In this document: positions 1 through 47,478 of the stretch, piece by piece
Numbering within the stretch: the first letter of the stretch is position 1
Layout: each line of letters opens with the position of its first letter
IMG/VR virus record: IMGVR_UViG_3300019890_000006
Location: 1-47,478 of that record
Reading direction: 5' to 3' (one strand)
Origin: a virus
DNA length: 47,478 bases
Made by a program: the position numbers and the translations under genes
The notes under the pieces: generated by a model
What the model was told of the DNA's origin: nothing
What the model saw: only the letters and a program-made list of their open reading frames with translations
Databases searched by the model: none

Positions 1-141
1 ATTTGCTAGAGGTCGTAAGTACCAAAATATACCAACGCTTGATAATGGATTTGGGGGCGGTTCGGTTCTCTTTAGCGCGGATAGATTAGGCGCTTTGCCG
101 GTCTTATTGAACGGCGCGACTTATAACCCTACATCCATCGG
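1..141. repeat. Terminal direct overlap, left copy
   Basis: Bases 1-141 repeat at 47338-47478 with a single difference (G at 15, T at 47352). The repeat lies inside one open reading frame that continues in phase from the right end of the window to the left end. This is what a circular contig, or a circularly permuted genome, looks like when linearised at an arbitrary point. The unit length would be 47,337 bases. The mismatch changes an Arg codon (left) to Leu (right) and may be a population variant or an assembly error. Confidence 0.9.
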
Positions 142-3100
142 CGACGCGGTAAGAGCTAACTTGTACTTTAGTCCATCAAACTACACGCCACTCCCCGGCC
201 CTCCGGGCGAATGGGTCGCGGATAGCGTGACCGGTAACTTAGCGGGTATTGATGCGGCGTTAGCTAGTGGTGGCGGGATTGCACCCGCGTATGCCGAAGG
301 TTATTTCCAAGGCAATACGCAAGATACTGTATTTAGTTTTCCCAATACGCCTGTAAAAGTTCGTGCAACTGCTTACAACGCCGGGGAACTCGACGGCTTT
401 ACATTAGTTGATGGAACATTCACGTACACAGGGTTAGCGCTTAGGACTGTACAAATTACAGCCATGTTGACCGCTACGTATGAAGGTACTGTACAAAATA
501 CAAGCTTCTACATTACAAAGAACGGCGTACCTTTGGCTAAGTCGAAACAAACGTCAGCTATTGGCTTTGTGACACCATCCCCAGAGCCGCTACCCGTACA
601 AGCGACCTCCCAAGTTATCACGGGTGATACGTTTGAACTTTGGGTATCCAATGATGACAACACAAATGCAATAACCGTTGTCGATTTGAACTACAGCATC
701 AACGGTATGTCGGGTTCTTCTGCAAACGCGGGCGTCCCGCCGGCTTATGCTGAAATGTTTTTTCAAGACAATGTGACGCCTACGCCTATTGCAAATGTGA
801 ATTTGCCCACCAAAGTCGTAGCGACCTACACGGGCGATATGCTCAAAGACTTTACGCACTCTAACGGCACACTGACCTACCAAGGCGCGGTAACAAAAGT
901 GTTTGTTATTGACGCAGACCTCACGGCGACTTATGCCGGTACTGCACAAAATACGAGCTTTTATATTGCAGTCAACGGCGCGGTCGTTGCTAAATCTAAA
1001 CAGAAAACATTTATTGGCCCTGTCACCCCCGCGGATATGCCTAACCCATGCCATGCGGTAGTAACTTTGAATCTCGGTAGTACCGTCGAAGTTTGGGTTG
1101 AGAATAACGACAATGCTAATGACCCTACCATAGTCGATTTCAACCTATTTGTTCATAGTATTGACTTGATAGGCACCTCGCCAAACATATCAAATTTAGA
1201 ACAGGCCATATGGGTTAATGACTTAAGCGGTGCCGATACCAATCAAGGTACAAGTGATAGCCCAATGAAAACCTATGAAGCGGCTAGGCTTTTGGCTAAG
1301 GCGCGCGGGGCTTCTCTTGCTTTAACATTTGTCATTGTGCCTGTAGGTAACTTTAGTATTACTGGTGATTTTATAATCAGCCCGTACATTAATGTTGCTG
1401 GTCTTAGCTTATACAACTGCAATTTTAATGTTAGTGGTAGCGTACTGCTCGACCCTGATTGGCAGACGGCCGACGCACCATATACCGAATTAAGCGGATT
1501 TAATTTTACGGTTAGCACGATTGATCTAGACTATGGTTCGGTCTTCAATCCTAGCGGCCAATCGTACCTACGATTCCAAAATATATCATTGCAAGTAAGC
1601 AACGTGAATATTACGGGCGCGGGCGATAGCATCGATTGCGAACAGGTTATATTTAACAATTGCCAAAATGACATAATAGGCGCAGGCCCTAACTATACCG
1701 TTGATAACGTAAATTTACAGATGTACAACACGCAAATAAGCGGCGTGATGGACTTATCCGTAACGTCGGCCGTAACTAATGCCACCTGTGTTATCCAAGC
1801 GTCACAAGGCCCTATGGGTAACATGACGTTTGCTAGACCCTCTACCGGAAAGCTTGAAGTTCATGTCAGCGCTTGCGAAACATATAACACCTCGTGGACG
1901 ATAAGCGGCGGCGCTTTTGTATTTGTAGATGCTGCGTCTTATGGCTTTTCATTAAGTTTCGCCGGGGGTGCAACATTAGCTCAATTGCGCTTGACATCCT
2001 TTGGCGAAGGTATTAACGCGAATGCGCTTTTCATCCCCACAAACTATACGCCTATTGCTGCCGCCGGTTATGCAGCCAATACGCTGACCGCTAACCTAGC
2101 GGGTATTGATGCGGCCTTAGCGGCGGCAGGTGGCGGCGTGGTTCCTTCGGAAATGATTTTCGTAGACGGAATTAACGGTAGTGATACAAATACCGGTAGC
2201 ATTGCAAGTCCACTACAAAGCTATGAAGCCGCGAGACTATTGGCCGTTAGCCGTAATCCTCAATACGGTACAGGTCAAACAATCGTAGTCATGACAACCC
2301 TAAGCGTCACAGGCGATATGACTATAAGCCCTTTTGTTAGCATCGTGGGGTTTGGTAAGTATACGACAATCATGGGTATCTCTGGGAATTTTGTACTAGA
2401 CCCACTTTGGGGAACTACCGGTTTCGGAGAAACCATAATTTCAGGTATTGCGTTTATCGGTCAAAGCATTAACTTTGTTTATCCAGCATTTCAAGATGGT
2501 TCCATAATTCGTTACGAAAATTGCTCTTTACAACTTTTGAACGCTGGCCCAACTGCAACATTCACGGGTTCTGATGGAAGTGGTAGTAGTAGTTGCGAAA
2601 CGGTTATATTCAACAACTGTACCTTAGATTTACTTCTAGGTGAGCCTGAACCTCAGTTTATCAGCGACAACGTAAATGTATTTTTATTGAACTCAAGTGT
2701 ATCTAACTCGATACAAGCGACCGTTAGCTCGGCTACCGTTCAAGCTCAATTGATAGTGCAAGATGCGTTAGGCACCATTGGGGACGTGACAGTAACGGCG
2801 ACATCTACGGGAACCTTGACGACTACCATAGCCGGGAGTAATCCAGTAGGCAAAACGCTAACCGTTGACGGCACAGCTAACACAGTGAATATTGATGCAA
2901 GCTCATATCAGTTTGCAAACTACGTATTTAGCGGTGGTGCAAGTTACGCCAACATTAAAGGCGGCCTACCGTTAGTGATTTACATTGACCAGCTTAACGG
3001 CAATGACGCTAATAGCGGTACGATTAATTACCCAATGCAAAACTACGATAACGCTAGGCTTGCGGCTATAGCTAGACTCGGGGCAAACTTACCGATCTTA

Positions 3101-4270
3101 GGGTGTACAATCATAGTTATCGGTAATCAAAATATTGTGGGCGATATGATTATCACCCCCGGTGTTAGCATTGAAGCCTACAACCCTTACTTGTCCGGGT
3201 TTTTACCTAGTGGCGATGTGGTATTAGACCCTACTTGGGGAACAAACTTTTCATATGTACAAATAAGAAACGTTTATATTTATCTCGGGCCAACAAACTA
3301 TAATTTTGTTTTCCCAGCCTTAGACCCAACGGCTTCTAGTTTCTTGAAGTTTGTAAACTGCCAATTCAACACCGGTGGATTTATAACCATTACCGGAACA
3401 GGTACGGCGTCAGGTAAAGAGCGCGTAACATTCGAAAATTGTACTGTTGATTTCTTGAACTATACCCCGGGTTTCATAGCGGAAAACGTCGATTTATTTC
3501 TCATAAATACTGACTTAACCGTAAGTGCTATAACGTTTACGGCTTCAAGTGCAACAGGTCTTGAGTATGATTTAGTCGTTAATAACGCTAGGTTCTATAC
3601 GGATAATATAGACGTAATAAGCAATAACACTAGTACGGCTAAGGCGTATATTACCGCGTCTAACACGATGGGTAAAACATTGACCCTTGATGGCGTTGGT
3701 AGTTTTGCGATAGTAGATTCCACATCGTATATGTTTACCTTAGCGCTAGCCAACAGTGCTACTTTAGCGAACTTGACATTGCCCACTAAAACGGACGGCA
3801 TGACTAATGCGAGCTACACCCCCCTCCATTACACCCCCGCGGGCGACACGTTATATGCTGCTGATACGCTCACCGGTAACCTTAAGGGTATTGATAATGC
3901 ATTACCCCAAGCGGTACTTAACGGCATAACCTTTGCGTCAAGCGTAGGTGTAAGCGCTGTGACTATTACACGTTCCCATGAAGTAAAAATAGGAAACATA
4001 GTCGTAGGTTCCGTAATCTTTAACTTTACGTCAACCGCTGCCCTAGTGAAGATTGGGGTTAACAAAAGCTTTGGTTCTACTTTCTTGGTAGGCGCAGACC
4101 AAGCTATCGGAACGGGCATTTGCGCTAAGACACCTACGACCGCCATAGGCGACGCAAGCGTACAAATTGTACAAGCGTCATTTTTAACAGCGACTATGGA
4201 ATTCGACATAAACGTCAACGGCAATGCAAACTACATAGCCGAAATTAACTTTACATATGAAGTGACCTAG
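1..4270 (+). CDS. Giant beta-helix surface/fibre protein, C-terminal part (continued from 46124)
   Basis: Open in phase from base 2; the TTG at 95 is an internal Leu codon, not a start. Reading on from the junction there is a linker of the NYTP...GNLAGIDAAL type (about 165-285) and two jelly-roll-like repeats of about 140 residues (about 290-715 and 740-1160), each with an NTSFYI...KSKQ core. Three beta-helix units follow, opening near 1208, 2156 and 2978 with the pattern (I/L)x(V/I)(D/N)xxxGxDxNxG then YxxAR. The linker recurs near 2030 and 3828, and the gene ends in a beta-rich C-terminal domain (3920-4267). The jelly-roll units resemble C1q/TNF-like receptor-binding folds, but that match is by eye. 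The modular repeats suggest growth by duplication and shuffling. Confidence 0.78.
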   Translation, partial: FARGRKYQNIPTLDNGFGGGSVLFSADRLGALPVLLNGATYNPTSIGDAVRANLYFSPSNYTPLPGPPGEWVADSVTGNLAGIDAALASGGGIAPAYAEGYFQGNTQDTVFSFPNTPVKVRATAYNAGELDGFTLVDGTFTYTGLALRTVQITAMLTATYEGTVQNTSFYITKNGVPLAKSKQTSAIGFVTPSPEPLPVQATSQVITGDTFELWVSNDDNTNAITVVDLNYSINGMSGSSANAGVPPAYAEMFFQDNVTPTPIANVNLPTKVVATYTGDMLKDFTHSNGTLTYQGAVTKVFVIDADLTATYAGTAQNTSFYIAVNGAVVAKSKQKTFIGPVTPADMPNPCHAVVTLNLGSTVEVWVENNDNANDPTIVDFNLFVHSIDLIGTSPNISNLEQAIWVNDLSGADTNQGTSDSPMKTYEAARLLAKARGASLALTFVIVPVGNFSITGDFIISPYINVAGLSLYNCNFNVSGSVLLDPDWQTADAPYTELSGFNFTVSTIDLDYGSVFNPSGQSYLRFQNISLQVSNVNITGAGDSIDCEQVIFNNCQNDIIGAGPNYTVDNVNLQMYNTQISGVMDLSVTSAVTNATCVIQASQGPMGNMTFARPSTGKLEVHVSACETYNTSWTISGGAFVFVDAASYGFSLSFAGGATLAQLRLTSFGEGINANALFIPTNYTPIAAAGYAANTLTANLAGIDAALAAAGGGVVPSEMIFVDGINGSDTNTGSIASPLQSYEAARLLAVSRNPQYGTGQTIVVMTTLSVTGDMTISPFVSIVGFGKYTTIMGISGNFVLDPLWGTTGFGETIISGIAFIGQSINFVYPAFQDGSIIRYENCSLQLLNAGPTATFTGSDGSGSSSCETVIFNNCTLDLLLGEPEPQFISDNVNVFLLNSSVSNSIQATVSSATVQAQLIVQDALGTIGDVTVTATSTGTLTTTIAGSNPVGKTLTVDGTANTVNIDASSYQFANYVFSGGASYANIKGGLPLVIYIDQLNGNDANSGTINYPMQNYDNARLAAIARLGANLPILGCTIIVIGNQNIVGDMIITPGVSIEAYNPYLSGFLPSGDVVLDPTWGTNFSYVQIRNVYIYLGPTNYNFVFPALDPTASSFLKFVNCQFNTGGFITITGTGTASGKERVTFENCTVDFLNYTPGFIAENVDLFLINTDLTVSAITFTASSATGLEYDLVVNNARFYTDNIDVISNNTSTAKAYITASNTMGKTLTLDGVGSFAIVDSTSYMFTLALANSATLANLTLPTKTDGMTNASYTPLHYTPAGDTLYAADTLTGNLKGIDNALPQAVLNGITFASSVGVSAVTITRSHEVKIGNIVVGSVIFNFTSTAALVKIGVNKSFGSTFLVGADQAIGTGICAKTPTTAIGDASVQIVQASFLTATMEFDINVNGNANYIAEINFTYEVT

Positions 4271-4281
4271 GAGATTAAGAC

Positions 4282-6402
4282 ATGGTAGCACCATCATCGA
4301 AAACCCCACGTATTGTAAACGCGGATAAGACAGCGATTGTTAAAGACCCGGGCACTTTAGTATGGAACAATCAAACAGACCGTTTGGAAGTCGTAGACAA
4401 TGCGTTTAACTTCGTGCCTACAGGTGGCGGCGGCACGATTCCCGACAATGTGATTTTACAGCAATTGTGGGTTAACGCGGCTAGCGGCTCAGACGCTAAC
4501 GACGGCGGCGAGTACACACCGTTTGCTAGCTACGCGGCGGCTACAGCTTTCGCGGCGCTTACATCTTCCCCAACTAATCGTTTTGTTATTAATCTCATTG
4601 GCGACTTTACGCAAGCATCACCGCTTTTATATCCTTTCATAGACTTAGTGTTTCATGCGGGAACATTCACTGTCACGGGTGGGTGGTCTTTAGATGCGTC
4701 ATGGGATACCGTAGTTAATAATGAAATTGTAACTATCCAAGGTATGAAACTTGCCGGTTTTTGGTCGTTCTCATGGATTGCGAACACTGGAAATATCGTA
4801 AGATTCTTAAATTGCGACCATTCTTTGACCACTAGCGGTAACTTTTTATCCAATAGTCCCGCAGTCAATGCGTTGCAAATTATCAATGATACGGCGTTAG
4901 CGGCTACAAGTTACTCAGGTAATCTATTCGTTAGTCAAAGTCCATCGGTTCTTTTTAACGCGACCGTTGCGGGTGAAATAAGATACGATGTATTACAAGA
5001 TGGTTATACGCTAAACCATTACTTGCTAAATTCTACCATTCCTTTCGGTATTATTTTAAAGAAATCAGTTCCTAACACATCCACACAAGTCGTACATATC
5101 CAAAATACCCCAATGCCTGCGGGTTCCCCAGTACTTGAAGACGTTTTATGTACTGCACAAATTGACACCGTTTCTTACTTAAGTGACCCTACTTTACTGT
5201 TGGACGGCGCATATTCTCAGCTAATTACCAAAGGGGTAAACGGCATACGTCAACAATTGTGGGTAAACGCAGCCGTCGGTAACGATTTAAACAACGGTGG
5301 ACTGAATCAACCTTTTGCTACGTATGATGCTGCACGCGCTGCCGCCGCCGCAGTTGCTTCACCTACTAATCGTTTCTTAATTAAGGTTATAGGTAATCAA
5401 ACGGCTTTAGGTGATATTTTAATCAATCCTTATATAGACCTAGACTTCGAAGATTGCATATTTACCTCGGGTGATGCTAGTTTCGGTATTGGTCTTGATG
5501 CAGCTTGGGGGCCGGTAACCAATGAGAAAGTTTATATTAGTGGCTTTAGACCAGTAAGTGCCATTGGGCTAAATGCTACATTTGCCGCTACTACAAACGT
5601 CGCGGATTGGTTAGTATTTATCAATTGCAATTTTGAACAGTGCCCTAACGGAAACGTAGGTTCTGCGGGGGGCTTCGGTTCTGCCGGGAATGATAACGGT
5701 GTTGCATTCTTTGGAAGTAGCAACCCCTTGGGCAATAACTTTTCTTCTGGTCTTAGTATTAATCAAGTTAAATCCAGAATTGAAAATATGGCCTTTGGTG
5801 CCGGGGTAAGCTGCATATTATCAGAAGACGATTATTTTATTCATCACTACATATCTAATTGCTCTATGACTGATTTAACTAACGTCAGGTTCGGCGGTAA
5901 CGGGTCGCAATATCTCCATGTAAGAAATTGTAATGTAACTAACCCTATAACCCTCGATGTTCAATTAGGTACAATCACTATTGATTCAAATTCGTATAGT
6001 CAACCTATAACACTCGGCAGTTTTAATACTTTTGCAGATGTGATTATTTATAACTCAACTGACGGCATGATTATGAATACCTTCACTCCCGTTAATTTCG
6101 CCTTCGTTGTAGGTAATTATGTGCTTGATGCACTTACGGGTTGGCTAAAAGGAATTGACGCCCAATTAGGGGCTTTAGGGCCAGCATTCCAAAGACTTGT
6201 ATATGATGCGGGAGGGTCAGGGGCATCTTTTACAATTCCGATTACCGGAATGTCTACCGGAGGACAAGTACAAGCCACCATCTTAGATTCTAGCAATGTC
6301 GTGGCCATAAATAAGTGTGTACCGGGACTCAATACGATTAACGTAACTTTAACGGGCGCTCCGGGCGCAGTATGTAAATTTTTAATATGGTACACGCTAT
6401 AG
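4282..6402 (+). CDS. Second beta-helix surface/fibre protein, 706 aa
   Basis: ATG at 4282 follows a good Shine-Dalgarno (AGGAG) 12 bases after the previous stop. It has two beta-helix openers of the same type as the preceding giant protein ([15 protein letters not shown] near 4465, [15 protein letters not shown] near 5257). One copy of the [12 protein letters not shown] linker lies near 6130, followed by a short beta-rich C-terminal domain. The shared modules make it a shorter paralogue of the upstream protein, probably part of the same surface appendage. There is no visible catalytic motif, and depolymerase activity cannot be claimed from sequence alone. Confidence 0.75.
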
Positions 6403-6403
6403 T

Positions 6404-8041
6404 ATGCCTTTACCGTTTGAATTTGACTTTAAGCAACCCGACTATCTCAAGGTATTTCACCACCGCCTTGAGAAGTTAAACGCCATTCGAAAGAACCCCG
6501 AGATATTGGGGCCTTTGAGAACCTTTTATCGCAATAACCCGGGTCAATTTATCACTGATTGGGGTTGTACTTCTGACCCTAGAAATGTCGAAAGAGACCT
6601 ACCGGCCGTGCTGCCGTTCTTACTATTTCCACGTCAACAAGAGTGGGTCGATTGGATGATGGAACGCTGGAAGAACCGAGAGCGTGGTATTGCTGAAAAG
6701 TCCCGAGATATGGGGCTTAGCTGGCTATCGGTGGCTTTTGCTTGCACACTGTGTTTATTCTACGACGGCATAGCTATAGGGTTCGGAAGTCGTAAAGAGG
6801 AATATGTAGACAAGCGCGGCGACCCTAAAAGTATCATAGAAAAAGCACGTCAATTTATGATGCTAATACCAGAAGAATTTAAACCGGGATGGGATGAACG
6901 AAAACATGCACCACATATGCGCGTTAATTTCCCGCATACCGGGGCTATCATATGCGGAGAGGCAGGTGATGGAATTGGTCGAGGGGATAGAAAGTCTATT
7001 TACTTTGTAGACGAAGCGGCGTTTTTACCGCGGCCTGAATTAGTCGAGGCGTCACTTTCTAATACCACAAATTGTCGTATAGATATCTCCACGCCGCACG
7101 GTAACAATAACCCTTTTGCTCGAAAAAGGCACAGCGGTAAACATCCAGTATTTACGTTTCATTGGCGAGAAGACCCCCGCAAAGATGAAGAATGGTATAG
7201 GCGCGAGGTTGAATCACTCGATAACCCGGTAGTCATTGCGCAAGAAATAGACCTTGATTACTCAGCGTCTATCGAAGGTATTTTAATACCTAGCGCGTGG
7301 GTACAGGCCGCAGTTGATGCACATAAAAAGTTCAATTTAACCCCATCCGGCATAAGAATAGCCGGTATGGACGTTGCAGATGAGGGGAAGGATAAAAATG
7401 CGTATTGTGGAAGATTTGGGTTCTTACTGGAATATTTGGAATGTTGGTCAGGAAAAGATGCAGATATATTTAAAAGTGTTGAAAAAGTTTTCACATTATG
7501 CGATATTCTGGATTATGACGACGTGTTGTATGACGCTGACGGCTTGGGGGCCGGCGTGCGTGGAGATGCTAGAATCATTAATGCGAGACGTGCCGACGGT
7601 TTAATACTACCGGGCGATAATTACTCCGACATTAAGTTTACAGCTTTCCGAGGTTCGGGAGAAGTTATAGACCCGGACAGAGACCCCTTTTTAAGAAATG
7701 GACAAGCTAGAGGCTCAGGGAAGGGCCGAACTAATTTTGACTTTTTCGCTAATCGTAAAGCACAGGCTTGGTGGGCTTTAAGAACTCGATTCCAAATTAC
7801 CTACCGTGCTGTTGTTGAAGGGGCAGATTTTGACCCTAACGACATCATAAGCATACCGAAAGAGTTACCAGAACTTGCAAAACTTGCTATAGAGCTATCA
7901 CAACCTACTTATTCACAGAATAATGTAGGTAAGATCGTGATAGACAAGATCGCCGATGGTGGCTTATCGCCTAATCGTGCTGACGCTGTGATGATAGCTT
8001 ATAGCAGTGCGAAACGACGTACAGGGGGTATGTTTCAATGA
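6404..8041 (+). CDS. terL: Terminase large subunit
   Basis: 545 aa, a usual length. It is the ATP-driven DNA packaging motor with a C-terminal nuclease. The ATPase part has a variant Walker A ([11 protein letters not shown], about residues 98-108) and Walker B with the catalytic acidic pair (IYFVDEAAF, about 199-207). The RNase H-like nuclease has GMDVADEG (about 321-328), [12 protein letters not shown] (about 377-388) and a late conserved Asp in [13 protein letters not shown]. The start is one base after the preceding stop, with no clear Shine-Dalgarno, which suggests translational coupling. It overlaps the portal gene by four bases. Confidence 0.95.
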
Positions 8042-9522
8042 GTTTCCTTAAAGGATTGTTCAAAAAGAAAGCGCCTCAAGTTCAAGAAGTTAAACGAGAG
8101 CGCAAAGTATTTACAACCGATTTCTACCCAAATGATGAACAAGAGCGACAAGCCCTTGAGCAACGTTTAGTCAATACCTTTTCATCTCCTAAAAAAGAAC
8201 ATATGCTAGTAAATGGCACGATGGACGCCACCCCCGGTTTTAAATTCGCAGCACCTAATATTAATATCCCTTACGCGGTTATGGGTTGGTACGCCTCCCA
8301 AGGGTTCATAGGCTATCAGAATTGCGCAATGCTTGCTCAACATTGGCTTATTGCTAGGGCTTGCTTAATGCCGGCACAGGACGCCATGCGTAAAGGCTAT
8401 GAGATAACCAGTAATGACGGGGAAGAAATAGACCCGAAAGTATTAGATAAAATACGCGACGGTGACGTAACTTATAATATCAACAAGAATCTTGTTGAAC
8501 TTATTCAAATGGGGCGTATTTTTGGCATTCGAATTGCTATGTTTGTGGTAGATGTGCCAGACCCCGAAGATTACTATAAGAACCCATTTAATATAGATGG
8601 CGTTCCACCCGGTAGCTATCGCGGGATAACTCAGATAGACCCCTATTGGATTACGCCACAACTTGACGGTGAAGCCGCGGGAAATCCGGGAAGTATTCAT
8701 TTTTACGAACCTACGTGGTGGCGCATCACGGGTTTATTAGTTCATAGGTCACATTTGGTCATTTATCGTACTCAAGAAGTGGCAGACATTCTCAAGCCTA
8801 CTTATATCTATGGCGGCATACCTGTACCACAACAAATATACGAGCGTGTTTATGCGGCGGAACGTACCGCAAATGAGGCGCCCATGATTGCTATGACTAA
8901 AAGAACCGATGTTATTAAATGCGATATGTCGGAAGCTTTAGCGCAGCAAGGTAAATTCGAACAACGAATGTTGCAATTCGCCCACAACCGAAATAATCAC
9001 GGTGTGAAAACAATTGATCTTGAAGAAGAATTTAATCGCTTTGATACCTCCCTTGCTGATTTAGATACGACTATTAAGGGGCAATATGATTTAGTAGCGT
9101 CAGCGGCCAGCGTGCCTATCACTAAACTTATGGGCACAAGTCCTAAAGGTGGTTTAAATCATTCAGGCGATTATAACGAGTCTAACTATCATGAGTTCTT
9201 AGAAACACTACAAGAAACCGGTATGACTCAGCTTGTCGAACGTCATCATCAAATTATGATTAAGTCTGACATTTCCCCAGATAAGCCATTCGCTACCTGT
9301 ATTAACTGGAATGAACTAGATGCTCTCACCGCTAAAGAACAAGCCGAAATCAATAAGCTTAAGGCCGAGGCCGGTACATCGTTGGTTAATAGCGGTGCAA
9401 TTGATGGAATGGACGAACGCAAACGTATCGTAGCTGATAAGGAAAGCGGATATAACGGCCTTATTCATGAGGACGATATGCCAGAAGTCGAAAGCGAAGG
9501 GACAGAGCTAGAAGATGCGTAG
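8038..9522 (+). CDS. Portal protein (DUF1073 family)
   Basis: 494 aa. Forms the dodecameric ring at the capsid vertex through which DNA enters and leaves. The N-terminal half carries the family pattern seen in HI1409-like portals, with a Tyr/Trp-rich stretch near residues 75-125 ([20 protein letters not shown], then [12 protein letters not shown]). The middle region has [15 protein letters not shown] and [15 protein letters not shown]. The ATG overlaps the terminase stop, and it is followed by a MuF-like gene, the standard portal neighbourhood. Some relatives of this domain are fused to the Acb1 anti-CBASS phosphodiesterase; no such extra domain is present here. Confidence 0.9.
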
Positions 9523-10402
9523 GAAAATAGCGCTATCCCCTAAGCGTAAACGTTGGTTAGGTACAAGAACAACAGCGCTCAAGGGAACACGGTTAAACTA
9601 TAATGTATCGCAGCAATTGCGTTATGTACGTGCTTTGCGTAAACTTACCCGTGAAATGACAACAGAGGTAACAAAAACTATTATGGCACTCTTTAAGACT
9701 AAACATTCTAAAGAGTACTTCGAGATTCAACAGCAAGCCGCAATGGACGCGAGTATAACTTCAAAAGCTAAAAAGCTTATGAACAAGCTAACTCGTAAGT
9801 ACACACAACTTTTCAGACAGAAAGCCCCTACCCTCGCAGCAAATATGCTCAATGGGTCTTTAAAAACCTCCGAAACGGTACTAAAGACTTCACTTAAGCA
9901 ATTATCGGGAGGTCTTACGCTCAATACGGGCATAGTTCCTGCCGGTATGGAGGACGCAGTAAAAGCAATGATTCAAGAAAACGTTGCACTCATTAAGTCC
10001 CTACCTGTAGAATATCTGGACGATGTACAAGGCGCTATTATGCGCTCTATTGGTATGGCCGAAGGTGCACCCGACTTAGAAGCAAAGCTTGTCAAGTATG
10101 CGGGTATGTGTAATCGACGAGCGGAGCTTGTCGCGTTAGACCAAACAAGTAAGGTATACGGCGCAATCAATAAAATGCGAATGCAAGCCGTAGGTATTAA
10201 AAAGTTTGAATGGGTACACTCGGGCGGAGGTCAGCACCCCCGCCAATCTCACATAGCGCTAGATGGTCAAATATTCAGCTTTGACGATTTGCCGCTAAAG
10301 GGTGAGGAAGGTTTTGTCAATGGGCAATATCCGGGACAGGCAATAAATTGTGCATGTACCATGACACCTGTGATAGAATTTGAGGACGGTACAGAAATCT
10401 AG
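9515..10402 (+). CDS. MuF-like minor head morphogenesis protein
   Basis: 295 aa. Overlaps the portal gene by eight bases. The C-terminal quarter has the Mu gpF/SPP1 gp7 signature: WVHSGGGQHPRQSHIALDG, then GQAINCACTM, with conserved His, Arg, and two Cys. The N-terminal part is basic and helical, as in proteins that ride with the portal and enter the procapsid. There is no toxin-like C-terminal extension. Confidence 0.88.
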   Translation: MRRKIALSPKRKRWLGTRTTALKGTRLNYNVSQQLRYVRALRKLTREMTTEVTKTIMALFKTKHSKEYFEIQQQAAMDASITSKAKKLMNKLTRKYTQLFRQKAPTLAANMLNGSLKTSETVLKTSLKQLSGGLTLNTGIVPAGMEDAVKAMIQENVALIKSLPVEYLDDVQGAIMRSIGMAEGAPDLEAKLVKYAGMCNRRAELVALDQTSKVYGAINKMRMQAVGIKKFEWVHSGGGQHPRQSHIALDGQIFSFDDLPLKGEEGFVNGQYPGQAINCACTMTPVIEFEDGTEI

Positions 10403-10418
10403 GATTTAGGGGGCAAGG

Positions 10419-11747
10419 ATGCCACTACACAAAGGTCACAGTAAAAAGGTTATATCTGAAAATATAGCCGAACTTATGAACTCGGGCAGACCACAAGCCC
10501 AAGCGGTTGCTATCGCCCTAAAAACCTCACGCCAACATGATGATAGGATTATAGGCGAAGCTGACCCGTTTAATATGTCAGAAACGCCAGACGGCAGCGA
10601 CTCAAACCGTGTGAAAGATTTAAACGGTTGGTATGAAATTAAAGAAAACCCATTAACAAAAGTCGGTGTGTTTCCCTACTTAGGTAAACAGATTGACGAT
10701 TCGCTAGAACCCGATCAGATATATCAAGTCTATAGACCCGCGGAAGAACTCGCAGACGCAGAAACACAAAAGTCTTTTAGGCTATTACCGTGGATTGATG
10801 ATCACGTCATGCTTGGTTCCCTCTCCGAGGGCTTAACACCCGCAGAGAAAAAGGGGATTCAAGGCGTAGTAGGCGAAGATATCACTTTTGACGGTGAGTA
10901 TTTAAAAGCCAATATTAAAGTATTCTCGGAAAAATTAGCCAAGCAGATCGAAAGTGGTAAAAAAGAACTCTCAATCGGCTATCGGTGCTTGTACGATTTA
11001 ACCGCAGGGGTATATAATGGTCAACAATATGACGCTATACAACGTAGTATTCGCGGCAATCACTTAGCTCTCGTGGACGAGGGTAGAGCGGGGCCAGACG
11101 TTAGCGTCCTTGACCATTGGAAGGTCACTTTAGATAAAAAGGAGTTTGTCAAGATGGAAGATAAAAAACCAGAGGGAAAGGCTATGGATGAAGGTATGCA
11201 AGAAATCCATAAGCTGTTAAGTGAAATTCTAATGGCAGTCAAAGGCGGTGCGTTCACAACGCCAGCCGAAGCAGCCCACGCCGCAGATGTTGAACCCCGA
11301 GATTACTTCGCCAAAAAAGTTATGATCACAGATGAGAGTAACGACGATACGGACGAAGACGAAGACGAAGACATGGACGTTGCAGCGGATGACAAGGAGA
11401 AGTCAATGGGTGACAAGGAAATGGAAGACAAAAAAGCTAAAGATTATCATGGTATGGATGAAAAAGAATTTACCATTCGTCTAGCAGAAAGAGACAGGCT
11501 AGCAAAAAAACTTTCCCCACACATAGGCGTATTTGACCATTCAGATAAAACACTGGATGAAGTCGCTACCTATGGTATGGAAAAACTGAAGTTAAATTGT
11601 AAAAAAGGTCATGAAATATCTTTCCTAGAAGGGTATCTCGCAGCCGCTAAAACTACCGACGTAACAGCTAAAAAAGCTATGGATAGCGCCCCGGTTAGTT
11701 CTAGTTCAATTGATGAGTACTTAAAACTAGCCAACCACGGAGGGTAA
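10419..11747 (+). CDS. DUF2213-type capsid protease/scaffold protein
   Basis: 442 aa; ATG follows a GGGGGCAAGG ribosome site. The first 35 residues (MPLHKGHSKKVISENIAELM) are a short module common at the start of phage proteins. The middle is DUF2213, with LPWIDDHVMLG, a KKELSIGYRC strand and RGNHLALVDEGRAG. In relatives these carry the His and Ser expected of a prohead protease. The C-terminal third is very acidic and Lys-rich, with Asp/Glu runs around 11340-11400, typical of a scaffold. The likely role is capsid assembly followed by maturation cleavage. Confidence 0.82.
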   Translation: MPLHKGHSKKVISENIAELMNSGRPQAQAVAIALKTSRQHDDRIIGEADPFNMSETPDGSDSNRVKDLNGWYEIKENPLTKVGVFPYLGKQIDDSLEPDQIYQVYRPAEELADAETQKSFRLLPWIDDHVMLGSLSEGLTPAEKKGIQGVVGEDITFDGEYLKANIKVFSEKLAKQIESGKKELSIGYRCLYDLTAGVYNGQQYDAIQRSIRGNHLALVDEGRAGPDVSVLDHWKVTLDKKEFVKMEDKKPEGKAMDEGMQEIHKLLSEILMAVKGGAFTTPAEAAHAADVEPRDYFAKKVMITDESNDDTDEDEDEDMDVAADDKEKSMGDKEMEDKKAKDYHGMDEKEFTIRLAERDRLAKKLSPHIGVFDHSDKTLDEVATYGMEKLKLNCKKGHEISFLEGYLAAAKTTDVTAKKAMDSAPVSSSSIDEYLKLANHGG

Positions 11748-11752
11748 TTAAC

Positions 11753-12259
11753 ATGGCTTTTCAATCAACAGTAGCGTTTCTACAAGGCGCAGGCGTTCCC
11801 GGTGAAATCTATTTAGATGATCCACATCGCGCACAATCTTACATTCTACAGTCTGCTTCCTCAGCACTTAATATTATTGGCGCTACCGTATTCACAGTAG
11901 TTTCCCAAGGTATTGCAAGAGCGGGCGGAACAGGCGCATTTGCTGGATTCTTGGTTGACCCAAAAGAATATGCATTATATGGGGCGGGTGGAATTCCATT
12001 AAATCCATCTTTAACATTGCCAAATAATAGCCAAGCTGACATTTTGAGCATGGGCACAATCTTTGTGACTTTGCCAGCGGCGGCAGCTATTGGGGACGTG
12101 GTAATTTATGACAACACCACAGGTGCTATTAGCACAATCACCCCCGGAACAGCGGTTCCCGTAGGTTCTTCATATGCTAACGCAACAGTTCGTGTTGCTA
12201 CTGTAGCAGGGGCAGGGCTTGCAATAATCACTGTTGACCCAGCAATAATTGACGTTTAA
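11753..12259 (+). CDS. Capsid cement/decoration-like structural protein
   Basis: 168 aa, beta-rich, with Gly/Ala/Val content typical of virion proteins. It lies immediately upstream of the major capsid protein, where capsid decoration or cement proteins of DUF1073/DUF2184 phages are found. It has a good Shine-Dalgarno (GGAGGG) before the ATG. The function rests on position and composition. Confidence 0.6.
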   Translation: MAFQSTVAFLQGAGVPGEIYLDDPHRAQSYILQSASSALNIIGATVFTVVSQGIARAGGTGAFAGFLVDPKEYALYGAGGIPLNPSLTLPNNSQADILSMGTIFVTLPAAAAIGDVVIYDNTTGAISTITPGTAVPVGSSYANATVRVATVAGAGLAIITVDPAIIDV

Positions 12260-12276
12260 GCCAAGGAGCGGCAAAC

Positions 12277-13377
12277 ATGAACCAAGAACAAACACGTATC
12301 CACACCTCGCTACCCGCTCGCAACTTTGCGGCGATGCAAGGTTTTAAAACCGAGGAGTACCAAAGTTTAGCAAAAGTTGGTATTAACTTCCCCAGCAAAC
12401 ACGTTAACGAAATGTTGAAGTCTGCTATGGACGCTTTACAGCCCACAGTGACTACCGCTTCGATTAACACCCCCATTCAATTTCTACAGGAATGGTTAAG
12501 CGGATTTGTATACGTAATAACCGCAGCACGCAATATTGACGAATTAGTGGGCTTAGATATTGTCGGAGCATGGGAAGACGAGCAAGTTGTTCAAGGTATT
12601 TTAGAACAAGTTGCACTCGCTCAACCATACGGCGACGTGTCAAACGTTCCCCTTTCAAGCTGGAACACCAATTTCAACTACAGAACAGTAGTTCGTTGGG
12701 AGCAAGGTATGCAAGTTGATCGTTTAGAAGAAGCTCGCGCAGCTAGAATGCGTGTGAGTTCCTCGAATGAAAAACGCGAATCTTGTGCTTTAAGTCTTGA
12801 AATCGAACGTAACCGCGTAGGCTTCTTTGGCTACAATAACGGCGCTAACTTAACCTACGGTTTCTTAAATGACCCGGGTTTACCTGCGTATGTTAACGTA
12901 CCAAACGGCGCTAGTGGTTTCCCAGATTGGGCTAGAAAGACATTCTTAGAAATTCAAAAAGATATCTTAACCGCTATCTCAGCGTTACGTACACAATCTA
13001 AAGATGTGATTAACCCACAAAAAGTTAATCTAACTCTAGCAGTTGCGACCGCAGCGGTAGATCAACTCGGCAAAACGACAGACTTAGGTATGTCAGTTAT
13101 GCAATGGTTGAAAGAATCTTACCCACGCGTTCGTGTAGCTTCCGCCCCAGAATTGGACGGCGCTAACGGTGGAGCTAACGTATTTTATTTATACGCTGAT
13201 TCCATTCAAGATCGTTCAACAGACAACGGAAGAACATTTATACAACCTGTTCCAGCTAAATTTATGGTTTTAGGTGTACAGCAATTAGCTAAGAGTTACG
13301 AAGAAGATTACTCGAATGCTACCGCTGGCGTAATGTGTAAACGTCCTTGGGCTGTAGTCCGATACTCTGGAATTTAG
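12277..13377 (+). CDS. Major capsid protein (DUF2184 family, HK97 fold)
   Basis: 366 aa; ATG follows AAGGAG. The sequence fits DUF2184 capsid proteins: an N-terminal helical arm, then RNIDELVGLDIVGAWEDEQV (about residues 87-106), VERNRVGFFG-like text after a conserved Arg-rich helix, and a C-terminal KRPWAVVRYSGI. Position after the decoration gene and before the neck genes agrees. There is no obvious long cleaved delta domain. Confidence 0.9.
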   Translation: MNQEQTRIHTSLPARNFAAMQGFKTEEYQSLAKVGINFPSKHVNEMLKSAMDALQPTVTTASINTPIQFLQEWLSGFVYVITAARNIDELVGLDIVGAWEDEQVVQGILEQVALAQPYGDVSNVPLSSWNTNFNYRTVVRWEQGMQVDRLEEARAARMRVSSSNEKRESCALSLEIERNRVGFFGYNNGANLTYGFLNDPGLPAYVNVPNGASGFPDWARKTFLEIQKDILTAISALRTQSKDVINPQKVNLTLAVATAAVDQLGKTTDLGMSVMQWLKESYPRVRVASAPELDGANGGANVFYLYADSIQDRSTDNGRTFIQPVPAKFMVLGVQQLAKSYEEDYSNATAGVMCKRPWAVVRYSGI

Positions 13378-13393
13378 TTGTAGCCAGTTTGAA

Positions 13394-13414
13394 AGCGCCG
13401 CGTGTTGCGGCGCT
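13394..13414 (+). terminator. GC-rich hairpin after the major capsid gene
   Basis: A perfect 8 bp stem (AGCGCCGC / GCGGCGCT) with a five-base loop GTGTT lies 17 bases after the capsid stop. No T tract follows, so it is not a classic intrinsic terminator. It may stabilise the 3' end of the capsid message or partly attenuate read-through. Confidence 0.5.
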
Positions 13415-13435
13415 AGTATATGGAGTAACAAGGGA

Positions 13436-13843
13436 ATGACTTATTATATCTACTCAACATTAGCTACTGACATGAAGTACACAGAGTACCATGAGCCTAT
13501 TTCGGGCGAGACAGTGGCAAATATTAAACACTCAGTTTTTGTAAATGGTAGGGCGAATGTTTCAGATAAACACTTTATGACACCAAGAGGTGTTATGACA
13601 AAGATATCTGACGAAGATTTTGCCATGCTAGAGAAGAATAGTTTATTTAATTTACATAGAAAAAACGGCTATATCACTTTTGAAAAGAAAGCTGCCGACG
13701 TTGATAAGGTTGTCGTGAATATGAAAGCGCGTGACGTGTCCGCACCTATCACACCCGAATTTTATAAGAATCTACCGGATGAAATTAACGGGCTTCCAGT
13801 CGCTAAACCGGACGCTAAAACGAAAGGTAAACGGAGAGCGTAA
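13436..13843 (+). CDS. Head-neck region protein, function unknown
   Basis: 135 aa. Lies between the capsid and the DUF4054 connector gene, where related phages carry a small structural gene of unknown role. The sequence is soluble with a basic tail (TKGKRRA). The central text FMTPRGVMTKISDEDFAMLE looks like a small beta/helix unit. No catalytic motif is seen. Confidence 0.7.
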   Translation: MTYYIYSTLATDMKYTEYHEPISGETVANIKHSVFVNGRANVSDKHFMTPRGVMTKISDEDFAMLEKNSLFNLHRKNGYITFEKKAADVDKVVVNMKARDVSAPITPEFYKNLPDEINGLPVAKPDAKTKGKRRA

Positions 13844-13846
13844 AAC

Positions 13847-14338
13847 GTGGCCGTAACCGACCCTATTCTCATATTTGATGTGACATTGTTTCGTCAACAA
13901 TTTCCGGCTTTTGCCGACGTTTTGGTATTTCCAACGGCTCGATTGCAAATGTACTGGGATATGGCGATATGCTACATAAGTGATATAAATTGTGGTTGGT
14001 TACGGAACTCATGCAGACAGCTTGCAATTAATATGATGGTGGCGCATCTCGCGGCATTAAGTGTATTAATTGCAACCGGCCTCACGCCTCAGCTTATCAA
14101 AAGTTCAACCATTGATAAGATAACCGTAACTTTGCAAATGCCCGCCGTGCCGAATCAATGGCGATGGTGGTTAAATACCACACCTTACGGCATGGAGTTA
14201 TTAGCTTTACTAGCTATTAATTCCGTCGGTGGTTTCTATGTTGGCGGTAGCCCTGAACTCTCCGGGTTTCGTACCGTTGGGGGTGGGTTTGGCGTTAACG
14301 GTGGTTATCCTTGGGGAAATGGAGGGTGTTGTCATTGA
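13847..14338 (+). CDS. Head-tail connector (DUF4054 family)
   Basis: 163 aa from a GTG start preceded by GGAGAG. The N-terminus reads FDVTLFRQQFPAFAD, the DUF4054 signature, followed by a helical bundle (NSCRQLAINMMVAHLAALS). It has a Gly-rich C-terminal tail (about residues 130-163). It probably forms the adaptor ring beneath the portal. Its stop overlaps the next gene's TTG start. Confidence 0.8.
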   Translation: MAVTDPILIFDVTLFRQQFPAFADVLVFPTARLQMYWDMAICYISDINCGWLRNSCRQLAINMMVAHLAALSVLIATGLTPQLIKSSTIDKITVTLQMPAVPNQWRWWLNTTPYGMELLALLAINSVGGFYVGGSPELSGFRTVGGGFGVNGGYPWGNGGCCH

Positions 14339-14832
14339 CATACTCTCGGGTAAAGGGCGAAGGTCGTAAACACCTAGAAGTAGCTTTTAAGCAAAAAGCC
14401 CTACATGGAAAAGTTGGTAAGGTAGGATGGGTTAAGCCCAATGTTTACCCTAAAACTGGAATGCAAGTGGCGCATGTCGCCGTTATACAAGAATTTGGTT
14501 ATGCACCTAAGAATATACCGCCCCGTTCGTTTATGCGTACTACTATCGCCGAACAACAAATAAGCTGGAAGAATATAGCTTATAGAGTATCTCAAGAAGT
14601 CGTAGCGGGTAAACGTACCGGTTATTCAGCTATGGAAAAAATAGGCGCTAAAGCCGCCGGTGACATTAGGCGAAAAATAGCAACTATCACATACCCACCG
14701 CTTAAGCCTGCGACTATTGCACGGCGTCGAGCACGCTATAGTGATAAATCCACTATCGGTCTTTTAGAAAAACCCTTAGTTGATACGAGGCGTATGATAC
14801 GTACTCTTACCCATTCGGTCGAGGACGCATAA
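14335..14832 (+). CDS. Tail completion/neck protein (HK97 gp10-like)
   Basis: 165 aa if begun at the TTG at 14335. This start is chosen because GGAGGG lies eight bases upstream and TTGA overlaps the previous stop; the in-frame TTG at 14311 has no such site. The sequence is basic, with VAVIQEFG, PPRSFMRTT and the closing pattern PLVDTRRMIRTLTH. These are typical of the HK97 gp10-like family that shapes the tail end joining the head. Confidence 0.78.
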   Translation: MTYSRVKGEGRKHLEVAFKQKALHGKVGKVGWVKPNVYPKTGMQVAHVAVIQEFGYAPKNIPPRSFMRTTIAEQQISWKNIAYRVSQEVVAGKRTGYSAMEKIGAKAAGDIRRKIATITYPPLKPATIARRRARYSDKSTIGLLEKPLVDTRRMIRTLTHSVEDA

Positions 14833-14834
14833 TA

Positions 14835-15209
14835 ATGACTACGCCCGGCTCGAACTTACTCAAGCAAGCCCTAACCGTGATAAATCCACAATTTATCACT
14901 TATTACAAAGCGGCTAGCCGAACCGTAAATACTATAGGTCAATACGTAACTACCTACGCCTCGGGTTTACTTGTGCGAGGTAGCTTTCAAGCTGTACCTA
15001 GAAGACTCTATATGGCATATGGCCTCGATTTACAAAAGAGTTATTACACTTTTTACACACTAAACGACATGATAGACGTGGTACGGGACGTATCTAACGA
15101 TCAATTAGTGTACAATGGACTTAGGTATCAAGTCGAATCTAATAACGACTGGTTCGCTCAAGATGGCTGGAAGGGTGTTTTGTGTTGCTACATCACGCCG
15201 GGGAGCTAG
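14835..15209 (+). CDS. Head-closure/stopper-like neck protein
   Basis: 124 aa. Sits between the gp10-like and tail terminator genes, where neck or collar proteins of E217- and Pam3-like myoviruses are encoded. Mostly beta structure is expected: RGSFQAVPRR, YTLNDMIDVVRD, YNGLRYQVES. The gene starts three bases after its neighbour. The role is inferred from order. Confidence 0.6.
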   Translation: MTTPGSNLLKQALTVINPQFITYYKAASRTVNTIGQYVTTYASGLLVRGSFQAVPRRLYMAYGLDLQKSYYTFYTLNDMIDVVRDVSNDQLVYNGLRYQVESNNDWFAQDGWKGVLCCYITPGS

Positions 15210-15212
15210 ACA

Positions 15213-15941
15213 ATGTTAGATAATCAATTAATTCAAGTCTTCTTACCCGTGATAAACGCACAATTAACCGCGTATGGGTATAGCGGCGTTACCGTTATTG
15301 CCGCGAATCAACCAACACAACAAGGTATACCCACGGGGCCAACCGTTTATTTTTATAAACTGAATGACCATAGACTAGGGTTTTTACGTCGTTTTGACAC
15401 ATGGGGCGGCTTCACATTAATAGGCACAACTAACGGCACTACCCTCGTAACGATGTCAAGTACTTCGGGATTATCGCCCGGGATGTCAGTAGTCGCGGCG
15501 AATATAAGCCAAGGAACAACAATCGTTAGTATCGTACCTAACGTTTCGATAACTTTGTCAGCGGCCGCCACAGGTTCCAGCATTGGCGAAACAATTACTT
15601 TCAATTCGGTTATGGTTCATACCGAAGAACAACAATACGAAACAACTTTTCAAGTTAATGCTCTAGTTATACAAAGCCCCTCAACACCTAATCAGTACAC
15701 GGCGTCCGATTTAGTAAATGACGTATGTTTCATTATGCAGAGTGACTCGACTAGAGAAATATTATACAATAATCAAATATCAATTTTACGTGTAACAGAT
15801 GTTACAAATGGGTACTTTGTTGACGACAAGGACAATTTTGAAGCTAACCCAAGCTTTGACTTTACTTTGAGCTATGTACGGTCTAAAGTTTCTACAGGTA
15901 AGGTTGTGAGTCAAGCGGAGCTTGATATTAATAGGGTCTAA
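15213..15941 (+). CDS. Tail terminator-like protein with an inserted beta domain
   Basis: 242 aa. The outer parts (residues 1-65 and about 135-242) look like the neck/tail terminator family found before the sheath gene in contractile phages. Between them (nt about 15409-15606) is a roughly 66-residue insert with the pattern TTLVTMSSTSGLSPGMSV then GTTIVSIVPNVSITLSAAAT. This is a small Ig-like or beta-sandwich module widespread in phage structural proteins. A close copy lies in the sheath gene downstream, so the phage has the same insert in two neighbouring genes. Confidence 0.7.
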   Translation: MLDNQLIQVFLPVINAQLTAYGYSGVTVIAANQPTQQGIPTGPTVYFYKLNDHRLGFLRRFDTWGGFTLIGTTNGTTLVTMSSTSGLSPGMSVVAANISQGTTIVSIVPNVSITLSAAATGSSIGETITFNSVMVHTEEQQYETTFQVNALVIQSPSTPNQYTASDLVNDVCFIMQSDSTREILYNNQISILRVTDVTNGYFVDDKDNFEANPSFDFTLSYVRSKVSTGKVVSQAELDINRV

Positions 15942-15963
15942 TCCAAGGAAGGAGCGACAAGAA

Positions 15964-17691
15964 ATGACTATATCTATTACGCGATACGTGAATATCGTAT
16001 CAAGCGTGGGAGCAGGTACAACCGTACCCCGCAGGAATTTAAAGGGACGAATTTTTACACAAAATGAGTTAGTGCCTACCGGCTCTTTCATCACATTCAC
16101 AAGTGCGGCAGATGTTGGCGCATGGTTTGGTATCTCCTCCGATGAATATGCACGAGCACTGTACTACTTCGGATGGGTTAGCAAAAATGGCAATATGCCT
16201 AAACAAGTCGATTTCGCACGATGGAACGATGTAGCTACAGCCCCCGAAATCTTCGGTAATACTAAAGCTTTTTCAGATGGCGCATATGTGCCACAAAATA
16301 CCGCCCTCTATACCGGTATTAGCGCGGGTTCCCTCGGTTTAACAATGGGTGGGATTACGGCTAACCTTAGCGGTATGGATTTCACCGCGATTACTACTCT
16401 CGCCGATGTAGCGGCAGTTGTTGCAGCGGCTATAAATGCCGAAGGAAGTTTTACCCTTACAGGTACTACTAATACAACTACTCTTGTCACGATGGCTAGC
16501 ACTGCTGGTTTAGCGGTAGGTATGTCAGTTCTTGCGGCGGATATTCTGCAAGGCACAAGCATTGTAAGTATTGTACCTAACGTTTCTATAACCTTATCCC
16601 AAGCGGCTACAGGTTCAAACGTTGGCGAAACAATTACTTTTAACAATGCACAATGGGGACTTGCAACAGTAGCTTACGATTCAGTACGCGGAAGTTTCCA
16701 ACTCGTCGGCGGCGCGGTAGGTGTAGCAGACATTAGCGCAACAGACGGAACAGGCGGTACACCAATCGGTAAACTTATCGGATGGGTACAAGGCGCATTT
16801 TTGATCTACTCAGACGGCGCAGCGGCTCAAACCGCAGTAGAAGCGTTTATCGCTTCGGCTAGTGCAAATAATGACTTTGGGTCATTTTTGTACATGGACA
16901 CCCTGGCAGATAGTGACGTTATCGACATTGCTACACAGAACCAAACATATAATGTTATGTTTATGTTTTTGTTAGCGGTACTCGATCAAACGGCCGCAAA
17001 CACTGCCGTAACAAATATTGGTGCGATTTCAGGTACAGGTATTACCTTAGCGCCTTTAATTGCAGAATATCCCGAACAGTTCCCCATGATGATATTGGCG
17101 GCTACTGATTACACGGTGACCAATTCCGTACAAAACTACATGTTTCAAGTATCTAACTTAACGCCAAGTGTGACCACAGACGCAGAAGCCAATATTTACG
17201 ATGACCTCAAAGTCAACTACTACGGCGTGACTCAAACAGCGGGCACATTGTTAGCATTCTATCAACGCGGTTCAATGATGGGCTTACCTAATACGCCTAC
17301 CACAATGAACGTATATGCTAATGAAATCTGGTTAAAAGATGCGGCACAATCGGCATTAATGACCCTGTTATTGTCGCAAGCTCGCGTACCGGCTAACGCT
17401 CAAGGTAGATCACTAATTCTTGCGGTCATTCAGTCCGTTATCGAAGAAGCTACCAACAACGGCACGATCAGCGCGAACAAAACATTAACACCCTCACAAA
17501 TAGCTTTTATTACTTCAACGACTGGCGACGATACCGCATGGTATCAAGTGCAAACAATTGGGTACTGGGTTAACTGTGAAATTGTTCCCTACACGGTTGG
17601 GCCAGATACATTTTACAAAGCCGTCTATACGTTAATTTACTCTAAGGATGATGTAATTAACCTGATTACTGGCGAGCACGTGCTAATCTAA
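15964..17691 (+). CDS. Tail sheath protein (DUF3383 family)
   Basis: 575 aa. The ATG at 15964 is preferred over the in-frame TTG at 15922, because AAGGAGCGA precedes it and MTISITRYVNIVSSVGAGT matches the usual start of DUF3383 sheaths. It contains FTSAADVGAWFGISSDEYAR and the C-terminal LIYSKDDVINLITGEHVLI. It forms the contractile outer tube. A second copy of the 68-residue beta insert found in the upstream gene lies at nt about 16441-16650 (about residues 160-229). It is probably displayed on the outside of the sheath. Confidence 0.92.
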   Translation: MTISITRYVNIVSSVGAGTTVPRRNLKGRIFTQNELVPTGSFITFTSAADVGAWFGISSDEYARALYYFGWVSKNGNMPKQVDFARWNDVATAPEIFGNTKAFSDGAYVPQNTALYTGISAGSLGLTMGGITANLSGMDFTAITTLADVAAVVAAAINAEGSFTLTGTTNTTTLVTMASTAGLAVGMSVLAADILQGTSIVSIVPNVSITLSQAATGSNVGETITFNNAQWGLATVAYDSVRGSFQLVGGAVGVADISATDGTGGTPIGKLIGWVQGAFLIYSDGAAAQTAVEAFIASASANNDFGSFLYMDTLADSDVIDIATQNQTYNVMFMFLLAVLDQTAANTAVTNIGAISGTGITLAPLIAEYPEQFPMMILAATDYTVTNSVQNYMFQVSNLTPSVTTDAEANIYDDLKVNYYGVTQTAGTLLAFYQRGSMMGLPNTPTTMNVYANEIWLKDAAQSALMTLLLSQARVPANAQGRSLILAVIQSVIEEATNNGTISANKTLTPSQIAFITSTTGDDTAWYQVQTIGYWVNCEIVPYTVGPDTFYKAVYTLIYSKDDVINLITGEHVLI

Positions 17692-17705
17692 AAGGAGTTT
17701 AGAAA

Positions 17706-18152
17706 ATGGCTATAATTACAGGTTTTGGACTAGTAGTGACCGTTAGGGCGTCAAATACGTTTCCTTTCGGTTTCAAAGTCACGGAGTTCGCCGACGACGC
17801 CGACCCTTTCGATTTTCCAAGTCAACAGATTGCAGATAGCGCAATGGGGTTGAATGGTGACTTGATCGTATGGGCGAAAGCTAACCCTATTAAAATTTCC
17901 TTGGCCGTAGTGCCGGGGACTTTCGATGATATTAACTTAGGTATTTTAATGGAAGCTAATAGAGTCGGTAAGGGTAAACAAGGCGCTAAAGACGTAATCA
18001 CGGTTAACGGTCTTTATCCTAGCGGCGGATTTATTACACTAACTAACGGTATCATCACGGACGGTATGCCGGGCAATGCAGTTTCTAGCGCTGGCCGTTT
18101 GAAATCGAAGGTTTACAACTTCTCATTCGAAAACAAGGTAGGCATAGGCTAA
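17706..18152 (+). CDS. Tail tube protein (DUF3277 family)
   Basis: 148 aa. Follows the sheath with an AAAGGAG ribosome site. Contains [20 protein letters not shown] and [20 protein letters not shown], the recognisable DUF3277 core. Forms the rigid inner tube through which DNA passes. It overlaps the chaperone start by one base (TAATG). Confidence 0.88.
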
Positions 18153-18577
18153 TGGATTTAATTGATGCAAAACCGGTAACCATTAATAACAAGAACTTTA
18201 TTTTGTCTAAGTTCCCAGCTATTCAGGGTAGAAAGATCATAAGCAGCTATCCTTTGACTTCGTTACCTAAAGTCGGAGATTACAAGCAGAACGAGCAAAT
18301 TATGCTTGAACTCATGGGTTTTGTAGCGGTTGATATCGGCGGTAATGTCACGCGGCTTGCTTCGCCTGATATTGTGAATTCTCAAACCGGCGACTGGGAG
18401 ACATTAGTAAAACTTGAGCTTGCGATGATAGAGTACAATTGCTCTTTTTTTCGCGATGGGCTAGTCTCGACTATCTGGAAAGATTTAGCCCAGAAGTTAC
18501 CGGGGTGGATTTCAAAAACATTGATAACTTCATTGGAACCATTATTGCCGAAAATAAAGCAAGTCTTCAAGAGCTAA
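18152..18577 (+). CDS. Tail assembly chaperone, short (zero-frame) form
   Basis: 141 aa. Located between tube and tape measure, where all long-tailed phages place the gpG/gpGT chaperones. The coding sequence crosses a run of seven T (18445-18451) read as T TTT TTT, a perfect -1 slippery heptamer. Ribosomes that do not slip make this form. Confidence 0.85.
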   Translation: MDLIDAKPVTINNKNFILSKFPAIQGRKIISSYPLTSLPKVGDYKQNEQIMLELMGFVAVDIGGNVTRLASPDIVNSQTGDWETLVKLELAMIEYNCSFFRDGLVSTIWKDLAQKLPGWISKTLITSLEPLLPKIKQVFKS

Positions 18578-18699
18578 GAACTATATACACGCTTGAAGAC
18601 GCCTTTATGCTGTATGAAACAATAGTAGTCCCTAGGATGAATGAGTACCTCGCGGCAAAAGAAGCCGAGAAGCGTAGCCGACAGCAACAGAGGCGTTAA
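18152..18699 (+). CDS. Tail assembly chaperone, frameshifted (GT) form
   Basis: Slipping back one base on T TTT TTT at 18445-18451 joins the first 100 codons to an 82-codon reading frame that ends at 18699, just before the tape measure gene. The product is about 182 aa. The second frame has no start codon with a ribosome site. Its protein text after the shift (TIIAENKASLQELRTIYTLE, then a basic tail RSRQQQRR) looks like a real T domain. The T domain would bind the tape measure protein during tail assembly. Confidence 0.85.
18445..18451 (+). promoter_or_regulatory. -1 ribosomal frameshift site (T7)
   Basis: Heptamer T TTT TTT in the zero frame. It satisfies X XXY YYZ with all positions T, so both tRNAs can re-pair after slipping. 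It lies inside the overlap of the two chaperone frames and upstream of both stops. Confidence 0.85.
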
Positions 18700-18701
18700 T
18701 A

Positions 18702-20000
18702 ATGGCTATTTTAGATACATTCTACATTATGTTTAAGGGCGATTCGTCCAGCGCAGAACGTGCCCTAGAGCGCGTTGACCGCTCGGCTAACCGCCTTGAT
18801 TCTTCACTTAATCGCGTTGCTCGGCGCTGGTTGTCTCTTTACGCCATTATTAATCAAGCTACCCATGCCTTAAAATATGCTTTCGATTTAACGGAAGCCT
18901 CCCAGCAATTAGGGGTTAATACTAGCGCCTTAGAAACATGGGGCGGCGTAGTACAAAAGACCGGGGGGACACTTTCTAGTTTTACGAAAACCCTTGAGAC
19001 TTTGGCCGAGAAGTTAGGCACTACACCTAAAATCGCTTTACAATCTTTGCCAGTGTTGGCCGCTCAGTTCGAAAGACTGAACCGCGCCCAAGCTGTGAAA
19101 TATGGCAAAGTACTCGGGTTAGATTTACCCACTATCCTATTATTGCAAAAAGGGCGTGCCGAAGTTGACGCCCTTGTAAAACGCCAACAAGAATTAGGGA
19201 CTATCACAGAAAAAGACGCTGGAACTTTTAGGCGCTTTAGAAGTGAGCTTCAAGATACCGGCCACGGCATACAATATATATTTTTACAAATGGCGCTTAA
19301 AGTGCTGCCGGTTATTAACAATATTTTACATGCTATTCAAGATTTCACGATTCATCTACAAAAGCACTCCGGGTTAATCAAAGGCGCACTTATACCTATT
19401 ACGGCCGCAGTCACGGCTTTTGCGGCCAGCTTTATTTTAGCTAACCCTATATTTTATGGGGCTATTACGGCATTGGGTTTATTAGCTGCCGCTTTTGCTT
19501 TAGTGTATGACGATATCCAAGTTTTCCAACGTGGCGGCATTTCGGTTACGGGGGATTTTATCAACCGGTTCCCATTGATGACCGCGGTTATCAAAGATGC
19601 ACTCCAAGGAGTCAAGCTATTCTTTAAAGGGATATTGTGGATATTCGACGTTTTAGCTAATGATATCGAAACGGTTTTAAGCGCTCTTAAAATGGTAGGT
19701 AGCTGGGTAGCGCCTTATATTAGTGGAGCATTTAAAGGGATGAAATTAGAAGGGGACTTTGATTTAAATAGCGCTAAAAGAACCATAGCGCTAGCTAATA
19801 CAAACCCTCTTGGTTCAGCCGGTATGAAAAGTGCTATAAATAACTCTTTATCAAATAAAAGTACGACCATAGCCATAGAAAAGATAGAAGTTAATACGCA
19901 AGCGACTGACGCGACCGAAATAGCCTACGGATTAGGTAACGCCTTGCAAAACCAATTCCGTCAAGCTCAAAACGAATTTAGCGGCGGGGTGATGATTTAA
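18702..20000 (+). CDS. Tape measure protein
   Basis: 432 aa, short for the family, suggesting a short contractile tail (roughly 65 nm using the usual 1.5 angstrom per residue). The N-terminus FYIMFKGDSSSAERALERVD and the helical repeats to residue 200 fit tape measure proteins. A hydrophobic region (about residues 228-270) could insert in the host membrane during DNA ejection. It starts three bases after the frameshifted chaperone stop. Confidence 0.88.
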   Translation: MAILDTFYIMFKGDSSSAERALERVDRSANRLDSSLNRVARRWLSLYAIINQATHALKYAFDLTEASQQLGVNTSALETWGGVVQKTGGTLSSFTKTLETLAEKLGTTPKIALQSLPVLAAQFERLNRAQAVKYGKVLGLDLPTILLLQKGRAEVDALVKRQQELGTITEKDAGTFRRFRSELQDTGHGIQYIFLQMALKVLPVINNILHAIQDFTIHLQKHSGLIKGALIPITAAVTAFAASFILANPIFYGAITALGLLAAAFALVYDDIQVFQRGGISVTGDFINRFPLMTAVIKDALQGVKLFFKGILWIFDVLANDIETVLSALKMVGSWVAPYISGAFKGMKLEGDFDLNSAKRTIALANTNPLGSAGMKSAINNSLSNKSTTIAIEKIEVNTQATDATEIAYGLGNALQNQFRQAQNEFSGGVMI

Positions 20001-20536
20001 TGCCTAATATCTTCGAAACATTATTACCGACTCACGCCTATGACCAAGTGGCGATATATAATCAAAACTTTGAACAAGTATTTCCACGCGCTCGCGCTAT
20101 AAAAGCTATTATCAAAGAGGAAGCTAAGGTCATGGAGCACCCGCTCGAAACGGGTGCAACCATAGTTGACCATAGAATCATACTGCCGGTTGAATGTGAA
20201 ATTACCATGATGTTGCAGGCGGCCGACTATCAAGATACTTACCGTCAGATAAAGCAGCTTTATTTAAACGCTGAATTATTAATAGTACAAACTAAATCCA
20301 GTGTATATTATAATCAACTTATCGCGTCTATGCCGCATGAAGAAAATCCAGAACAATACGACGCATTAACCTTAGAACTTGGGTTAAAAGAGGCACAATT
20401 TGCTACAACACGTTTTGACTATGTACCCTCAAACCCTAAGCAGTCAAGTACCGTAAATCGAGGGACTCAACAGTCGAAACCAGTTACCCAAGAACCTTTA
20501 AGATCAGATATTAGCAACCGGGTAGGGAGGTTTTAA
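20000..20536 (+). CDS. Dit-like baseplate protein
   Basis: 178 aa; ATG overlaps the tape measure stop (TAATG). Text such as GATIVDHRIILPVECEITMM and the following helix match the N-terminal part of Dit-like proteins that connect the tube to the hub in Pam3- and Mu-like baseplates. The C-terminal 30 residues are Gln/Ser/Thr-rich and probably disordered. Confidence 0.7.
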   Translation: MPNIFETLLPTHAYDQVAIYNQNFEQVFPRARAIKAIIKEEAKVMEHPLETGATIVDHRIILPVECEITMMLQAADYQDTYRQIKQLYLNAELLIVQTKSSVYYNQLIASMPHEENPEQYDALTLELGLKEAQFATTRFDYVPSNPKQSSTVNRGTQQSKPVTQEPLRSDISNRVGRF

Positions 20537-20537
20537 G

Positions 20538-20852
20538 ATGTTATCTATACCGGTATCAGCCGTCCCCAATCAGTCATTTTCTATTGTCCTTGATGGCAAT
20601 CAATATGACATGTCGATATATGTTACTAATAACGTATCGGCTATTGATATCATACGTAACAACGTACCTATATTGTTAGGTAGTCGTATCGTCCCTAATA
20701 GCCCTATTATTCCTTATCGCTATTTAGAAAGCGGTAATTTTGTATTCGCTACCGAAGACGGCGCGTACCCTTTCTATACGGAGTTTGGCGTTACGCAAAC
20801 CTTATATTATTTTTCACAAGTTGAACTTGATGAAATAAGGGCTTCGGCATAA
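20538..20852 (+). CDS. Baseplate plug protein (Pam3 gp18-like)
   Basis: 104 aa. ATG has a strong GGGAGG site. The pattern NQSFSIVLDGNQYDMSIYV and the later NFVFATEDGAYPFYTEFG fit the small beta-barrel plug described in the cyanophage Pam3 baseplate. Its position between Dit-like and hub genes agrees with that system. Confidence 0.68.
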   Translation: MLSIPVSAVPNQSFSIVLDGNQYDMSIYVTNNVSAIDIIRNNVPILLGSRIVPNSPIIPYRYLESGNFVFATEDGAYPFYTEFGVTQTLYYFSQVELDEIRASA

Positions 20853-21685
20853 TGGCTAACGAACTTGACCCCCGCATAGTACAAGTCTCTATCGAGGTTA
20901 ACGGTCGAATTGCTACCTATGACGAAATTTATATTAAGGCCACGGGTACGAAATACGCGAATGCCTTACAGAACGAAATGACAATCACTATTACAAACTT
21001 GGACAAAATAACCCAAGATTTCATACTTACCGAAACGTCACCGTTTAACCCTAATCGCACCCCTAAAATTGTTAGATTATTTGCCGGGAGACAATCGTAT
21101 GGGACTACTCTTATTTACAGTGGCAACATTACTAGTGCTGTTGTCTCGCAACCGCCCGACGTTACCGTAACCCTTAAGTGTTTAACGGGTAATTATACAA
21201 AAGGTACAGTACTCGCTAGGAATCACCCCGGCGTTGCGTCTCTAGCCGATATCGCAAAAGGGGTCGCACAAGATACTAATACTATTTTGAACTTCCAAGC
21301 GACAAATAAGAATATCACAAATTACACATTTTCAGGGTCAGCCCTAGACCAAGTTGGGTTATTAGGAACCGCGGGCAATGTGAATGTATTCATTGATAAT
21401 GATATACTGGTCGTCAAAGATGGGGCGGTTCCAATCACCGGCGCAATACGTGAACTAAGCGCGGCTTCTGGAATGATTGGCATCCCCGAGATTACCGAGC
21501 AAGGCATTAAGGTTAAATATTTACTTGACAATGTTTCGCGTCTTGGGGGTGGTTTACAGATTCGTAGTGATATGTACCCCGCGGCTAATGGATTGTACAT
21601 TATTTATAAACTTGGATTTGAGATAGCCAATAGAGATACCCCGTTTTATTTCATAGCGGAAGCGGCGAGGCGTAGCAATGGCTGA
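20852..21685 (+). CDS. Baseplate hub protein
   Basis: 277 aa; TAATG overlap with the previous gene and an eight-base overlap with the spike gene. Beta-rich, with VSIEVNGRIATYDEIYIKAT at the N-terminus and a C-terminal YIIYKLGFEIANRDTPF. In this order (plug, hub, spike) it should be the gp27-like hub that carries the spike trimer. Confidence 0.75.
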   Translation: MANELDPRIVQVSIEVNGRIATYDEIYIKATGTKYANALQNEMTITITNLDKITQDFILTETSPFNPNRTPKIVRLFAGRQSYGTTLIYSGNITSAVVSQPPDVTVTLKCLTGNYTKGTVLARNHPGVASLADIAKGVAQDTNTILNFQATNKNITNYTFSGSALDQVGLLGTAGNVNVFIDNDILVVKDGAVPITGAIRELSAASGMIGIPEITEQGIKVKYLLDNVSRLGGGLQIRSDMYPAANGLYIIYKLGFEIANRDTPFYFIAEAARRSNG

Positions 21686-22418
21686 TAGTAGAGGAAATAA
21701 CCCGAATATTGACCCGGCGAACAATGACACGCTGGCGGGTACTTTACGTTCTGTTTTTGCTCAACTTATGCGCAATGTAGACGGTACGCTACCGGCCCGA
21801 GTTCTTAGGTATGACCGAGACACCAATAGGGTACAAGTCGAAGTACTTATCGCGATGATTACCACATCAGGCCAACAAGTCAGCCGAGCGCAGATTGCGA
21901 ACATACCCGTTATTAACTTAGGGGGTGGTGGGTTTCTTATAAACTTTCCTCTTAAAGTCGGCGACCTTGGTTTCATTATGGCGAATGACCGAGACATAAG
22001 CCTATTTTTACAATCGTTTTCAGAAGCGCCACCAAATACAAATAGAGTTAAAAGTTTCTCAGATTCTATATTTATCCCCAGCGTATTAACAGATTATACA
22101 ATTGATGGGGCCGACGCTGACAACATGGTCATTCAGAATCTGGATGGAACCGTTAAGATATCGTTAGGGCCGGACAGCGTGAATATATCCTCGACGGTCG
22201 GCGTAACCATAGACACGCCATTAACTACCGTTACCGGCGAGTTAGTGGTTCAGGGTTTATTACGGTCTACGGGTGGTTTCGCGTCTACGGGTATCGCCAC
22301 GACTATATACGCCTCTTACTTTGGCGGGCCTATTTACGTATTGGGTAATGGTGATTCAAGTGTTGCATTTACGCCGGGCGTTCCGGGTGCTCCAATACCT
22401 CCGCCACCCCCGCCATAA
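21678..22418 (+). CDS. Baseplate spike protein (Gp138 N-terminal OB-like)
   Basis: 246 aa. The N-terminal OB-like domain is recognisable by LPARVLRYDRDTNRVQVEV and INLGGGGFLINFPLKVGDLG (about residues 35-100). A repetitive beta region follows (VKISLGPDSVNISSTVGVTI), as in gpV/gp45 needle proteins. It ends in a Pro-rich tail with a run of prolines. It punctures the outer membrane when the sheath contracts. Confidence 0.85.
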   Translation: MADSRGNNPNIDPANNDTLAGTLRSVFAQLMRNVDGTLPARVLRYDRDTNRVQVEVLIAMITTSGQQVSRAQIANIPVINLGGGGFLINFPLKVGDLGFIMANDRDISLFLQSFSEAPPNTNRVKSFSDSIFIPSVLTDYTIDGADADNMVIQNLDGTVKISLGPDSVNISSTVGVTIDTPLTTVTGELVVQGLLRSTGGFASTGIATTIYASYFGGPIYVLGNGDSSVAFTPGVPGAPIPPPPPP

Positions 22419-22429
22419 GGACTTAAAAT

Positions 22430-22780
22430 ATGACTGCGCAGACTTTAGCGGTAAACGAAAATAATGATATCTTTAGGGGCGAAGATGGAAATATCGCCCT
22501 TATATTTAATTTAGCTGGCACATTGCAAGCTTGCGCACATGCGGCTAAAACTAGACTAGGCGAAATGATTTTTCAGGCAAACCAAGGTTTACCGGATTTT
22601 GAACTAATATGGGTAGGCGTTCCAAACCTACAACAATACGAATCAGCCGTCCGTGCGACGCTTTTAGCCGTCGCGGGGGTTAAAGAAATAGTATCTTTTA
22701 CGTACAGGTTAGCGGATAATAATTTAACTTATACTGCAACGATTTTAACAATTTATGGTACAGGGGTTGTAAATGGCTGA
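22430..22780 (+). CDS. Baseplate wedge protein (gp25/Mu gp46-like)
   Basis: 116 aa, the usual length. The central helix-strand unit (CAHAAKTRLGEMIFQANQGL) and the C-terminal VKEIVSFTYRLADNNLTYTA are typical of the gp25-like wedge and sheath-initiator family. It overlaps the J-like gene by eight bases. Confidence 0.85.
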   Translation: MTAQTLAVNENNDIFRGEDGNIALIFNLAGTLQACAHAAKTRLGEMIFQANQGLPDFELIWVGVPNLQQYESAVRATLLAVAGVKEIVSFTYRLADNNLTYTATILTIYGTGVVNG

Positions 22781-23990
22781 CGTATATAAATACATTGAAC
22801 CGCAAGGCGTCATAGTGCCTGACACTAGCGTCATATCCGATATGGTCATTGAGGAATATAAGGACGTATTTGGACAAGATTTAATCACTACGCCTAATAC
22901 CCCGCAAGGTACATTAATTGCGGCAGAAATTCAAGCCCGAGACGGCATAGCGATTAATAACTCTCTCCTTGCTAATCAAATAAACCCCAATCTTGCCGGC
23001 GGCATATTCCTTGATGCAATTTTAGCTTTGACAGGCTCACAGCGTACCGCGGCAACTTTTAGTACCGTAGTTGGAACAGTTACCGGCGTAGTGGGTACAA
23101 TCATACCTGCCGGCTCCCAAGCTCAAGAAACCGTAGGTCAAAAGATATTCCAAACTACCACAATGGTCACAATCCCCGTAGGTGGCAGTATTGATGTGAC
23201 TTTTCAAGCGCTTGACCCCGGCCCCGTTGGTGTCACCCCCGGAACTCTTACACAGATTGTAAGTTTAGTTATCGGATGGGAAACCGTCACTAATGCAAAC
23301 GCCGCCGTCCTTGGAACTAATACACAAAGCGACGACGCAGCACGAGGGTTTCGTAAAGCAACATTAGGCGTGCAAGGCATGGGTTTAGCGGTCTCTATCC
23401 TCTCGGGGATTTATGCCGTACCCAATGTTAAAAGCGCTACATTCCGAGAGAACATAGCTAATATAGTCACGGTTATAGACGGCGTGACAATGCAGCCGCA
23501 CTCTATCTACCTATGCGTAGATGGTGGTACGGATTTAGACATAGCGACTACTTTAGTCGCTCGAAAGAATGCGGGGGCAGCTTATACAAACGGCGCGGGC
23601 ATACCGGTTACTGTTCCATTCACCGAGCCGTTTAGCGGTCAGGTAATGAGCATTAAATTCGATAGGCCCACCCCCGTTCCTATCTTGGTTAGGGTGACGA
23701 TCAAGGCTAATACGTCTTTGTCAGACCCTCAAACCTCCGTAAAAAACGCAATCGTTGATTACGCAAATGGGCTGATACCCGGCGAGCCGGGTTTCACGGT
23801 AGGTACTTCGGTTTCACCTTATGAACTTTCAGGCGCTATTAACTATTACAACCGAGCAATATTTGTTACATTGGTAGAGATTTCATATGGGCCGCCCGAC
23901 CCATTAAGTTACGTTACTACAACGTTACCTATAGCGATATTCGAAATTGCGACTATCAGTGCTAGCAATATCACGGTGATCATAGTATGA
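22773..23990 (+). CDS. Baseplate J-like protein (Mu gp47-like)
   Basis: 405 aa. The order gp25-like, J-like, DUF2612 is characteristic. Domain signs include AAEIQARDGIAINNSLLANQ near residue 45, GTVTGVVGTIIPAGSQAQ (about 105-122), and a late strand-rich part with LPIAIFEIATISASNITVI. It forms the baseplate wedge that surrounds the hub. Confidence 0.9.
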   Translation: MADVYKYIEPQGVIVPDTSVISDMVIEEYKDVFGQDLITTPNTPQGTLIAAEIQARDGIAINNSLLANQINPNLAGGIFLDAILALTGSQRTAATFSTVVGTVTGVVGTIIPAGSQAQETVGQKIFQTTTMVTIPVGGSIDVTFQALDPGPVGVTPGTLTQIVSLVIGWETVTNANAAVLGTNTQSDDAARGFRKATLGVQGMGLAVSILSGIYAVPNVKSATFRENIANIVTVIDGVTMQPHSIYLCVDGGTDLDIATTLVARKNAGAAYTNGAGIPVTVPFTEPFSGQVMSIKFDRPTPVPILVRVTIKANTSLSDPQTSVKNAIVDYANGLIPGEPGFTVGTSVSPYELSGAINYYNRAIFVTLVEISYGPPDPLSYVTTTLPIAIFEIATISASNITVIIV

Positions 23991-24616
23991 ACATAGAAGA
24001 ATTTGATTATGATATTGACATAACCAAAGTTCTACTATGGCAATACAACCATGCGGCTAACTTAGAAAAACTCGTTATTAATAAAAATATATGGACAGCT
24101 TTATTTGGTACGCTGTTTTGGGATGACTGGTTTTTTATTGTATTTGATTTGCGCACAGCCGACCTATTTGGGCTTACTATTTGGTCAATTATACTTGACT
24201 TGCCTTTATTTGTTCCAGTTACCAGCGAACCACCGGTAGGCGTTCCAGTGTGGGGATACAATAAGATTATTACGCCCCCGCCACCCCCAGATTTAGAAAA
24301 TAGTTATCTCAATTACAATTGGAGTAACTTAGCCGGCGCTCTTGTAGTACCCGTGCTAACTCAAGAAGAACAGCGCACAGCCTTAAGATTGCGATACTAT
24401 CAATTAGTATCTCGGGGCGCAGTGACAGAAGTTAACGTATTTTTAAATTATCTATTCGGCAGTCAAGGCGGCGCATGGATGATAGATAATTTCGACATGA
24501 CGATAACCTATCAATTCGGATTTCCGATAAGCGGCGTATTACTTTCTGTTATTGACGCATATAGCCTATTGCCTAGACCGGCAGGGGTTGCGGTAAATTA
24601 TATTGTTCCACCATAG
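23987..24616 (+). CDS. Baseplate wedge protein (DUF2612, Mu gp48-like position)
   Basis: 209 aa; ATGA overlap with the J-like gene. The N-terminus has the clear DUF2612 pattern: LLWQYNHAANLEKLV, then FWDDWFFIVFDLRTADLFGL and TIWSIILDLP. It has a Pro-rich linker (nt about 24268-24290). It likely joins the wedge to the fibres encoded next. Confidence 0.88.
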   Translation: MNIEEFDYDIDITKVLLWQYNHAANLEKLVINKNIWTALFGTLFWDDWFFIVFDLRTADLFGLTIWSIILDLPLFVPVTSEPPVGVPVWGYNKIITPPPPPDLENSYLNYNWSNLAGALVVPVLTQEEQRTALRLRYYQLVSRGAVTEVNVFLNYLFGSQGGAWMIDNFDMTITYQFGFPISGVLLSVIDAYSLLPRPAGVAVNYIVPP

Positions 24617-24631
24617 AAAAAAGGAATTTAC

Positions 24632-25477
24632 ATGGCTAAGTATTTCATATTTCCGTTTGCGACCGCTGGGGATAAGCTAGCAATACCTGACGCGTCCGTC
24701 GGTAATCCAGTCAGCTATCAAGATGGCTGGGGGCCAGACTATGAACTCGATTTATTGACCGACCCGTCGGCGCTTCCGATTCCTCGCGATCAAACGAATC
24801 AATTGTACTTTGATATTACAGACGCAATAAAGCAATATCAGACTCACGGCGTGCCGGACTTTATCACATCAACCGATAACTTAGGCTCGCCCTTCGCCTA
24901 TGATATATACGCCCAAGTTCGTTTTGATGACGGCGGCGGTGTGAAAATATATGAGAACCGAGTACCCGGAAACGTTACGACGCCCCCCGACCCTTCGTGG
25001 GTCGTCATTAGTGGGAACCCTGTACCCTCCGGTATTATGCTGCCGTACGGGGGTGGGGTGGTTCCTGCCGGGTATTTATTGTGCAATGGTGCTTTAGTAA
25101 GTCGGGTTAGCTATGCCGCACTTTATGCCGCTATTGGCGACGTATGGGGGCTGAATGACGGCTCAACGAATTTCGTATTACCTAATATGACCCGCCGTAC
25201 TCTGGTAGGTGTTGGGGGTGTTGCATATCCCGGCGTATTGGGTAATACATTGGGTAGCGTCGGAGGTTTCGACGCGGTAGCATTAACCGTGGGACAAATG
25301 CCAGCGCATACACATGAACAAACACCCGGGTATAGTCTTGTCACTGTTGGTCAAGGTAATTCTTTTATTGGTTTTAGAGCGCCAGCCGGAGGCCAGCAGA
25401 CAGGGCCTAGAGGTGGAAATGAGGCGCACCCGAATATACAACAATCGGCCGTTTGTAACTTCATGATAAAGGTGTAG
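24632..25477 (+). CDS. Tail fibre with phage tail collar domain, copy 1
   Basis: 281 aa; AAGGAA ribosome site before ATG. A virion-binding N-terminus leads to a collar domain: PYGGGVVPAGYLLCNGALVS, WGLNDGSTNFVLPNMTRRTL and GQMPAHTHEQTPG. The C-terminus HPNIQQSAVCNFMIKV is the usual end of such fibres. The first 100 residues align throughout with the next gene, so the pair arose by tandem duplication. Confidence 0.88.
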   Translation: MAKYFIFPFATAGDKLAIPDASVGNPVSYQDGWGPDYELDLLTDPSALPIPRDQTNQLYFDITDAIKQYQTHGVPDFITSTDNLGSPFAYDIYAQVRFDDGGGVKIYENRVPGNVTTPPDPSWVVISGNPVPSGIMLPYGGGVVPAGYLLCNGALVSRVSYAALYAAIGDVWGLNDGSTNFVLPNMTRRTLVGVGGVAYPGVLGNTLGSVGGFDAVALTVGQMPAHTHEQTPGYSLVTVGQGNSFIGFRAPAGGQQTGPRGGNEAHPNIQQSAVCNFMIKV

Positions 25478-25480
25478 CGC

Positions 25481-26347
25481 ATGGCTAAATTCTTCGTTTA
25501 CGCTTTTGCGACTAATGCCGCTAATCGCGCGGCGGTTCCTGAACTACCGCAAGATGATGGTAGCGTAAGTTATACACAGGGGTTAGGGCCATATTATTCA
25601 CTTAATTATGCTCTCGGCCCTCCCGCGCTTCCATTGGACAGAAAGCAATCGAATCAAGTATTTTACGATATCACAAACGCTATACGGCAATACCAGACTT
25701 TAGCGCGGCCGGATTTTATCACGCCTGCCGATAATGGTGGTGTACCATTCCCCTACGAGCTATATGCTCAGGTGCGATATGATGACGGCAGCGGCTTTAA
25801 GGTCTATGAAAACCAAGTCAACGTAAACCCTAATGACCCCACTAGCCCTACGTGGCAAGTCAATAGCGGTGACCCCATACCGCCGGGTTCTATTGTGGGA
25901 TATGGTGGCGCAACACCCCCAACGGGTTATTTAGTATGCGATGGGTCAGCGGTAAGCCGAGTAACTTACGCATTTTTATTTGCGGCTATAGATACCGTAT
26001 GGGGGCCGGGCGACGGTTCTACAACCTTCAATCTTCCTGATATGCGACGCCGCGTACCCGTGGGCGCGGGTGGTACTAACCCTTATAGTTTACTGCCTAC
26101 AACATTGGGGTCTTATGGTGGCGCTGATTCCGTTACGGTAACCGTTAATCAATTACCGTCTCATACTCACGGTTTTGTAACTCAGTTTATATTATTTCCA
26201 GCTAGAAAGATTACTTCTCATGCTTCAGCCGGTGAAAGAGATTTAAATTTCGGTGGAGACAATAGACAAACAGGGTCAGCCGGAAGCGGTGGGGCACATC
26301 CCAATATACAGCAATCAGCGGTGGGCTATTGGCTAATCAAGACTTAA
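25481..26347 (+). CDS. Tail fibre with phage tail collar domain, copy 2
   Basis: 288 aa; begins four bases after copy 1. Same layout: YGGATPPTGYLVCDGSAVS, WGPGDGSTTFNLPDMRRRVP, NQLPSHTHGF, ending HPNIQQSAVGYWLIKT. The C-terminal tip regions between THxx and HPNIQ differ from copy 1, which could give two receptor specificities or alternative tips. Confidence 0.88.
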   Translation: MAKFFVYAFATNAANRAAVPELPQDDGSVSYTQGLGPYYSLNYALGPPALPLDRKQSNQVFYDITNAIRQYQTLARPDFITPADNGGVPFPYELYAQVRYDDGSGFKVYENQVNVNPNDPTSPTWQVNSGDPIPPGSIVGYGGATPPTGYLVCDGSAVSRVTYAFLFAAIDTVWGPGDGSTTFNLPDMRRRVPVGAGGTNPYSLLPTTLGSYGGADSVTVTVNQLPSHTHGFVTQFILFPARKITSHASAGERDLNFGGDNRQTGSAGSGGAHPNIQQSAVGYWLIKT

Positions 26348-26826
26348 ATTTTGTACAAGCTATTTCCGTCCTCTTAGACATCGAGGGCGGCTATTCTAAT
26401 CGACCTGACGACCTCGGGGGCGAGACTAACTATGGTATTAGCAAACGTCAATATCCACATTTAAACATCCCTGAACTTACCACATTAAAAGCCGCTGACA
26501 TTTACTATAATGATTATTGGCGCAGATATCGAATAAATGAAGTCAATGACCCCGAAGTAGCACGTATACTACTGCTCGCATTTGTGAACCTAAACCCGGA
26601 ATCTATAGGGCTATGTGTCCAGAAAGCAATCAATAAGCTAGGCGGCGGTGTGCAACAGGACGGTATTGTAGGGTCGGAGACCATAAAATTGCTCAATAAA
26701 CTATCACCTAGGCGTATAGCCGATAATCTACGCCTCGAATTGGTGAAATTTTACCTAGGCCGTGTTATGCTAAATAAGACGCAATTAGTCAATTTTGCCG
26801 GATGGATTCGGAGAGCCTTACTATGA
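26329..26826 (+). CDS. Endolysin, GH108-type muramidase
   Basis: 165 aa from TTG at 26329, overlapping the fibre gene by 19 bases; no in-frame ATG is available before the catalytic region. The N-terminal domain has ISVLLDIEGGYSNRPDDLGG with the expected catalytic Glu in the EGGY motif, and ETNYGISKRQYP. The C-terminal part (GVQQDGIVGSETIKLLNKLS) looks like the peptidoglycan-binding domain paired with GH108. It degrades the cell wall at lysis. No signal sequence, so it needs a holin. Confidence 0.85.
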   Translation: MANQDLNFVQAISVLLDIEGGYSNRPDDLGGETNYGISKRQYPHLNIPELTTLKAADIYYNDYWRRYRINEVNDPEVARILLLAFVNLNPESIGLCVQKAINKLGGGVQQDGIVGSETIKLLNKLSPRRIADNLRLELVKFYLGRVMLNKTQLVNFAGWIRRALL

Positions 26827-27056
26827 TGGGTTTACTAAAGATTGTTAAAGACAGTATCACAGAACATGACGGTGAGACCTACGATAACGGCCGGATTATT
26901 TGCGCCTTGAGTTTCAACATTTACTATTTGTTGGCCTTTTATAATACATACTTAGGTCACGGGTGGTCGGCTATGGAGTTTGCGAGCGGGGCTACAGCTA
27001 TGGCGGTAGGCTTTGGTATTAACTTGCACCTCACGAAAAAGGAAGATACAAAATGA
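26823..27056 (+). CDS. Small membrane protein, holin candidate
   Basis: 77 aa from the ATG at 26823, which overlaps the lysin stop (ATGA) and has GGAG nine bases upstream; the earlier ATG at 26802 lacks a site. Two hydrophobic segments (IICALSFNIYYLLAFYN and ASGATAMAVGFGINLHL) and a charged C-terminus. Position right after the lysin supports a holin, but the sequence alone does not prove it. Confidence 0.65.
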   Translation: MMGLLKIVKDSITEHDGETYDNGRIICALSFNIYYLLAFYNTYLGHGWSAMEFASGATAMAVGFGINLHLTKKEDTK

Positions 27057-27235
27057 ACTTTGATATCAAAAAGTTAGTGATAGGCATTCTTAGCGTAATC
27101 ATTGCAGTATTAGGGGGAAATGCATATCAAACCTCTAACTCTCTTAACGATGTGCAAAAAAGTATGAACCAATTGACACAAACGGTTAATACTATGAACA
27201 CATCAAAAATGGTAGCTAACGAAGAAACAGAGTGA
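27053..27235 (+). CDS. Small single-TM protein, possible spanin or second holin
   Basis: 60 aa; ATGA overlap with the previous gene. One N-terminal membrane segment (VIGILSVIIAVLGG) and a polar, coiled-coil-like remainder (SLNDVQKSMNQLTQTVNTM). The shape fits a short i-spanin or membrane anchor in the lysis cassette. No lipobox-bearing partner is visible. Confidence 0.55.
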   Translation: MNFDIKKLVIGILSVIIAVLGGNAYQTSNSLNDVQKSMNQLTQTVNTMNTSKMVANEETE

Positions 27236-27242
27236 ATACGCA

Positions 27243-27280
27243 GCGCGGCGGATTTCGATATACGATTTAGTCAGCCGCGC
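27243..27280 (+). other. Imperfect stem after the lysis genes
   Basis: Seven-base arms GCGCGGC (27243-27249) and GCCGCGC (27274-27280) with a 24-base loop lie just after the last lysis gene. No T tract follows. It may mark the 3' end of the late message; the rest of 27236-27313 shows nothing recognisable. Confidence 0.35.
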
Positions 27281-27313
27281 ATCGTTGAACTCTCCCAATT
27301 CCCAGAAGCCAGC

Positions 27314-27342
27314 TAGACAAGATCATTATATCGTTATATAAT
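27314..27342 (+). promoter_or_regulatory. Sigma70 promoter of the RHH gene
   Basis: TAGACA (27314-27319), 17 bases, TATAAT (27337-27342). The -10 and spacer are embedded in a 24-base palindrome, which suggests a repressible promoter. Confidence 0.7.
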
Positions 27343-27345
27343 GAT
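27322..27345. promoter_or_regulatory. Palindromic operator over the RHH promoter
   Basis: Ten-base arms ATCATTATAT and ATATAATGAT separated by CGTT. The palindrome covers the spacer and -10 of the promoter for the adjacent ribbon-helix-helix gene, the usual place for autorepression in this protein class. Confidence 0.6.
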
Positions 27346-27415
27346 GATAGTCGAGTTCGGAGGGAAACGGGCTTTACTACAGAACATTAAGAAATTAGGG
27401 AGTCCGTTTCGTATT

Positions 27416-27592
27416 ATGTCAAAAGTAAACCTAAATCTTTTAATTGACGAAGCTACACGCCAAGACTTCAAAGCTGCGTGTGCTAAGAATGGTACAAATA
27501 TGACCAATGTACTATTAGATTGCATCTTTCAATATGTAGTAGAGTATCTTAAAAATGAAGAAGTACAGAGTAGTACACCTCGCCAACGGTGA
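27416..27592 (+). CDS. Ribbon-helix-helix DNA-binding protein
   Basis: 58 aa from ATG at 27416. The in-frame ATG at 27341 lies inside the -10 box and so would be upstream of the transcript start. KVNLNLLIDEATRQDFKAAC then GTNMTNVLLDCIFQYV has the strand-helix-helix pattern of Arc/CopG/ParD-like repressors. The palindrome on its promoter fits autoregulation. No toxin partner is evident; the next gene is a 75-aa unknown. Confidence 0.65.
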   Translation: MSKVNLNLLIDEATRQDFKAACAKNGTNMTNVLLDCIFQYVVEYLKNEEVQSSTPRQR

Positions 27593-27782
27593 ATATGGCG
27601 TACAAAAAAGACGCTGGTTGTTTTGGTGGAAGCTACTGCCGTCCACGTCTGGTTATAGTAATGGGGCTTATGCTGAAATAGCCCGGCTAATTGCTAACGA
27701 CAAAGAACAACGAAGAATTAAAAAAGGCTTGAAAGTTATACGAGTGCACAGTTACGATAAAGAGCAGCCAATTACAAATTAA
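27555..27782 (+). CDS. Hypothetical protein, 75 aa
   Basis: Overlaps the RHH gene by 38 bases in another frame. Basic and aromatic (KKYRVVHLANGEYGVQKRRW, FWWKLLP), with a helical C-terminal half. Not recognised. Its stop is followed directly by an intrinsic terminator. If the RHH protein were an antitoxin, this would be the partner position, but it does not resemble RelE/ParE or other known toxins. Confidence 0.6.
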   Translation: MKKYRVVHLANGEYGVQKRRWLFWWKLLPSTSGYSNGAYAEIARLIANDKEQRRIKKGLKVIRVHSYDKEQPITN

Positions 27783-27811
27783 CGCGGGCTTATCCATCCC
27801 GCGTATTTTTT
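27782..27811 (+). terminator. Intrinsic terminator between convergent operons
   Basis: Seven-base stem ACGCGGG (27782-27788) / CCCGCGT (27798-27804), nine-base loop, then a run of T (27806-27811). It ends the plus-strand late/RHH transcripts just before the convergent minus-strand genes. Confidence 0.85.
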
Positions 27812-28022
27812 AATCTTCTCGTATATCCCTAACGTCTAATTCAACTAAAAGATCTTGAAATAACTTTTCGGCTTCTTCTTTAGTAGGAAACCCATTGTTA
27901 CAGCAAGCCCCGCTAGAGAAACTAATATTTATTCTATAGAGACTTTCCGCGTCTATATAGTCACGCTCTATGAAATCCACATTGTTCATATTTAACAGTA
28001 ATTCGCCAAGTCTAAAAAACAT
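27810..28022 (-). CDS. Hypothetical protein, 70 aa
   Basis: Last gene of the leftward early operon. Start overlaps the upstream gene's stop by one base (TAATG). Text: GELLLNMNNVDFIERDYIDA, a CC pair near the middle and an acidic C-terminus. Not recognised. Confidence 0.65.
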   Translation of the reverse strand: MFFRLGELLLNMNNVDFIERDYIDAESLYRINISFSSGACCNNGFPTKEEAEKLFQDLLVELDVRDIRED

Positions 28023-28189
28023 TACTTTACGTCCTCATATTTAACCATAAATTGATATTTATACGGACTGCTTAAGGTGGGAGAGCCGAGCGGTTCCCAA
28101 CCTTCTTTAAGGCAATCACGTACTAAAGGTACTAAGTGTGCCATTTCGGTAGTAACTCTCACATAACTATAGTCAACTATTTTTCGCAT
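28022..28189 (-). CDS. DUF1737-like small protein, 55 aa
   Basis: ATG at 28189 with a GGAGGGTAAGG site inside the end of the upstream gene; stop shared as TAATG with the downstream one. The pattern LVRDCLKEGWEPLGSP then YQFMVKYE matches the DUF1737 idea (long helix, GWxxxGxP, then a strand). A second DUF1737-like gene lies at 34288-34470. Confidence 0.6.
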   Translation of the reverse strand: MRKIVDYSYVRVTTEMAHLVPLVRDCLKEGWEPLGSPTLSSPYKYQFMVKYEDVK

Positions 28190-28533
28190 TCCTTACCCTC
28201 CAATTGTTTAATAGCGTCATTGATATACCATTTAGCCTTTTTTAAATCCTCAATCCCACCCTTTAGCTCATGTCTCCATAGGTACTTAACGGCGTTTCCG
28301 ATATTAAATGACATATGGCGAGCTATCTCTATGCATTCGATACTTTCTTTACAATTGCCACAGTGGGCTTTAGACGACGTATAGTGCGGGGGATGGTTAA
28401 CCATATCTTTATTTAGCTCTCTTTTATCCCGTATTTCAGCAAAACATGCGTTACATACATCCGCCCATATGCCATCAATTTGTGTGGAAGTAAAACCACA
28501 GGTTTCTTTATAGCATTTTTGGCATTTATCCAT
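28177..28533 (-). CDS. DUF3310 protein with N-terminal zinc ribbon
   Basis: 118 aa. The C-terminal 70 residues are a textbook DUF3310: VNHPPHYT, SIECIEIARHMSFNIGNAVK, YLWRHELKGGIEDLKKAKWY. Relatives are often called phage nucleotide kinase-like, but the activity is unproven. The N-terminus has CQKC, CNAC and a second CGNC, suggesting one or two zinc sites, an extra compared with the bare domain. Confidence 0.82.
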   Translation of the reverse strand: MDKCQKCYKETCGFTSTQIDGIWADVCNACFAEIRDKRELNKDMVNHPPHYTSSKAHCGNCKESIECIEIARHMSFNIGNAVKYLWRHELKGGIEDLKKAKWYINDAIKQLEGKECEK

Positions 28534-28536
28534 AAG

Positions 28537-28713
28537 CTACCTCCCCAAGTTAACTAATGAAAATGACTTATTAGGCTCTGGGCAGCGTGACGATTCAAAA
28601 GTCACAGATTCCAAATGTGTGATACGTTTCTCATGGTCTCTCAATTCTAATATCGTAAAGGTAAGCATACCCGCTATGAAAGCCCCTATTGTGATATCAA
28701 ATATTTCCTTCAT
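28537..28713 (-). CDS. Small membrane-anchored protein, 58 aa
   Basis: Reading right to left, ATG at 28713 has an AAAGGAG site. Starts MKEIFDITIGAFIAGMLTF, one membrane helix, then a charged segment LRDHEKRITHLESV. Short spacing to both neighbours supports a real gene. Function unknown. Confidence 0.6.
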   Translation of the reverse strand: MKEIFDITIGAFIAGMLTFTILELRDHEKRITHLESVTFESSRCPEPNKSFSLVNLGR

Positions 28714-28726
28714 TATCTTTACTCCT

Positions 28727-28813
28727 TTACCAATGACACATGAGGTATATATTAACTATCATACAAGTAGAGAATATTGCGCCTGCCGTTACTTCATATA
28801 TCCAGTGGTTCAT
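28727..28813 (-). CDS. Very small membrane protein, 28 aa
   Basis: ATGA overlap with the stop of the upstream gene (28810). Peptide MNHWIYEVTAGAIFSTCMIV then NIYLMCHW is one hydrophobic helix. Kept because of the ATGA coupling; otherwise weak. Confidence 0.4.
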   Translation of the reverse strand: MNHWIYEVTAGAIFSTCMIVNIYLMCHW

Positions 28814-29214
28814 ATAAAATTATTCTCCAATAAATAAATGAGCATTTTCGCTCGTGCATTGGCTTCGTTCGTATCACACGTATCGTATAGCACCGTAAGA
28901 TCGCCACCAACACCATTTGAATATCTTACATAATTTTCTAATACCCTTTTATAGCTATTAAGGATGTACCACGTACCCTCAAAATGGACATTCCAATTGA
29001 GCATTTCTAAAAGTTCCGAGGATGTAAAAGCCGAAAAATGAGTAAACTCACTTCCATTCAATGGATATACACAATATGGGAAATAAGCCAATCCGTAGCA
29101 TTCATCGCTAGCCCATTCCCAATAAAATAGGCTTTGTTGTTTAACTCCTAATTCTTTTAGTCGTTTTGAAAGTTTTAAACTTATTAATTGGTCTTCTAGC
29201 TGCATCGGTTCCAC
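28810..29214 (-). CDS. Hypothetical phage protein, 134 aa
   Basis: Starts MEPMQLEDQLISLKLSKRLK and continues ELGVKQQSLFYWEW, a beginning seen in many phage early proteins of unknown role. Rich in Tyr/Trp; no catalytic motif. ATG at 29214 overlaps the upstream gene by 19 bases; the internal ATG at 29205 is also possible. Confidence 0.7.
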   Translation of the reverse strand: MEPMQLEDQLISLKLSKRLKELGVKQQSLFYWEWASDECYGLAYFPYCVYPLNGSEFTHFSAFTSSELLEMLNWNVHFEGTWYILNSYKRVLENYVRYSNGVGGDLTVLYDTCDTNEANARAKMLIYLLENNFI

Positions 29215-29621
29215 CTCTTTTGATGTTCTAGGTCTCTTTCGAGTTCCTTAATCTGTTTTTCTTGCTCATGGATAATTGAATGCTCTATGTCTTGACCCGC
29301 CGCTCGCCATATAGCTAACCTGATTTCATGTAAATTATCAAACGTATAGTGACTAAGTAAATTAATATTCTTAATGTACTCAAGATTACCGTTTAATAGC
29401 TCTCTAAGGATATACCGGACTTCATGGGCGATATGCTGCCTATAGCTTTCTTCAAGATTATAGGAAAACCATTGATGCAAGTGTTCAATCATCCTATCGT
29501 ATATGCCGTCACTTACTTTTTTTAAATCTTCTTCAAGCTCACTTCTGGCTTTGTCGCCGGCGTCCTGTAACATGCTGGCGAATTTCTTAGTTTCTTCTGA
29601 TAATTGGTGTGAATGTATCAT
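29196..29621 (-). CDS. Hypothetical helical protein, 141 aa
   Basis: Predominantly helical, charged, with a coiled-coil-like C-terminus (EQEKQIKELERDLEHQKRW). ATG overlaps the upstream small gene (ATGA). Not recognised. Confidence 0.65.
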   Translation of the reverse strand: MIHSHQLSEETKKFASMLQDAGDKARSELEEDLKKVSDGIYDRMIEHLHQWFSYNLEESYRQHIAHEVRYILRELLNGNLEYIKNINLLSHYTFDNLHEIRLAIWRAAGQDIEHSIIHEQEKQIKELERDLEHQKRWNRCS

Positions 29622-29761
29622 ACGGTTACCTTATATTCTTCAATGTAATATTCGCATCCCAAGTTTTTAACGTGCTGTTCAGCCTTAGACATTCTAAGAT
29701 AAACCCCCATTATCTCGGGGTCTTCATCTAATGACGATTTTATCACTATAAAAACTTTCAT
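29618..29761 (-). CDS. Small hypothetical protein, 47 aa
   Basis: ATGA overlaps at both ends link it tightly into the operon. MKVFIVIKSSLDEDPEIMGV and MSKAEQHVKNLGCEYYIEEY suggest a small strand-helix-strand fold similar to short phage proteins. Function unknown. Confidence 0.6.
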   Translation of the reverse strand: MKVFIVIKSSLDEDPEIMGVYLRMSKAEQHVKNLGCEYYIEEYKVTV

Positions 29762-30129
29762 CCTTTAAAATCCTCCGTTAAATAGCTGGGTAATAACTCT
29801 TGTTCTCTAAGCTGCCGCGTAGACTTTCTACGTTGAGCAACACAATTACCACTACAAAAAACATTGTTCCGAGACCTAGTAGCAAACTTAGCGAAGCACA
29901 CGATACATGTGATCCTAAATTTCTTAGGTATAAGTTTACTTTTTAGGCAATGGCATGATTTGCAATAATTAGTTTTAACGTAAAACTCAGCTAATACTTT
30001 AAACTGTTGGCATTTGTAACACCATTTTTTACTAGGGTCTTCCGATCTTACGGTCTTTGATCTAAACCTAGTTTTCTTGACTTGCCCCGAGCCGTTACAC
30101 TTGGGGCAGCACATCGTTTCTTCTGTCAT
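29758..30129 (-). CDS. Multi-zinc-finger protein, about 123 aa
   Basis: ATG at 30129 is preferred to TTG at 30147 (weak AAGAG site, ATG start). Has CCPKC at the N-terminus, CYKC, CKSCHC, CIVC and a C-terminal CSGNC. These give several zinc ribbons; the layout resembles phage nucleic-acid-binding proteins and degenerate HNH proteins, but no HNH triad is seen. Confidence 0.65.
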   Translation of the reverse strand: MTEETMCCPKCNGSGQVKKTRFRSKTVRSEDPSKKWCYKCQQFKVLAEFYVKTNYCKSCHCLKSKLIPKKFRITCIVCFAKFATRSRNNVFCSGNCVAQRRKSTRQLREQELLPSYLTEDFKG

Positions 30130-30133
30130 TTTA

Positions 30134-30271
30134 TTAACTCTTAACAAACATCATTTCAATTTTTTTATTTTGGTCAGCCATTGTTTTAATCGCGTCTTGA
30201 CTAATCATTTGTGAATAAGCCGATACGAAAACTAGTCCCACTATTAATAACGCCTCAATAAACCTATCCAT
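30134..30271 (-). CDS. Small membrane protein, 45 aa
   Basis: ATG at 30271 with AAAGGGA site. MDRFIEALLIVGLVFVSAYS forms one membrane helix, followed by a polar helix. It is the first gene downstream of the strong leftward promoter at 30313-30341. Confidence 0.6.
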   Translation of the reverse strand: MDRFIEALLIVGLVFVSAYSQMISQDAIKTMADQNKKIEMMFVKS

Positions 30272-30292
30272 GTCTATATCCCTTTGAGTTAA

Positions 30293-30306
30293 TGACCGTA
30301 TGGTCA
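30293..30306. promoter_or_regulatory. TetR-type operator candidate, site 1
   Basis: Palindrome TGACCGTATGGTCA just downstream of the leftward -10 box, where a bound repressor would block the start of transcription. Matches three other palindromes in this genome. Confidence 0.6.
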
Positions 30307-30312
30307 ATAACA

Positions 30313-30341
30313 ACTATAGGGAGGTTTCTATAGAATGTCAA
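30313..30341 (-). promoter_or_regulatory. Leftward sigma70 promoter
   Basis: Read on the minus strand: TTGACA (30341-30336), 17 bases, TATAGT (30318-30313). Near-consensus. Drives 30271 leftwards. The stop codon of the upstream membrane protein overlaps the -35. Confidence 0.75.
30314..30333. promoter_or_regulatory. CTATAG-N8-CTATAG operator, site 1
   Basis: CTATAG at 30314-30319 and 30328-30333. The first overlaps the -10 and the second the upstream part of the spacer of the leftward promoter. The same spacing recurs at two other promoters. Confidence 0.6.
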
Positions 30342-30517
30342 CTATTTATTTGAATTTCATCCGCAATAAATGCTCCGGTAAATAATCCAATGGGTAAAAA
30401 TAATATTAAGTAAAAAATGGCATACCCCATACCGCAATAAGCTGTTATAAGCAAAGGCGCTGATACTAGGAAAACACCAAAGAATATAAGACCTAAAAAG
30501 AACACTATGTATTTCAT
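30338..30517 (-). CDS. Small membrane protein, 59 aa
   Basis: ATGA overlap with the upstream gene. MKYIVFFLGLIFFGVFLVSA and AIFYLILFLPIGLFTGAF give two membrane helices. Function unknown; belongs to a group of small membrane proteins in this early operon. Confidence 0.65.
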   Translation of the reverse strand: MKYIVFFLGLIFFGVFLVSAPLLITAYCGMGYAIFYLILFLPIGLFTGAFIADEIQINS

Positions 30518-30696
30518 TTAACTATTTCCTTATTTTCCTCTGGGTTTTGTATAATCATTACGGCTTCCATATCTTCCCAATGAAATTCAATAGCTTTATT
30601 TACTATCCTTGCCTCTGAAACAAAAGATAATTGGCATCTTTCCGCGTGTGTTTCTGATTTTAAAATAACTCTGTTCCATTCGACCTGTACTATCAT
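30514..30696 (-). CDS. Hypothetical protein, 60 aa
   Basis: Small soluble beta-rich protein (MIVQVEWNRVILKSETHAER). Overlaps the polymerase stop by four bases (ATGA). Not recognised. Confidence 0.6.
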   Translation of the reverse strand: MIVQVEWNRVILKSETHAERCQLSFVSEARIVNKAIEFHWEDMEAVMIIQNPEENKEIVK

Positions 30697-32927
30697 TTGT
30701 TATATCTCTTTGCTCTCCATCCACCCTTAGCCTTAACCGGCCACCCTTTCGCCCAATGGGGCATTTTACTCATAATGGTTTCAACTTCGGCCACCGAACC
30801 TACACCCTCGGGAACCTCGACGATGATTTCATCATGAACGTGTAGAACTACGGGATAGCCCGCGGCCTCTAAATTCACAATGGCATGTGCTAATAAATCC
30901 CGCGCTGTTGCCTGTACGATATTCTCGGTTAGCTTACCGCCGTAGGTGTCCATGCGAACCCAACCCATAGCGCCATACTTAGGGTTAGTATTCCACCCTT
31001 CGAAACTAAGTGCATCTTGTCCCCATTTACCCGGGGAGATAACCGGCTTGTGATATGTGATTAATCGACCAGACAATAAGCGGCAGTAAAGTACCTTACG
31101 TTTACACACGTAGGTTATGCCGTTATAGGAATATTCGACTCCTTCGTCTCTTACCGCATCAAGCGCCGCATCTTGAACGCCGTACCAGAATCTTACAATG
31201 TTAGGAGAAGCTGCACGCCATGCGTCGATAGCTTTTTGCATATCGTCATCTGAGGGAAAATATTCATCAGCACCAAAAGCTTTCCAAGCACCTTTGGCCC
31301 CTTGGTAACCACTAGCCAGCTCGGCAACCTTACCAAACTTACGAGCGGGATGATGTGAACCCGAAGTACTTTTGTATAGTTCAAATTCTTCAAAATCCAT
31401 GCCGTTAATTTTAGCGGCCGACATTTCATAAATTTTGCCATGCGTGTTAAATACATCGAGTCGCCATTGTTCCTTAGCTAAGGCCGCAAGTACTACGGCT
31501 TCAATGGCGCTATAGTCCGAGCATATTAAATCTTTACCCGGGGCAGCTATAAACATCCCCCGTAAACATGCACTTATGATTTCCACCGCATCACCGAAAT
31601 AATATTCCGTCAGGGGTAGACTACCTATAGATAATATTTCGATAGCATCAGAAACCGCGCCGGGGTTCCATTCAACAACCTTACCTAAATCAAATAGTTT
31701 ACAATCACACCAAGGGCATACGTGAGTATCTTTATTTGAATGCTTAGAACAAGTTTGGCACTTAGCTACCATAGGCCCACTATTCGGCAGGTTTTGAGGT
31801 TGCGGCCCGTTGCCTGACGCTCGGCCAGTCCGTGCGGCATGATACATAAAGAGGTCATGCAAACGGCCGTCGCGGGTCACTTGGTTTGACATAGAATAAG
31901 GTTTTTTAACTGACGCAGACCCTAACATTTCCCTAAGCTCTAAAGCCCTACGTACATCAGGTGGAAGCAATGGAAGCTTTAAAGCAATACTTAATGTCTC
32001 CGCGGTGAGCGACGGCATAGGGTAACCCCTATGATCAAGCCATGCTTTAAGTGCGGGTAATTCACTAGCCGCGCCGACGGTTCTATCAGTGATACGGAAT
32101 AACTCTAAGTCGTACTTATGGTAAGCCTGCTCTAATATCAATTTACATTTTTCGATAAGGTCTACATCAACCTGTACGCCGCGTATATTGATTTCAAGGT
32201 CACATTGCCAGAAGTGTAGCTCCTCGGGGGACAAGTCGGGAATGAGTGAAGACAACTCGGCTTCGGCCTGAATATCTCTAAGGCAATAATTATAGAAATT
32301 CTTAGCGTCCTCGGGGTCGTCACTGGGTAAGGTGCGTAAACTAGCATTGTGCTTAGTAGGGTTCCGAGGAATAGAGAACTTATTGATCAAGCGTGTACCG
32401 TCTTTGTCCTTTTGGTTCTTAATTCCTACAACCGTACCGCAAGGCGCTAAGGAACCGGGGAGAGCGTGGGCACGGGCTTTCGCCGCTGCGCATCGTAATT
32501 GAACCGGGTGTATTTTAGGAAAGCCGTATTTAGGTATGCATACATTTGTCCATATCCAATATTCAAACGCTACGTTCCAAGCTTCAATGACTCCACCCAT
32601 TACTAAGTGCCTAAATAAATCGCTAGGGTTTTCATCGCCGGGAACCCACAACTTACGACCTTCTCCGTTCTTTAAATCATAAGCTAAACAAATCACCTCA
32701 GCGTCGGGATGTTCCGAATACTTGGCCGCACCGACGGCGAATATACCTTTTTTTGTCGCACCTATTGGCTTTTTAAACTTCTGTTCTTTCTCATTCCATA
32801 CGAAACCCGCAGGGCTGTAAGTCTCGAAGTCAATATCAGGTACTATAGTCGTCACACCGAGTCCGGCGACTAATGACGTACCGGCCCTATAATCGTCAAG
32901 CGTTGGGGGTGGGGGAGGGATTAGCAT
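30693..32927 (-). CDS. DNA polymerase, family A with 3'-5' exonuclease
   Basis: 744 aa. Exonuclease: Exo I DIDFETYS (Asp33, Glu35) and Exo III NYCLRDIQAEAE. Polymerase: GRASGNGPQPQNLPN, motif A SDYSAIE (about 467-473), motif B RKFGKVAELASGYQG, motif C HVHDEIIVEVP (about 696-706). Between the first polymerase motif and motif A is a CxxC...CPWC zinc-ribbon insert (about residues 389-410), known from one phage subfamily of this enzyme. It replicates the phage genome. Starts with a seven-base overlap with the upstream gene. Confidence 0.95.
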   Translation of the reverse strand: MLIPPPPPTLDDYRAGTSLVAGLGVTTIVPDIDFETYSPAGFVWNEKEQKFKKPIGATKKGIFAVGAAKYSEHPDAEVICLAYDLKNGEGRKLWVPGDENPSDLFRHLVMGGVIEAWNVAFEYWIWTNVCIPKYGFPKIHPVQLRCAAAKARAHALPGSLAPCGTVVGIKNQKDKDGTRLINKFSIPRNPTKHNASLRTLPSDDPEDAKNFYNYCLRDIQAEAELSSLIPDLSPEELHFWQCDLEINIRGVQVDVDLIEKCKLILEQAYHKYDLELFRITDRTVGAASELPALKAWLDHRGYPMPSLTAETLSIALKLPLLPPDVRRALELREMLGSASVKKPYSMSNQVTRDGRLHDLFMYHAARTGRASGNGPQPQNLPNSGPMVAKCQTCSKHSNKDTHVCPWCDCKLFDLGKVVEWNPGAVSDAIEILSIGSLPLTEYYFGDAVEIISACLRGMFIAAPGKDLICSDYSAIEAVVLAALAKEQWRLDVFNTHGKIYEMSAAKINGMDFEEFELYKSTSGSHHPARKFGKVAELASGYQGAKGAWKAFGADEYFPSDDDMQKAIDAWRAASPNIVRFWYGVQDAALDAVRDEGVEYSYNGITYVCKRKVLYCRLLSGRLITYHKPVISPGKWGQDALSFEGWNTNPKYGAMGWVRMDTYGGKLTENIVQATARDLLAHAIVNLEAAGYPVVLHVHDEIIVEVPEGVGSVAEVETIMSKMPHWAKGWPVKAKGGWRAKRYNK

Positions 32928-33217
32928 TCCAATGGTTCTCCAAGTTCTTTTAGCACTTCTATAACGAAGTCCTTAATAGCGTCTAACCTTTTTATTTTAG
33001 GTATATTTATTGGGTCAAAATGATGCGCTAAATTCTGACGATGACAATGATCATAAATACCTTTTAAAGCGTTTATTGCTTTTTCATATTTATATTCTAT
33101 TTCGTTAGGGATAATAGTTCTTTGTATTTCATTAACTTTATTTTCTAGTTTCATTAATCTTCTTGCTAACATCTCATTTTCTGTACGTGTTAATGTTACC
33201 CGTTCTTTTAATAGCAT
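32921..33217 (-). CDS. Hypothetical coiled-coil protein, 98 aa
   Basis: N-terminal half is a coiled coil (LTRTENEMLARRLMKLENKV). The C-terminal half is helical with several His. Directly upstream of and overlapping the polymerase gene, so a replication accessory role is possible but unproven. Confidence 0.6.
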   Translation of the reverse strand: MLLKERVTLTRTENEMLARRLMKLENKVNEIQRTIIPNEIEYKYEKAINALKGIYDHCHRQNLAHHFDPINIPKIKRLDAIKDFVIEVLKELGEPLEC

Positions 33218-33230
33218 AATTTACCCTTTA

Positions 33231-33247
33231 GCCCCCAGAACGGGGGC
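33231..33247 (-). other. GC-rich hairpin in the early operon
   Basis: Perfect six-base stem GCCCCC / GGGGGC with a five-base loop between two small leftward genes. No T tract on either strand. It may be an attenuator or RNA processing or stability element upstream of the polymerase pair. Confidence 0.45.
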
Positions 33248-33254
33248 AGTGTGA

Positions 33255-33404
33255 TTAATCAACTTTGTCTAACTTTATTTTATGCTTATCTTCCATAAGT
33301 TCTTTTATCCATAGGGTGTATTTAGTATTTTTACCAGCTAAATAACCCATAATAAAAGATAGAAGTACGCATATAACCTGTATAAGAAAATGTTCATCTA
33401 TCAT
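33255..33404 (-). CDS. Small membrane protein, 49 aa
   Basis: ATGA overlap with the stop of the ssDNA-binding gene. MIDEHFLIQVICVLLSFIMG is a membrane helix, followed by a basic cytoplasmic tail (KELMEDKHKIKLDKVD). Unknown role. Confidence 0.6.
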   Translation of the reverse strand: MIDEHFLIQVICVLLSFIMGYLAGKNTKYTLWIKELMEDKHKIKLDKVD

Positions 33405-34207
33405 GCTAACATCATCCCGTTTTGTATTAATTGCTCATCAGTCCAACCCGCTTGTTTATAAGCTTCGTAGGTTAAACCGTTTGCCTTATCGGTCATTTGT
33501 TTAGGAGTTAATATTGCATTGTATGGCGCAGGTGCTGCCGTAACGGGTGGCGCGGCGGGTGTGACAGGTGCAGACGCCGCAGCCGGTTGACTTGACATAC
33601 CAACAGGAACGGGGGAACAACCGACAGGCATAGCGCCGCCGAAACCTATAGTTTTAGGGTCAATATTGCTTCTCATAATTTCCGCCCCATATCCGATAAA
33701 TGCTACGTGTGAAAAGTTCAAGAACATACCGGGGTTCATTTGTGCCACGTTTGGCTCAATGCTTCCGTAAACTTGAATGAAATAACCGGTCTTAATAGCA
33801 CCCTCTGGCATAGTGAAAATAGAACCGTCGATGTTACAAAGTGTTGGCGCAAACTGTGTGCTAAAACTTAAAATCCAATGGCCGGGATATCCTTCATTAT
33901 CACATGGTCGGGTTCCCTTCTGGTTAACTTCGGTACTATCGCCGTCGGTAACTTTCCACGCAAATTGACGATTGTTAAATCGACCGTCTGGGAATGCTTT
34001 TACCGCTTCGCCCCATATTATTTGACCCCATGCCGTTTGATTCCAGTGTGTTTCGGTTCCTTTGGCGACTGCAACTTTAATCCAGTATTTAACCGTAGGT
34101 TTTCCGGTCTTATCTGTTAAAGGTTTACCATAAAAATCTTCTGTATCGGGAGTGTATAAAGAACCCATTACTAAGCGGCCAATCGGGGAACGTAATTTTT
34201 CTGACAT
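33401..34207 (-). CDS. ssDNA-binding-like (OB-fold) protein
   Basis: 268 aa from ATG at 34207 with AAGGA upstream. The longer reading frame to 34273 runs through the promoter and is rejected. SPIGRLVMGSLYTPDTEDFY and GKPTVKYWIKVAVAKG fit the DUF2815/gp2.5-like OB fold of phage replication proteins. A Pro/Ala-rich linker (about residues 205-235) leads to the tail YEAYKQAGWTDEQLIQNGMM, a motif common in phage replication proteins. First gene after the promoter at 34245-34273. Confidence 0.75.
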   Translation of the reverse strand: MSEKLRSPIGRLVMGSLYTPDTEDFYGKPLTDKTGKPTVKYWIKVAVAKGTETHWNQTAWGQIIWGEAVKAFPDGRFNNRQFAWKVTDGDSTEVNQKGTRPCDNEGYPGHWILSFSTQFAPTLCNIDGSIFTMPEGAIKTGYFIQVYGSIEPNVAQMNPGMFLNFSHVAFIGYGAEIMRSNIDPKTIGFGGAMPVGCSPVPVGMSSQPAAASAPVTPAAPPVTAAPAPYNAILTPKQMTDKANGLTYEAYKQAGWTDEQLIQNGMMLA

Positions 34208-34244
34208 GTTTATTTTCCTTAAGTAAGTTTGTTTATCCGAAGCA

Positions 34245-34273
34245 AGTATATCTACTATTGACCGACTAGTCAA
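34245..34273 (-). promoter_or_regulatory. Leftward promoter of the ssDNA-binding gene
   Basis: Minus strand: TTGACT (34273-34268), 17 bases, TATACT (34250-34245). The -35 and spacer are covered by a TetR-like palindrome. Confidence 0.75.
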
Positions 34274-34276
34274 TAG
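34255..34276. promoter_or_regulatory. TetR-type operator candidate, site 2
   Basis: Eight-base perfect arms CTATTGAC and GTCAATAG with a six-base centre CGACTA. This is the longest of the four sites and sits on the -35 and spacer of the promoter. Confidence 0.65.
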
Positions 34277-34287
34277 CTATTTTTAAA

Positions 34288-34470
34288 TTAAGTAGCATAA
34301 GACCAGATGGCTTGACATATCCACCCGTCATAATCGAATGGCGCACCCGATAATCTCCACCCAGAATCTAAGTGCTCTTGCACCTGAGTAACTAATTTAA
34401 CCGTGTCTAAACTAGCTATAACATCAAATAAAACCCTACCTTGTGTTTCATAATCTATATTGTCACTCAT
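34288..34470 (-). CDS. DUF1737-like small protein, 60 aa
   Basis: LVTQVQEHLDSGWRLSGAPF then WICQAIW matches the DUF1737 pattern (helix, GWxxxGxP, strand with QA). Start preceded by a 19-base leader that is duplicated before the next gene. Paralogous in fold to 28022-28189. Confidence 0.65.
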   Translation of the reverse strand: MSDNIDYETQGRVLFDVIASLDTVKLVTQVQEHLDSGWRLSGAPFDYDGWICQAIWSYAT

Positions 34471-34485
34471 GAGAACATTTTCCTT
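34467..34485. repeat. 19-base leader repeat, copy 1
   Basis: On the minus strand it carries AAGGA plus spacer and the ATG of the gene starting at 34470. Identical to 34628-34646. Confidence 0.75.
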
Positions 34486-34631
34486 TAGTTAATTAATTTC
34501 TCTTTAACTTCTAACTCTTTTACGTAATAGTGGTTTTCCTCGGCGAAGGCGAAAACCTCCGCATCAACTTCGTGCAAAAATACGTCCATTAGTGCACCAT
34601 CATCCAAATCAAAGACTCCATAAACTATCAT
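34485..34631 (-). CDS. Small acidic protein, 48 aa
   Basis: ATG at 34631 follows copy 2 of the 19-base leader and overlaps the nuclease stop (ATGA). MIVYGVFDLDDGALMDVFLH then ENHYYVKELEVKEK. Unknown; compact strand-helix-strand pattern. Confidence 0.55.
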   Translation of the reverse strand: MIVYGVFDLDDGALMDVFLHEVDAEVFAFAEENHYYVKELEVKEKLIN

Positions 34632-34646
34632 GAGAACATTTTCCTT
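34628..34646. repeat. 19-base leader repeat, copy 2
   Basis: Second copy of the ribosome-site leader, here overlapping the 3' end of the nuclease gene. A duplication of one small gene start is the simplest explanation. Confidence 0.75.
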
Positions 34647-35743
34647 ATTTTCCTTTCGTCAATGGGTTGTAACTTCTTAGCGCCTTTGGGGGTTTCGGAG
34701 TATTGCCGCACAACCTTAGCGGGTATGCCGGCTTGGATTGCCTGCTTAGGCGTGATAAATTTCACTTCAGCAGGCTTACGTAATTCAATATCGAACAGTT
34801 CGCCTAGCGCCGTAATCTCTTTTTCATCTTTTGCCCATTTCTCTAAGCTTTGTACTTCTCCAAGTTCATAATGGGGTATGCGCTTACCGCTCTTAAGAAG
34901 CGAGAGGGCTTCTTGCTCAAGGCCGGTTATGCGAGCGTCAAGCAATTTAGCGGCGTTATGCAATATACGCAATTCATTACCTAACTCGGCCGCGTTCATA
35001 TCGTGGGGTATAGATATATCCATAGTGTTAATATTACTTAAGACCGTCTTTTGTAACGCCGGGCACGCGTGCCGTGCTTGGCAGTTTACACACTGGGGGG
35101 ATGGTTTAGTAACTGGATTGCTTTGCATCGCTTCCCATTCGGTACGCATTAGCATATCCCAATATTCCACAAGGTCTTTTAACTCTACTTCCCAAGTTCT
35201 TATAGGGCCGTCGGGATGGGACGCTCGCGGTTGAACAATGTGAAATACGGCTTTTGTGTATCTTTCATTTATACCCGCCGCGTACTCTATCATTTGCCAA
35301 TTTTCGTAAACTTCAACGGGGCCAAACCCATATTTAAAATCAAACATATGTAACGTTTCATTTTCTACAAACCAAGCGTCAGGCGTGCCCCAGCACTCCG
35401 GGTGAATGCCCGGCATTTCGAGGCGTTCTTCAATATGTAGCTCTGCCGTTTCGTTAGTGGCAAAAATACTTTCATTATTTAAGACCGTGAAAACATGATC
35501 TATATACAGGTTAACGCCGTATTTTAAGTAAGAGGGTATATCTTCCGGGTCTTCTAAAGTAAATATACCGCGCTTAATAGCTTCACTATATTTCATATGC
35601 ATTGCGGCGTAGTGATGCGCAAGTTCTCCCTCTTGTGCCGCCTCTGTTTGTTCACGTGGGTAGAGTGCTTCGAGTTTTCTTGAACCCGAGCAAGCTACCC
35701 GCCTAGCTGCCGACGATGGTGGTAATACTGAATGCTCGCTCAT
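34628..35743 (-). CDS. DUF2800 PD-(D/E)XK nuclease (Cas4/RecB-like)
   Basis: 371 aa. LPPSSAARRVACSGSRKLE at the N-terminus, then catalytic text CWGTPDAWFVEN and MFDFKYGFGPVE (Asp and DxK), and QMIEYAAGI as motif QxxxY-like. A CVNCQARHACPAL cluster with an earlier Cys suggests an iron-sulphur site as in Cas4/AddB-type nucleases. Probably processes DNA ends during replication or recombination. Shares its end with the upstream gene. Confidence 0.85.
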   Translation of the reverse strand: MSEHSVLPPSSAARRVACSGSRKLEALYPREQTEAAQEGELAHHYAAMHMKYSEAIKRGIFTLEDPEDIPSYLKYGVNLYIDHVFTVLNNESIFATNETAELHIEERLEMPGIHPECWGTPDAWFVENETLHMFDFKYGFGPVEVYENWQMIEYAAGINERYTKAVFHIVQPRASHPDGPIRTWEVELKDLVEYWDMLMRTEWEAMQSNPVTKPSPQCVNCQARHACPALQKTVLSNINTMDISIPHDMNAAELGNELRILHNAAKLLDARITGLEQEALSLLKSGKRIPHYELGEVQSLEKWAKDEKEITALGELFDIELRKPAEVKFITPKQAIQAGIPAKVVRQYSETPKGAKKLQPIDERKIRKMFS

Positions 35744-36696
35744 TATTTACCCCTCAAAGCTTCGTCAAGATCAGCATCAATAAGCGGTATCAAATGGTCA
35801 TTTGTGAATATATCCTTAATTGCGACAAGGCCGTGCTTTCTTACGATTGACGTTACTTGCTCATGCGTCAGTTTATTTGTAGCTTTTGCCATGACTATCT
35901 TATCAATTACGGTATTACCGTTGACTGGTGGGGGTGGGGCAAATACAGGGTCAGGTGGTATGTCTATTTTTACGGGTTGTACGTCCACATGGTATAAATT
36001 TTCCGTTTCAAGCTTCTTAATTACTTCACTAGCTGACTTATGTTTTCTCTTTTTTGGGGTAACGGCTCGTTTTAGTATGTCGGTTAGTTCGTCTCCTTTT
36101 ATTTCTTTTTTTAGTTGATCGTCTAATGGTTTAACAAACTTATCTAGAAAACCTTGTGCAGATTCGGCAACTATGTGATTGTGGGAAGGTATTCCAAATA
36201 GGTCGTTAGCTTGAAGCATCCCTTTGTCATCACATACTTGTATTGGTTCTTCTAGTACTCTAATGCCCGCGTTAACCGTGTTGCTAAAAGCTTCTTTTAG
36301 CGCGGCGGTGCTTATTTCATTAAAATTAGTTGGCATATCCATTGCACTAACGGGCACTGTATCAAGATCGCCATAGGCTTGTGCACTTCCACAATGTTGA
36401 TAAGGTGCACTTGCTAAATCATGGAAATTATGACCTTTTATTTCGTCATGAATTTCAAAGCCCCTATGTCCTTGCTCGGGTAATTCATCAACGGTTAATA
36501 CAGTAGGTTCTCTAAATAACTCTTGTACTCTTTCGGCCGCTTTGGTGTGAATATCTTGAGGCTGAATAGGCTGCCTAAATACTTCTTCCGGTACTTCACG
36601 CACGCCATGCCCCGCAAAGTCTAGTAAGAACGTAGCGAGCTTAACTAAGTCTTGGGGTCTTTCTTGACGTAAATCGGTAATCTCTATCTTAATCAT
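35743..36696 (-). CDS. Hypothetical replication-region protein, 317 aa
   Basis: ATG at 36696 with GGAG. Mostly polar and acidic; Pro-rich linker near residues 250-262. The C-terminal 55 residues (NKLTHEQVTSIVRKHGLVAI, then HLIPLIDADLDEAL) resemble a short C-terminal helical module found at the end of several phage DNA-processing proteins. Overlaps the DUF2800 nuclease start, so a partner of that nuclease is a reasonable guess. Confidence 0.6.
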   Translation of the reverse strand: MIKIEITDLRQERPQDLVKLATFLLDFAGHGVREVPEEVFRQPIQPQDIHTKAAERVQELFREPTVLTVDELPEQGHRGFEIHDEIKGHNFHDLASAPYQHCGSAQAYGDLDTVPVSAMDMPTNFNEISTAALKEAFSNTVNAGIRVLEEPIQVCDDKGMLQANDLFGIPSHNHIVAESAQGFLDKFVKPLDDQLKKEIKGDELTDILKRAVTPKKRKHKSASEVIKKLETENLYHVDVQPVKIDIPPDPVFAPPPPVNGNTVIDKIVMAKATNKLTHEQVTSIVRKHGLVAIKDIFTNDHLIPLIDADLDEALRGK

Positions 36697-36823
36697 TTGT
36701 TAATCTCCATTTATTAATTAGGTAGTCCCCGCGGGCGGCAGTACTTACGTAAGGAGGTTTACCCCGGGACTTGTCGCGGTTAGCGCACTCACGACTTGCG
36801 TTGTGAAATCTAATGTAAAACAT
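36689..36823 (-). CDS. Small basic protein, 44 aa
   Basis: ATG at 36823 overlaps the end of the upstream gene; stop runs eight bases into the downstream one. MFYIRFHNASRECANRDKSR then KPPYVSTAARGDYL. It fills the only gap in the operon. No ribosome site better than GAGAGAAAG. Confidence 0.4.
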   Translation of the reverse strand: MFYIRFHNASRECANRDKSRGKPPYVSTAARGDYLINKWRLTND

Positions 36824-37097
36824 CTTTCTCTCTTAAAAACGAGTAATTTAAACCTGCTATTAAATCCTTAACTACCATTGATTGTGTAGCGTTTTTAACG
36901 TCTGATTCGATAGCCTGTGATACTAGTTCGACAAGCACTAGAACCGAAGTTAAAAACATACCTACTAATTGATTCCCATCAGCTTTAAAGGGCTTATTAT
37001 CTGATTCTATATTTAATTGTTTTATAAGTCCTCGGAATGCCGCTTCTCCTAATCTCTGACTTAATTCGTAATCTATTTTCATTTTGTTATTATCCAT
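36810..37097 (-). CDS. Hypothetical early protein, 95 aa
   Basis: ATG at 37097 (MDNNKMKIDYELSQRLGEAA) is taken as the start because the leftward promoter lies at 37116-37145; an ATG at 37082 is also possible. The segment NQLVGMFLTSVLVLVELV is hydrophobic, maybe a buried or membrane helix. First gene of the leftward early operon. Not recognised. Confidence 0.6.
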   Translation of the reverse strand: MDNNKMKIDYELSQRLGEAAFRGLIKQLNIESDNKPFKADGNQLVGMFLTSVLVLVELVSQAIESDVKNATQSMVVKDLIAGLNYSFLREKDVLH

Positions 37098-37102
37098 AAA
37101 TA

Positions 37103-37130
37103 TTGACAACAACTCATAATAAGGTATTAT
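37103..37130 (+). promoter_or_regulatory. Rightward early promoter (helicase operon)
   Basis: TTGACA (37103-37108), 16 bases, TATTAT (37125-37130). A TetR-type palindrome starts within the -10 and covers the expected start site. Confidence 0.7.
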
Positions 37131-37145
37131 TGACCGTACAGTCAA
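37116..37145 (-). promoter_or_regulatory. Leftward early promoter, divergent
   Basis: Minus strand: TTGACT (37145-37140), 18 bases, TATTAT (37121-37116). It overlaps the rightward promoter head to head, and its -35 and spacer are covered by the same palindrome. Confidence 0.6.
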
Positions 37146-37147
37146 TA
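37128..37147. promoter_or_regulatory. TetR-type operator candidate, site 3
   Basis: Arms TATTGAC and GTCAATA with centre CGTACA. One protein bound here would close both divergent early promoters. Confidence 0.65.
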
Positions 37148-37164
37148 GGTAGGATGAAATAAAA

Positions 37165-38778
37165 ATGGAATTAAGGCAATATCAACATGACGTCATAAAT
37201 GACATATATAAGTGGTGGAATATTGGTGCTCAAAATGTGGTAGCCCAACTCTCAACCGGTGGCGGCAAGACCGTTATATTTTCACATATCATCGCGGAAC
37301 ACAAGGCGCCAGCGATAGCTATTGCACATAGAGTCGAGCTAGTTAGTCAAATTTCTATGACATTATCGCGTGCTGGTATAAGACATAATCTAATTGCGCA
37401 AAAGTCAGCCATTAAAGAAATAGTAACCATGCAAATGCGAGAGTTCGGCAAACGCTTCTACGACCCTAGCGCTATGGTTGTCGTAGCGGGGGTGGACACT
37501 CTTATACGCATGGAGCGTGCCGAATGGATGAACCGCATTACATTGGTTGTTCAAGATGAAGGGCATCACCCCCTACGTGATAATAAGTGGGGTCAAGCCG
37601 CGGCAATGTTTCCCAAGGCTAAGGGTTTGTACCCAACGGCGACGCCATGCCGCACCGACGGTAGGGGATTAGGCCGTCACGCCGACGGTATAGGCGACGC
37701 GCTTGTGCTTGGGCCTCCCATGCGTGAACTTATCAAAGCCGGTTATCTTACCGACTATAGAATATTTGCACCCCCTAATGACCTTGACTTGTCAAGCGTT
37801 AGCATTGCCGCTAACGGTGAATACAATAACCCCCAATTGCGCAAGGTTGTACATGATTCATGCATTACCGGGGATGTGGTAGAGCACTATTTGCGCATAG
37901 CTAAAGGTAAACTGGGGGTGACGTTCGCCGTTGATATTGAGTCGGCCGAGGCTATTACTAAACAATACATTAAAGAAGGGGTAAGCGCTGAACTCATAAC
38001 CTCAAAGACACCCGCCCTACTTCGTTCAGATATTATGCGACGATTCAGAAATAGAGAAATACTACAGATAGTTAACGTTGATATACTAGGGGAGGGGGTA
38101 GACGTTCCAGCTATCGAGGTAGTAAGCATGGCTAGACCTACACAGTCTTACGGTTTATATAGTCAGCAATTCGGCCGCGGCTTACGCCCTATGCCGGGGA
38201 AGGAACACGCTATTATTATTGACCACGTTAGCAATGTGAAAAATCACGGTTTACCCGACGGCCCCGTCGTATGGTCATTAGACCGGCGCGAAAGGCGTTC
38301 ACGTAAAGCGAAAGACGATGTACCGGAAGTAAAACCGTGTATGGATTGTTTCGCGGTTTATTACGCCTATCTTAAATCATGCCCTTATTGCGGGTATGTC
38401 ACACCTATCAAGGGCCGAGGCTCACCCGATCAAGTGGACGGGGATTTATACGAGTTAGATATTAACGTGCTTATGGCTATGCGTGGGGAGATAGCGCGTA
38501 TTGACGGGCCGGCTAGAGCGCCGAGCGGCTTAGGTCGTCCCGCTGAAATTGCTATACATAAGCGCCACACTGCGCGACAAGAAGCTCAAAGGGAATTAAG
38601 GGCGACAATTGCGCAGTGGGCAGGCTATTATCACCCAAAACACAGCGATAGTGAAATATATAAAATATTTTATATTAAATTCGGCATTGATATGATGAGC
38701 GCTCAGGCGTTAAACGCCGATGACGCAAATAAACTTAAATCTTCTATTGACCGAGCGGTCACTAATGGGTTAATGTAA
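37165..38778 (+). CDS. SF2 DEAD/DEAH-type helicase
   Basis: 537 aa. Walker A STGGGKT (about 30-36), motif II DEGH (about 131-134), motif III-like TATPCRTDG, and motif VI-like QQFGRGLRPMPGK near residue 335. A C-terminal zinc ribbon CMDC...CPYC follows (about residues 392-414), then a helical tail. ATP-driven DNA unwinding or remodelling, probably at replication or recombination. First gene of the rightward early operon. Confidence 0.9.
   Translation: MELRQYQHDVINDIYKWWNIGAQNVVAQLSTGGGKTVIFSHIIAEHKAPAIAIAHRVELVSQISMTLSRAGIRHNLIAQKSAIKEIVTMQMREFGKRFYDPSAMVVVAGVDTLIRMERAEWMNRITLVVQDEGHHPLRDNKWGQAAAMFPKAKGLYPTATPCRTDGRGLGRHADGIGDALVLGPPMRELIKAGYLTDYRIFAPPNDLDLSSVSIAANGEYNNPQLRKVVHDSCITGDVVEHYLRIAKGKLGVTFAVDIESAEAITKQYIKEGVSAELITSKTPALLRSDIMRRFRNREILQIVNVDILGEGVDVPAIEVVSMARPTQSYGLYSQQFGRGLRPMPGKEHAIIIDHVSNVKNHGLPDGPVVWSLDRRERRSRKAKDDVPEVKPCMDCFAVYYAYLKSCPYCGYVTPIKGRGSPDQVDGDLYELDINVLMAMRGEIARIDGPARAPSGLGRPAEIAIHKRHTARQEAQRELRATIAQWAGYYHPKHSDSEIYKIFYIKFGIDMMSAQALNADDANKLKSSIDRAVTNGLM
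38748..38761. promoter_or_regulatory. TetR-type operator candidate, site 4
   Basis: TGACCGAGCGGTCA, perfect six-base arms. It lies inside the last codons of the helicase gene, 45 bases before the VRR-NUC start. No convincing -10 follows at 17 bases, so it may act as a roadblock or serve a weak internal promoter. Confidence 0.5.
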
Positions 38779-38805
38779 TAGCTCAACAGGGAAGGAGTAT
38801 ATAGC

Positions 38806-39282
38806 ATGAAGCTAGATATGTGGGCGTCAAGGTGGGGAGTGTCGGAAATAGCTTTAGATGATTTACGTAAAACGTTCGGCCTTGCACAATTGGAAGTGGT
38901 AGAGAATGACATACAAAAGTCCGAGGCCGCACTAGTAAACTTAATACGAATCGAGGCAAGTAAAAAAGGTTTAAGGGTATGGCGCAATAATGTAGGGGCG
39001 GCACAAATGCCCGACGGTAGCTTTTTGCGCTATGGCCTTGCTAACGAATCGGGAAAGATGAACACATATATTAAGTCCGCCGACTTAATAGGCATACGAC
39101 CCGTTAAAATAAGGTCGCCTATGGTGGGTATGACGATAGGCCAATTTGTTAGCCGTGAAGTTAAGGCGAGCGATTGGAAATATAAAGGAACAGACCGAGA
39201 ACGTGCACAACTCCGCTGGATTGAAGTTATTAACGGCATGGGTGGTGACGCGTGCTTTGCTAATCAAGAGGGGACTTTATGA
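38806..39282 (+). CDS. VRR-NUC domain nuclease
   Basis: 158 aa; AAGGAG before the ATG. The second half fits VRR-NUC: RVWRNNVGAAQMPDGSFLRY, SADLIGIRP, the catalytic ExK in REVKASDWK, and AQLRWIEVINGMGGDACFA. The family acts on branched or flap DNA structures. The N-terminal 45 residues are helical and variable. ATGA overlap with the next gene. Confidence 0.85.
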   Translation: MKLDMWASRWGVSEIALDDLRKTFGLAQLEVVENDIQKSEAALVNLIRIEASKKGLRVWRNNVGAAQMPDGSFLRYGLANESGKMNTYIKSADLIGIRPVKIRSPMVGMTIGQFVSREVKASDWKYKGTDRERAQLRWIEVINGMGGDACFANQEGTL

Positions 39283-39470
39283 CTAACCATATAAAATGTA
39301 CAACAGAAGAAAATAAGGCATGGTGTGGCGAAGAATTAGACGGAACATTCCATTTTAAAGACACAGAGGCGGCGGTTATCAATGGGGTACACGGGGAACT
39401 TATAGCATGTACGGCTTGCTTTAATACTGTAGTACATCATCTGTCTCTAAGAGTGGATTTAGGGCTATGA
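39279..39470 (+). CDS. Small Cys/His protein, 63 aa
   Basis: MTNHIKCTTEENKAWCGEEL then ACTACFNTVVHH. Two Cys pairs and His suggest zinc binding. ATGA overlaps on both sides. Unknown. Confidence 0.6.
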   Translation: MTNHIKCTTEENKAWCGEELDGTFHFKDTEAAVINGVHGELIACTACFNTVVHHLSLRVDLGL

Positions 39471-39604
39471 GTAAGGACGACGAAGTTAAACAATTTGTAG
39501 AGAATCATGTTATGCCATTTATTGCGGCGTGCATTGAATTACTAAGTAAGAGTACTGAACAGGAAGACATAGATTTTGCAGAGGAACTTAGACAACTAAC
39601 TTAA
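39467..39604 (+). CDS. Small acidic helical protein, 45 aa
   Basis: ATGA overlap at 39467-39470. MSKDDEVKQFVENHVMPFIA and ACIELLSKSTEQEDIDFAEE are helical and acidic. Unknown; coupling to the previous gene is the main support. Confidence 0.55.
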   Translation: MSKDDEVKQFVENHVMPFIAACIELLSKSTEQEDIDFAEELRQLT

Positions 39605-39617
39605 TGGAGTAACTAGG

Positions 39618-39806
39618 ATGATGTGCAGGGATTGCGGCAGACTGGATGGACTTAAAACGATAACAGATAAGAAAGAGGCTATATGTGAACATTGTTTAAG
39701 ATTTCAAGACGGGTGCAAACACTCGCGAACTAAGCTGTATAAAGATTTTCAAGACGGCACGATATACAGTATTTGCCGAAATTGTAGTTATAGACAGGAA
39801 TTATAA
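39618..39806 (+). CDS. Small zinc-ribbon protein, 62 aa
   Basis: MMCRDCGRLDG, then CEHCLRFQDGCKH and CRNCSYRQEL. Two or three CxxC pairs. It lies directly before the TetR-type regulator (two-base gap). Unknown. Confidence 0.65.
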   Translation: MMCRDCGRLDGLKTITDKKEAICEHCLRFQDGCKHSRTKLYKDFQDGTIYSICRNCSYRQEL

Positions 39807-39808
39807 AA

Positions 39809-40114
39809 ATGAGAGAACGTAAAGACCCTACAGAGCGAAAACAAGAACTATTAGAAGTGGCGATTCAATTAGCAAAAGAAACCGGTTATAGCCACATTAC
39901 ACGTAACGAGATTGCACGCCGTGCAGGTGTGGCGTATGGTTTAGTTACATCCTATTTTAAGACCATTGATAACCTAAAGAAAATGGTGGTTAAGGAGGCC
40001 ATAAAACAAGAAATAGTACAAATAATAGCAGAAGCACTCGCGAGAAAAGAACCTTTAACGAGAAGGCTAACTCCCGCCCTCCGGGAGAAAGTTATTCGTT
40101 ATTTATCAAAATAG
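39809..40114 (+). CDS. Short TetR-type transcriptional regulator
   Basis: 101 aa. The first 60 residues are a standard TetR HTH: RKQELLEVAIQLAKETGYSH, ITRNEIARRAGVAYGLVTSY, FKTIDNLKKMV. TetR proteins are usually near 200 aa; the C-terminal ligand domain is almost wholly missing, leaving about 40 residues. It may therefore dimerise weakly or act as a constitutive repressor. The four TGACCG-type palindromes in this genome look like TetR operators. It probably times early expression, shutting it off as the protein builds up. Confidence 0.85.
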   Translation: MRERKDPTERKQELLEVAIQLAKETGYSHITRNEIARRAGVAYGLVTSYFKTIDNLKKMVVKEAIKQEIVQIIAEALARKEPLTRRLTPALREKVIRYLSK

Positions 40115-40125
40115 TTTTAACTATT
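40110..40125 (+). other. AT-rich hairpin after the tetR-like gene
   Basis: AATAGTT and AACTATT, seven-base perfect arms with a two-base centre. It overlaps the tetR-like stop and lies before the primase gene. Too weak for a terminator; possible minor regulatory site. Confidence 0.3.
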
Positions 40126-40141
40126 CTAAGGATTTATCGAA

Positions 40142-42466
40142 ATGGACTTATTGCCACAGGCTTTTTATTCCCTGAATTTATATAAACAATTTATCGTCTA
40201 TGTGACCGTAGATGGTAATCCAAAGAAGATTAAGAAACCGGCCAATCATATCACGGGTGCAGTTTGGGACGCGCACCGGCCGGAGATTTGGACAGACGCC
40301 GAGACAGCTATAGCCGCCGCAAAGCGCTTAGGGCCGTCTTATGGCGTAGGCTTTGTGTTTACAGAAAATGACCCTTTCTTTTTATTAGATATTGACTCTT
40401 GCTATGACCCAGAAACCGGATGGTCTGACTTAGCAAAAAATCTATTAACTCGATTAGGTGGCGCGGGGGTGGAAGTTTCACTCTCTGGTAAAGGCTTACA
40501 TATTATCGGTTCATGTGAACCATTCGAACATGACTGCCGCAATAATGATTTAAAATTAGAGTTATATACAAAGAAACGTTTTGTAGCGCTTACGGGTATT
40601 CACGCTAGCGGTAATGTAGGACTCGATTGTACCCAAGCTATTAAGGCTATTGCTTCAGAGTTCTTCGTTACCTCTAACCCTAAAGCGTCTAAAGTCGAGA
40701 GTGGTTGGTGGAGTGAAACACCAATAGCCGAGTGGTCAGGCCCAGAGGACGACGCCGAGCTTCTCGCAATGGCTCTTAAGTCCCAAAGCAACGCCGCTAA
40801 GTTTGGCAATGCGACGAAAGCCTCATTCTCCGAACTCTGGAACGCTAACGAGCAAGCACTGTGTCATTTCTTCCCCCCTGATACCAATTCTAACGAACCT
40901 TATAACCGCTCAAGTGCTGACGCCGCCCTCGCGCAACATCTCGCATGGTGGACAGGTTGCAATGCTGAACGCATGTTAAGGATGATGAAAGAATCAGCGC
41001 TATCTAGGGACAAATGGGAAAGAGACGATTACTTACCTCGCACGATTAGGGCCGCACGAGGCAATACCACTGGATGCTTGCAAGCTAAACAACATCATAC
41101 CAAGCCCGAACAAGCAGAGCAAATAAAAAACAGCGATTCAAACTTCTTAACACCCCAGCAGCAAGTAGAGCATTTCAAAGGACATGTGTATATTTGCGAG
41201 GATAACGGTATTTTAGTACCCGGCGGGTACGTGCTAGACAAAGAGCGTTACAACTCAATGGAGGCCGGCCCTATCTATGTTATGGATTATGCCAATACTA
41301 AAACGACGCCTAAAGCTTGGGACGCTTTCGTCATGAACCGAGCTATTAAGTTCCCGAAAGTTCACGCTTCAACGTTCAGACCGGACTTAACGCCGGGAAC
41401 TATCATTGAAGAAGATAGCCGTTTGCTCGTTAACACCTATTGGCCCTATAACTGCGTTAGGACTAAGGGAGATGTTACGCCGTTCTTAATTCATTTAAAC
41501 AAACTATTCCCCGTTGAGCGAGACCGTGAAATTATCATTAATTACATGGCGGCATTGGTTCAACACATAGGGCATAAGTTTAAATGGTGTCCGGTTCTCC
41601 AAGGAACACAAGGGAATGGCAAAACGTTATTGTCTCGTGTGCTTTCGTATATTGTCGGTAGTCGATATACACAATCCCCTAGGGCTGACCAGATAAGCAG
41701 TAATTTTAATGACTGGTTAGACGGTAGCGTACTTGTGACGGTTGAAGATATTTTTGTGCAAGAGGGTAAAGATGAAGTCATGGAAGTATTAAAGACTATT
41801 CTTGACCTTGAGGAACAAGCTATCGAAGGTAAGGGAAAGAAAAAAGTAATGCGTAGAATCGTGTGTAATTTCATTCTCAATACGAATCATAAAGCCGGCT
41901 TGAGGAAATCTAAAGACGATAGACGCTTCGCTATTTTCTATACCCCACAACAATCAGTCGAAGATTTGCAAAAAGACGGCATGATGGACGGTTATTTTCG
42001 AAATTTATATAACTGGTTGAAGAATGGAGGCTATGCAATCATCGCGGAATGGTTACTCACGTACGCGATTAAAGATGAATTCAATCCCCTTTATGTCGAA
42101 CGTGCGCCCCATACCTCAACGACTCAACAAGCCATTGAACACGGGCGGGGTAACGTTGAGAATGAAGTACAGGAAGCTATTGATTCGGCACGCAATGGAT
42201 TTAAAGGCGGTTGGGTATGCTCAGCCCCTCTTGATACATTACTTAAAGAAATCAAAGCCGACCGACGCGTACCGTATAACAAGCGCCGTGACCTCATGAA
42301 ATCCCTAGGATATGACTTACATCCCGGATTACCTGACGGCCGCGTCACTCGTGTTATGCAAGGGGAGAGCACAAAGCCCCGCCTCTATATACGTAATGAC
42401 CACAAGGACAAGGCTTTAACCGACGCCAACGCAATCATGAACGCTTACAAGGATGCTCAGAAATGA
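40142..42466 (+). CDS. Primase-polymerase with C-terminal SF3-type helicase
   Basis: 774 aa. N-terminal primase-polymerase features: LDIDS (about 82-86, metal-binding DxD) and SLSGKGLHIIG (about 113-123). The helicase half has Walker A GTQGNGKTLL (about 488-497), Walker B-like LVTVEDIFV and ILNTNHKAG (SF3/DUF5906 type), and a following arginine-finger region KDDRRFAIF. Similar organisation is known in phage NrS-1-like replicases and D5-like proteins. Likely starts DNA synthesis and opens the fork for the family A polymerase. AAGGA upstream. Confidence 0.9.
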   Translation: MDLLPQAFYSLNLYKQFIVYVTVDGNPKKIKKPANHITGAVWDAHRPEIWTDAETAIAAAKRLGPSYGVGFVFTENDPFFLLDIDSCYDPETGWSDLAKNLLTRLGGAGVEVSLSGKGLHIIGSCEPFEHDCRNNDLKLELYTKKRFVALTGIHASGNVGLDCTQAIKAIASEFFVTSNPKASKVESGWWSETPIAEWSGPEDDAELLAMALKSQSNAAKFGNATKASFSELWNANEQALCHFFPPDTNSNEPYNRSSADAALAQHLAWWTGCNAERMLRMMKESALSRDKWERDDYLPRTIRAARGNTTGCLQAKQHHTKPEQAEQIKNSDSNFLTPQQQVEHFKGHVYICEDNGILVPGGYVLDKERYNSMEAGPIYVMDYANTKTTPKAWDAFVMNRAIKFPKVHASTFRPDLTPGTIIEEDSRLLVNTYWPYNCVRTKGDVTPFLIHLNKLFPVERDREIIINYMAALVQHIGHKFKWCPVLQGTQGNGKTLLSRVLSYIVGSRYTQSPRADQISSNFNDWLDGSVLVTVEDIFVQEGKDEVMEVLKTILDLEEQAIEGKGKKKVMRRIVCNFILNTNHKAGLRKSKDDRRFAIFYTPQQSVEDLQKDGMMDGYFRNLYNWLKNGGYAIIAEWLLTYAIKDEFNPLYVERAPHTSTTQQAIEHGRGNVENEVQEAIDSARNGFKGGWVCSAPLDTLLKEIKADRRVPYNKRRDLMKSLGYDLHPGLPDGRVTRVMQGESTKPRLYIRNDHKDKALTDANAIMNAYKDAQK

Positions 42467-42669
42467 TAATCAGTATTTATAAATGCGATATGTGTAAAAA
42501 AGAGTTTAGAGACGCTAAAAGTATGTACGAACCTAAAAACGGCCTGTGTATGGAAATACGCGGGCTACTCAAAGCTAGGTTTAAAATAAACGAAACATGC
42601 GTCGGGTGCTTCGAATCTATACGCAACACAATACATAAAGCAGTAACGGATATGATTGTAGTTGACTAA
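42463..42669 (+). CDS. Small zinc-binding protein, 68 aa
   Basis: ATGA overlap with the replicase. YKCDMCKKEFRDAKSM and TCVGCFESIR provide two CxxC pairs. Unknown. The next promoter's -35 overlaps its stop codon. Confidence 0.65.
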   Translation: MIISIYKCDMCKKEFRDAKSMYEPKNGLCMEIRGLLKARFKINETCVGCFESIRNTIHKAVTDMIVVD

Positions 42670-42690
42670 CTATAGATGGTCGCCTATAGT
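42662..42690 (+). promoter_or_regulatory. Rightward promoter with CTATAG operator
   Basis: TTGACT (42662-42667), 17 bases, TATAGT (42685-42690). Serves the single small gene at 42723. Confidence 0.7.
42670..42689. promoter_or_regulatory. CTATAG-N8-CTATAG operator, site 2
   Basis: CTATAG at 42670-42675 and 42684-42689, extended to seven-base arms (ACTATAG / CTATAGT). Same register relative to the -10 as the other two sites. Confidence 0.6.
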
Positions 42691-42722
42691 GGTATTGTAA
42701 ATCAACTTAAAGGGAATTTAAT

Positions 42723-42866
42723 ATGATAAACGCTATCAGACGACCACGCTTTACTCTCCGAATGATTCATACATTACGCCGCTACAATCTCACTAATTGC
42801 TTGTGCTTTTTGGCTTTTGGGATTGTAGCAACGATGTTATTGTCATCAATACAGAACGTACAGTAA
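42723..42866 (+). CDS. Small membrane protein, 47 aa
   Basis: ATG with AAAGGGAA site. Basic N-terminus (INAIRRPRFTLRMIHTLRRY) and one membrane helix (CLCFLAFGIVATMLLSSI). It has its own promoter and tail-overlaps the convergent exported-protein gene by 21 bases. Unknown. Confidence 0.6.
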   Translation: MINAIRRPRFTLRMIHTLRRYNLTNCLCFLAFGIVATMLLSSIQNVQ

Positions 42867-43250
42867 GCACGTGTTGAGGTCTGGGTCACAATGCAGCATA
42901 TCATCGCGTTTGACCCATTCACTATGATCTCTAGGTATAACGTTGTGAATTTTAGAAGTTTTAAAGACTAACCAGTTTTCCGGTTGATCTTCTTGCGAGT
43001 AATAGCAATCCACGATTCCTACTGACCCAATTTTATAGGCGTATAAATCCCTTAAAAACAGGCTCGTTGACGTGGTTAGATTGAGGTAACTTACTTGATT
43101 AAATACCGTGGTACTACCGTTGACCATCTCACATCGTGATTTTTCCCCGGGCTTGCAATTGATTTGACTACCGCATGATGCACTACTGCCCGCTAGAGCA
43201 TTAAGGGTTAGAAGACTTGACGCGACGAGAATTAACACTTGTTTTAACAT
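42846..43250 (-). CDS. Exported protein A, 134 aa
   Basis: AAGGA before ATG 43250. A clear Sec signal peptide: KQ, then hydrophobic VLILVASSLLTLNALA and a probable cut ALA/GSS. The mature part has about seven Cys (SCGSQINCKPGEKSRCEM, DCYYS, LHCDPDLNTC), fitting periplasmic disulphides. Phage periplasmic proteins often act in superinfection exclusion or host envelope change; that is a guess here. Overlaps the HTH gene by 50 bases. Confidence 0.75.
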   Translation of the reverse strand: MLKQVLILVASSLLTLNALAGSSASCGSQINCKPGEKSRCEMVNGSTTVFNQVSYLNLTTSTSLFLRDLYAYKIGSVGIVDCYYSQEDQPENWLVFKTSKIHNVIPRDHSEWVKRDDMLHCDPDLNTCLLYVLY

Positions 43251-43422
43251 GGCTCGAAATCCTTTTCGACTGTTTGTTAATGTCAGTCTCCGGGATTAAA
43301 TAACTCTTACCACATTCACAATGATGTGCACCCGGAAAATGTCCTTGCTTGATTTTAGCATGGATTCTTTGTACACACACCCCGAGAAAGGCCGCCGCCT
43401 CTCTAGCGTTAAACTTCTTCAT
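43201..43422 (-). CDS. Excisionase/MerR-like HTH protein, 73 aa
   Basis: FNAREAAAFLGVCVQRIHAK then IKQGHFPGAH and SYLIPETDI is the winged HTH pattern of AlpA/excisionase-like proteins. Basic C-terminus (NSRRVKSSNP). No integrase is encoded, so a regulatory role is more likely than excision. It could be the protein that binds the CTATAG sites, but nothing in the sequence proves it. Confidence 0.75.
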   Translation of the reverse strand: MKKFNAREAAAFLGVCVQRIHAKIKQGHFPGAHHCECGKSYLIPETDINKQSKRISSHVKTSVNSRRVKSSNP

Positions 43423-43431
43423 CGTTAGCCC

Positions 43432-43830
43432 TTAAGTTATGTAAGCGTAATTATTATTCGCGCAGCTCGCTACTTTCTTACCCTCAAGCACAATTGTTGT
43501 TACAGCCCTTGTATAATACTGGCCGTTGGATTCCCATACCCGCTTATTGGTGAATCGTCTTATATCGACATAGGTTTGACCCGGGTTAACCATGATATTC
43601 AATGTTGTTTTATCATTGAACATATTCATTACTTCATGATAATAAGTAATCTTATAGCTCATGGGTATTGATGAATTATTCATGATTGACACGCCGTGAT
43701 CGCTAAAAAAATCACTCGGCATATTGCTATGCTGTGACAATATAACAGACATTGAGCATGTTGCTATTTCCACATTTGCCATTGCATTTGTTGCTATGAG
43801 CGCAGCCATAAGCGCTATTAATCTTTTCAT
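43432..43830 (-). CDS. Exported protein B, 132 aa
   Basis: AAGGA upstream of ATG 43830. Signal peptide MKRLIALMAALIATNAMA with AMA/NV cut site. Mature part beta-rich with two Cys (ATCSMSV, ASCANN), probably one disulphide. First protein gene after the RNA array and on the same transcript if no terminator intervenes. Unknown function; pairs with exported protein A. Confidence 0.75.
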   Translation of the reverse strand: MKRLIALMAALIATNAMANVEIATCSMSVILSQHSNMPSDFFSDHGVSIMNNSSIPMSYKITYYHEVMNMFNDKTTLNIMVNPGQTYVDIRRFTNKRVWESNGQYYTRAVTTIVLEGKKVASCANNNYAYIT

Positions 43831-43848
43831 ACTATAAAATCCTTTTCA

Positions 43849-43860
43849 TAGTGCTTTAAA
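43849..43860. repeat. Short direct repeat flanking RNA E, left
   Basis: TAGTGCTTTAAA; a near copy TAGTGCTTAAA lies at 44056-44066, overlapping the tRNA 3' end. The two flank the 43864-44045 RNA. Confidence 0.5.
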
Positions 43861-43863
43861 TAA

Positions 43864-44045
43864 ATGCCGTCTCTCCGCGCTGCCAAGCCTAGTTTACGGT
43901 CGTAAGTTCTCCGGCTTTCTAATAACCCTGTTAGCATCCCGTTTGCCCCCTTCCTTCCTAGGCGTCAGTTGGGCATCATCTAGTTTTTTAAGCTAGTCCT
44001 AGCGATCGAATCGTTTCGCTCGTGTGCCGCCGGTTCAGACGGCAT
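43864..44045 (-). ncRNA. Structured RNA E, 182 nt (unassigned)
   Basis: Nine-base perfect closing stem: ATGCCGTCT (43864-43872) with AGACGGCAT (44037-44045). On the minus-strand transcript, inner pairings include GCCTAG with CTAGGC, TTAC-GACC-GTAA, TAAC-AGG-GTTA, AGCGA/TCGCT, and TGCCC with GGGCA. The last interleaves with the GCCTAG pairing, giving a pseudoknot. No long reading frame crosses it. It does not look like tmRNA or RNase P RNA. Confidence 0.5.
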
Positions 44046-44055
44046 CGTCTGCGTT

Positions 44056-44066
44056 TAGTGCTTAAA
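44056..44066. repeat. Short direct repeat flanking RNA E, right
   Basis: TAGTGCTTAAA; partner of 43849-43860. Possible trace of insertion of RNA E next to a tRNA 3' end. Confidence 0.5.
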
Positions 44067-44136
44067 GAGGATGGGACTCGAACCCACGCGCACACAGTCT
44101 TTAGCTAAGCGCTCTACCCGACTGAGCTACCTCTTT
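44063..44136 (-). tRNA. tRNA-like gene, apparent anticodon AAA
   Basis: 74 nt. Seven-base acceptor AAAGAGG/CCTCTTT, D arm GCTC-AGTCGGGTA-GAGC, T arm GTGGG-TTCGAGT-CCCAT with canonical loop, five-base variable region, A73, CCA not encoded. The anticodon arm CTTAG-CTAAAGA-CTGTG has one mismatch and one wobble and places AAA at 34-36 (Phe UUU if read). A34 is unusual for a Phe tRNA, so the gene may be degenerate or have another role. Confidence 0.8.
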
Positions 44137-44139
44137 AAG

Positions 44140-44152
44140 CCATAAATTGGCG
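44140..44152. repeat. 13-base spacer repeat, copy 1
   Basis: CCATAAATTGGCG, identical to 44225-44237. On the minus strand it holds GCCA, the 3' tail of RNA C, and the AT-rich spacer to the next RNA. Confidence 0.7.
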
Positions 44153-44226
44153 GGAATCGGCGAAGAACCAACATCGCACTTCCCCGTCTTAACGGGGCGT
44201 CGTGGCACCGTTTGACTACGATTCCC
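44148..44226 (-). tRNA. tRNA-like RNA C, degenerate, with encoded GCCA
   Basis: 79 nt including GCCA. Eight-base acceptor GGGAATCG/CGATTCCC, a short D-like arm GTC/GAC, a strong anticodon-like hairpin CCCCG-TTAAGA-CGGGG with a six-base loop, and a T-like arm GCGA/TCGC with an odd ten-base loop. Size, acceptor and 3' CCA say tRNA; the loops do not fit a working one. Could be a decaying tRNA or a tRNA mimic. Confidence 0.55.
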
Positions 44227-44237
44227 ATAAATTGGCG
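44225..44237. repeat. 13-base spacer repeat, copy 2
   Basis: Identical to 44140-44152. Separates RNA B (GCCA end) from RNA C. The repeat suggests a common processing site or array duplication. Confidence 0.7.
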
Positions 44238-44362
44238 TCAGTTTGTAGGATTTCACTACTTAAGCACATTCACCTCTAGGTCGCTCACTCCTCTGGCTAC
44301 CATTTGCTAGAGGGCAAACTCGCCAACGAAGAGGGCCGACTATCACCTCGGCCTAAACTGAC
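44233..44362 (-). ncRNA. Structured RNA B, 130 nt with tRNA-like ends (unassigned)
   Basis: Eight-base closing stem GTCAGTTT/AAACTGAC (44355-44362 with 44237-44244) followed by GCCA, as in a tRNA. Next to the 3' strand is a T-arm-like hairpin GTAG-TGAAATC-CTAC. Inside: hairpin GGCCGA/TCGGCC (44334-44353), a longer stem CTCTTC..TGGC/GCCA..GAGGAG, and hairpin TTTGC/GCAAA. The latter's loop pairs over seven bases (44307-44313 with 44273-44279), forming a pseudoknot. Too long for any normal tRNA; no tag peptide frame is evident. Confidence 0.55.
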
Positions 44363-44369
44363 AAAATTA

Positions 44370-44482
44370 GTGTGAGGCGCTAGCTTAGATAAATAGGGAA
44401 GTTATCGCCTAGTCATCCACCCCCTCGGTAGTCCCTACGACCGGCACGACTCCTAAGTCGCTTTTCGCTCTGTGCCTCACAC
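44370..44482 (-). ncRNA. Structured RNA A, 113 nt, first in the array (unassigned)
   Basis: Nine-base closing stem GTGTGAGGC/GCCTCACAC (44474-44482 with 44370-44378). Hairpins: CGACT-CCTA-AGTCG (44447-44460), CGGT/ACCG (44426-44443) and GATAA/TTATC (44388-44406), all given as plus-strand letters. The loops of the last two are complementary over six bases (TCCCTA 44432-44437 with TAGGGA 44394-44399), a kissing interaction. The promoter at 44487-44515 would start transcription at or within two bases of its 5' end. Confidence 0.55.
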
Positions 44483-44486
44483 GCAA

Positions 44487-44515
44487 ACTATAGAACGTTA
44501 TCTATAGAGTGTCAA
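44487..44515 (-). promoter_or_regulatory. Promoter of the RNA array
   Basis: Minus strand: TTGACA (44515-44510), 17 bases, TATAGT (44492-44487). The expected start, 5-8 bases beyond the -10, is 44482-44479, the first bases of RNA A, so the RNA has no leader. It is one of the two near-perfect promoters in the genome. Confidence 0.75.
44488..44507. promoter_or_regulatory. CTATAG-N8-CTATAG operator, site 3
   Basis: CTATAG at 44488-44493 and 44502-44507, covering the -10 and spacer of the RNA array promoter. Same register as the sites at 30314 and 42670. Confidence 0.6.
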
Positions 44516-44796
44516 TATATTCCTCTGTCAAGTAATAAAGCTTTTAAGAACGCTTCGGCGGTCGCTAAATCGTCGGGGTGAATGCCTATCTTACTCATAA
44601 CCAGCCCTAAGCCATGATTAAGAGCTATCTTTCTAACTCTATCGGCATTGCGTTTAGAACGGTCTCTATTGCATTGGATGCATACGGCGCTCAAAGTGTA
44701 TCGAGCCGTCGTATGACCATTTTGACAAGGCGTCCCGGTATTGTAATATTTGTGACCATTTTGTACGGCTATTTCTCTGGGTGTTGGAAATATCAT
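44512..44796 (-). CDS. Zinc-ribbon protein, paralogue 1, 94 aa
   Basis: GHKYYNTGTPCQNGHTTARY, then CIQCNRDRS is the phage zinc-ribbon module often found next to or within HNH proteins (CxxGH...CxxC). C-terminal IHPDDLATAEAFLKALLLDR. TAATG overlap with the paralogue upstream. Its last codons overlap the RNA array -35. No HNH catalytic part is present, so it may bind DNA or RNA only. Confidence 0.7.
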   Translation of the reverse strand: MIFPTPREIAVQNGHKYYNTGTPCQNGHTTARYTLSAVCIQCNRDRSKRNADRVRKIALNHGLGLVMSKIGIHPDDLATAEAFLKALLLDRGIY

Positions 44797-45053
44797 TATT
44801 TAATACCTCTTTCAAGTAATAACCCTTTGATGTAAGTATCAATTGTTCTTATATCGTCCGGGTGCGCGTAATGCGTATATATCACTAAGTCAAACCTGAC
44901 TTTTGTATAGTTATTCTTATCCCTATTGCATTTTTCGCATTTTCCGGTCTTTGTAAATTTGAGCAATGTTTTATCATTTGGACAAGCCGTTACGCCAATA
45001 TAGTAAGGGTTACCCTCTCTCAATGCTTTTGATCTACCTCTTGTTGGTTTCAT
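44796..45053 (-). CDS. Zinc-ribbon protein, paralogue 2, 85 aa
   Basis: Same plan as the next gene: GNPYYIGVTACPNDKTLLKF, CEKCNRDKN, then AHPDDIRTIDTYIKGLLLER. Tandem duplicates that have diverged strongly. Promoter at 45084-45111. Function unknown. Confidence 0.7.
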   Translation of the reverse strand: MKPTRGRSKALREGNPYYIGVTACPNDKTLLKFTKTGKCEKCNRDKNNYTKVRFDLVIYTHYAHPDDIRTIDTYIKGLLLERGIK

Positions 45054-45083
45054 GTATTATACCTTATATTATGTTCACCTCGT

Positions 45084-45111
45084 AGTATATAGCGTATAAA
45101 AGGCGTGTCAA
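45084..45111 (-). promoter_or_regulatory. Leftward promoter of the zinc-ribbon pair
   Basis: Minus strand: TTGACA (45111-45106), 16 bases, TATACT (45089-45084). Start expected near 45077, 24 bases before the ATG at 45053. It has no CTATAG pair. Confidence 0.65.
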
Positions 45112-45433
45112 CTACTAAAATCCCGAACCCCAAAAAGTACAGTCCGGGACTACGGGACACCTAGAGCCACGCGGGTTTCAAGGCGTCTCCCGTATAAAAA
45201 CACGTCTTGCGTAGTATCCTTATAAAACACACCTACTGTATATACTACCCTACGATAATGTATACAGTACATACATACGTGTACTTACGGTATGTTTTTT
45301 GTAATATGTATAGCTATAGGGGTCTACGGGCTTTATATATATATAATATAATAATAAGTAATAGAAACAAGGGGTTAGGGAAAAAGCCCAGTAAGAAGCC
45401 CGGGGGTGTCCCGAAGAAGGTACAGTCTTGGGT
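45112..45433. other. Non-coding leader region with repeats
   Basis: About 320 bases with no supportable gene between divergent transcription units. It holds nine-base inverted arms TACTGTATA (45234-45242) and TATACAGTA (45261-45269), several GTAC/GTATAC words, an AT-rich run (about 45331-45357) and GC-rich near-palindromes around 45145-45165 and 45395-45415. Open frames here are short and of odd composition. It may contain the packaging site next to the small terminase gene, an origin, or regulatory sites. Confidence 0.5.
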
Positions 45434-45461
45434 TTGCATTTGCTTCGGCAGCGTGTATAAT
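45434..45461 (+). promoter_or_regulatory. Late promoter upstream of the terminase small subunit
   Basis: TTGCAT (45434-45439), 16 bases, perfect TATAAT (45456-45461). It is the only clear rightward promoter before the structural operon, with a start expected near 45468. Confidence 0.6.
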
Positions 45462-45490
45462 TTAAACAACAATGGATTGTGAGAATACTT

Positions 45491-45937
45491 ATGGCGACTA
45501 AGAAGAAGAAGCCCGAGGAACTGAAGCACACCACGAGAAAGCCGAAGATTGTGGTTAACGATGCGTTCTTAGAGAAAGTGCATAAGCTATCAGGCCAAGG
45601 GTTTACTAATGAAAACTTGTACGATTATTTCCAAGTGTCAGAGACAACATGGTATAAGTACAAGGATGAATACCCGGCGATAGATCAGGCAATAAAAGAC
45701 GGAAAGACACAATTTCTTGAAATTGCGTCAAATGTTATGCGGGATGGTGTACTTGCTGGCGATAAAGCATGGACTATGTTTTATTTAAAGACACAACATG
45801 GCTTTTGTGAGACAAAGAATATCAATGCCAAGGTCAGCCCCGGGACTAAAGCCGACGTTGAGCTAAAAATAACTACCACATGCCCCATCGAAGCTAGTAG
45901 AATATATCAACAATTTATGATGACAACAGGGAGTTAG
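45491..45937 (+). CDS. terS: Terminase small subunit
   Basis: 148 aa from ATG at 45491; the in-frame GTG at 45479 is an alternative. Basic start ATKKKKPEELKHTTRKPKIV, then an HTH-like DNA-binding part (FLEKVHKLSGQGFTNENLYD, YFQVSETTWYKYKDEYP) and QFLEIASNVMRDGVLAGDKA, AWTMFYLKTQHGF, typical of small terminases. It recognises the packaging site and loads the large subunit. It is separated from terL by three structural genes. Confidence 0.85.
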   Translation: MATKKKKPEELKHTTRKPKIVVNDAFLEKVHKLSGQGFTNENLYDYFQVSETTWYKYKDEYPAIDQAIKDGKTQFLEIASNVMRDGVLAGDKAWTMFYLKTQHGFCETKNINAKVSPGTKADVELKITTTCPIEASRIYQQFMMTTGS

Positions 45938-45941
45938 TCAT

Positions 45942-46127
45942 ATGTCAGATACCGTAATCGCAGACGATGGCGTGGAATTGCCCGTCGAAGCACTACCCAC
46001 TACAATCGGATACGCTGGCGGCTTTCCCGTCACTTTTACTGTTGTTTATCGTGGAAATACCTACATCCAAACGATGACCTACTCAGGTAATAACGTTATA
46101 GCTATTTCGGGATGGGTCAAACAATGA
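45942..46127 (+). CDS. Small beta-rich protein, 61 aa
   Basis: MSDTVIADDGVELPVEALPT, then GGFPVTFTVVYRGNTYIQTM; a small all-beta unit common next to phage fibre genes. Its stop overlaps the giant fibre start (ATGA). Possibly a fibre adaptor or chaperone; not proven. Confidence 0.65.
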   Translation: MSDTVIADDGVELPVEALPTTIGYAGGFPVTFTVVYRGNTYIQTMTYSGNNVIAISGWVKQ

Positions 46128-47478
46128 GCATATACGCATCAGAGTTTCTTAAATGGCTTCGAATATTTGGCGTTACGACCGGCGGCGGCCCCGCACCTAC
46201 AGGCGCATTGCTTGCTATAAATAACCTTGATGACGTATTGAACAGTACGACATCTATCGAAAACCTCGGTTTTGGTAGACCGGGTATTCTCATTCTTACC
46301 GACGCAGACTTCGCGGCCGGGGGTGGCACATACACGCTTACGAACCCGCCGCCAATTTATATCTCCATGTCTGCCACGAGTCCCGGCCGAGTCTTGCAAT
46401 TGCCGCCACAAAATCAGGCGACATCGCTACAAGCCTCGGAGGACATTAGACTATTAACCGGCCCAACATCGCAGCCTATTAACATCAATAATGGCGCGGG
46501 CACTCTTGTACATCAAGTGCTACCCGATAGCGCATGGCAGGCGATACCTAATGACCGCTCAACAATTGCAGGCGCGTGGGAATTCCTAGGCGTTGTGGAG
46601 TCGATAAACGGCAACCACACGGGTAACGTTGTACTCGGTAGTGACCCCCAGACAATCTACGTTGCGCCCTCTGGCGACAATATAAACGGCAACGGAAGCG
46701 TATTATTCCCCTATGCCACCTTGTCACACGCAATGACCATTGCGACTCCAAGCCCTAGCACCCCCTATGAAATTGATATGCAAACGGGCGTTTATACCGA
46801 AACGAACTTAACGCTTAAGCCGAATGTGTTGATTAACGGTAATCAAAGCACCCTTACCGTCAGTGGAACTATTGACCTCGACGTATCTTGGGGAAGCGGT
46901 GGATTCTTATACATTCAAAACTTCATGAGCTTAGACTGGCCGGCTGTTGTTACGTTAGATTTCGACGCAGTTTTCGCACCATTTGCGTTATTCAATTTGT
47001 CTAACAACATCTTATCGTCTGCAACAACCTTGCACGTTACGGGCAGTTCAGCTAATGGCGCTATCGCGCTGATAGGTAATAACTTCGGTTTCTCTAACGA
47101 ATGGGCGTATGTTATCACTAACTGCTACGGCGCAATAAACGGGGGTGCATCAGGCGATATCAGCGTGATTAATACCTCTGAAACAGCCGGTAGTAATTTC
47201 AGCATCACAGATATGACCGGGATTGGTAACGTGCTTGTGACGACCTCAAGCGCTGCCGGTATGACATTATTCCACAGTGGGTCTTTAGTAGGGGGCAATA
47301 CTCTCTATCAATCAACCGGCCCCGGCGTACTGACCGTATTTGCTAGAGGTCTTAAGTACCAAAATATACCAACGCTTGATAATGGATTTGGGGGCGGTTC
47401 GGTTCTCTTTAGCGCGGATAGATTAGGCGCTTTGCCGGTCTTATTGAACGGCGCGACTTATAACCCTACATCCATCGG
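46124..47478 (+). CDS. Giant beta-helix surface/fibre protein, N-terminal part (continues at base 1)
   Basis: Starts at an ATG that overlaps the stop of the previous gene (ATGA) and stays open to the window end. It continues in phase at base 1 and stops at 4270, giving about 1,827 residues once the 141-base overlap is counted once. This part starts with a short N-terminal attachment-like region (LNNLDDVLNS-type wording common at phage fibre N-termini). It then has a beta-helix opener near 46.65 kb (IYVAPSGDNINGNG, then FPYATLSHAM). The function, inferred from architecture, is a fibre or spike exposed on the virion. It sits between the small and large terminase genes rather than beside the baseplate genes, so it could decorate the head or neck instead of the tail. 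Confidence 0.75.
   Translation, partial: MSIYASEFLKWLRIFGVTTGGGPAPTGALLAINNLDDVLNSTTSIENLGFGRPGILILTDADFAAGGGTYTLTNPPPIYISMSATSPGRVLQLPPQNQATSLQASEDIRLLTGPTSQPININNGAGTLVHQVLPDSAWQAIPNDRSTIAGAWEFLGVVESINGNHTGNVVLGSDPQTIYVAPSGDNINGNGSVLFPYATLSHAMTIATPSPSTPYEIDMQTGVYTETNLTLKPNVLINGNQSTLTVSGTIDLDVSWGSGGFLYIQNFMSLDWPAVVTLDFDAVFAPFALFNLSNNILSSATTLHVTGSSANGAIALIGNNFGFSNEWAYVITNCYGAINGGASGDISVINTSETAGSNFSITDMTGIGNVLVTTSSAAGMTLFHSGSLVGGNTLYQSTGPGVLTVFARGLKYQNIPTLDNGFGGGSVLFSADRLGALPVLLNGATYNPTSI
47338..47478. repeat. Terminal direct overlap, right copy
   Basis: Right copy of the 141-base end overlap. It differs from the left copy only at 47352. A true fixed terminal repeat inside a fibre gene is less likely, because phage direct terminal repeats normally fall in intergenic sequence. 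Confidence 0.9.

Follow-up and report, generated by a model that had tools for sequence, protein, structure and literature searches.

The 47,478-bp record of an uncultured phage analysed here, the window, contains exactly three copies of the inverted pair CTATAG-N8-CTATAG, every one of them within a strong σ70 promoter and none elsewhere, and on sequence evidence this pair is a real operator family. We consider it probable (roughly 0.7) that the sites serve as operators for a single regulator encoded by the phage, most likely a 73-aa HTH_17 protein, which would subject a regulon of three promoters to negative autoregulation. The reading draws on the sites, on their conservation at orthologous promoters, on the HTH_17 gene behind one of them and on the co-occurrence of gene and operator. 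The initial annotation had described the pairs at 30314-30333, 42670-42689 and 44488-44507, two in leftward and one in rightward strong promoters; all are present at these positions, and a consensus scan blind to the motif calls a leftward promoter at 30313-30341, a rightward one at 42662-42690 and a second leftward one at 44487-44515, scoring 11, 10 and 11 of 12, each with a 17-bp spacer. The three units are the following.

30313..30347, minus strand: operator-promoter s1; element u AAATAG 30342-30347, -35 TTGACA 30336-30341, middle CTATAG 30328-30333, N8, CTATAGT (downstream half and -10) 30313-30319
42656..42690, plus strand: operator-promoter s2; u TTGTAG 42656-42661, -35 TTGACT 42662-42667, CTATAG 42670-42675, N8, CTATAGT 42684-42690
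44487..44521, minus strand: operator-promoter s3; u degenerate (AATATA), -35 TTGACA 44510-44515, CTATAG 44502-44507, N8, CTATAGT 44487-44493

In all three promoters TTGAC[A/T]-N2 precedes the upstream CTATAG, which begins two bases past the -35 hexamer, while the -10 (TATAGT) is contained in the downstream CTATAG, so that the half-site is indeed shared with the -10, as had been remarked. The three copies stand against an expected count of 0.00, and none occurred in any dinucleotide shuffle of the window. Among 6-mer inverted repeats with spacings of 0-20 the pair is the only one present in three copies, and in 100 first-order Markov simulations no such repeat exceeded two. The 8-base interiors (AAACCTCC, ATGGTCGC and ATAACGTT) are unrelated, and the sites are therefore not recent copies of each other; a recent duplication of a promoter cassette was rejected, since interiors and flanks differ among s1, s2 and s3, with the exception of one relative, G007. 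Two other accounts of the sequence were likewise discarded. A divergent promoter fired from the upstream CTATAG would have a reverse-strand -10 without the conserved last T, and the resemblance of s1 to a T7-type phage promoter (CTATAGGGAGG) depends on a GGGAGG found in s1 only, no phage RNA polymerase gene having been noticed among the predicted proteins.

The operator, or a recognisable variant of it, occurs at 29 promoters in 11 related phages, this one and ten others, at the same three places. The upstream half is kept at orthologous promoters even in relatives whose primase is only 47-61% identical, in line with the operator family initially proposed, whereas the interior bases are not conserved across the 29 promoters. 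A homology-free search of IMG/VR with TTGACN3CTATAGN8CTATAGT returned 12 stretches, five of them relatives in which the site occupies orthologous positions; control searches gave four when another palindrome took the position of CTATAG and two when CTATAG was shifted by one base. The refined pattern AAGTAGTTGACN3CTATAG found 10 stretches, nine in relatives, and yielded three new phages, all with the HTH_17 protein and two without the RHH protein discussed below. Most sites score 27-47 with a motif matrix, and relatives lacking HTH_17, about 0.7 Mb in all, give no score above 15.6; at the weak end, s3 of G044 has no perfect TAG-N8-CTA and s3 of G024 a poor -35. Literature searches on CTATAG operators and on Jedunavirus promoters brought up nothing relevant, and no published description of the operator was found.

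The unit can be refined to TAG-(TTGACANN)-CTATAG-N8-CTAYANT, which reads, as sequence, as two overlapping TAG-N8-CTA inverted repeats with the middle CTATAG common to both, one repeat lying over the -35 and the other over the spacer and -10. Within TAG-N8-CTA the half-site centres are 11 bp apart, about one helical turn, and the two repeats are offset by 14 bp; in many promoters a partial third half-site (..RTAG) stands directly ahead of the -35, 14 bp upstream of the middle CTATAG. More distant relatives retain only CTA of the last CTATAG. At least one perfect TAG-N8-CTA repeat is present in 28 of the 29 promoters, although a column shuffle of 21 promoters shows the rule that every promoter keeps a repeat to be only mildly unusual (p about 0.03). 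A direct-repeat model fails at s1 and s2 of G023 and at s2 and s3 of L094, where TAG is lost in the middle or last position; the middle half of both G023 sites lacks TAG and keeps CTA, a pattern that direct repeats do not predict. The exact spacing had been taken to imply one dimeric regulator. One regulator for three promoters is supported; with the core present twice and overlapping, more than one dimer may bind each operator.

The genes behind the promoters include the proposed regulator.

30134..30271, minus strand: 45-aa protein with an apparent single membrane span, first gene behind s1; relatives in G003 (47%) and G023 (65%)
42723..42866, plus strand: 47-aa protein with an apparent membrane span, first gene behind s2; close relatives begin M-x-[NQ]-AIR
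42846..43250, minus strand: 134-aa protein, signal-peptide-like N-terminus, s3 operon; no Pfam family
43201..43422, minus strand: 73-aa HTH_17 (MerR/BldC/Xis-like winged helix) protein, proposed regulator, downstream of s3; from Pfam, AF2 model and phylogenetic profile
43432..43830, minus strand: 132-aa protein, signal-peptide-like N-terminus, s3 operon; no Pfam family
44062..44137, minus strand: tRNA gene downstream of s3; Phe, anticodon AAA, by ARAGORN

The 73-aa protein matches Pfam HTH_17 at 2e-7, as well as PHROG DNA-binding and excisionase profiles. Its single-sequence fold was unusable (pLDDT 53), and we used an alignment-based AF2 model of moderate confidence (pLDDT 77), whose best matches are BldC, NmlR/MerR and Xis, BldC leading with a Z of 7.7 (values below 8 being only suggestive) and an rmsd of 1.2 over 51 residues. 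The last predicted helix spans residues 44-58 and the chain stops at residue 73, with no coiled coil and no sensor or effector domain, while the predicted recognition region is nearly invariant between phages. Because the structure model is only moderate, inverted-repeat binding by this protein is to be taken as putative.

Every one of the 11 phages with sites encodes the HTH_17 protein, and a search of 29 other phages in full did not find it; as in autoregulated phage repressor-operator systems, in each of the 11 an operator lies upstream of the candidate regulator's own gene, directly before it in G046 and at its weakest in G024 and G044. Two phages, G023 and G024, were picked by the HTH_17 protein alone, and both carry operators. 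Among 80 primase loci, a site scoring at least 16 of 19 occurs in six of the seven with HTH_17 and in none of the 73 without, and one fragment (L093) has the protein and no site. Since the HTH_17 phages form essentially a single clade in the primase tree, the co-occurrence may reflect one evolutionary event and not many independent ones.

Two other proteins of the window had been named beside the HTH protein as possible readers.

27341..27592, plus strand: 83-aa ribbon-helix-helix (ParG/RHH) protein, second candidate
39809..40114, plus strand: 101-aa TetR_N protein, candidate, disfavoured for the CTATAG operator

By phylogenetic profile the HTH_17 protein fits best, the RHH and TetR-type proteins less well, and judged from sequence it is the best candidate of the three. 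The P22 Arc operator, which lies between the -35 and -10 of Pant, may be alike in having inverted TAGA-type half-sites at a phage promoter, but its TAG and CTA are N7 and not N8 apart and it has one repeat in place of two overlapping ones. Arc binds TAGA boxes (PMC12645479), and in 14 of our promoters A follows the middle CTATAG in nine and T precedes the last CTATAG in 11, a TAGA-N6-TCTA form of the middle-downstream pair that recalls the Arc half-sites. Since the RHH protein is also present in 7/7 first-set phages with sites and absent from 29 others, it might read the sites in the Arc manner and, being encoded by a late gene, bring about a late shut-off. We regard this as unlikely: the protein falls short of the best candidate in that two phages with sites, the near-complete genomes G044 (43 kb) and G046 (46 kb), were found to lack it, its residues expected at the DNA contact vary under the same operator (N/N/L, K/N/I, N/N/E, A/N/L), and its gene is behind none of the three operator promoters. 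Inverted repeats over promoters are common targets of TetR proteins, and the TetR-type protein is found in phages with sites; its gene occurs, however, also in most relatives without them, so that the operator does not follow it across genomes, and in G001 its recognition region differs (SSALIAKYF against AYGLVTSYF) under the same operator. The operon encoding this protein is preceded by another dyad, TTGAC-N6-GTCAA, which is found throughout the wider clade. We hold the TetR-type protein to be a highly improbable reader of CTATAG.

Such a promoter also occurs once per genome in a second and mostly unrelated phage set (G002, G005, G006, G008-G011). No HTH_17-family protein was found in the members searched whole, so that something other than HTH_17 can use this dyad too; searches of the set with HTH_3 and RHH_1 gave no common regulator. 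A host regulator whose operator phages have borrowed would account for the single occurrences of the dyad in phages in which neither a TetR_N gene nor a convincing HTH_17 gene was found, and in which the extended arms vary symmetrically (CAGACTATAG..CTATAGTCTG, TCACTATAG..CTATAGTGA). We hold this to be very improbable, however, for in 257 Gb of bacterial and archaeal genomes the promoter pattern occurs in only eight stretches from eight different organisms, roughly as many as its 18 fixed bases lead one to expect and therefore no sign of a host regulon, and the operators track a phage clade and a phage gene. Least probable of all is that there is no regulator, copies of a favoured strong-promoter sequence having spread through the genome, its upstream CTATAG retained by chance or for reasons of DNA shape. 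One half-site is supplied by the -10, and copying within a genome does happen, s1 and s2 of G007 being identical over a 29-bp core; yet in other genomes s1, s2 and s3 share their half-sites but differ in the 8-bp interior and 2-bp spacer, relatives lacking HTH_17 are also without the operator, and the number of matches falls from 12 to 2 when the hexamer is displaced by one base.

If the HTH_17 protein is the regulator, we infer binding, its stoichiometry, repression rather than activation and its timing in infection as follows. On operators embedded in three host-type σ70 promoters, either a single dimer of it would occupy one of the repeats or each repeat would receive a dimer of its own; the -35 would be covered, as would the -10 at its upstream edge, and RNA polymerase excluded. 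The protein would thereby shut its own s3 operon, comprising tRNA genes, two exported-looking proteins and HTH_17 itself, together with the s1 and s2 modules, each of which starts with a small membrane-protein-like product. The protein resembles BldC in being about 70 aa long and consisting of a winged-helix domain alone, a small MerR-like protein without coiled coil or sensor domain. BldC, however, occupies direct repeats of 9 bp, AATTXXXX(C), in head-to-tail fashion (PMC5859096), whereas the half-sites here appear inverted, in 14-bp steps, and do not conform to 9-bp direct repeats. MerR/NmlR proteins offer the winged-helix match and an operator between -35 and -10, but the HTH_17 protein is without their C-terminal coiled coil and effector domain. 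MerR-family promoters have long spacers of 19-20 bp that the protein corrects, while the 17 bp of all three window promoters is optimal. Phage excisionases (Xis) and Pfam HTH_17 share the small winged-helix family, yet the sites here lie in promoters that drive phage genes, not at attachment sites; among the genes of the window no integrase was noticed. More tentatively, and at rather less than even odds, a minimal winged-helix protein may read two overlapping inverted repeats sharing a palindromic CTATAG (CTA and TAG fused) and interleaved with the -35 and -10, allowing graded or cooperative shut-off of the regulon, in which case it would represent a regulator family distinct from BldC with its direct repeats and MerR with its long spacers.

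The other dyad constitutes a separate operator family in the same genome.

37130..37145, no strand assigned: other-family operator TTGAC-N6-GTCAA, between divergent promoters

A further copy lies at 34258-34273 and a partial one, TGACCGTATGGTCA, at 30293-30306; in the wider clade the TTGAC/GTCAA spacing peaks sharply, with 36 at N6 against at most four at any other spacing.

HTH_17 phage proteins of this kind are usually annotated only as DNA-binding or excisionase, and no isolate with this protein was found in the clade. The present analysis would give such a small protein a DNA target, together with a regulon and an autoregulatory loop, and makes, from sequence alone, a testable prediction for 11 phages. 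Because a single genome carries two distinct operator systems, TAG-N8-CTA and TTGAC-N6-GTCAA, simple binding assays could serve to establish how transcription is programmed in these phages.

The inverted pair CTATAG-N8-CTATAG occurs in the window exactly where the initial annotation had placed it, and nowhere else:

30314-30333, within promoter s1 (30313-30347, minus strand)
42670-42689, within promoter s2 (42656-42690, plus strand)
44488-44507, within promoter s3 (44487-44521, minus strand)

CTATAG singly is present in 26 copies against 13 expected, of which only the six in these sites pair at the N8 spacing. When, as a look-elsewhere control, every 6-mer inverted repeat with spacings of 0-20 was counted in the window and in simulated sequences, this was the sole one with three copies in the window, the simulated maximum for any such repeat being two. 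The promoter scan puts each site within a sigma70-like promoter (11, 10 and 11 of 12 matches, respectively) with a 17-bp spacer, in agreement with the earlier view of these promoters as strong, and in promoter orientation all three share the reading TTGAC[A/T]-N2-CTATAG-N8-CTATAGT.

Outside the window, the promoter-plus-dyad pattern was found in 12 stretches of IMG/VR, the control patterns giving 4 (GATATC replacing CTATAG) and 2 (CTATAG moved one base). Five of the 12 are relatives of the window (loci L004, L006, L007, L010 and L015) with orthologous sites, following the gene for DNA polymerase A (s1) or for primase (s2); 257 Gb of prokaryotic genomes contained only 8 such stretches, in 8 unrelated organisms. 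The related phage genomes G001, G003, G004 and G007 carry sites at the s1, s2 and s3 positions, that is, after polA, after the primase gene and before the operon with the gene for HTH_17, a 73-aa winged-helix protein. Across the resulting 14 promoters of five phages, window included, the -35, the -10 and both CTATAG halves are almost invariant, including the upstream half that the initial annotation had considered dispensable for promoter function, and the 2-base and 8-base stretches between these elements are weakly conserved or unconserved. A TAG directly before the -35 is also kept (T in 12, A in 12 and G in 13 of the 14), exactly 14 bp ahead of the TAG of the middle half. In G007, s1 (19532-19560) equals s2 (34717-34745) over a 29-bp core, which suggests recombination between promoters; s1 and s2 differ in the other phages.

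Further phages supply informative variants: s1 of G023 reads AAGTAG-N8-CTACAT, its last half broken, s2 and s3 of locus L094 read AAGTAG-N8-CTATAG followed by a last part of ATACAAT or ATACTAT, and the last part in G045 is CTATAAT or CTACATT. With these added, the alignment shows what the putative minimal needs are: TAG in the first half, CTA and TAG in the middle, and CTA plus the -10 in the last. Two overlapping TAG-N8-CTA inverted repeats with the middle half in common would yield such halves, and this reading of the unit is moderately supported on sequence grounds. Measured between centres, TAG and CTA lie 11 bp (roughly one helical turn) apart, a distance that would be more favourable to a dimer than the 14 bp separating the CTATAG centres. 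Each of 21 promoters kept at least one of the repeats, against 2.3 expected to have neither (column shuffle, p 0.03); of the 29 now known, one, s3 of G044, has neither. The proposal of one dimeric regulator on CTATAG-N8-CTATAG gains from the conservation at 14 promoters, but its unit is better read as the two overlapping repeats.

Three candidate regulators are encoded in the window:

27341-27592, RHH/ParG-like protein
39809-40114, TetR_N protein
43201-43422, minus strand, HTH_17 protein

Among 80 primase loci, a site of at least 16 of 19 was present in 6 of 7 with HTH_17 and in 0 of 73 without it, some flanks being short and one locus, L163, being the truncated end of G044, a genome with both HTH_17 and the operator. 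In searches of whole records, each of the seven site-bearing phages had a member of the HTH_17 family, whereas 29 others yielded only a single marginal match; G023 and G024, picked by HTH_17 alone, turn out to carry operators, and the refined pattern AAGTAGTTGACN3CTATAG led to three further phages, all with HTH_17. Were the TetR-type protein the reader, its gene would not be expected in nearly all primase relatives, the majority of which lack the operator, nor should its recognition region differ in G001, where the operator does not. The RHH protein matches the distribution of HTH_17 in the first set of phages, but is absent from G044 and G046, two of the three further phages, which carry operators. 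Every one of the 11 phages has an operator upstream of its HTH_17 gene (weak in G024 and G044; directly in front in G046), and HTH_17 is close to invariant from recognition helix through wing. Since the HTH_17 phages form one group in the primase tree, except L107, whose contig stops 370 bp past the primase so that content beyond is unseen, the association of HTH_17 with the operator could come from one event; independent lines for HTH_17 are the position of its gene behind s3 and the lack of RHH in two members. At L256, on the same contig as L094, an s3-type promoter drives, from 5410 onward, a receiver-domain-like protein (MHFLLVEDNELAIWMIQDGL...) and then HTH_17.

AlphaFold2 with seven homologues models HTH_17 as a winged helix (pLDDT 77); among solved structures it comes nearest to BldC, NmlR/MerR, Xis and RacA, with Z-scores below 8, so that these matches fix its fold class, not its binding mode. 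BldC binds 9-bp direct repeats (PMC5859096), whereas the phage operators here do not look so. No relatives of HTH_17 were found among isolates in 50,697 phage records; primase relatives (~44-46%) occur in Klebsiella, Shewanella, Acinetobacter and Pectobacterium phages.

A separate dyad, TTGAC-N6-GTCAA, occurs in the window at:

34258-34273
37130-37145, before the operon with the TetR-type gene

In ~0.75 Mb of primase relatives it peaks sharply, with 36 copies at N6 and no more than 4 at any other spacing, and, often as TTGACG-N4-CGTCAA, it overlaps -35 elements (loci L096-L125). It is probably the operator of the TetR-type protein, and may be the first operator family implied by the title of the initial annotation, which called the CTATAG pair a second one. 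A copy near s1, TGACCGTATGGTCA (30293-30306), lies just downstream of that promoter, and such dyads are found across the wider clade together with the TetR-type gene.

A second set of phages (G002, G006, G008, G009 and G011) has a common promoter whose arms are longer and symmetric (CAGACTATAG-N8-CTATAGTCTG, TCACTATAG-N8-CTATAGTGA) and vary symmetrically. Each carries one CTATAG-N8-CTATAG promoter, adjoining a conserved gene of ~220 aa:

G002, 375
G006, 31697
G008, 9700
G009, 15580
G011, 4338

A single site is present in each of G005 and G010, and the second-set phages that were searched whole yielded no protein of the HTH_17 family. Between s3 and the exported-protein genes of the window lie:

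44062-44137, minus strand, tRNA called Phe, with the unusual anticodon AAA
44152-44226, minus strand, weaker tRNA-like element (Rfam tRNA 26.2 bits, under the 29-bit cut-off)

The window is an entire virus record, and its two ends (1-141 and 47338-47478) share a 141-base overlap containing one mismatch, pointing to a circular genome or a terminal repeat.

With -35 and -10 near consensus and an optimal spacer, s1-s3 should be active on their own. A protein occupying TAG-TTGACANN-CTATAG-N8-CTA would cover both the -35 and the -10, so that repression, which like the binding itself we infer, would be the simplest outcome; because s3 would produce the regulator itself, negative autoregulation is predicted. 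The products expressed from s1 and s2 are membrane-protein-like and 45-47 aa long. Searches of the open-access literature turned up no description of such an operator. Systems of this kind, a phage repressor plus its operators, are already known; what appears to be new is this variant of the operator architecture.

Follow-up and report, generated by a model that had tools for sequence, protein, structure and literature searches.

The window analysed here, the whole of a linear IMG/VR virus record of 47,478 bases, encodes a large primase, a helicase, DNA polymerase A and a terminase, and belongs to a tailed phage. The isolates nearest to its primase are 44-46% identical, mostly phages of 42-50 kb, and include Klebsiella phage KpV52 (Jedunavirus), Pectobacterium PEAT2 and Shewanella SppYZU01; relatives of the terminase lie in Burkholderia, Xenorhabdus, Serratia and Acinetobacter genomes. 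Two minus-strand genes, 44512-44796 and 43432-43830, enclose a noncoding gap of 681 bases (43831-44511, 50% GC) in which the sole open reading frame of at least 40 aa is a 51-aa GTG frame. A first-pass annotation of this DNA had called the stretch gene-free, and no gene was found in it. The upstream gene, 44512-44796, belongs to PHROG 1081 (function unassigned) and has homologs at the same place in three related contigs, L020, L021 and L022.

The stop codon TGA of this upstream gene overlaps the -35 box of a predicted phage promoter with a double operator (44487-44515, minus strand; TTGACA-CTCTATAGATAACGTTC-TATAGT). The promoter matches sigma-70 at 11 of 12 positions with a TTGACA-17-TATAGT spacing and follows the motif TTGAC-N3-CTATAG-N8-CTATAGT, in which two CTATAG boxes lie eight bases apart. 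Three copies of the full motif with zero mismatches occur in the window against 0.05 expected (30313-30341 on the minus strand, 42662-42690 on the plus strand and 44487-44515 on the minus strand), and the same motif, with small changes, occupies the same place in L020, L021, L022 and a further contig, L045. Together these copies form an apparent phage regulon as far as the sequences tell. A TetR_N-like protein (39809-40114) and the HTH_17 protein at 43201-43422 are candidate regulators of such CTATAG-box promoters. Given that the motif is shared by the window and its relatives, the array most likely opens a phage-regulated operon, which would run into the small genes 43432, 43201 and 42846. 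The first of these (43432-43830, minus strand) encodes a small Cys-containing protein of 132 aa with a signal-like N-terminus and a conserved CANNNYAY end; it has no Pfam or PHROG match and was found only in this small phage group. The second (43201-43422, minus strand) encodes an HTH_17/excisionase-like DNA-binding protein (Pfam PF12728, E 2e-7) that is conserved in relatives.

Perfect Watson-Crick closing stems of at least 8 bp that enclose 55-190 nt were sought on the minus strand, and their optimal combination without overlaps was taken as the tiling. For 43864-44482 the optimum is exactly five units, A (44482-44370), B (44362-44237), C (44226-44152), D (44140-44060) and E (44045-43864), with stems of 9, 8, 8, 11 and 9 bp respectively. 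The summed stem length of 45 compares with a mean of 6.4 and a maximum of 24 in dinucleotide shuffles, none of the 300 reaching 45. The first-pass annotation had proposed five closed units with stems of 7-9 bp; this stands for A to D, apart from the 11 bp of D, and is not supported for E as one closed unit, as set out below. It had also placed an encoded GCCA after B and C, and this follows the 8-bp stem of each; closing stems of at least 8 bp followed by NCCA occur at four sites in the whole window, two of which are B and C, in tandem. The spacers between units are AU-rich and 6-7 nt long, and the 13-base repeat noted earlier in the B-C and C-D spacers, CGCCAATTTATGG, lies at 44237-44225 and 44152-44140, its 12-mer core occurring twice. 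Fold z-scores against shuffles are -3.3 for A, -3.4 for B, -2.1 for C, -3.0 for D and -1.3 for E.

The only Rfam matches in the array are to tRNA, in C and D, and searches of A, B and E returned no match at E up to 10, in agreement with the earlier statement that these three belong to no nameable family. It is extremely unlikely that the whole stretch forms a single large RNA of the ornate GOLLD/ROOL type. Both GOLLD and ROOL are structured RNAs that phages carry close to tRNA islands, and tRNAs may lie in the linkers of GOLLD (PMC12286853), so the phage location of the array beside a tRNA would suit them. However, they are single RNAs of several hundred nt with covariance models of their own, and those models miss the array even at E up to 10. 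Moreover, closed units follow one another along the whole region and the pieces occur separately in relatives, so the doubt about GOLLD voiced in the first-pass annotation was justified.

A (113 nt, 44370-44482, minus strand) is closed by the 9-bp stem GTGTGAGGC/GCCTCACAC. The predicted transcription start, at about 44480-44482, coincides with the first bases of this stem, which would therefore seal the predicted 5' end of the transcript, and closed leaders occupy the equivalent position in L020, L021 and L045. B (130 nt, 44233-44362, minus strand) has an acceptor-like stem of 8 bp followed by unpaired GCCA and, next to this stem in the T-arm position, the arm GTAG-TGAAATC-CTAC. Two of its loops, CCTCTAG (44313) and CTAGAGG (44279), are a perfect 7-base complement, as the loop-loop pairing suggested earlier for B demands. 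The array-bearing genomes are uncultured contigs throughout, and the comparison set comprises one homolog each for C, D and the E3 part of E, and none for A and B.

C (79 nt, 44148-44226, minus strand) is tRNA-like, with an 8-bp acceptor, GCCA, a 3-bp D stem and, at the anticodon position, a stem CCCCG/CGGGG whose loop has 6 nt and not the standard 7. It scores 26.2 bits as tRNA, short of the gathering score of 29, so that the tRNA likeness claimed earlier for C and D holds above threshold for D and below it for C. Skipping-rope RNA (RF02924), on which a literature search gave nothing, resembles C in being about 80 nt long and closed by one stem, but C scores 18.8 bits against it (E 0.28), far under the gathering score of 36.7. 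Both in the window and in L045, the unit upstream of D ends in GCCA followed by a TTTATG spacer, both identical. The closing stem of C is GGGAATCG/CGATTCCC in the window and GGGCTATT(GG)/(CC)AATAGCCC in L045 (12095-12033); five of the eight closing pairs are changed on both sides and none is broken, in an alignment anchored by hand at the two conserved ends. Judged on these sequences, no other covariation in the set is as clear.

D (44060-44140, minus strand; tRNA core 44062-44137) is called by ARAGORN as tRNA-Phe with the nominal anticodon aaa and scores 54.6 bits as tRNA in Rfam, above gathering. It has a T arm and a 7-nt anticodon loop; its anticodon arm is weak, with a U-U mismatch and a wobble, its acceptor is paired for four extra base pairs, to 11 bp, and there is no CCA. 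L045 matches window positions 44154-44016 at 76% (E 1.2e-16). In the L045 copy 11 of 11 acceptor and 4 of 4 D-stem pairs are kept, and four pairs overall are changed on both sides; 98.4% of the alignment cells are paired compared with 35-60% when the partners are slid, a supportive but not final result, given that two sequences are compared and the shuffle control reaches about 5% at best. Covariation, which the first-pass annotation had proposed to look for and whose lack in the closing stems it took to speak against the array, was thus found in both C and D. The anticodon arm of D is not conserved between the two copies: in L045 it reads CCGG-TACG-CCGG, without a 7-nt loop, and this copy is not called by ARAGORN and still scores 53.6 bits as tRNA.

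Like ordinary tRNAs (RF00005), D has acceptor, D and T arms, C has a cloverleaf with encoded GCCA, and short AU spacers separate the units. When compared with a standard tRNA, however, these RNAs fail in two respects: first, a 7-bp acceptor with a free 3' NCCA is found neither in D nor in B and C, which have 8 bp plus GCCA. Second, a 5-bp anticodon stem with a 7-nt loop and a usable, conserved anticodon is found neither in D nor in C nor in the L045 copy of D, and C and the L045 copy have no standard anticodon loop. Given that the anticodon regions are either absent or not conserved, a decoding role is improbable. It is accordingly very unlikely that these are odd-structured working tRNAs, with D delivering an amino acid (Phe, aaa), aiding phage translation and possibly altered against anticodon nucleases: besides the defects of its anticodon stem, its long acceptor, the missing CCA and the loop lost in L045, its nominal anticodon aaa is, to our knowledge, not normally used by bacteria. 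What such a reading can draw on is the Rfam score of D, the 7-nt loop of the window copy and the fact that phage tRNAs resisting tRNA-cutting defence are known (PMC11455837).

The same features could be read as the decay of an ordinary phage tRNA cluster, in which C and D are pseudogenes and A and B are remnants with insertions, kept by chance. The ARAGORN call for D, the sub-threshold score of C, the poor anticodon arms and the quick turnover of phage tRNA clusters are all consistent with decay. This is nevertheless improbable, given that the acceptor, D and T stems are kept through double changes, that 34 identical nt lie beside D, that A and B fold better than shuffles, and that the anticodon arm of the L045 copy is re-paired and short (CCGG/CCGG), unlike the outcome of random decay. 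A further reading of D as a phage attachment site (attP) was rejected, as no integrase was found in the early genes scanned; the adjoining excisionase-like HTH leaves it some room.

The comparison with relatives indicates that E consists of two pieces, E5 and E3, and does not support it as one closed unit: the match to L045 ends at 44016, exactly where the match to another contig, L047, begins. E5 (44017-44053, minus strand; CGC..TGCCGTC-TGAACC-GGCGGCA..GCG; z -2.5) is a hairpin that travels with D. It is identical to L045 over 34 of 34 consecutive nt while the neighbouring protein is 76% identical, and in L045 it folds as a local hairpin. E3 (43858-44016, minus strand) is a conserved noncoding element of about 155 nt with a counterpart in L047 (966-1130), 86% identical over the last 86 nt (E 1.5e-24). 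In L047 the element stands by itself, flanked by two other genes, and the supposed closing stem has no partner there. The gene downstream of it is nuclease-like and, as read from translations, a homolog of window 38806-39282. One hairpin of E3 changes from CTAG/CTAG to TATCC/GGATA in L047 with an identical loop, CTTAAAAAA. The overall fold is not stable by energy (z +0.7 and +1.7). Because E3 precedes different genes in two phages it may be mobile, and because it has no stable predicted fold it may be something other than an RNA of the array type. The 9-bp stem joins E5 and E3 only in the window, where the closed form of E reaches -53.4 kcal/mol versus -46.9 kcal/mol for the local hairpin. This stem may be a local innovation of the window; no relative supports it, and the comparison of closing stems across relatives, on which the first-pass annotation had staked its five units, goes against E as it was drawn.

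The possibility that E is a coding remnant was also considered and rejected, given that no open reading frame covers it and that the substitutions in the 86% part are not spaced in threes. Directly after E, TTTATTTAAAGC (window 43850-43864) matches the start of a 58-aa gene of L045 near 11880, as though the beginning of this gene had given way to E3.

An order of promoter, variable slot and 43432-type gene is common to the window, L020, L021, L022 and L045, and among these five phages the slot holds from none to five units. In L022 it is empty, the promoter being followed by a ribosome-binding site and the gene. L021 carries one unit of about 73 nt, the outer stem of which begins 3 nt past the -10 box, and L020 carries one unit of 140 nt with the stem GGTGATTT/AGATCACC and a T-arm-like hairpin beside the acceptor, although the overall fold of this unit does not surpass that of shuffles (z -1.2). 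L045 holds an A-like unit closed by GAGGACTG/CAGTTCTC, a 29-codon open reading frame, a C-like unit, D and E5, and then the 58-aa gene, while the window has the longest set. The 29-codon frame of L045 (12170-12080, minus strand) contains CxxC pairs (MLNIMCPYCFGFGCAKCWYTGDYILWAIG), and its last codons double as the 5' strand of the closing stem of the C-like unit. The slot offers a comparative handle, since sister phages combine the same promoter and genes with different numbers of units, from none to several. That relatives keep the design and swap the pieces suggests, at the level of sequence, that the array RNAs are working RNAs.

The arrangement of the slot is also the ground for the main rival to a role in trans at a tRNA-related protein, namely that the closed units are leaders acting in cis, with a protective or regulatory effect on the mRNA for the small proteins encoded from 43432-43830 onward. 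A 5' end sealed in a stem at the start site would block 5'-end-dependent decay, a closed unit starts about 3-11 nt from the -10 box in four phages, and the single units of L020 and L021 lead directly into the ribosome-binding site of the gene. However, this is rather unlikely for three reasons: first, L022 has promoter and gene without any RNA unit, so that this gene does not need the RNAs to exist. Second, one sealing stem would be enough, and the GCCA ends and the compensatorily kept tRNA fold are left unexplained. Third, E3 precedes a different gene in L047.

The distribution of the array was followed by several searches. A blastn search of the region against phage records found no homolog in isolated phages, only 59 nt of the tRNA part were matched in plasmids, and there were no array homologs in 369 sampled genomes from the class of an Acinetobacter host, a search run without a positive control. 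A scan with gene 44512 alone found nothing; one with gene 43432 found L020-L022 only and then L045, and a search of genome contigs gave no copy of this gene. Exact patterns for E5 and E3 occurred only in L045 and L047. Applied to 1.28 Mb of related loci, covariance models for E3 (R1) and for D-E5 (R2) picked up ordinary tRNAs but no further family members. No such RNAs are annotated at the corresponding place in KpV52, PEAT2, SppYZU01 and LAPP1, whose primases are 44-46% identical. Noncoding gaps of promising size in more distant primase relatives (L003, L004, L006, L008, L009, L012, L014 and L015) proved, once read, to hold other repeats or probable unlisted coding and not array RNAs.

The closest precedent for the array is provided by RNAC and RNAD of T4, the species 1 and 2 stable RNAs, whose roles are stated as unknown (PMC3014915, PMC9697503, PMC12685909). 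At 139 and 119 nt they lie within the T4 tRNA operon, and the 3' end of RNAC is adjoined by a perfect tRNA T arm. Like the array RNAs they are small structured RNAs in a phage tRNA operon with spacers of a few nt, and A and B, beside C and D under one predicted promoter, resemble the T4 type as predicted structured non-tRNA RNAs in the range of about 75-180 nt. Given that structured stable RNAs are thus known from a phage tRNA cluster, the new class of noncoding RNA suggested in the first-pass annotation was too strong a claim (PMC3014915, PMC9697503). A, B and E nevertheless showed no relationship to the T4 RNAs by blastn, the R1 model found nothing in T4, and RNAC and RNAD lie beside eight decoding tRNAs whereas the only tRNA matches of the array are non-standard. 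A second comparison is offered by the pseudo-tRNA tRNA-Other of Bacillus cereus, which is tRNA-like, is not for translation and lies inside longer transcripts; unlike the array it is chromosomal, single and iron-responsive, and belongs to no array or phage operon (PMC3399842).

The anatomy of the locus can be stated with good confidence as that of an operon of tRNA-like, largely non-decoding RNAs. It is suggested, at somewhat less than an even chance for the whole, that this is a fast-changing operon whose RNAs would be processed by the host and would probably tie up a host protein involved in handling or attacking tRNA; the nature of that target, taken by itself, is a tentative proposal and open to considerable doubt. 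The phage-specific promoter would give one minus-strand transcript from the stem of A through B, C, D-E5 and E3 into the downstream small genes. Given the acceptor-like ends of B, C and D (the closing stems, the GCCA of B and C, the spacers and the T arm of D), tRNA-processing enzymes should excise these units, with RNase P acting on the 5' side together with 3' exonucleases and the CCA enzyme of the host. As with the products of a phage tRNA operon, each excised unit would then exist as a stable RNA of its own. B, C and D would be kept for tRNA shape and not for decoding, as the compensatory changes support for C and D and as is presumed for B, and the RNAs would act in trans by occupying a defence tRNase or an enzyme of tRNA processing or decay.

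A tRNA-related protein is preferred as the target because the parts that are kept are those that such proteins recognise, and the parts that are lost are those that decoding needs. Furthermore, close relatives gain and lose units quickly, as a contest with host defence would have it, and a decoy function is plausible on this analysis. Against the proposal stand the 11-bp acceptor of D and its missing CCA, which could hinder normal tRNA maturation, the 7-nt anticodon loop retained by the window copy of D, the small number of homologs, and the poor folds predicted for the L020 unit and E3. It is also possible, though doubtful, that the promoter-operator slot acts as a 'tRNA-mimic cassette' that collects and exchanges non-decoding tRNA-like RNAs together with mobile elements such as E3, the RNAs being cut out by host tRNA-processing enzymes and acting in trans against tRNA-directed defence or on tRNA metabolism. 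In L045, D would be a tRNA-shaped RNA kept by compensatory change after loss of its anticodon loop, and the slot makes testable the question of why phages carry tRNA-like RNAs unable to decode. If the decoy reading is true, these RNAs would do at the RNA level what counter-defence proteins do against tRNA-cutting immunity.

Two observations were made outside the array-bearing contigs. In a Ligilactobacillus murinus plasmid (NZ_CP040853.1 19089-19147), 59 bases that are unannotated in PLSDB are 80% identical to the tRNA region of D, and this is probably an ordinary plasmid tRNA. In PEAT2 (NC_044940.1 17300-18088), genes for a queuine tRNA-ribosyltransferase and a VUT family (YhhQ-type) protein adjoin the primase gene, and this pair of genes sits in the same region where the phage group of the window keeps its tRNA-like RNAs.

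Follow-up and report, generated by a model that had tools for sequence, protein, structure and literature searches.

Small RNAs of unknown function recur in the tRNA clusters of bacteriophages, and the species 1 RNA of phage T4 has gone without an assigned function for decades. RNAC, as this RNA is also called, and RNAD are late RNAs that are visible on Northern blots (PMC9697503), and the role of both was stated as unknown (PMC3014915, PMC9697503). During the adaptation of T4-like phages to a new host, a parallel SNP was reported to have arisen in the rnaD region (PMC12685909). That the species 1 RNA has a tRNA-like fold may have been noted already in the sequence work of the 1970s.

T4 rnaC specifies an RNA of 139 nt located beside the tRNA cluster (L215:1409-1547, minus strand). 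Homologues are present in L225-L233, and in EcS1, Kc304 and phiR1-RT they lie within the tRNA arrays. The tail of the RNA consists of a canonical T-arm, CCGGG-UUCGAAU-CCCGG, placed on the acceptor CGAUUCG/CGUUUCG. In an alignment of nine distinct members, 13 pairs showed two-sided covariation (0 of 500 shuffles), which supports the acceptor, a long arm, a variable arm and the T-arm, an arrangement resembling a class-II tRNA that has no D-arm. Moreover, a 6-bp loop-loop contact is possible between UUGACG, the apical loop of the long arm, and CGUCAA, the loop of the variable arm, and this complementarity exists in all nine members; two Yersinia phages have UUGAUG/CAUCAA instead, a compensatory C-G to U-A change inside the contact. 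In Edwardsiella phage PEi20 the long arm is largely different, with both kissing loops kept. Rfam contains no family matching rnaC above threshold.

Here, we analysed a stretch of viral DNA of 47,478 nt (IMG/VR record IMGVR_UViG_3300019890_000006, positions 1 to 47,478; hereafter the window). Its genes encode a terminase, a portal/minor-head protein, a baseplate wedge protein, primase, helicase, DNA polymerase and a Gp2.5-like ssDNA-binding protein, a set that points to a tailed phage of about 47 kb with its own replication genes. By TerL, the closest records share 73-76% identity, plus one fragment with 84%, and three long ones, L020, L021 and L022, are among them; TerS and a small secreted-protein gene as further search routes yielded no relatives beyond three records. 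On the minus strand the window contains a compact RNA operon (44520-44060), in which RNA C, RNA B, RNA A and a tRNA-Phe follow the promoter in this order, RNA B being the second of the four RNAs:

44487..44515, minus strand: sigma-70-type promoter TTGACA-17-TATAGT, 11 of 12 consensus matches
44488..44507, no strand assigned: palindromic operator CTATAGA-N6-TCTATAG within the promoter, exact match in the window
44370..44482, minus strand: RNA C, 113-nt structured RNA with a 9-bp closing stem GTGTGAGGC/GCCTCACAC and without CCA, from folding
44233..44362, minus strand: RNA B, 130-nt tRNA-like RNA, from predicted structure and shuffle controls
44225..44237, minus strand: 13-nt direct repeat CGCCAATTTATGG, from the end of RNA B to the start of RNA A, exact second copy at 44140-44152
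44148..44226, minus strand: RNA A, 79-nt tRNA-like RNA with a GCCA end, sub-threshold Rfam matches
44140..44152, minus strand: 13-nt direct repeat CGCCAATTTATGG, from the end of RNA A to the tRNA leader, exact copy
44062..44137, minus strand: tRNA-Phe, AAA anticodon, no encoded CCA, called by ARAGORN, Rfam tRNA 54.6 bits

Transcription is predicted to start at approximately 44482-44480, as the end of the -10 element is separated from the 5′ arm of RNA C by 5-7 nt. The RNAs are separated by the spacers TAATTTT (RNA C/RNA B), ATTTAT (RNA B/RNA A) and ATTTATGGC (RNA A/tRNA-Phe). RNA B and RNA A both end with GCCA and are followed by the identical 13-nt string. Given the known substrate preferences of the two enzymes, the AU-rich spacers are plausible sites for RNase E and the U(-1)/G(+1) junctions for RNase P.

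The minimum free energy (MFE) of RNA C corresponds to z = -3.53 (computed on 44366-44482), and a 6-bp complementarity within it, UAGGGA/UCCCUA, is a possible internal loop pairing. RNA A has an 8-bp acceptor, a 6-nt loop in the anticodon position and a 4-bp T-stem with a 10-nt loop, thus sharing the 8-bp acceptor, the 4-bp T-stem and the GCCA end with RNA B. It scores 26.2 bits against the Rfam tRNA model (gathering threshold 29), and its cloverleaf lies 4 kcal/mol above its MFE. The tRNA-Phe has an unusual anticodon, AAA, and a U-U pair within the anticodon stem; its leader and trailer (44054-44146, minus strand) extend the acceptor stem by 17-nt arms that are 88% complementary. A possible further RNA of about 77 nt lies 3′ of the tRNA (43887-43963, minus strand), bounded by GCCTAG/CTAGGC, and is a weak candidate.

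The operator CTATAGA-N6-TCTATAG occurs within TTGAC...TATAG promoters at three sites in the window (44488-44507, 42670-42689 and 30314-30333). The long relatives L020, L021 and L022 possess the same operator inside TTGAC...TATAGT promoters, and a scan of all viral contigs for the operator-promoter pattern returned matches only in three related records. Judged from these sites, the three operators of the window, common to the three related phages, form a putative phage-specific regulon.

In all three relatives the promoter precedes a homologue (62-70% identity) of the window gene 43830-43432, while in the window the RNA operon sits between the operator-promoter and this gene. At the same place two relatives have a different structured leader (G001, G002) and the third has no RNA, only a leader of about 40 nt (G003); no tRNA genes were found in the three long relatives. 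Hence, the RNAs appear to be accessory cargo under a phage-regulated promoter, and RNA B seems dispensable in the genus because the three nearest long relatives lack it and one of them lacks any RNA there. The direct position of the promoter before the homologous gene in the relatives, with nothing but a short or structured leader between, is what one would expect if RNA B were a cis-acting 5′ leader, riboswitch-like or an attenuator, for the downstream genes (43830-43432 and beyond). In the window, however, RNA A and an intact tRNA gene lie between RNA B and the gene, there is neither a terminator nor a start-site switching element, and G003 manages with its short leader. We consider a leader function very improbable.

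Three elements from related phages were noted in addition. The leader of G001 (L041:1530-1667, plus strand) contains an acceptor-like pairing GGTGATTT/AGATCACC and a T-arm, GCCGG-TGCAATT-CCGGC (5 bp, 7-nt loop); its tRNA-ended look is only suggestive because its stability does not exceed that of shuffles (z = -1.1). In another related phage, the leader behind this promoter, L042:1524-1580 (plus strand), has an acceptor-like GGGCAGG/CCTGTCC and is more stable than shuffles (z = -2.8). In L132, which is related to the window phage and shares its operator-promoter, an unannotated tRNA-like element lies between two ORFs (L132:13162-13256, plus strand) with the acceptor GCAACCG/CGGTTGC, a D-like arm and the T-arm ACTGG-TTCGATT-CCAGT; with 23.4 bits in the covariance model R2, introduced below, it is a weak candidate.

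The predicted RNA B fold is composed of the following parts:

44355..44362, minus strand: acceptor 5′ strand GTCAGTTT, pairs with 44244-44237, mean pairing probability 0.97
44334..44353, minus strand: H1, hairpin in the D position, GGCCGA-GGTGATAG-TCGGCC, 6 bp, pairing probability 1.0
44288..44333, minus strand: H2, arm in the anticodon position, three helical segments totalling 16 bp and an apical loop of 6 nt, CCUCUA, pairing probability 0.80-0.99
44307..44313, minus strand: kissing partner 1 at the H2 tip, CCUCUAG, 7 Watson-Crick pairs with 44279-44273, duplex -9.2 kcal/mol
44261..44287, minus strand: H3 in the position of the variable arm, 6-bp stem, 15-nt loop, pairing probability 0.94
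44273..44279, minus strand: kissing partner 2 in the H3 loop, CUAGAGG, 7 Watson-Crick pairs with partner 1
44245..44259, minus strand: T-arm GTAG-TGAAATC-CTAC, 4 bp, 7-nt loop, stacked directly on the acceptor (8 + 4 = 12 bp)
44237..44244, minus strand: acceptor 3′ strand AAACTGAC, 8 Watson-Crick pairs with GTCAGTTT
44233..44236, minus strand: encoded GCCA tail with discriminator G, from the sequence

Numbered from its 5′ end, RNA B comprises the acceptor (1-8/119-126), H1 (10-15/24-29), H2 (30-35/70-75, 38-41/66-69 and 44-49/56-61), H3 (76-81/97-102) and the T-arm (104-107/115-118). The helices have pairing probabilities of 0.80-1.0 throughout and meet in a junction with linkers of 1, 0, 0, 1 and 0 nt, thus with two unpaired bases in total. 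An earlier sequence-only reading of this DNA had proposed the 8-bp acceptor stem, the GCCA tail and the 4-bp T-arm-like hairpin with a seven-base loop, all of which we recovered at the same positions on the minus strand. It had further proposed a 7-bp pseudoknot between 44273-44279 and 44307-44313, which is exact (CCTCTAG versus CTAGAGG, 7 Watson-Crick pairs). The partners of this pairing are residues 50-56, at the tip of the arm in the anticodon position, and residues 84-90, in the loop of the arm in the variable position, so that it is better named a kissing contact between those arms. Kissing pairs are beyond the scoring of the nested-fold energy model, and the MFE structure pairs part of that loop locally. 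The same reading had placed a multi-hairpin core instead of D and anticodon arms, and here our result differs: a 6-bp hairpin in the D position, a long hairpin in the anticodon position and a variable arm are present. The order of the arms, acceptor, D position, long anticodon position, variable arm and T-arm, is that of a class-II tRNA. The canonical UUC is missing from the T-loop, UGAAAUC, which would not form the usual G19-C56 elbow contact, and where a tRNA has its 7-nt decoding anticodon loop, RNA B has a 6-nt loop able to pair with the variable arm.

The comparison with shuffled sequences used descriptors chosen after seeing the sequence, so that the following are post hoc tests, which agree with each other. 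RNA B has an MFE of -47.7 kcal/mol (z = -3.48), and none of 200 shuffles was as stable. A five-way junction with at most two unpaired bases occurred in 0 of 1000 shuffles, and a hairpin loop with a perfect complement of at least 7 bp elsewhere in 11 of 1500. The combination of an acceptor, a stacked T-arm and NCCA is not rare on its own, since 0.32 sites are expected per shuffled window on both strands (127 hits in 400 shuffles). No other site of this kind exists in the window, and RNA B falls within the RNA operon of about 450 nt and on the correct strand, where approximately 0.0015 sites are expected. These figures bear on the idea that RNA B has no function itself and descends from a tRNA gene that decayed or was rearranged and now drifts in the cluster. 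Gene turnover in phage tRNA clusters is fast, the adjoining RNA A resembles a defective tRNA and related phages lack RNA B, all of which would fit such an origin; yet drift would erode stems, and what is seen is a perfect 8-bp acceptor, the compact five-way junction and the exact 7-bp loop-loop match. Decay is thus an improbable explanation.

We searched for homologues of RNA B by several routes. With blastn, 50,697 phage records, hundreds of which contain rnaC, gave no match at E up to 10, and plasmids gave none either; the kissing-loop pattern across viral contigs and an exact 26-base pattern from RNA A were equally without result. The sequence-only reading had suggested Infernal for this purpose: a covariance model of RNA B run over the loci and 52 whole records found no homologue, while the same architecture does covary in T4 rnaC. 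The fold of RNA B is hence a prediction from one sequence. Rfam, including tRNA, tRNA-Sec and tmRNA, gave no match at E up to 5, and ARAGORN called neither a tRNA nor a tmRNA at this position. RNA B is not a tRNA, as it has no decoding loop, nor is it a tmRNA or a sequence member of any family tested.

RNA B has the five-arm topology of class-II tRNAs and differs from them by the missing anticodon loop and the 4-bp T-stem. It resembles tRNA-Sec in the 8-bp acceptor, the 6-bp D-stem, the long variable arm and the discriminator G. Small size and a long terminal stem are also features of skipping-rope RNA (RF02924), to which RNA A shows a weak alignment (18.8 bits, far under the gathering threshold of 36.7) and RNA B no match. 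A tmRNA-like nature had been considered in the sequence-only reading, and tRNA-like ends without an anticodon combined with a pseudoknot are indeed what RNA B has in common with tmRNA. However, RNA B has a third of the length of tmRNA and the arm order of class-II tRNA, and tmRNA pseudoknots sit in a separate ring rather than in a kiss between the anticodon arm and the variable arm. The same reading had seen no obvious tag frame, and no frame with a recognisable tag end was detected in the three frames. Together with the negative ARAGORN and Rfam searches, this makes a tmRNA, or a tmRNA fragment that has lost its tag frame, scarcely credible. Three further candidates were rejected. Against a coding region, the 15-codon ATG frame that RNA B contains has no ribosome site and would be expected by chance; a packaging RNA like the phi29 pRNA was considered since the kiss could be intermolecular, but no link to packaging is apparent; and the core is too short for a group I intron in a tRNA.

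Judged by sequence and predicted fold, it is T4 species 1 RNA that RNA B resembles most closely in anatomy and setting, without demonstrable homology. Both are RNAs of 130-140 nt from a phage tRNA cluster, both have a T-arm stacked directly on the acceptor (8 + 4 bp in RNA B, 7 + 5 bp in T4 rnaC), and both combine a variable arm with an enlarged arm in the anticodon position. The contact between the tip of the latter and the loop of the variable arm comprises 7 bp in RNA B, at the sequence level only, and 6 bp in T4 rnaC, where one pair covaries. There is no sequence similarity between the two, and they differ in detail: the acceptor of T4 rnaC has 7 bp with two U-U mismatches in most members, compared to the 8 Watson-Crick pairs of RNA B, and its 5-bp T-arm with UUCGAAU is canonical and its variable arm has 10 bp, whereas RNA B has a 4-bp T-stem. 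T4 rnaC lacks the hairpin in the D position and an encoded CCA; RNA B has both, the latter as GCCA.

This recurrence is relevant for a further interpretation, according to which the tRNA-like ends of RNA B are merely a scaffold for maturation and stability and the core acts in trans, as an antisense or protein-binding element, unrelated to tRNA biology. The operon context and the GCCA end would fit processing and protection alone, most of the novelty of RNA B is in its core, and RNA C, with its 9-bp closing stem and no CCA, illustrates that structured RNAs of this operon need not be tRNA-like. But it is the whole branching order of RNA B and not just its ends that matches class-II tRNA, and this order together with the kiss to the variable arm recurs in T4 rnaC, for which a neutral scaffold has no need. 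We regard the scaffold interpretation as possible but rather unlikely.

A tRNA-like RNA of another kind was recovered in a descriptor scan of approximately 200 fetched loci. This 132-nt RNA (L163:5846-5977, plus strand; further loci are L203:2003-2132, L204:2507-2638 and L205:1503-1634) is not called by ARAGORN. Of 5426 complete E. coli genomes, 159 contain RNAs of this type, as do 92 phage records, and these RNAs are largely unannotated or mis-called as tRNA-Ser, hypothetical protein or 'polyubiquitin-A'. They occur in lambdoid coliphages (HK75), in Salmonella Skatevirus and Akiravirus and in Pantoea phage PdC23; in HK75 the RNA lies between tR′ and the holin gene, and in Akira it lies near a tRNA-Met. 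Its arms are an 8-bp acceptor, a canonical D-arm, an enlarged arm in the anticodon position, a variable arm and a canonical T-arm, and among six members 8 two-sided pairs covaried (1 of 500 shuffles). Rfam has no entry for it above threshold. A covariance model built from these six members (R2) recovered the members and an RNA of ETEP102 (46.5 bits); it did not match RNA B. The ETEP102 RNA (L208:551-654, plus strand) is a shorter relative of about 100 nt just after a tRNA-Arg gene, with an 8-bp acceptor TCTCGGCG/CGCCGAGA, a canonical T-arm and an encoded CCA. RNA B shares with the lambdoid type the 8-bp acceptor and the order of the five arms, while the lambdoid RNA differs by its canonical D- and T-loops and has no demonstrated kiss between anticodon arm and variable arm.

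Taken together, RNA B is probably a stable, non-decoding tRNA mimic produced from a phage operon of the tRNA type. From its position, sequence and operon context, a tRNA-type processing by RNase P with a CCA end is plausible. In the mechanism that we propose, the operator-controlled promoter would give rise to one transcript with RNA C, RNA B, RNA A and tRNA-Phe, from which the tRNA machinery of the host would excise RNA B. RNase P would cut 5′ of G44362, where U at -1, a G1-C72 pair, the 12-bp acceptor/T stack and RCCA are found, and the 3′ end would arise by a cut in the AU-rich spacer followed by trimming to GCCA. The tip of the enlarged arm would then be folded back and held by the 7-bp kiss with the loop of the variable arm, leaving no anticodon free. 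Such a molecule should still be read by proteins that recognize the acceptor/T half, such as RNase P and the CCA enzyme, and perhaps by EF-Tu or by a synthetase for which the anticodon is irrelevant. Since RNA B would not decode and would expose its acceptor/T half, we prefer the view that it mimics a tRNA and engages a protein that reads tRNAs. Most likely it would engage or sequester a tRNA-binding host factor, which could be a tRNA-cleaving defence nuclease, a synthetase or a modification enzyme. The sequence elements with their statistics, the promoter and its operator, the order of the operon and the covariation in T4 rnaC are direct observations, from which we infer transcription, processing, the three-dimensional lock and the decoy role. 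In our view the architecture of RNA B together with its proposed tRNA-type maturation is well supported and the target is a guess. Our leading guess for the job of RNA B, a tentative one, is that it acts as a decoy, either for host factors that bind tRNA or for nucleases.

More speculatively, RNA B, T4 species 1 RNA and the lambdoid RNA may represent a repeatedly evolved class of phage RNAs, the 'locked tRNA mimic', that binds tRNA-reading host proteins, a generalization we offer with considerable doubt. Its members would have the processing and body of a tRNA and an enlarged decoding arm, which in RNA B and T4 is pinned to the variable arm. The unifying architecture appears to be undescribed in Rfam and in the searchable papers, and our literature search on phage tRNA-like RNAs found no description of the RNA B kind; in both cases older subscription literature lay outside the search. 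The resulting covariance models are covered neither by Rfam nor by tRNA finders.

The anatomy common to RNA B and T4 rnaC, with its testable contact, provides a concrete hypothesis for RNAs of this kind, namely that they are tRNA mimics kept from decoding. If the mimicry is true, it offers a way to find their binding partners, and it would add an RNA-based route to the known phage counter-measures against tRNA-targeting defences. If the reading as a class holds, these RNAs might blunt tRNA-cleaving defences or capture a synthetase during infection.
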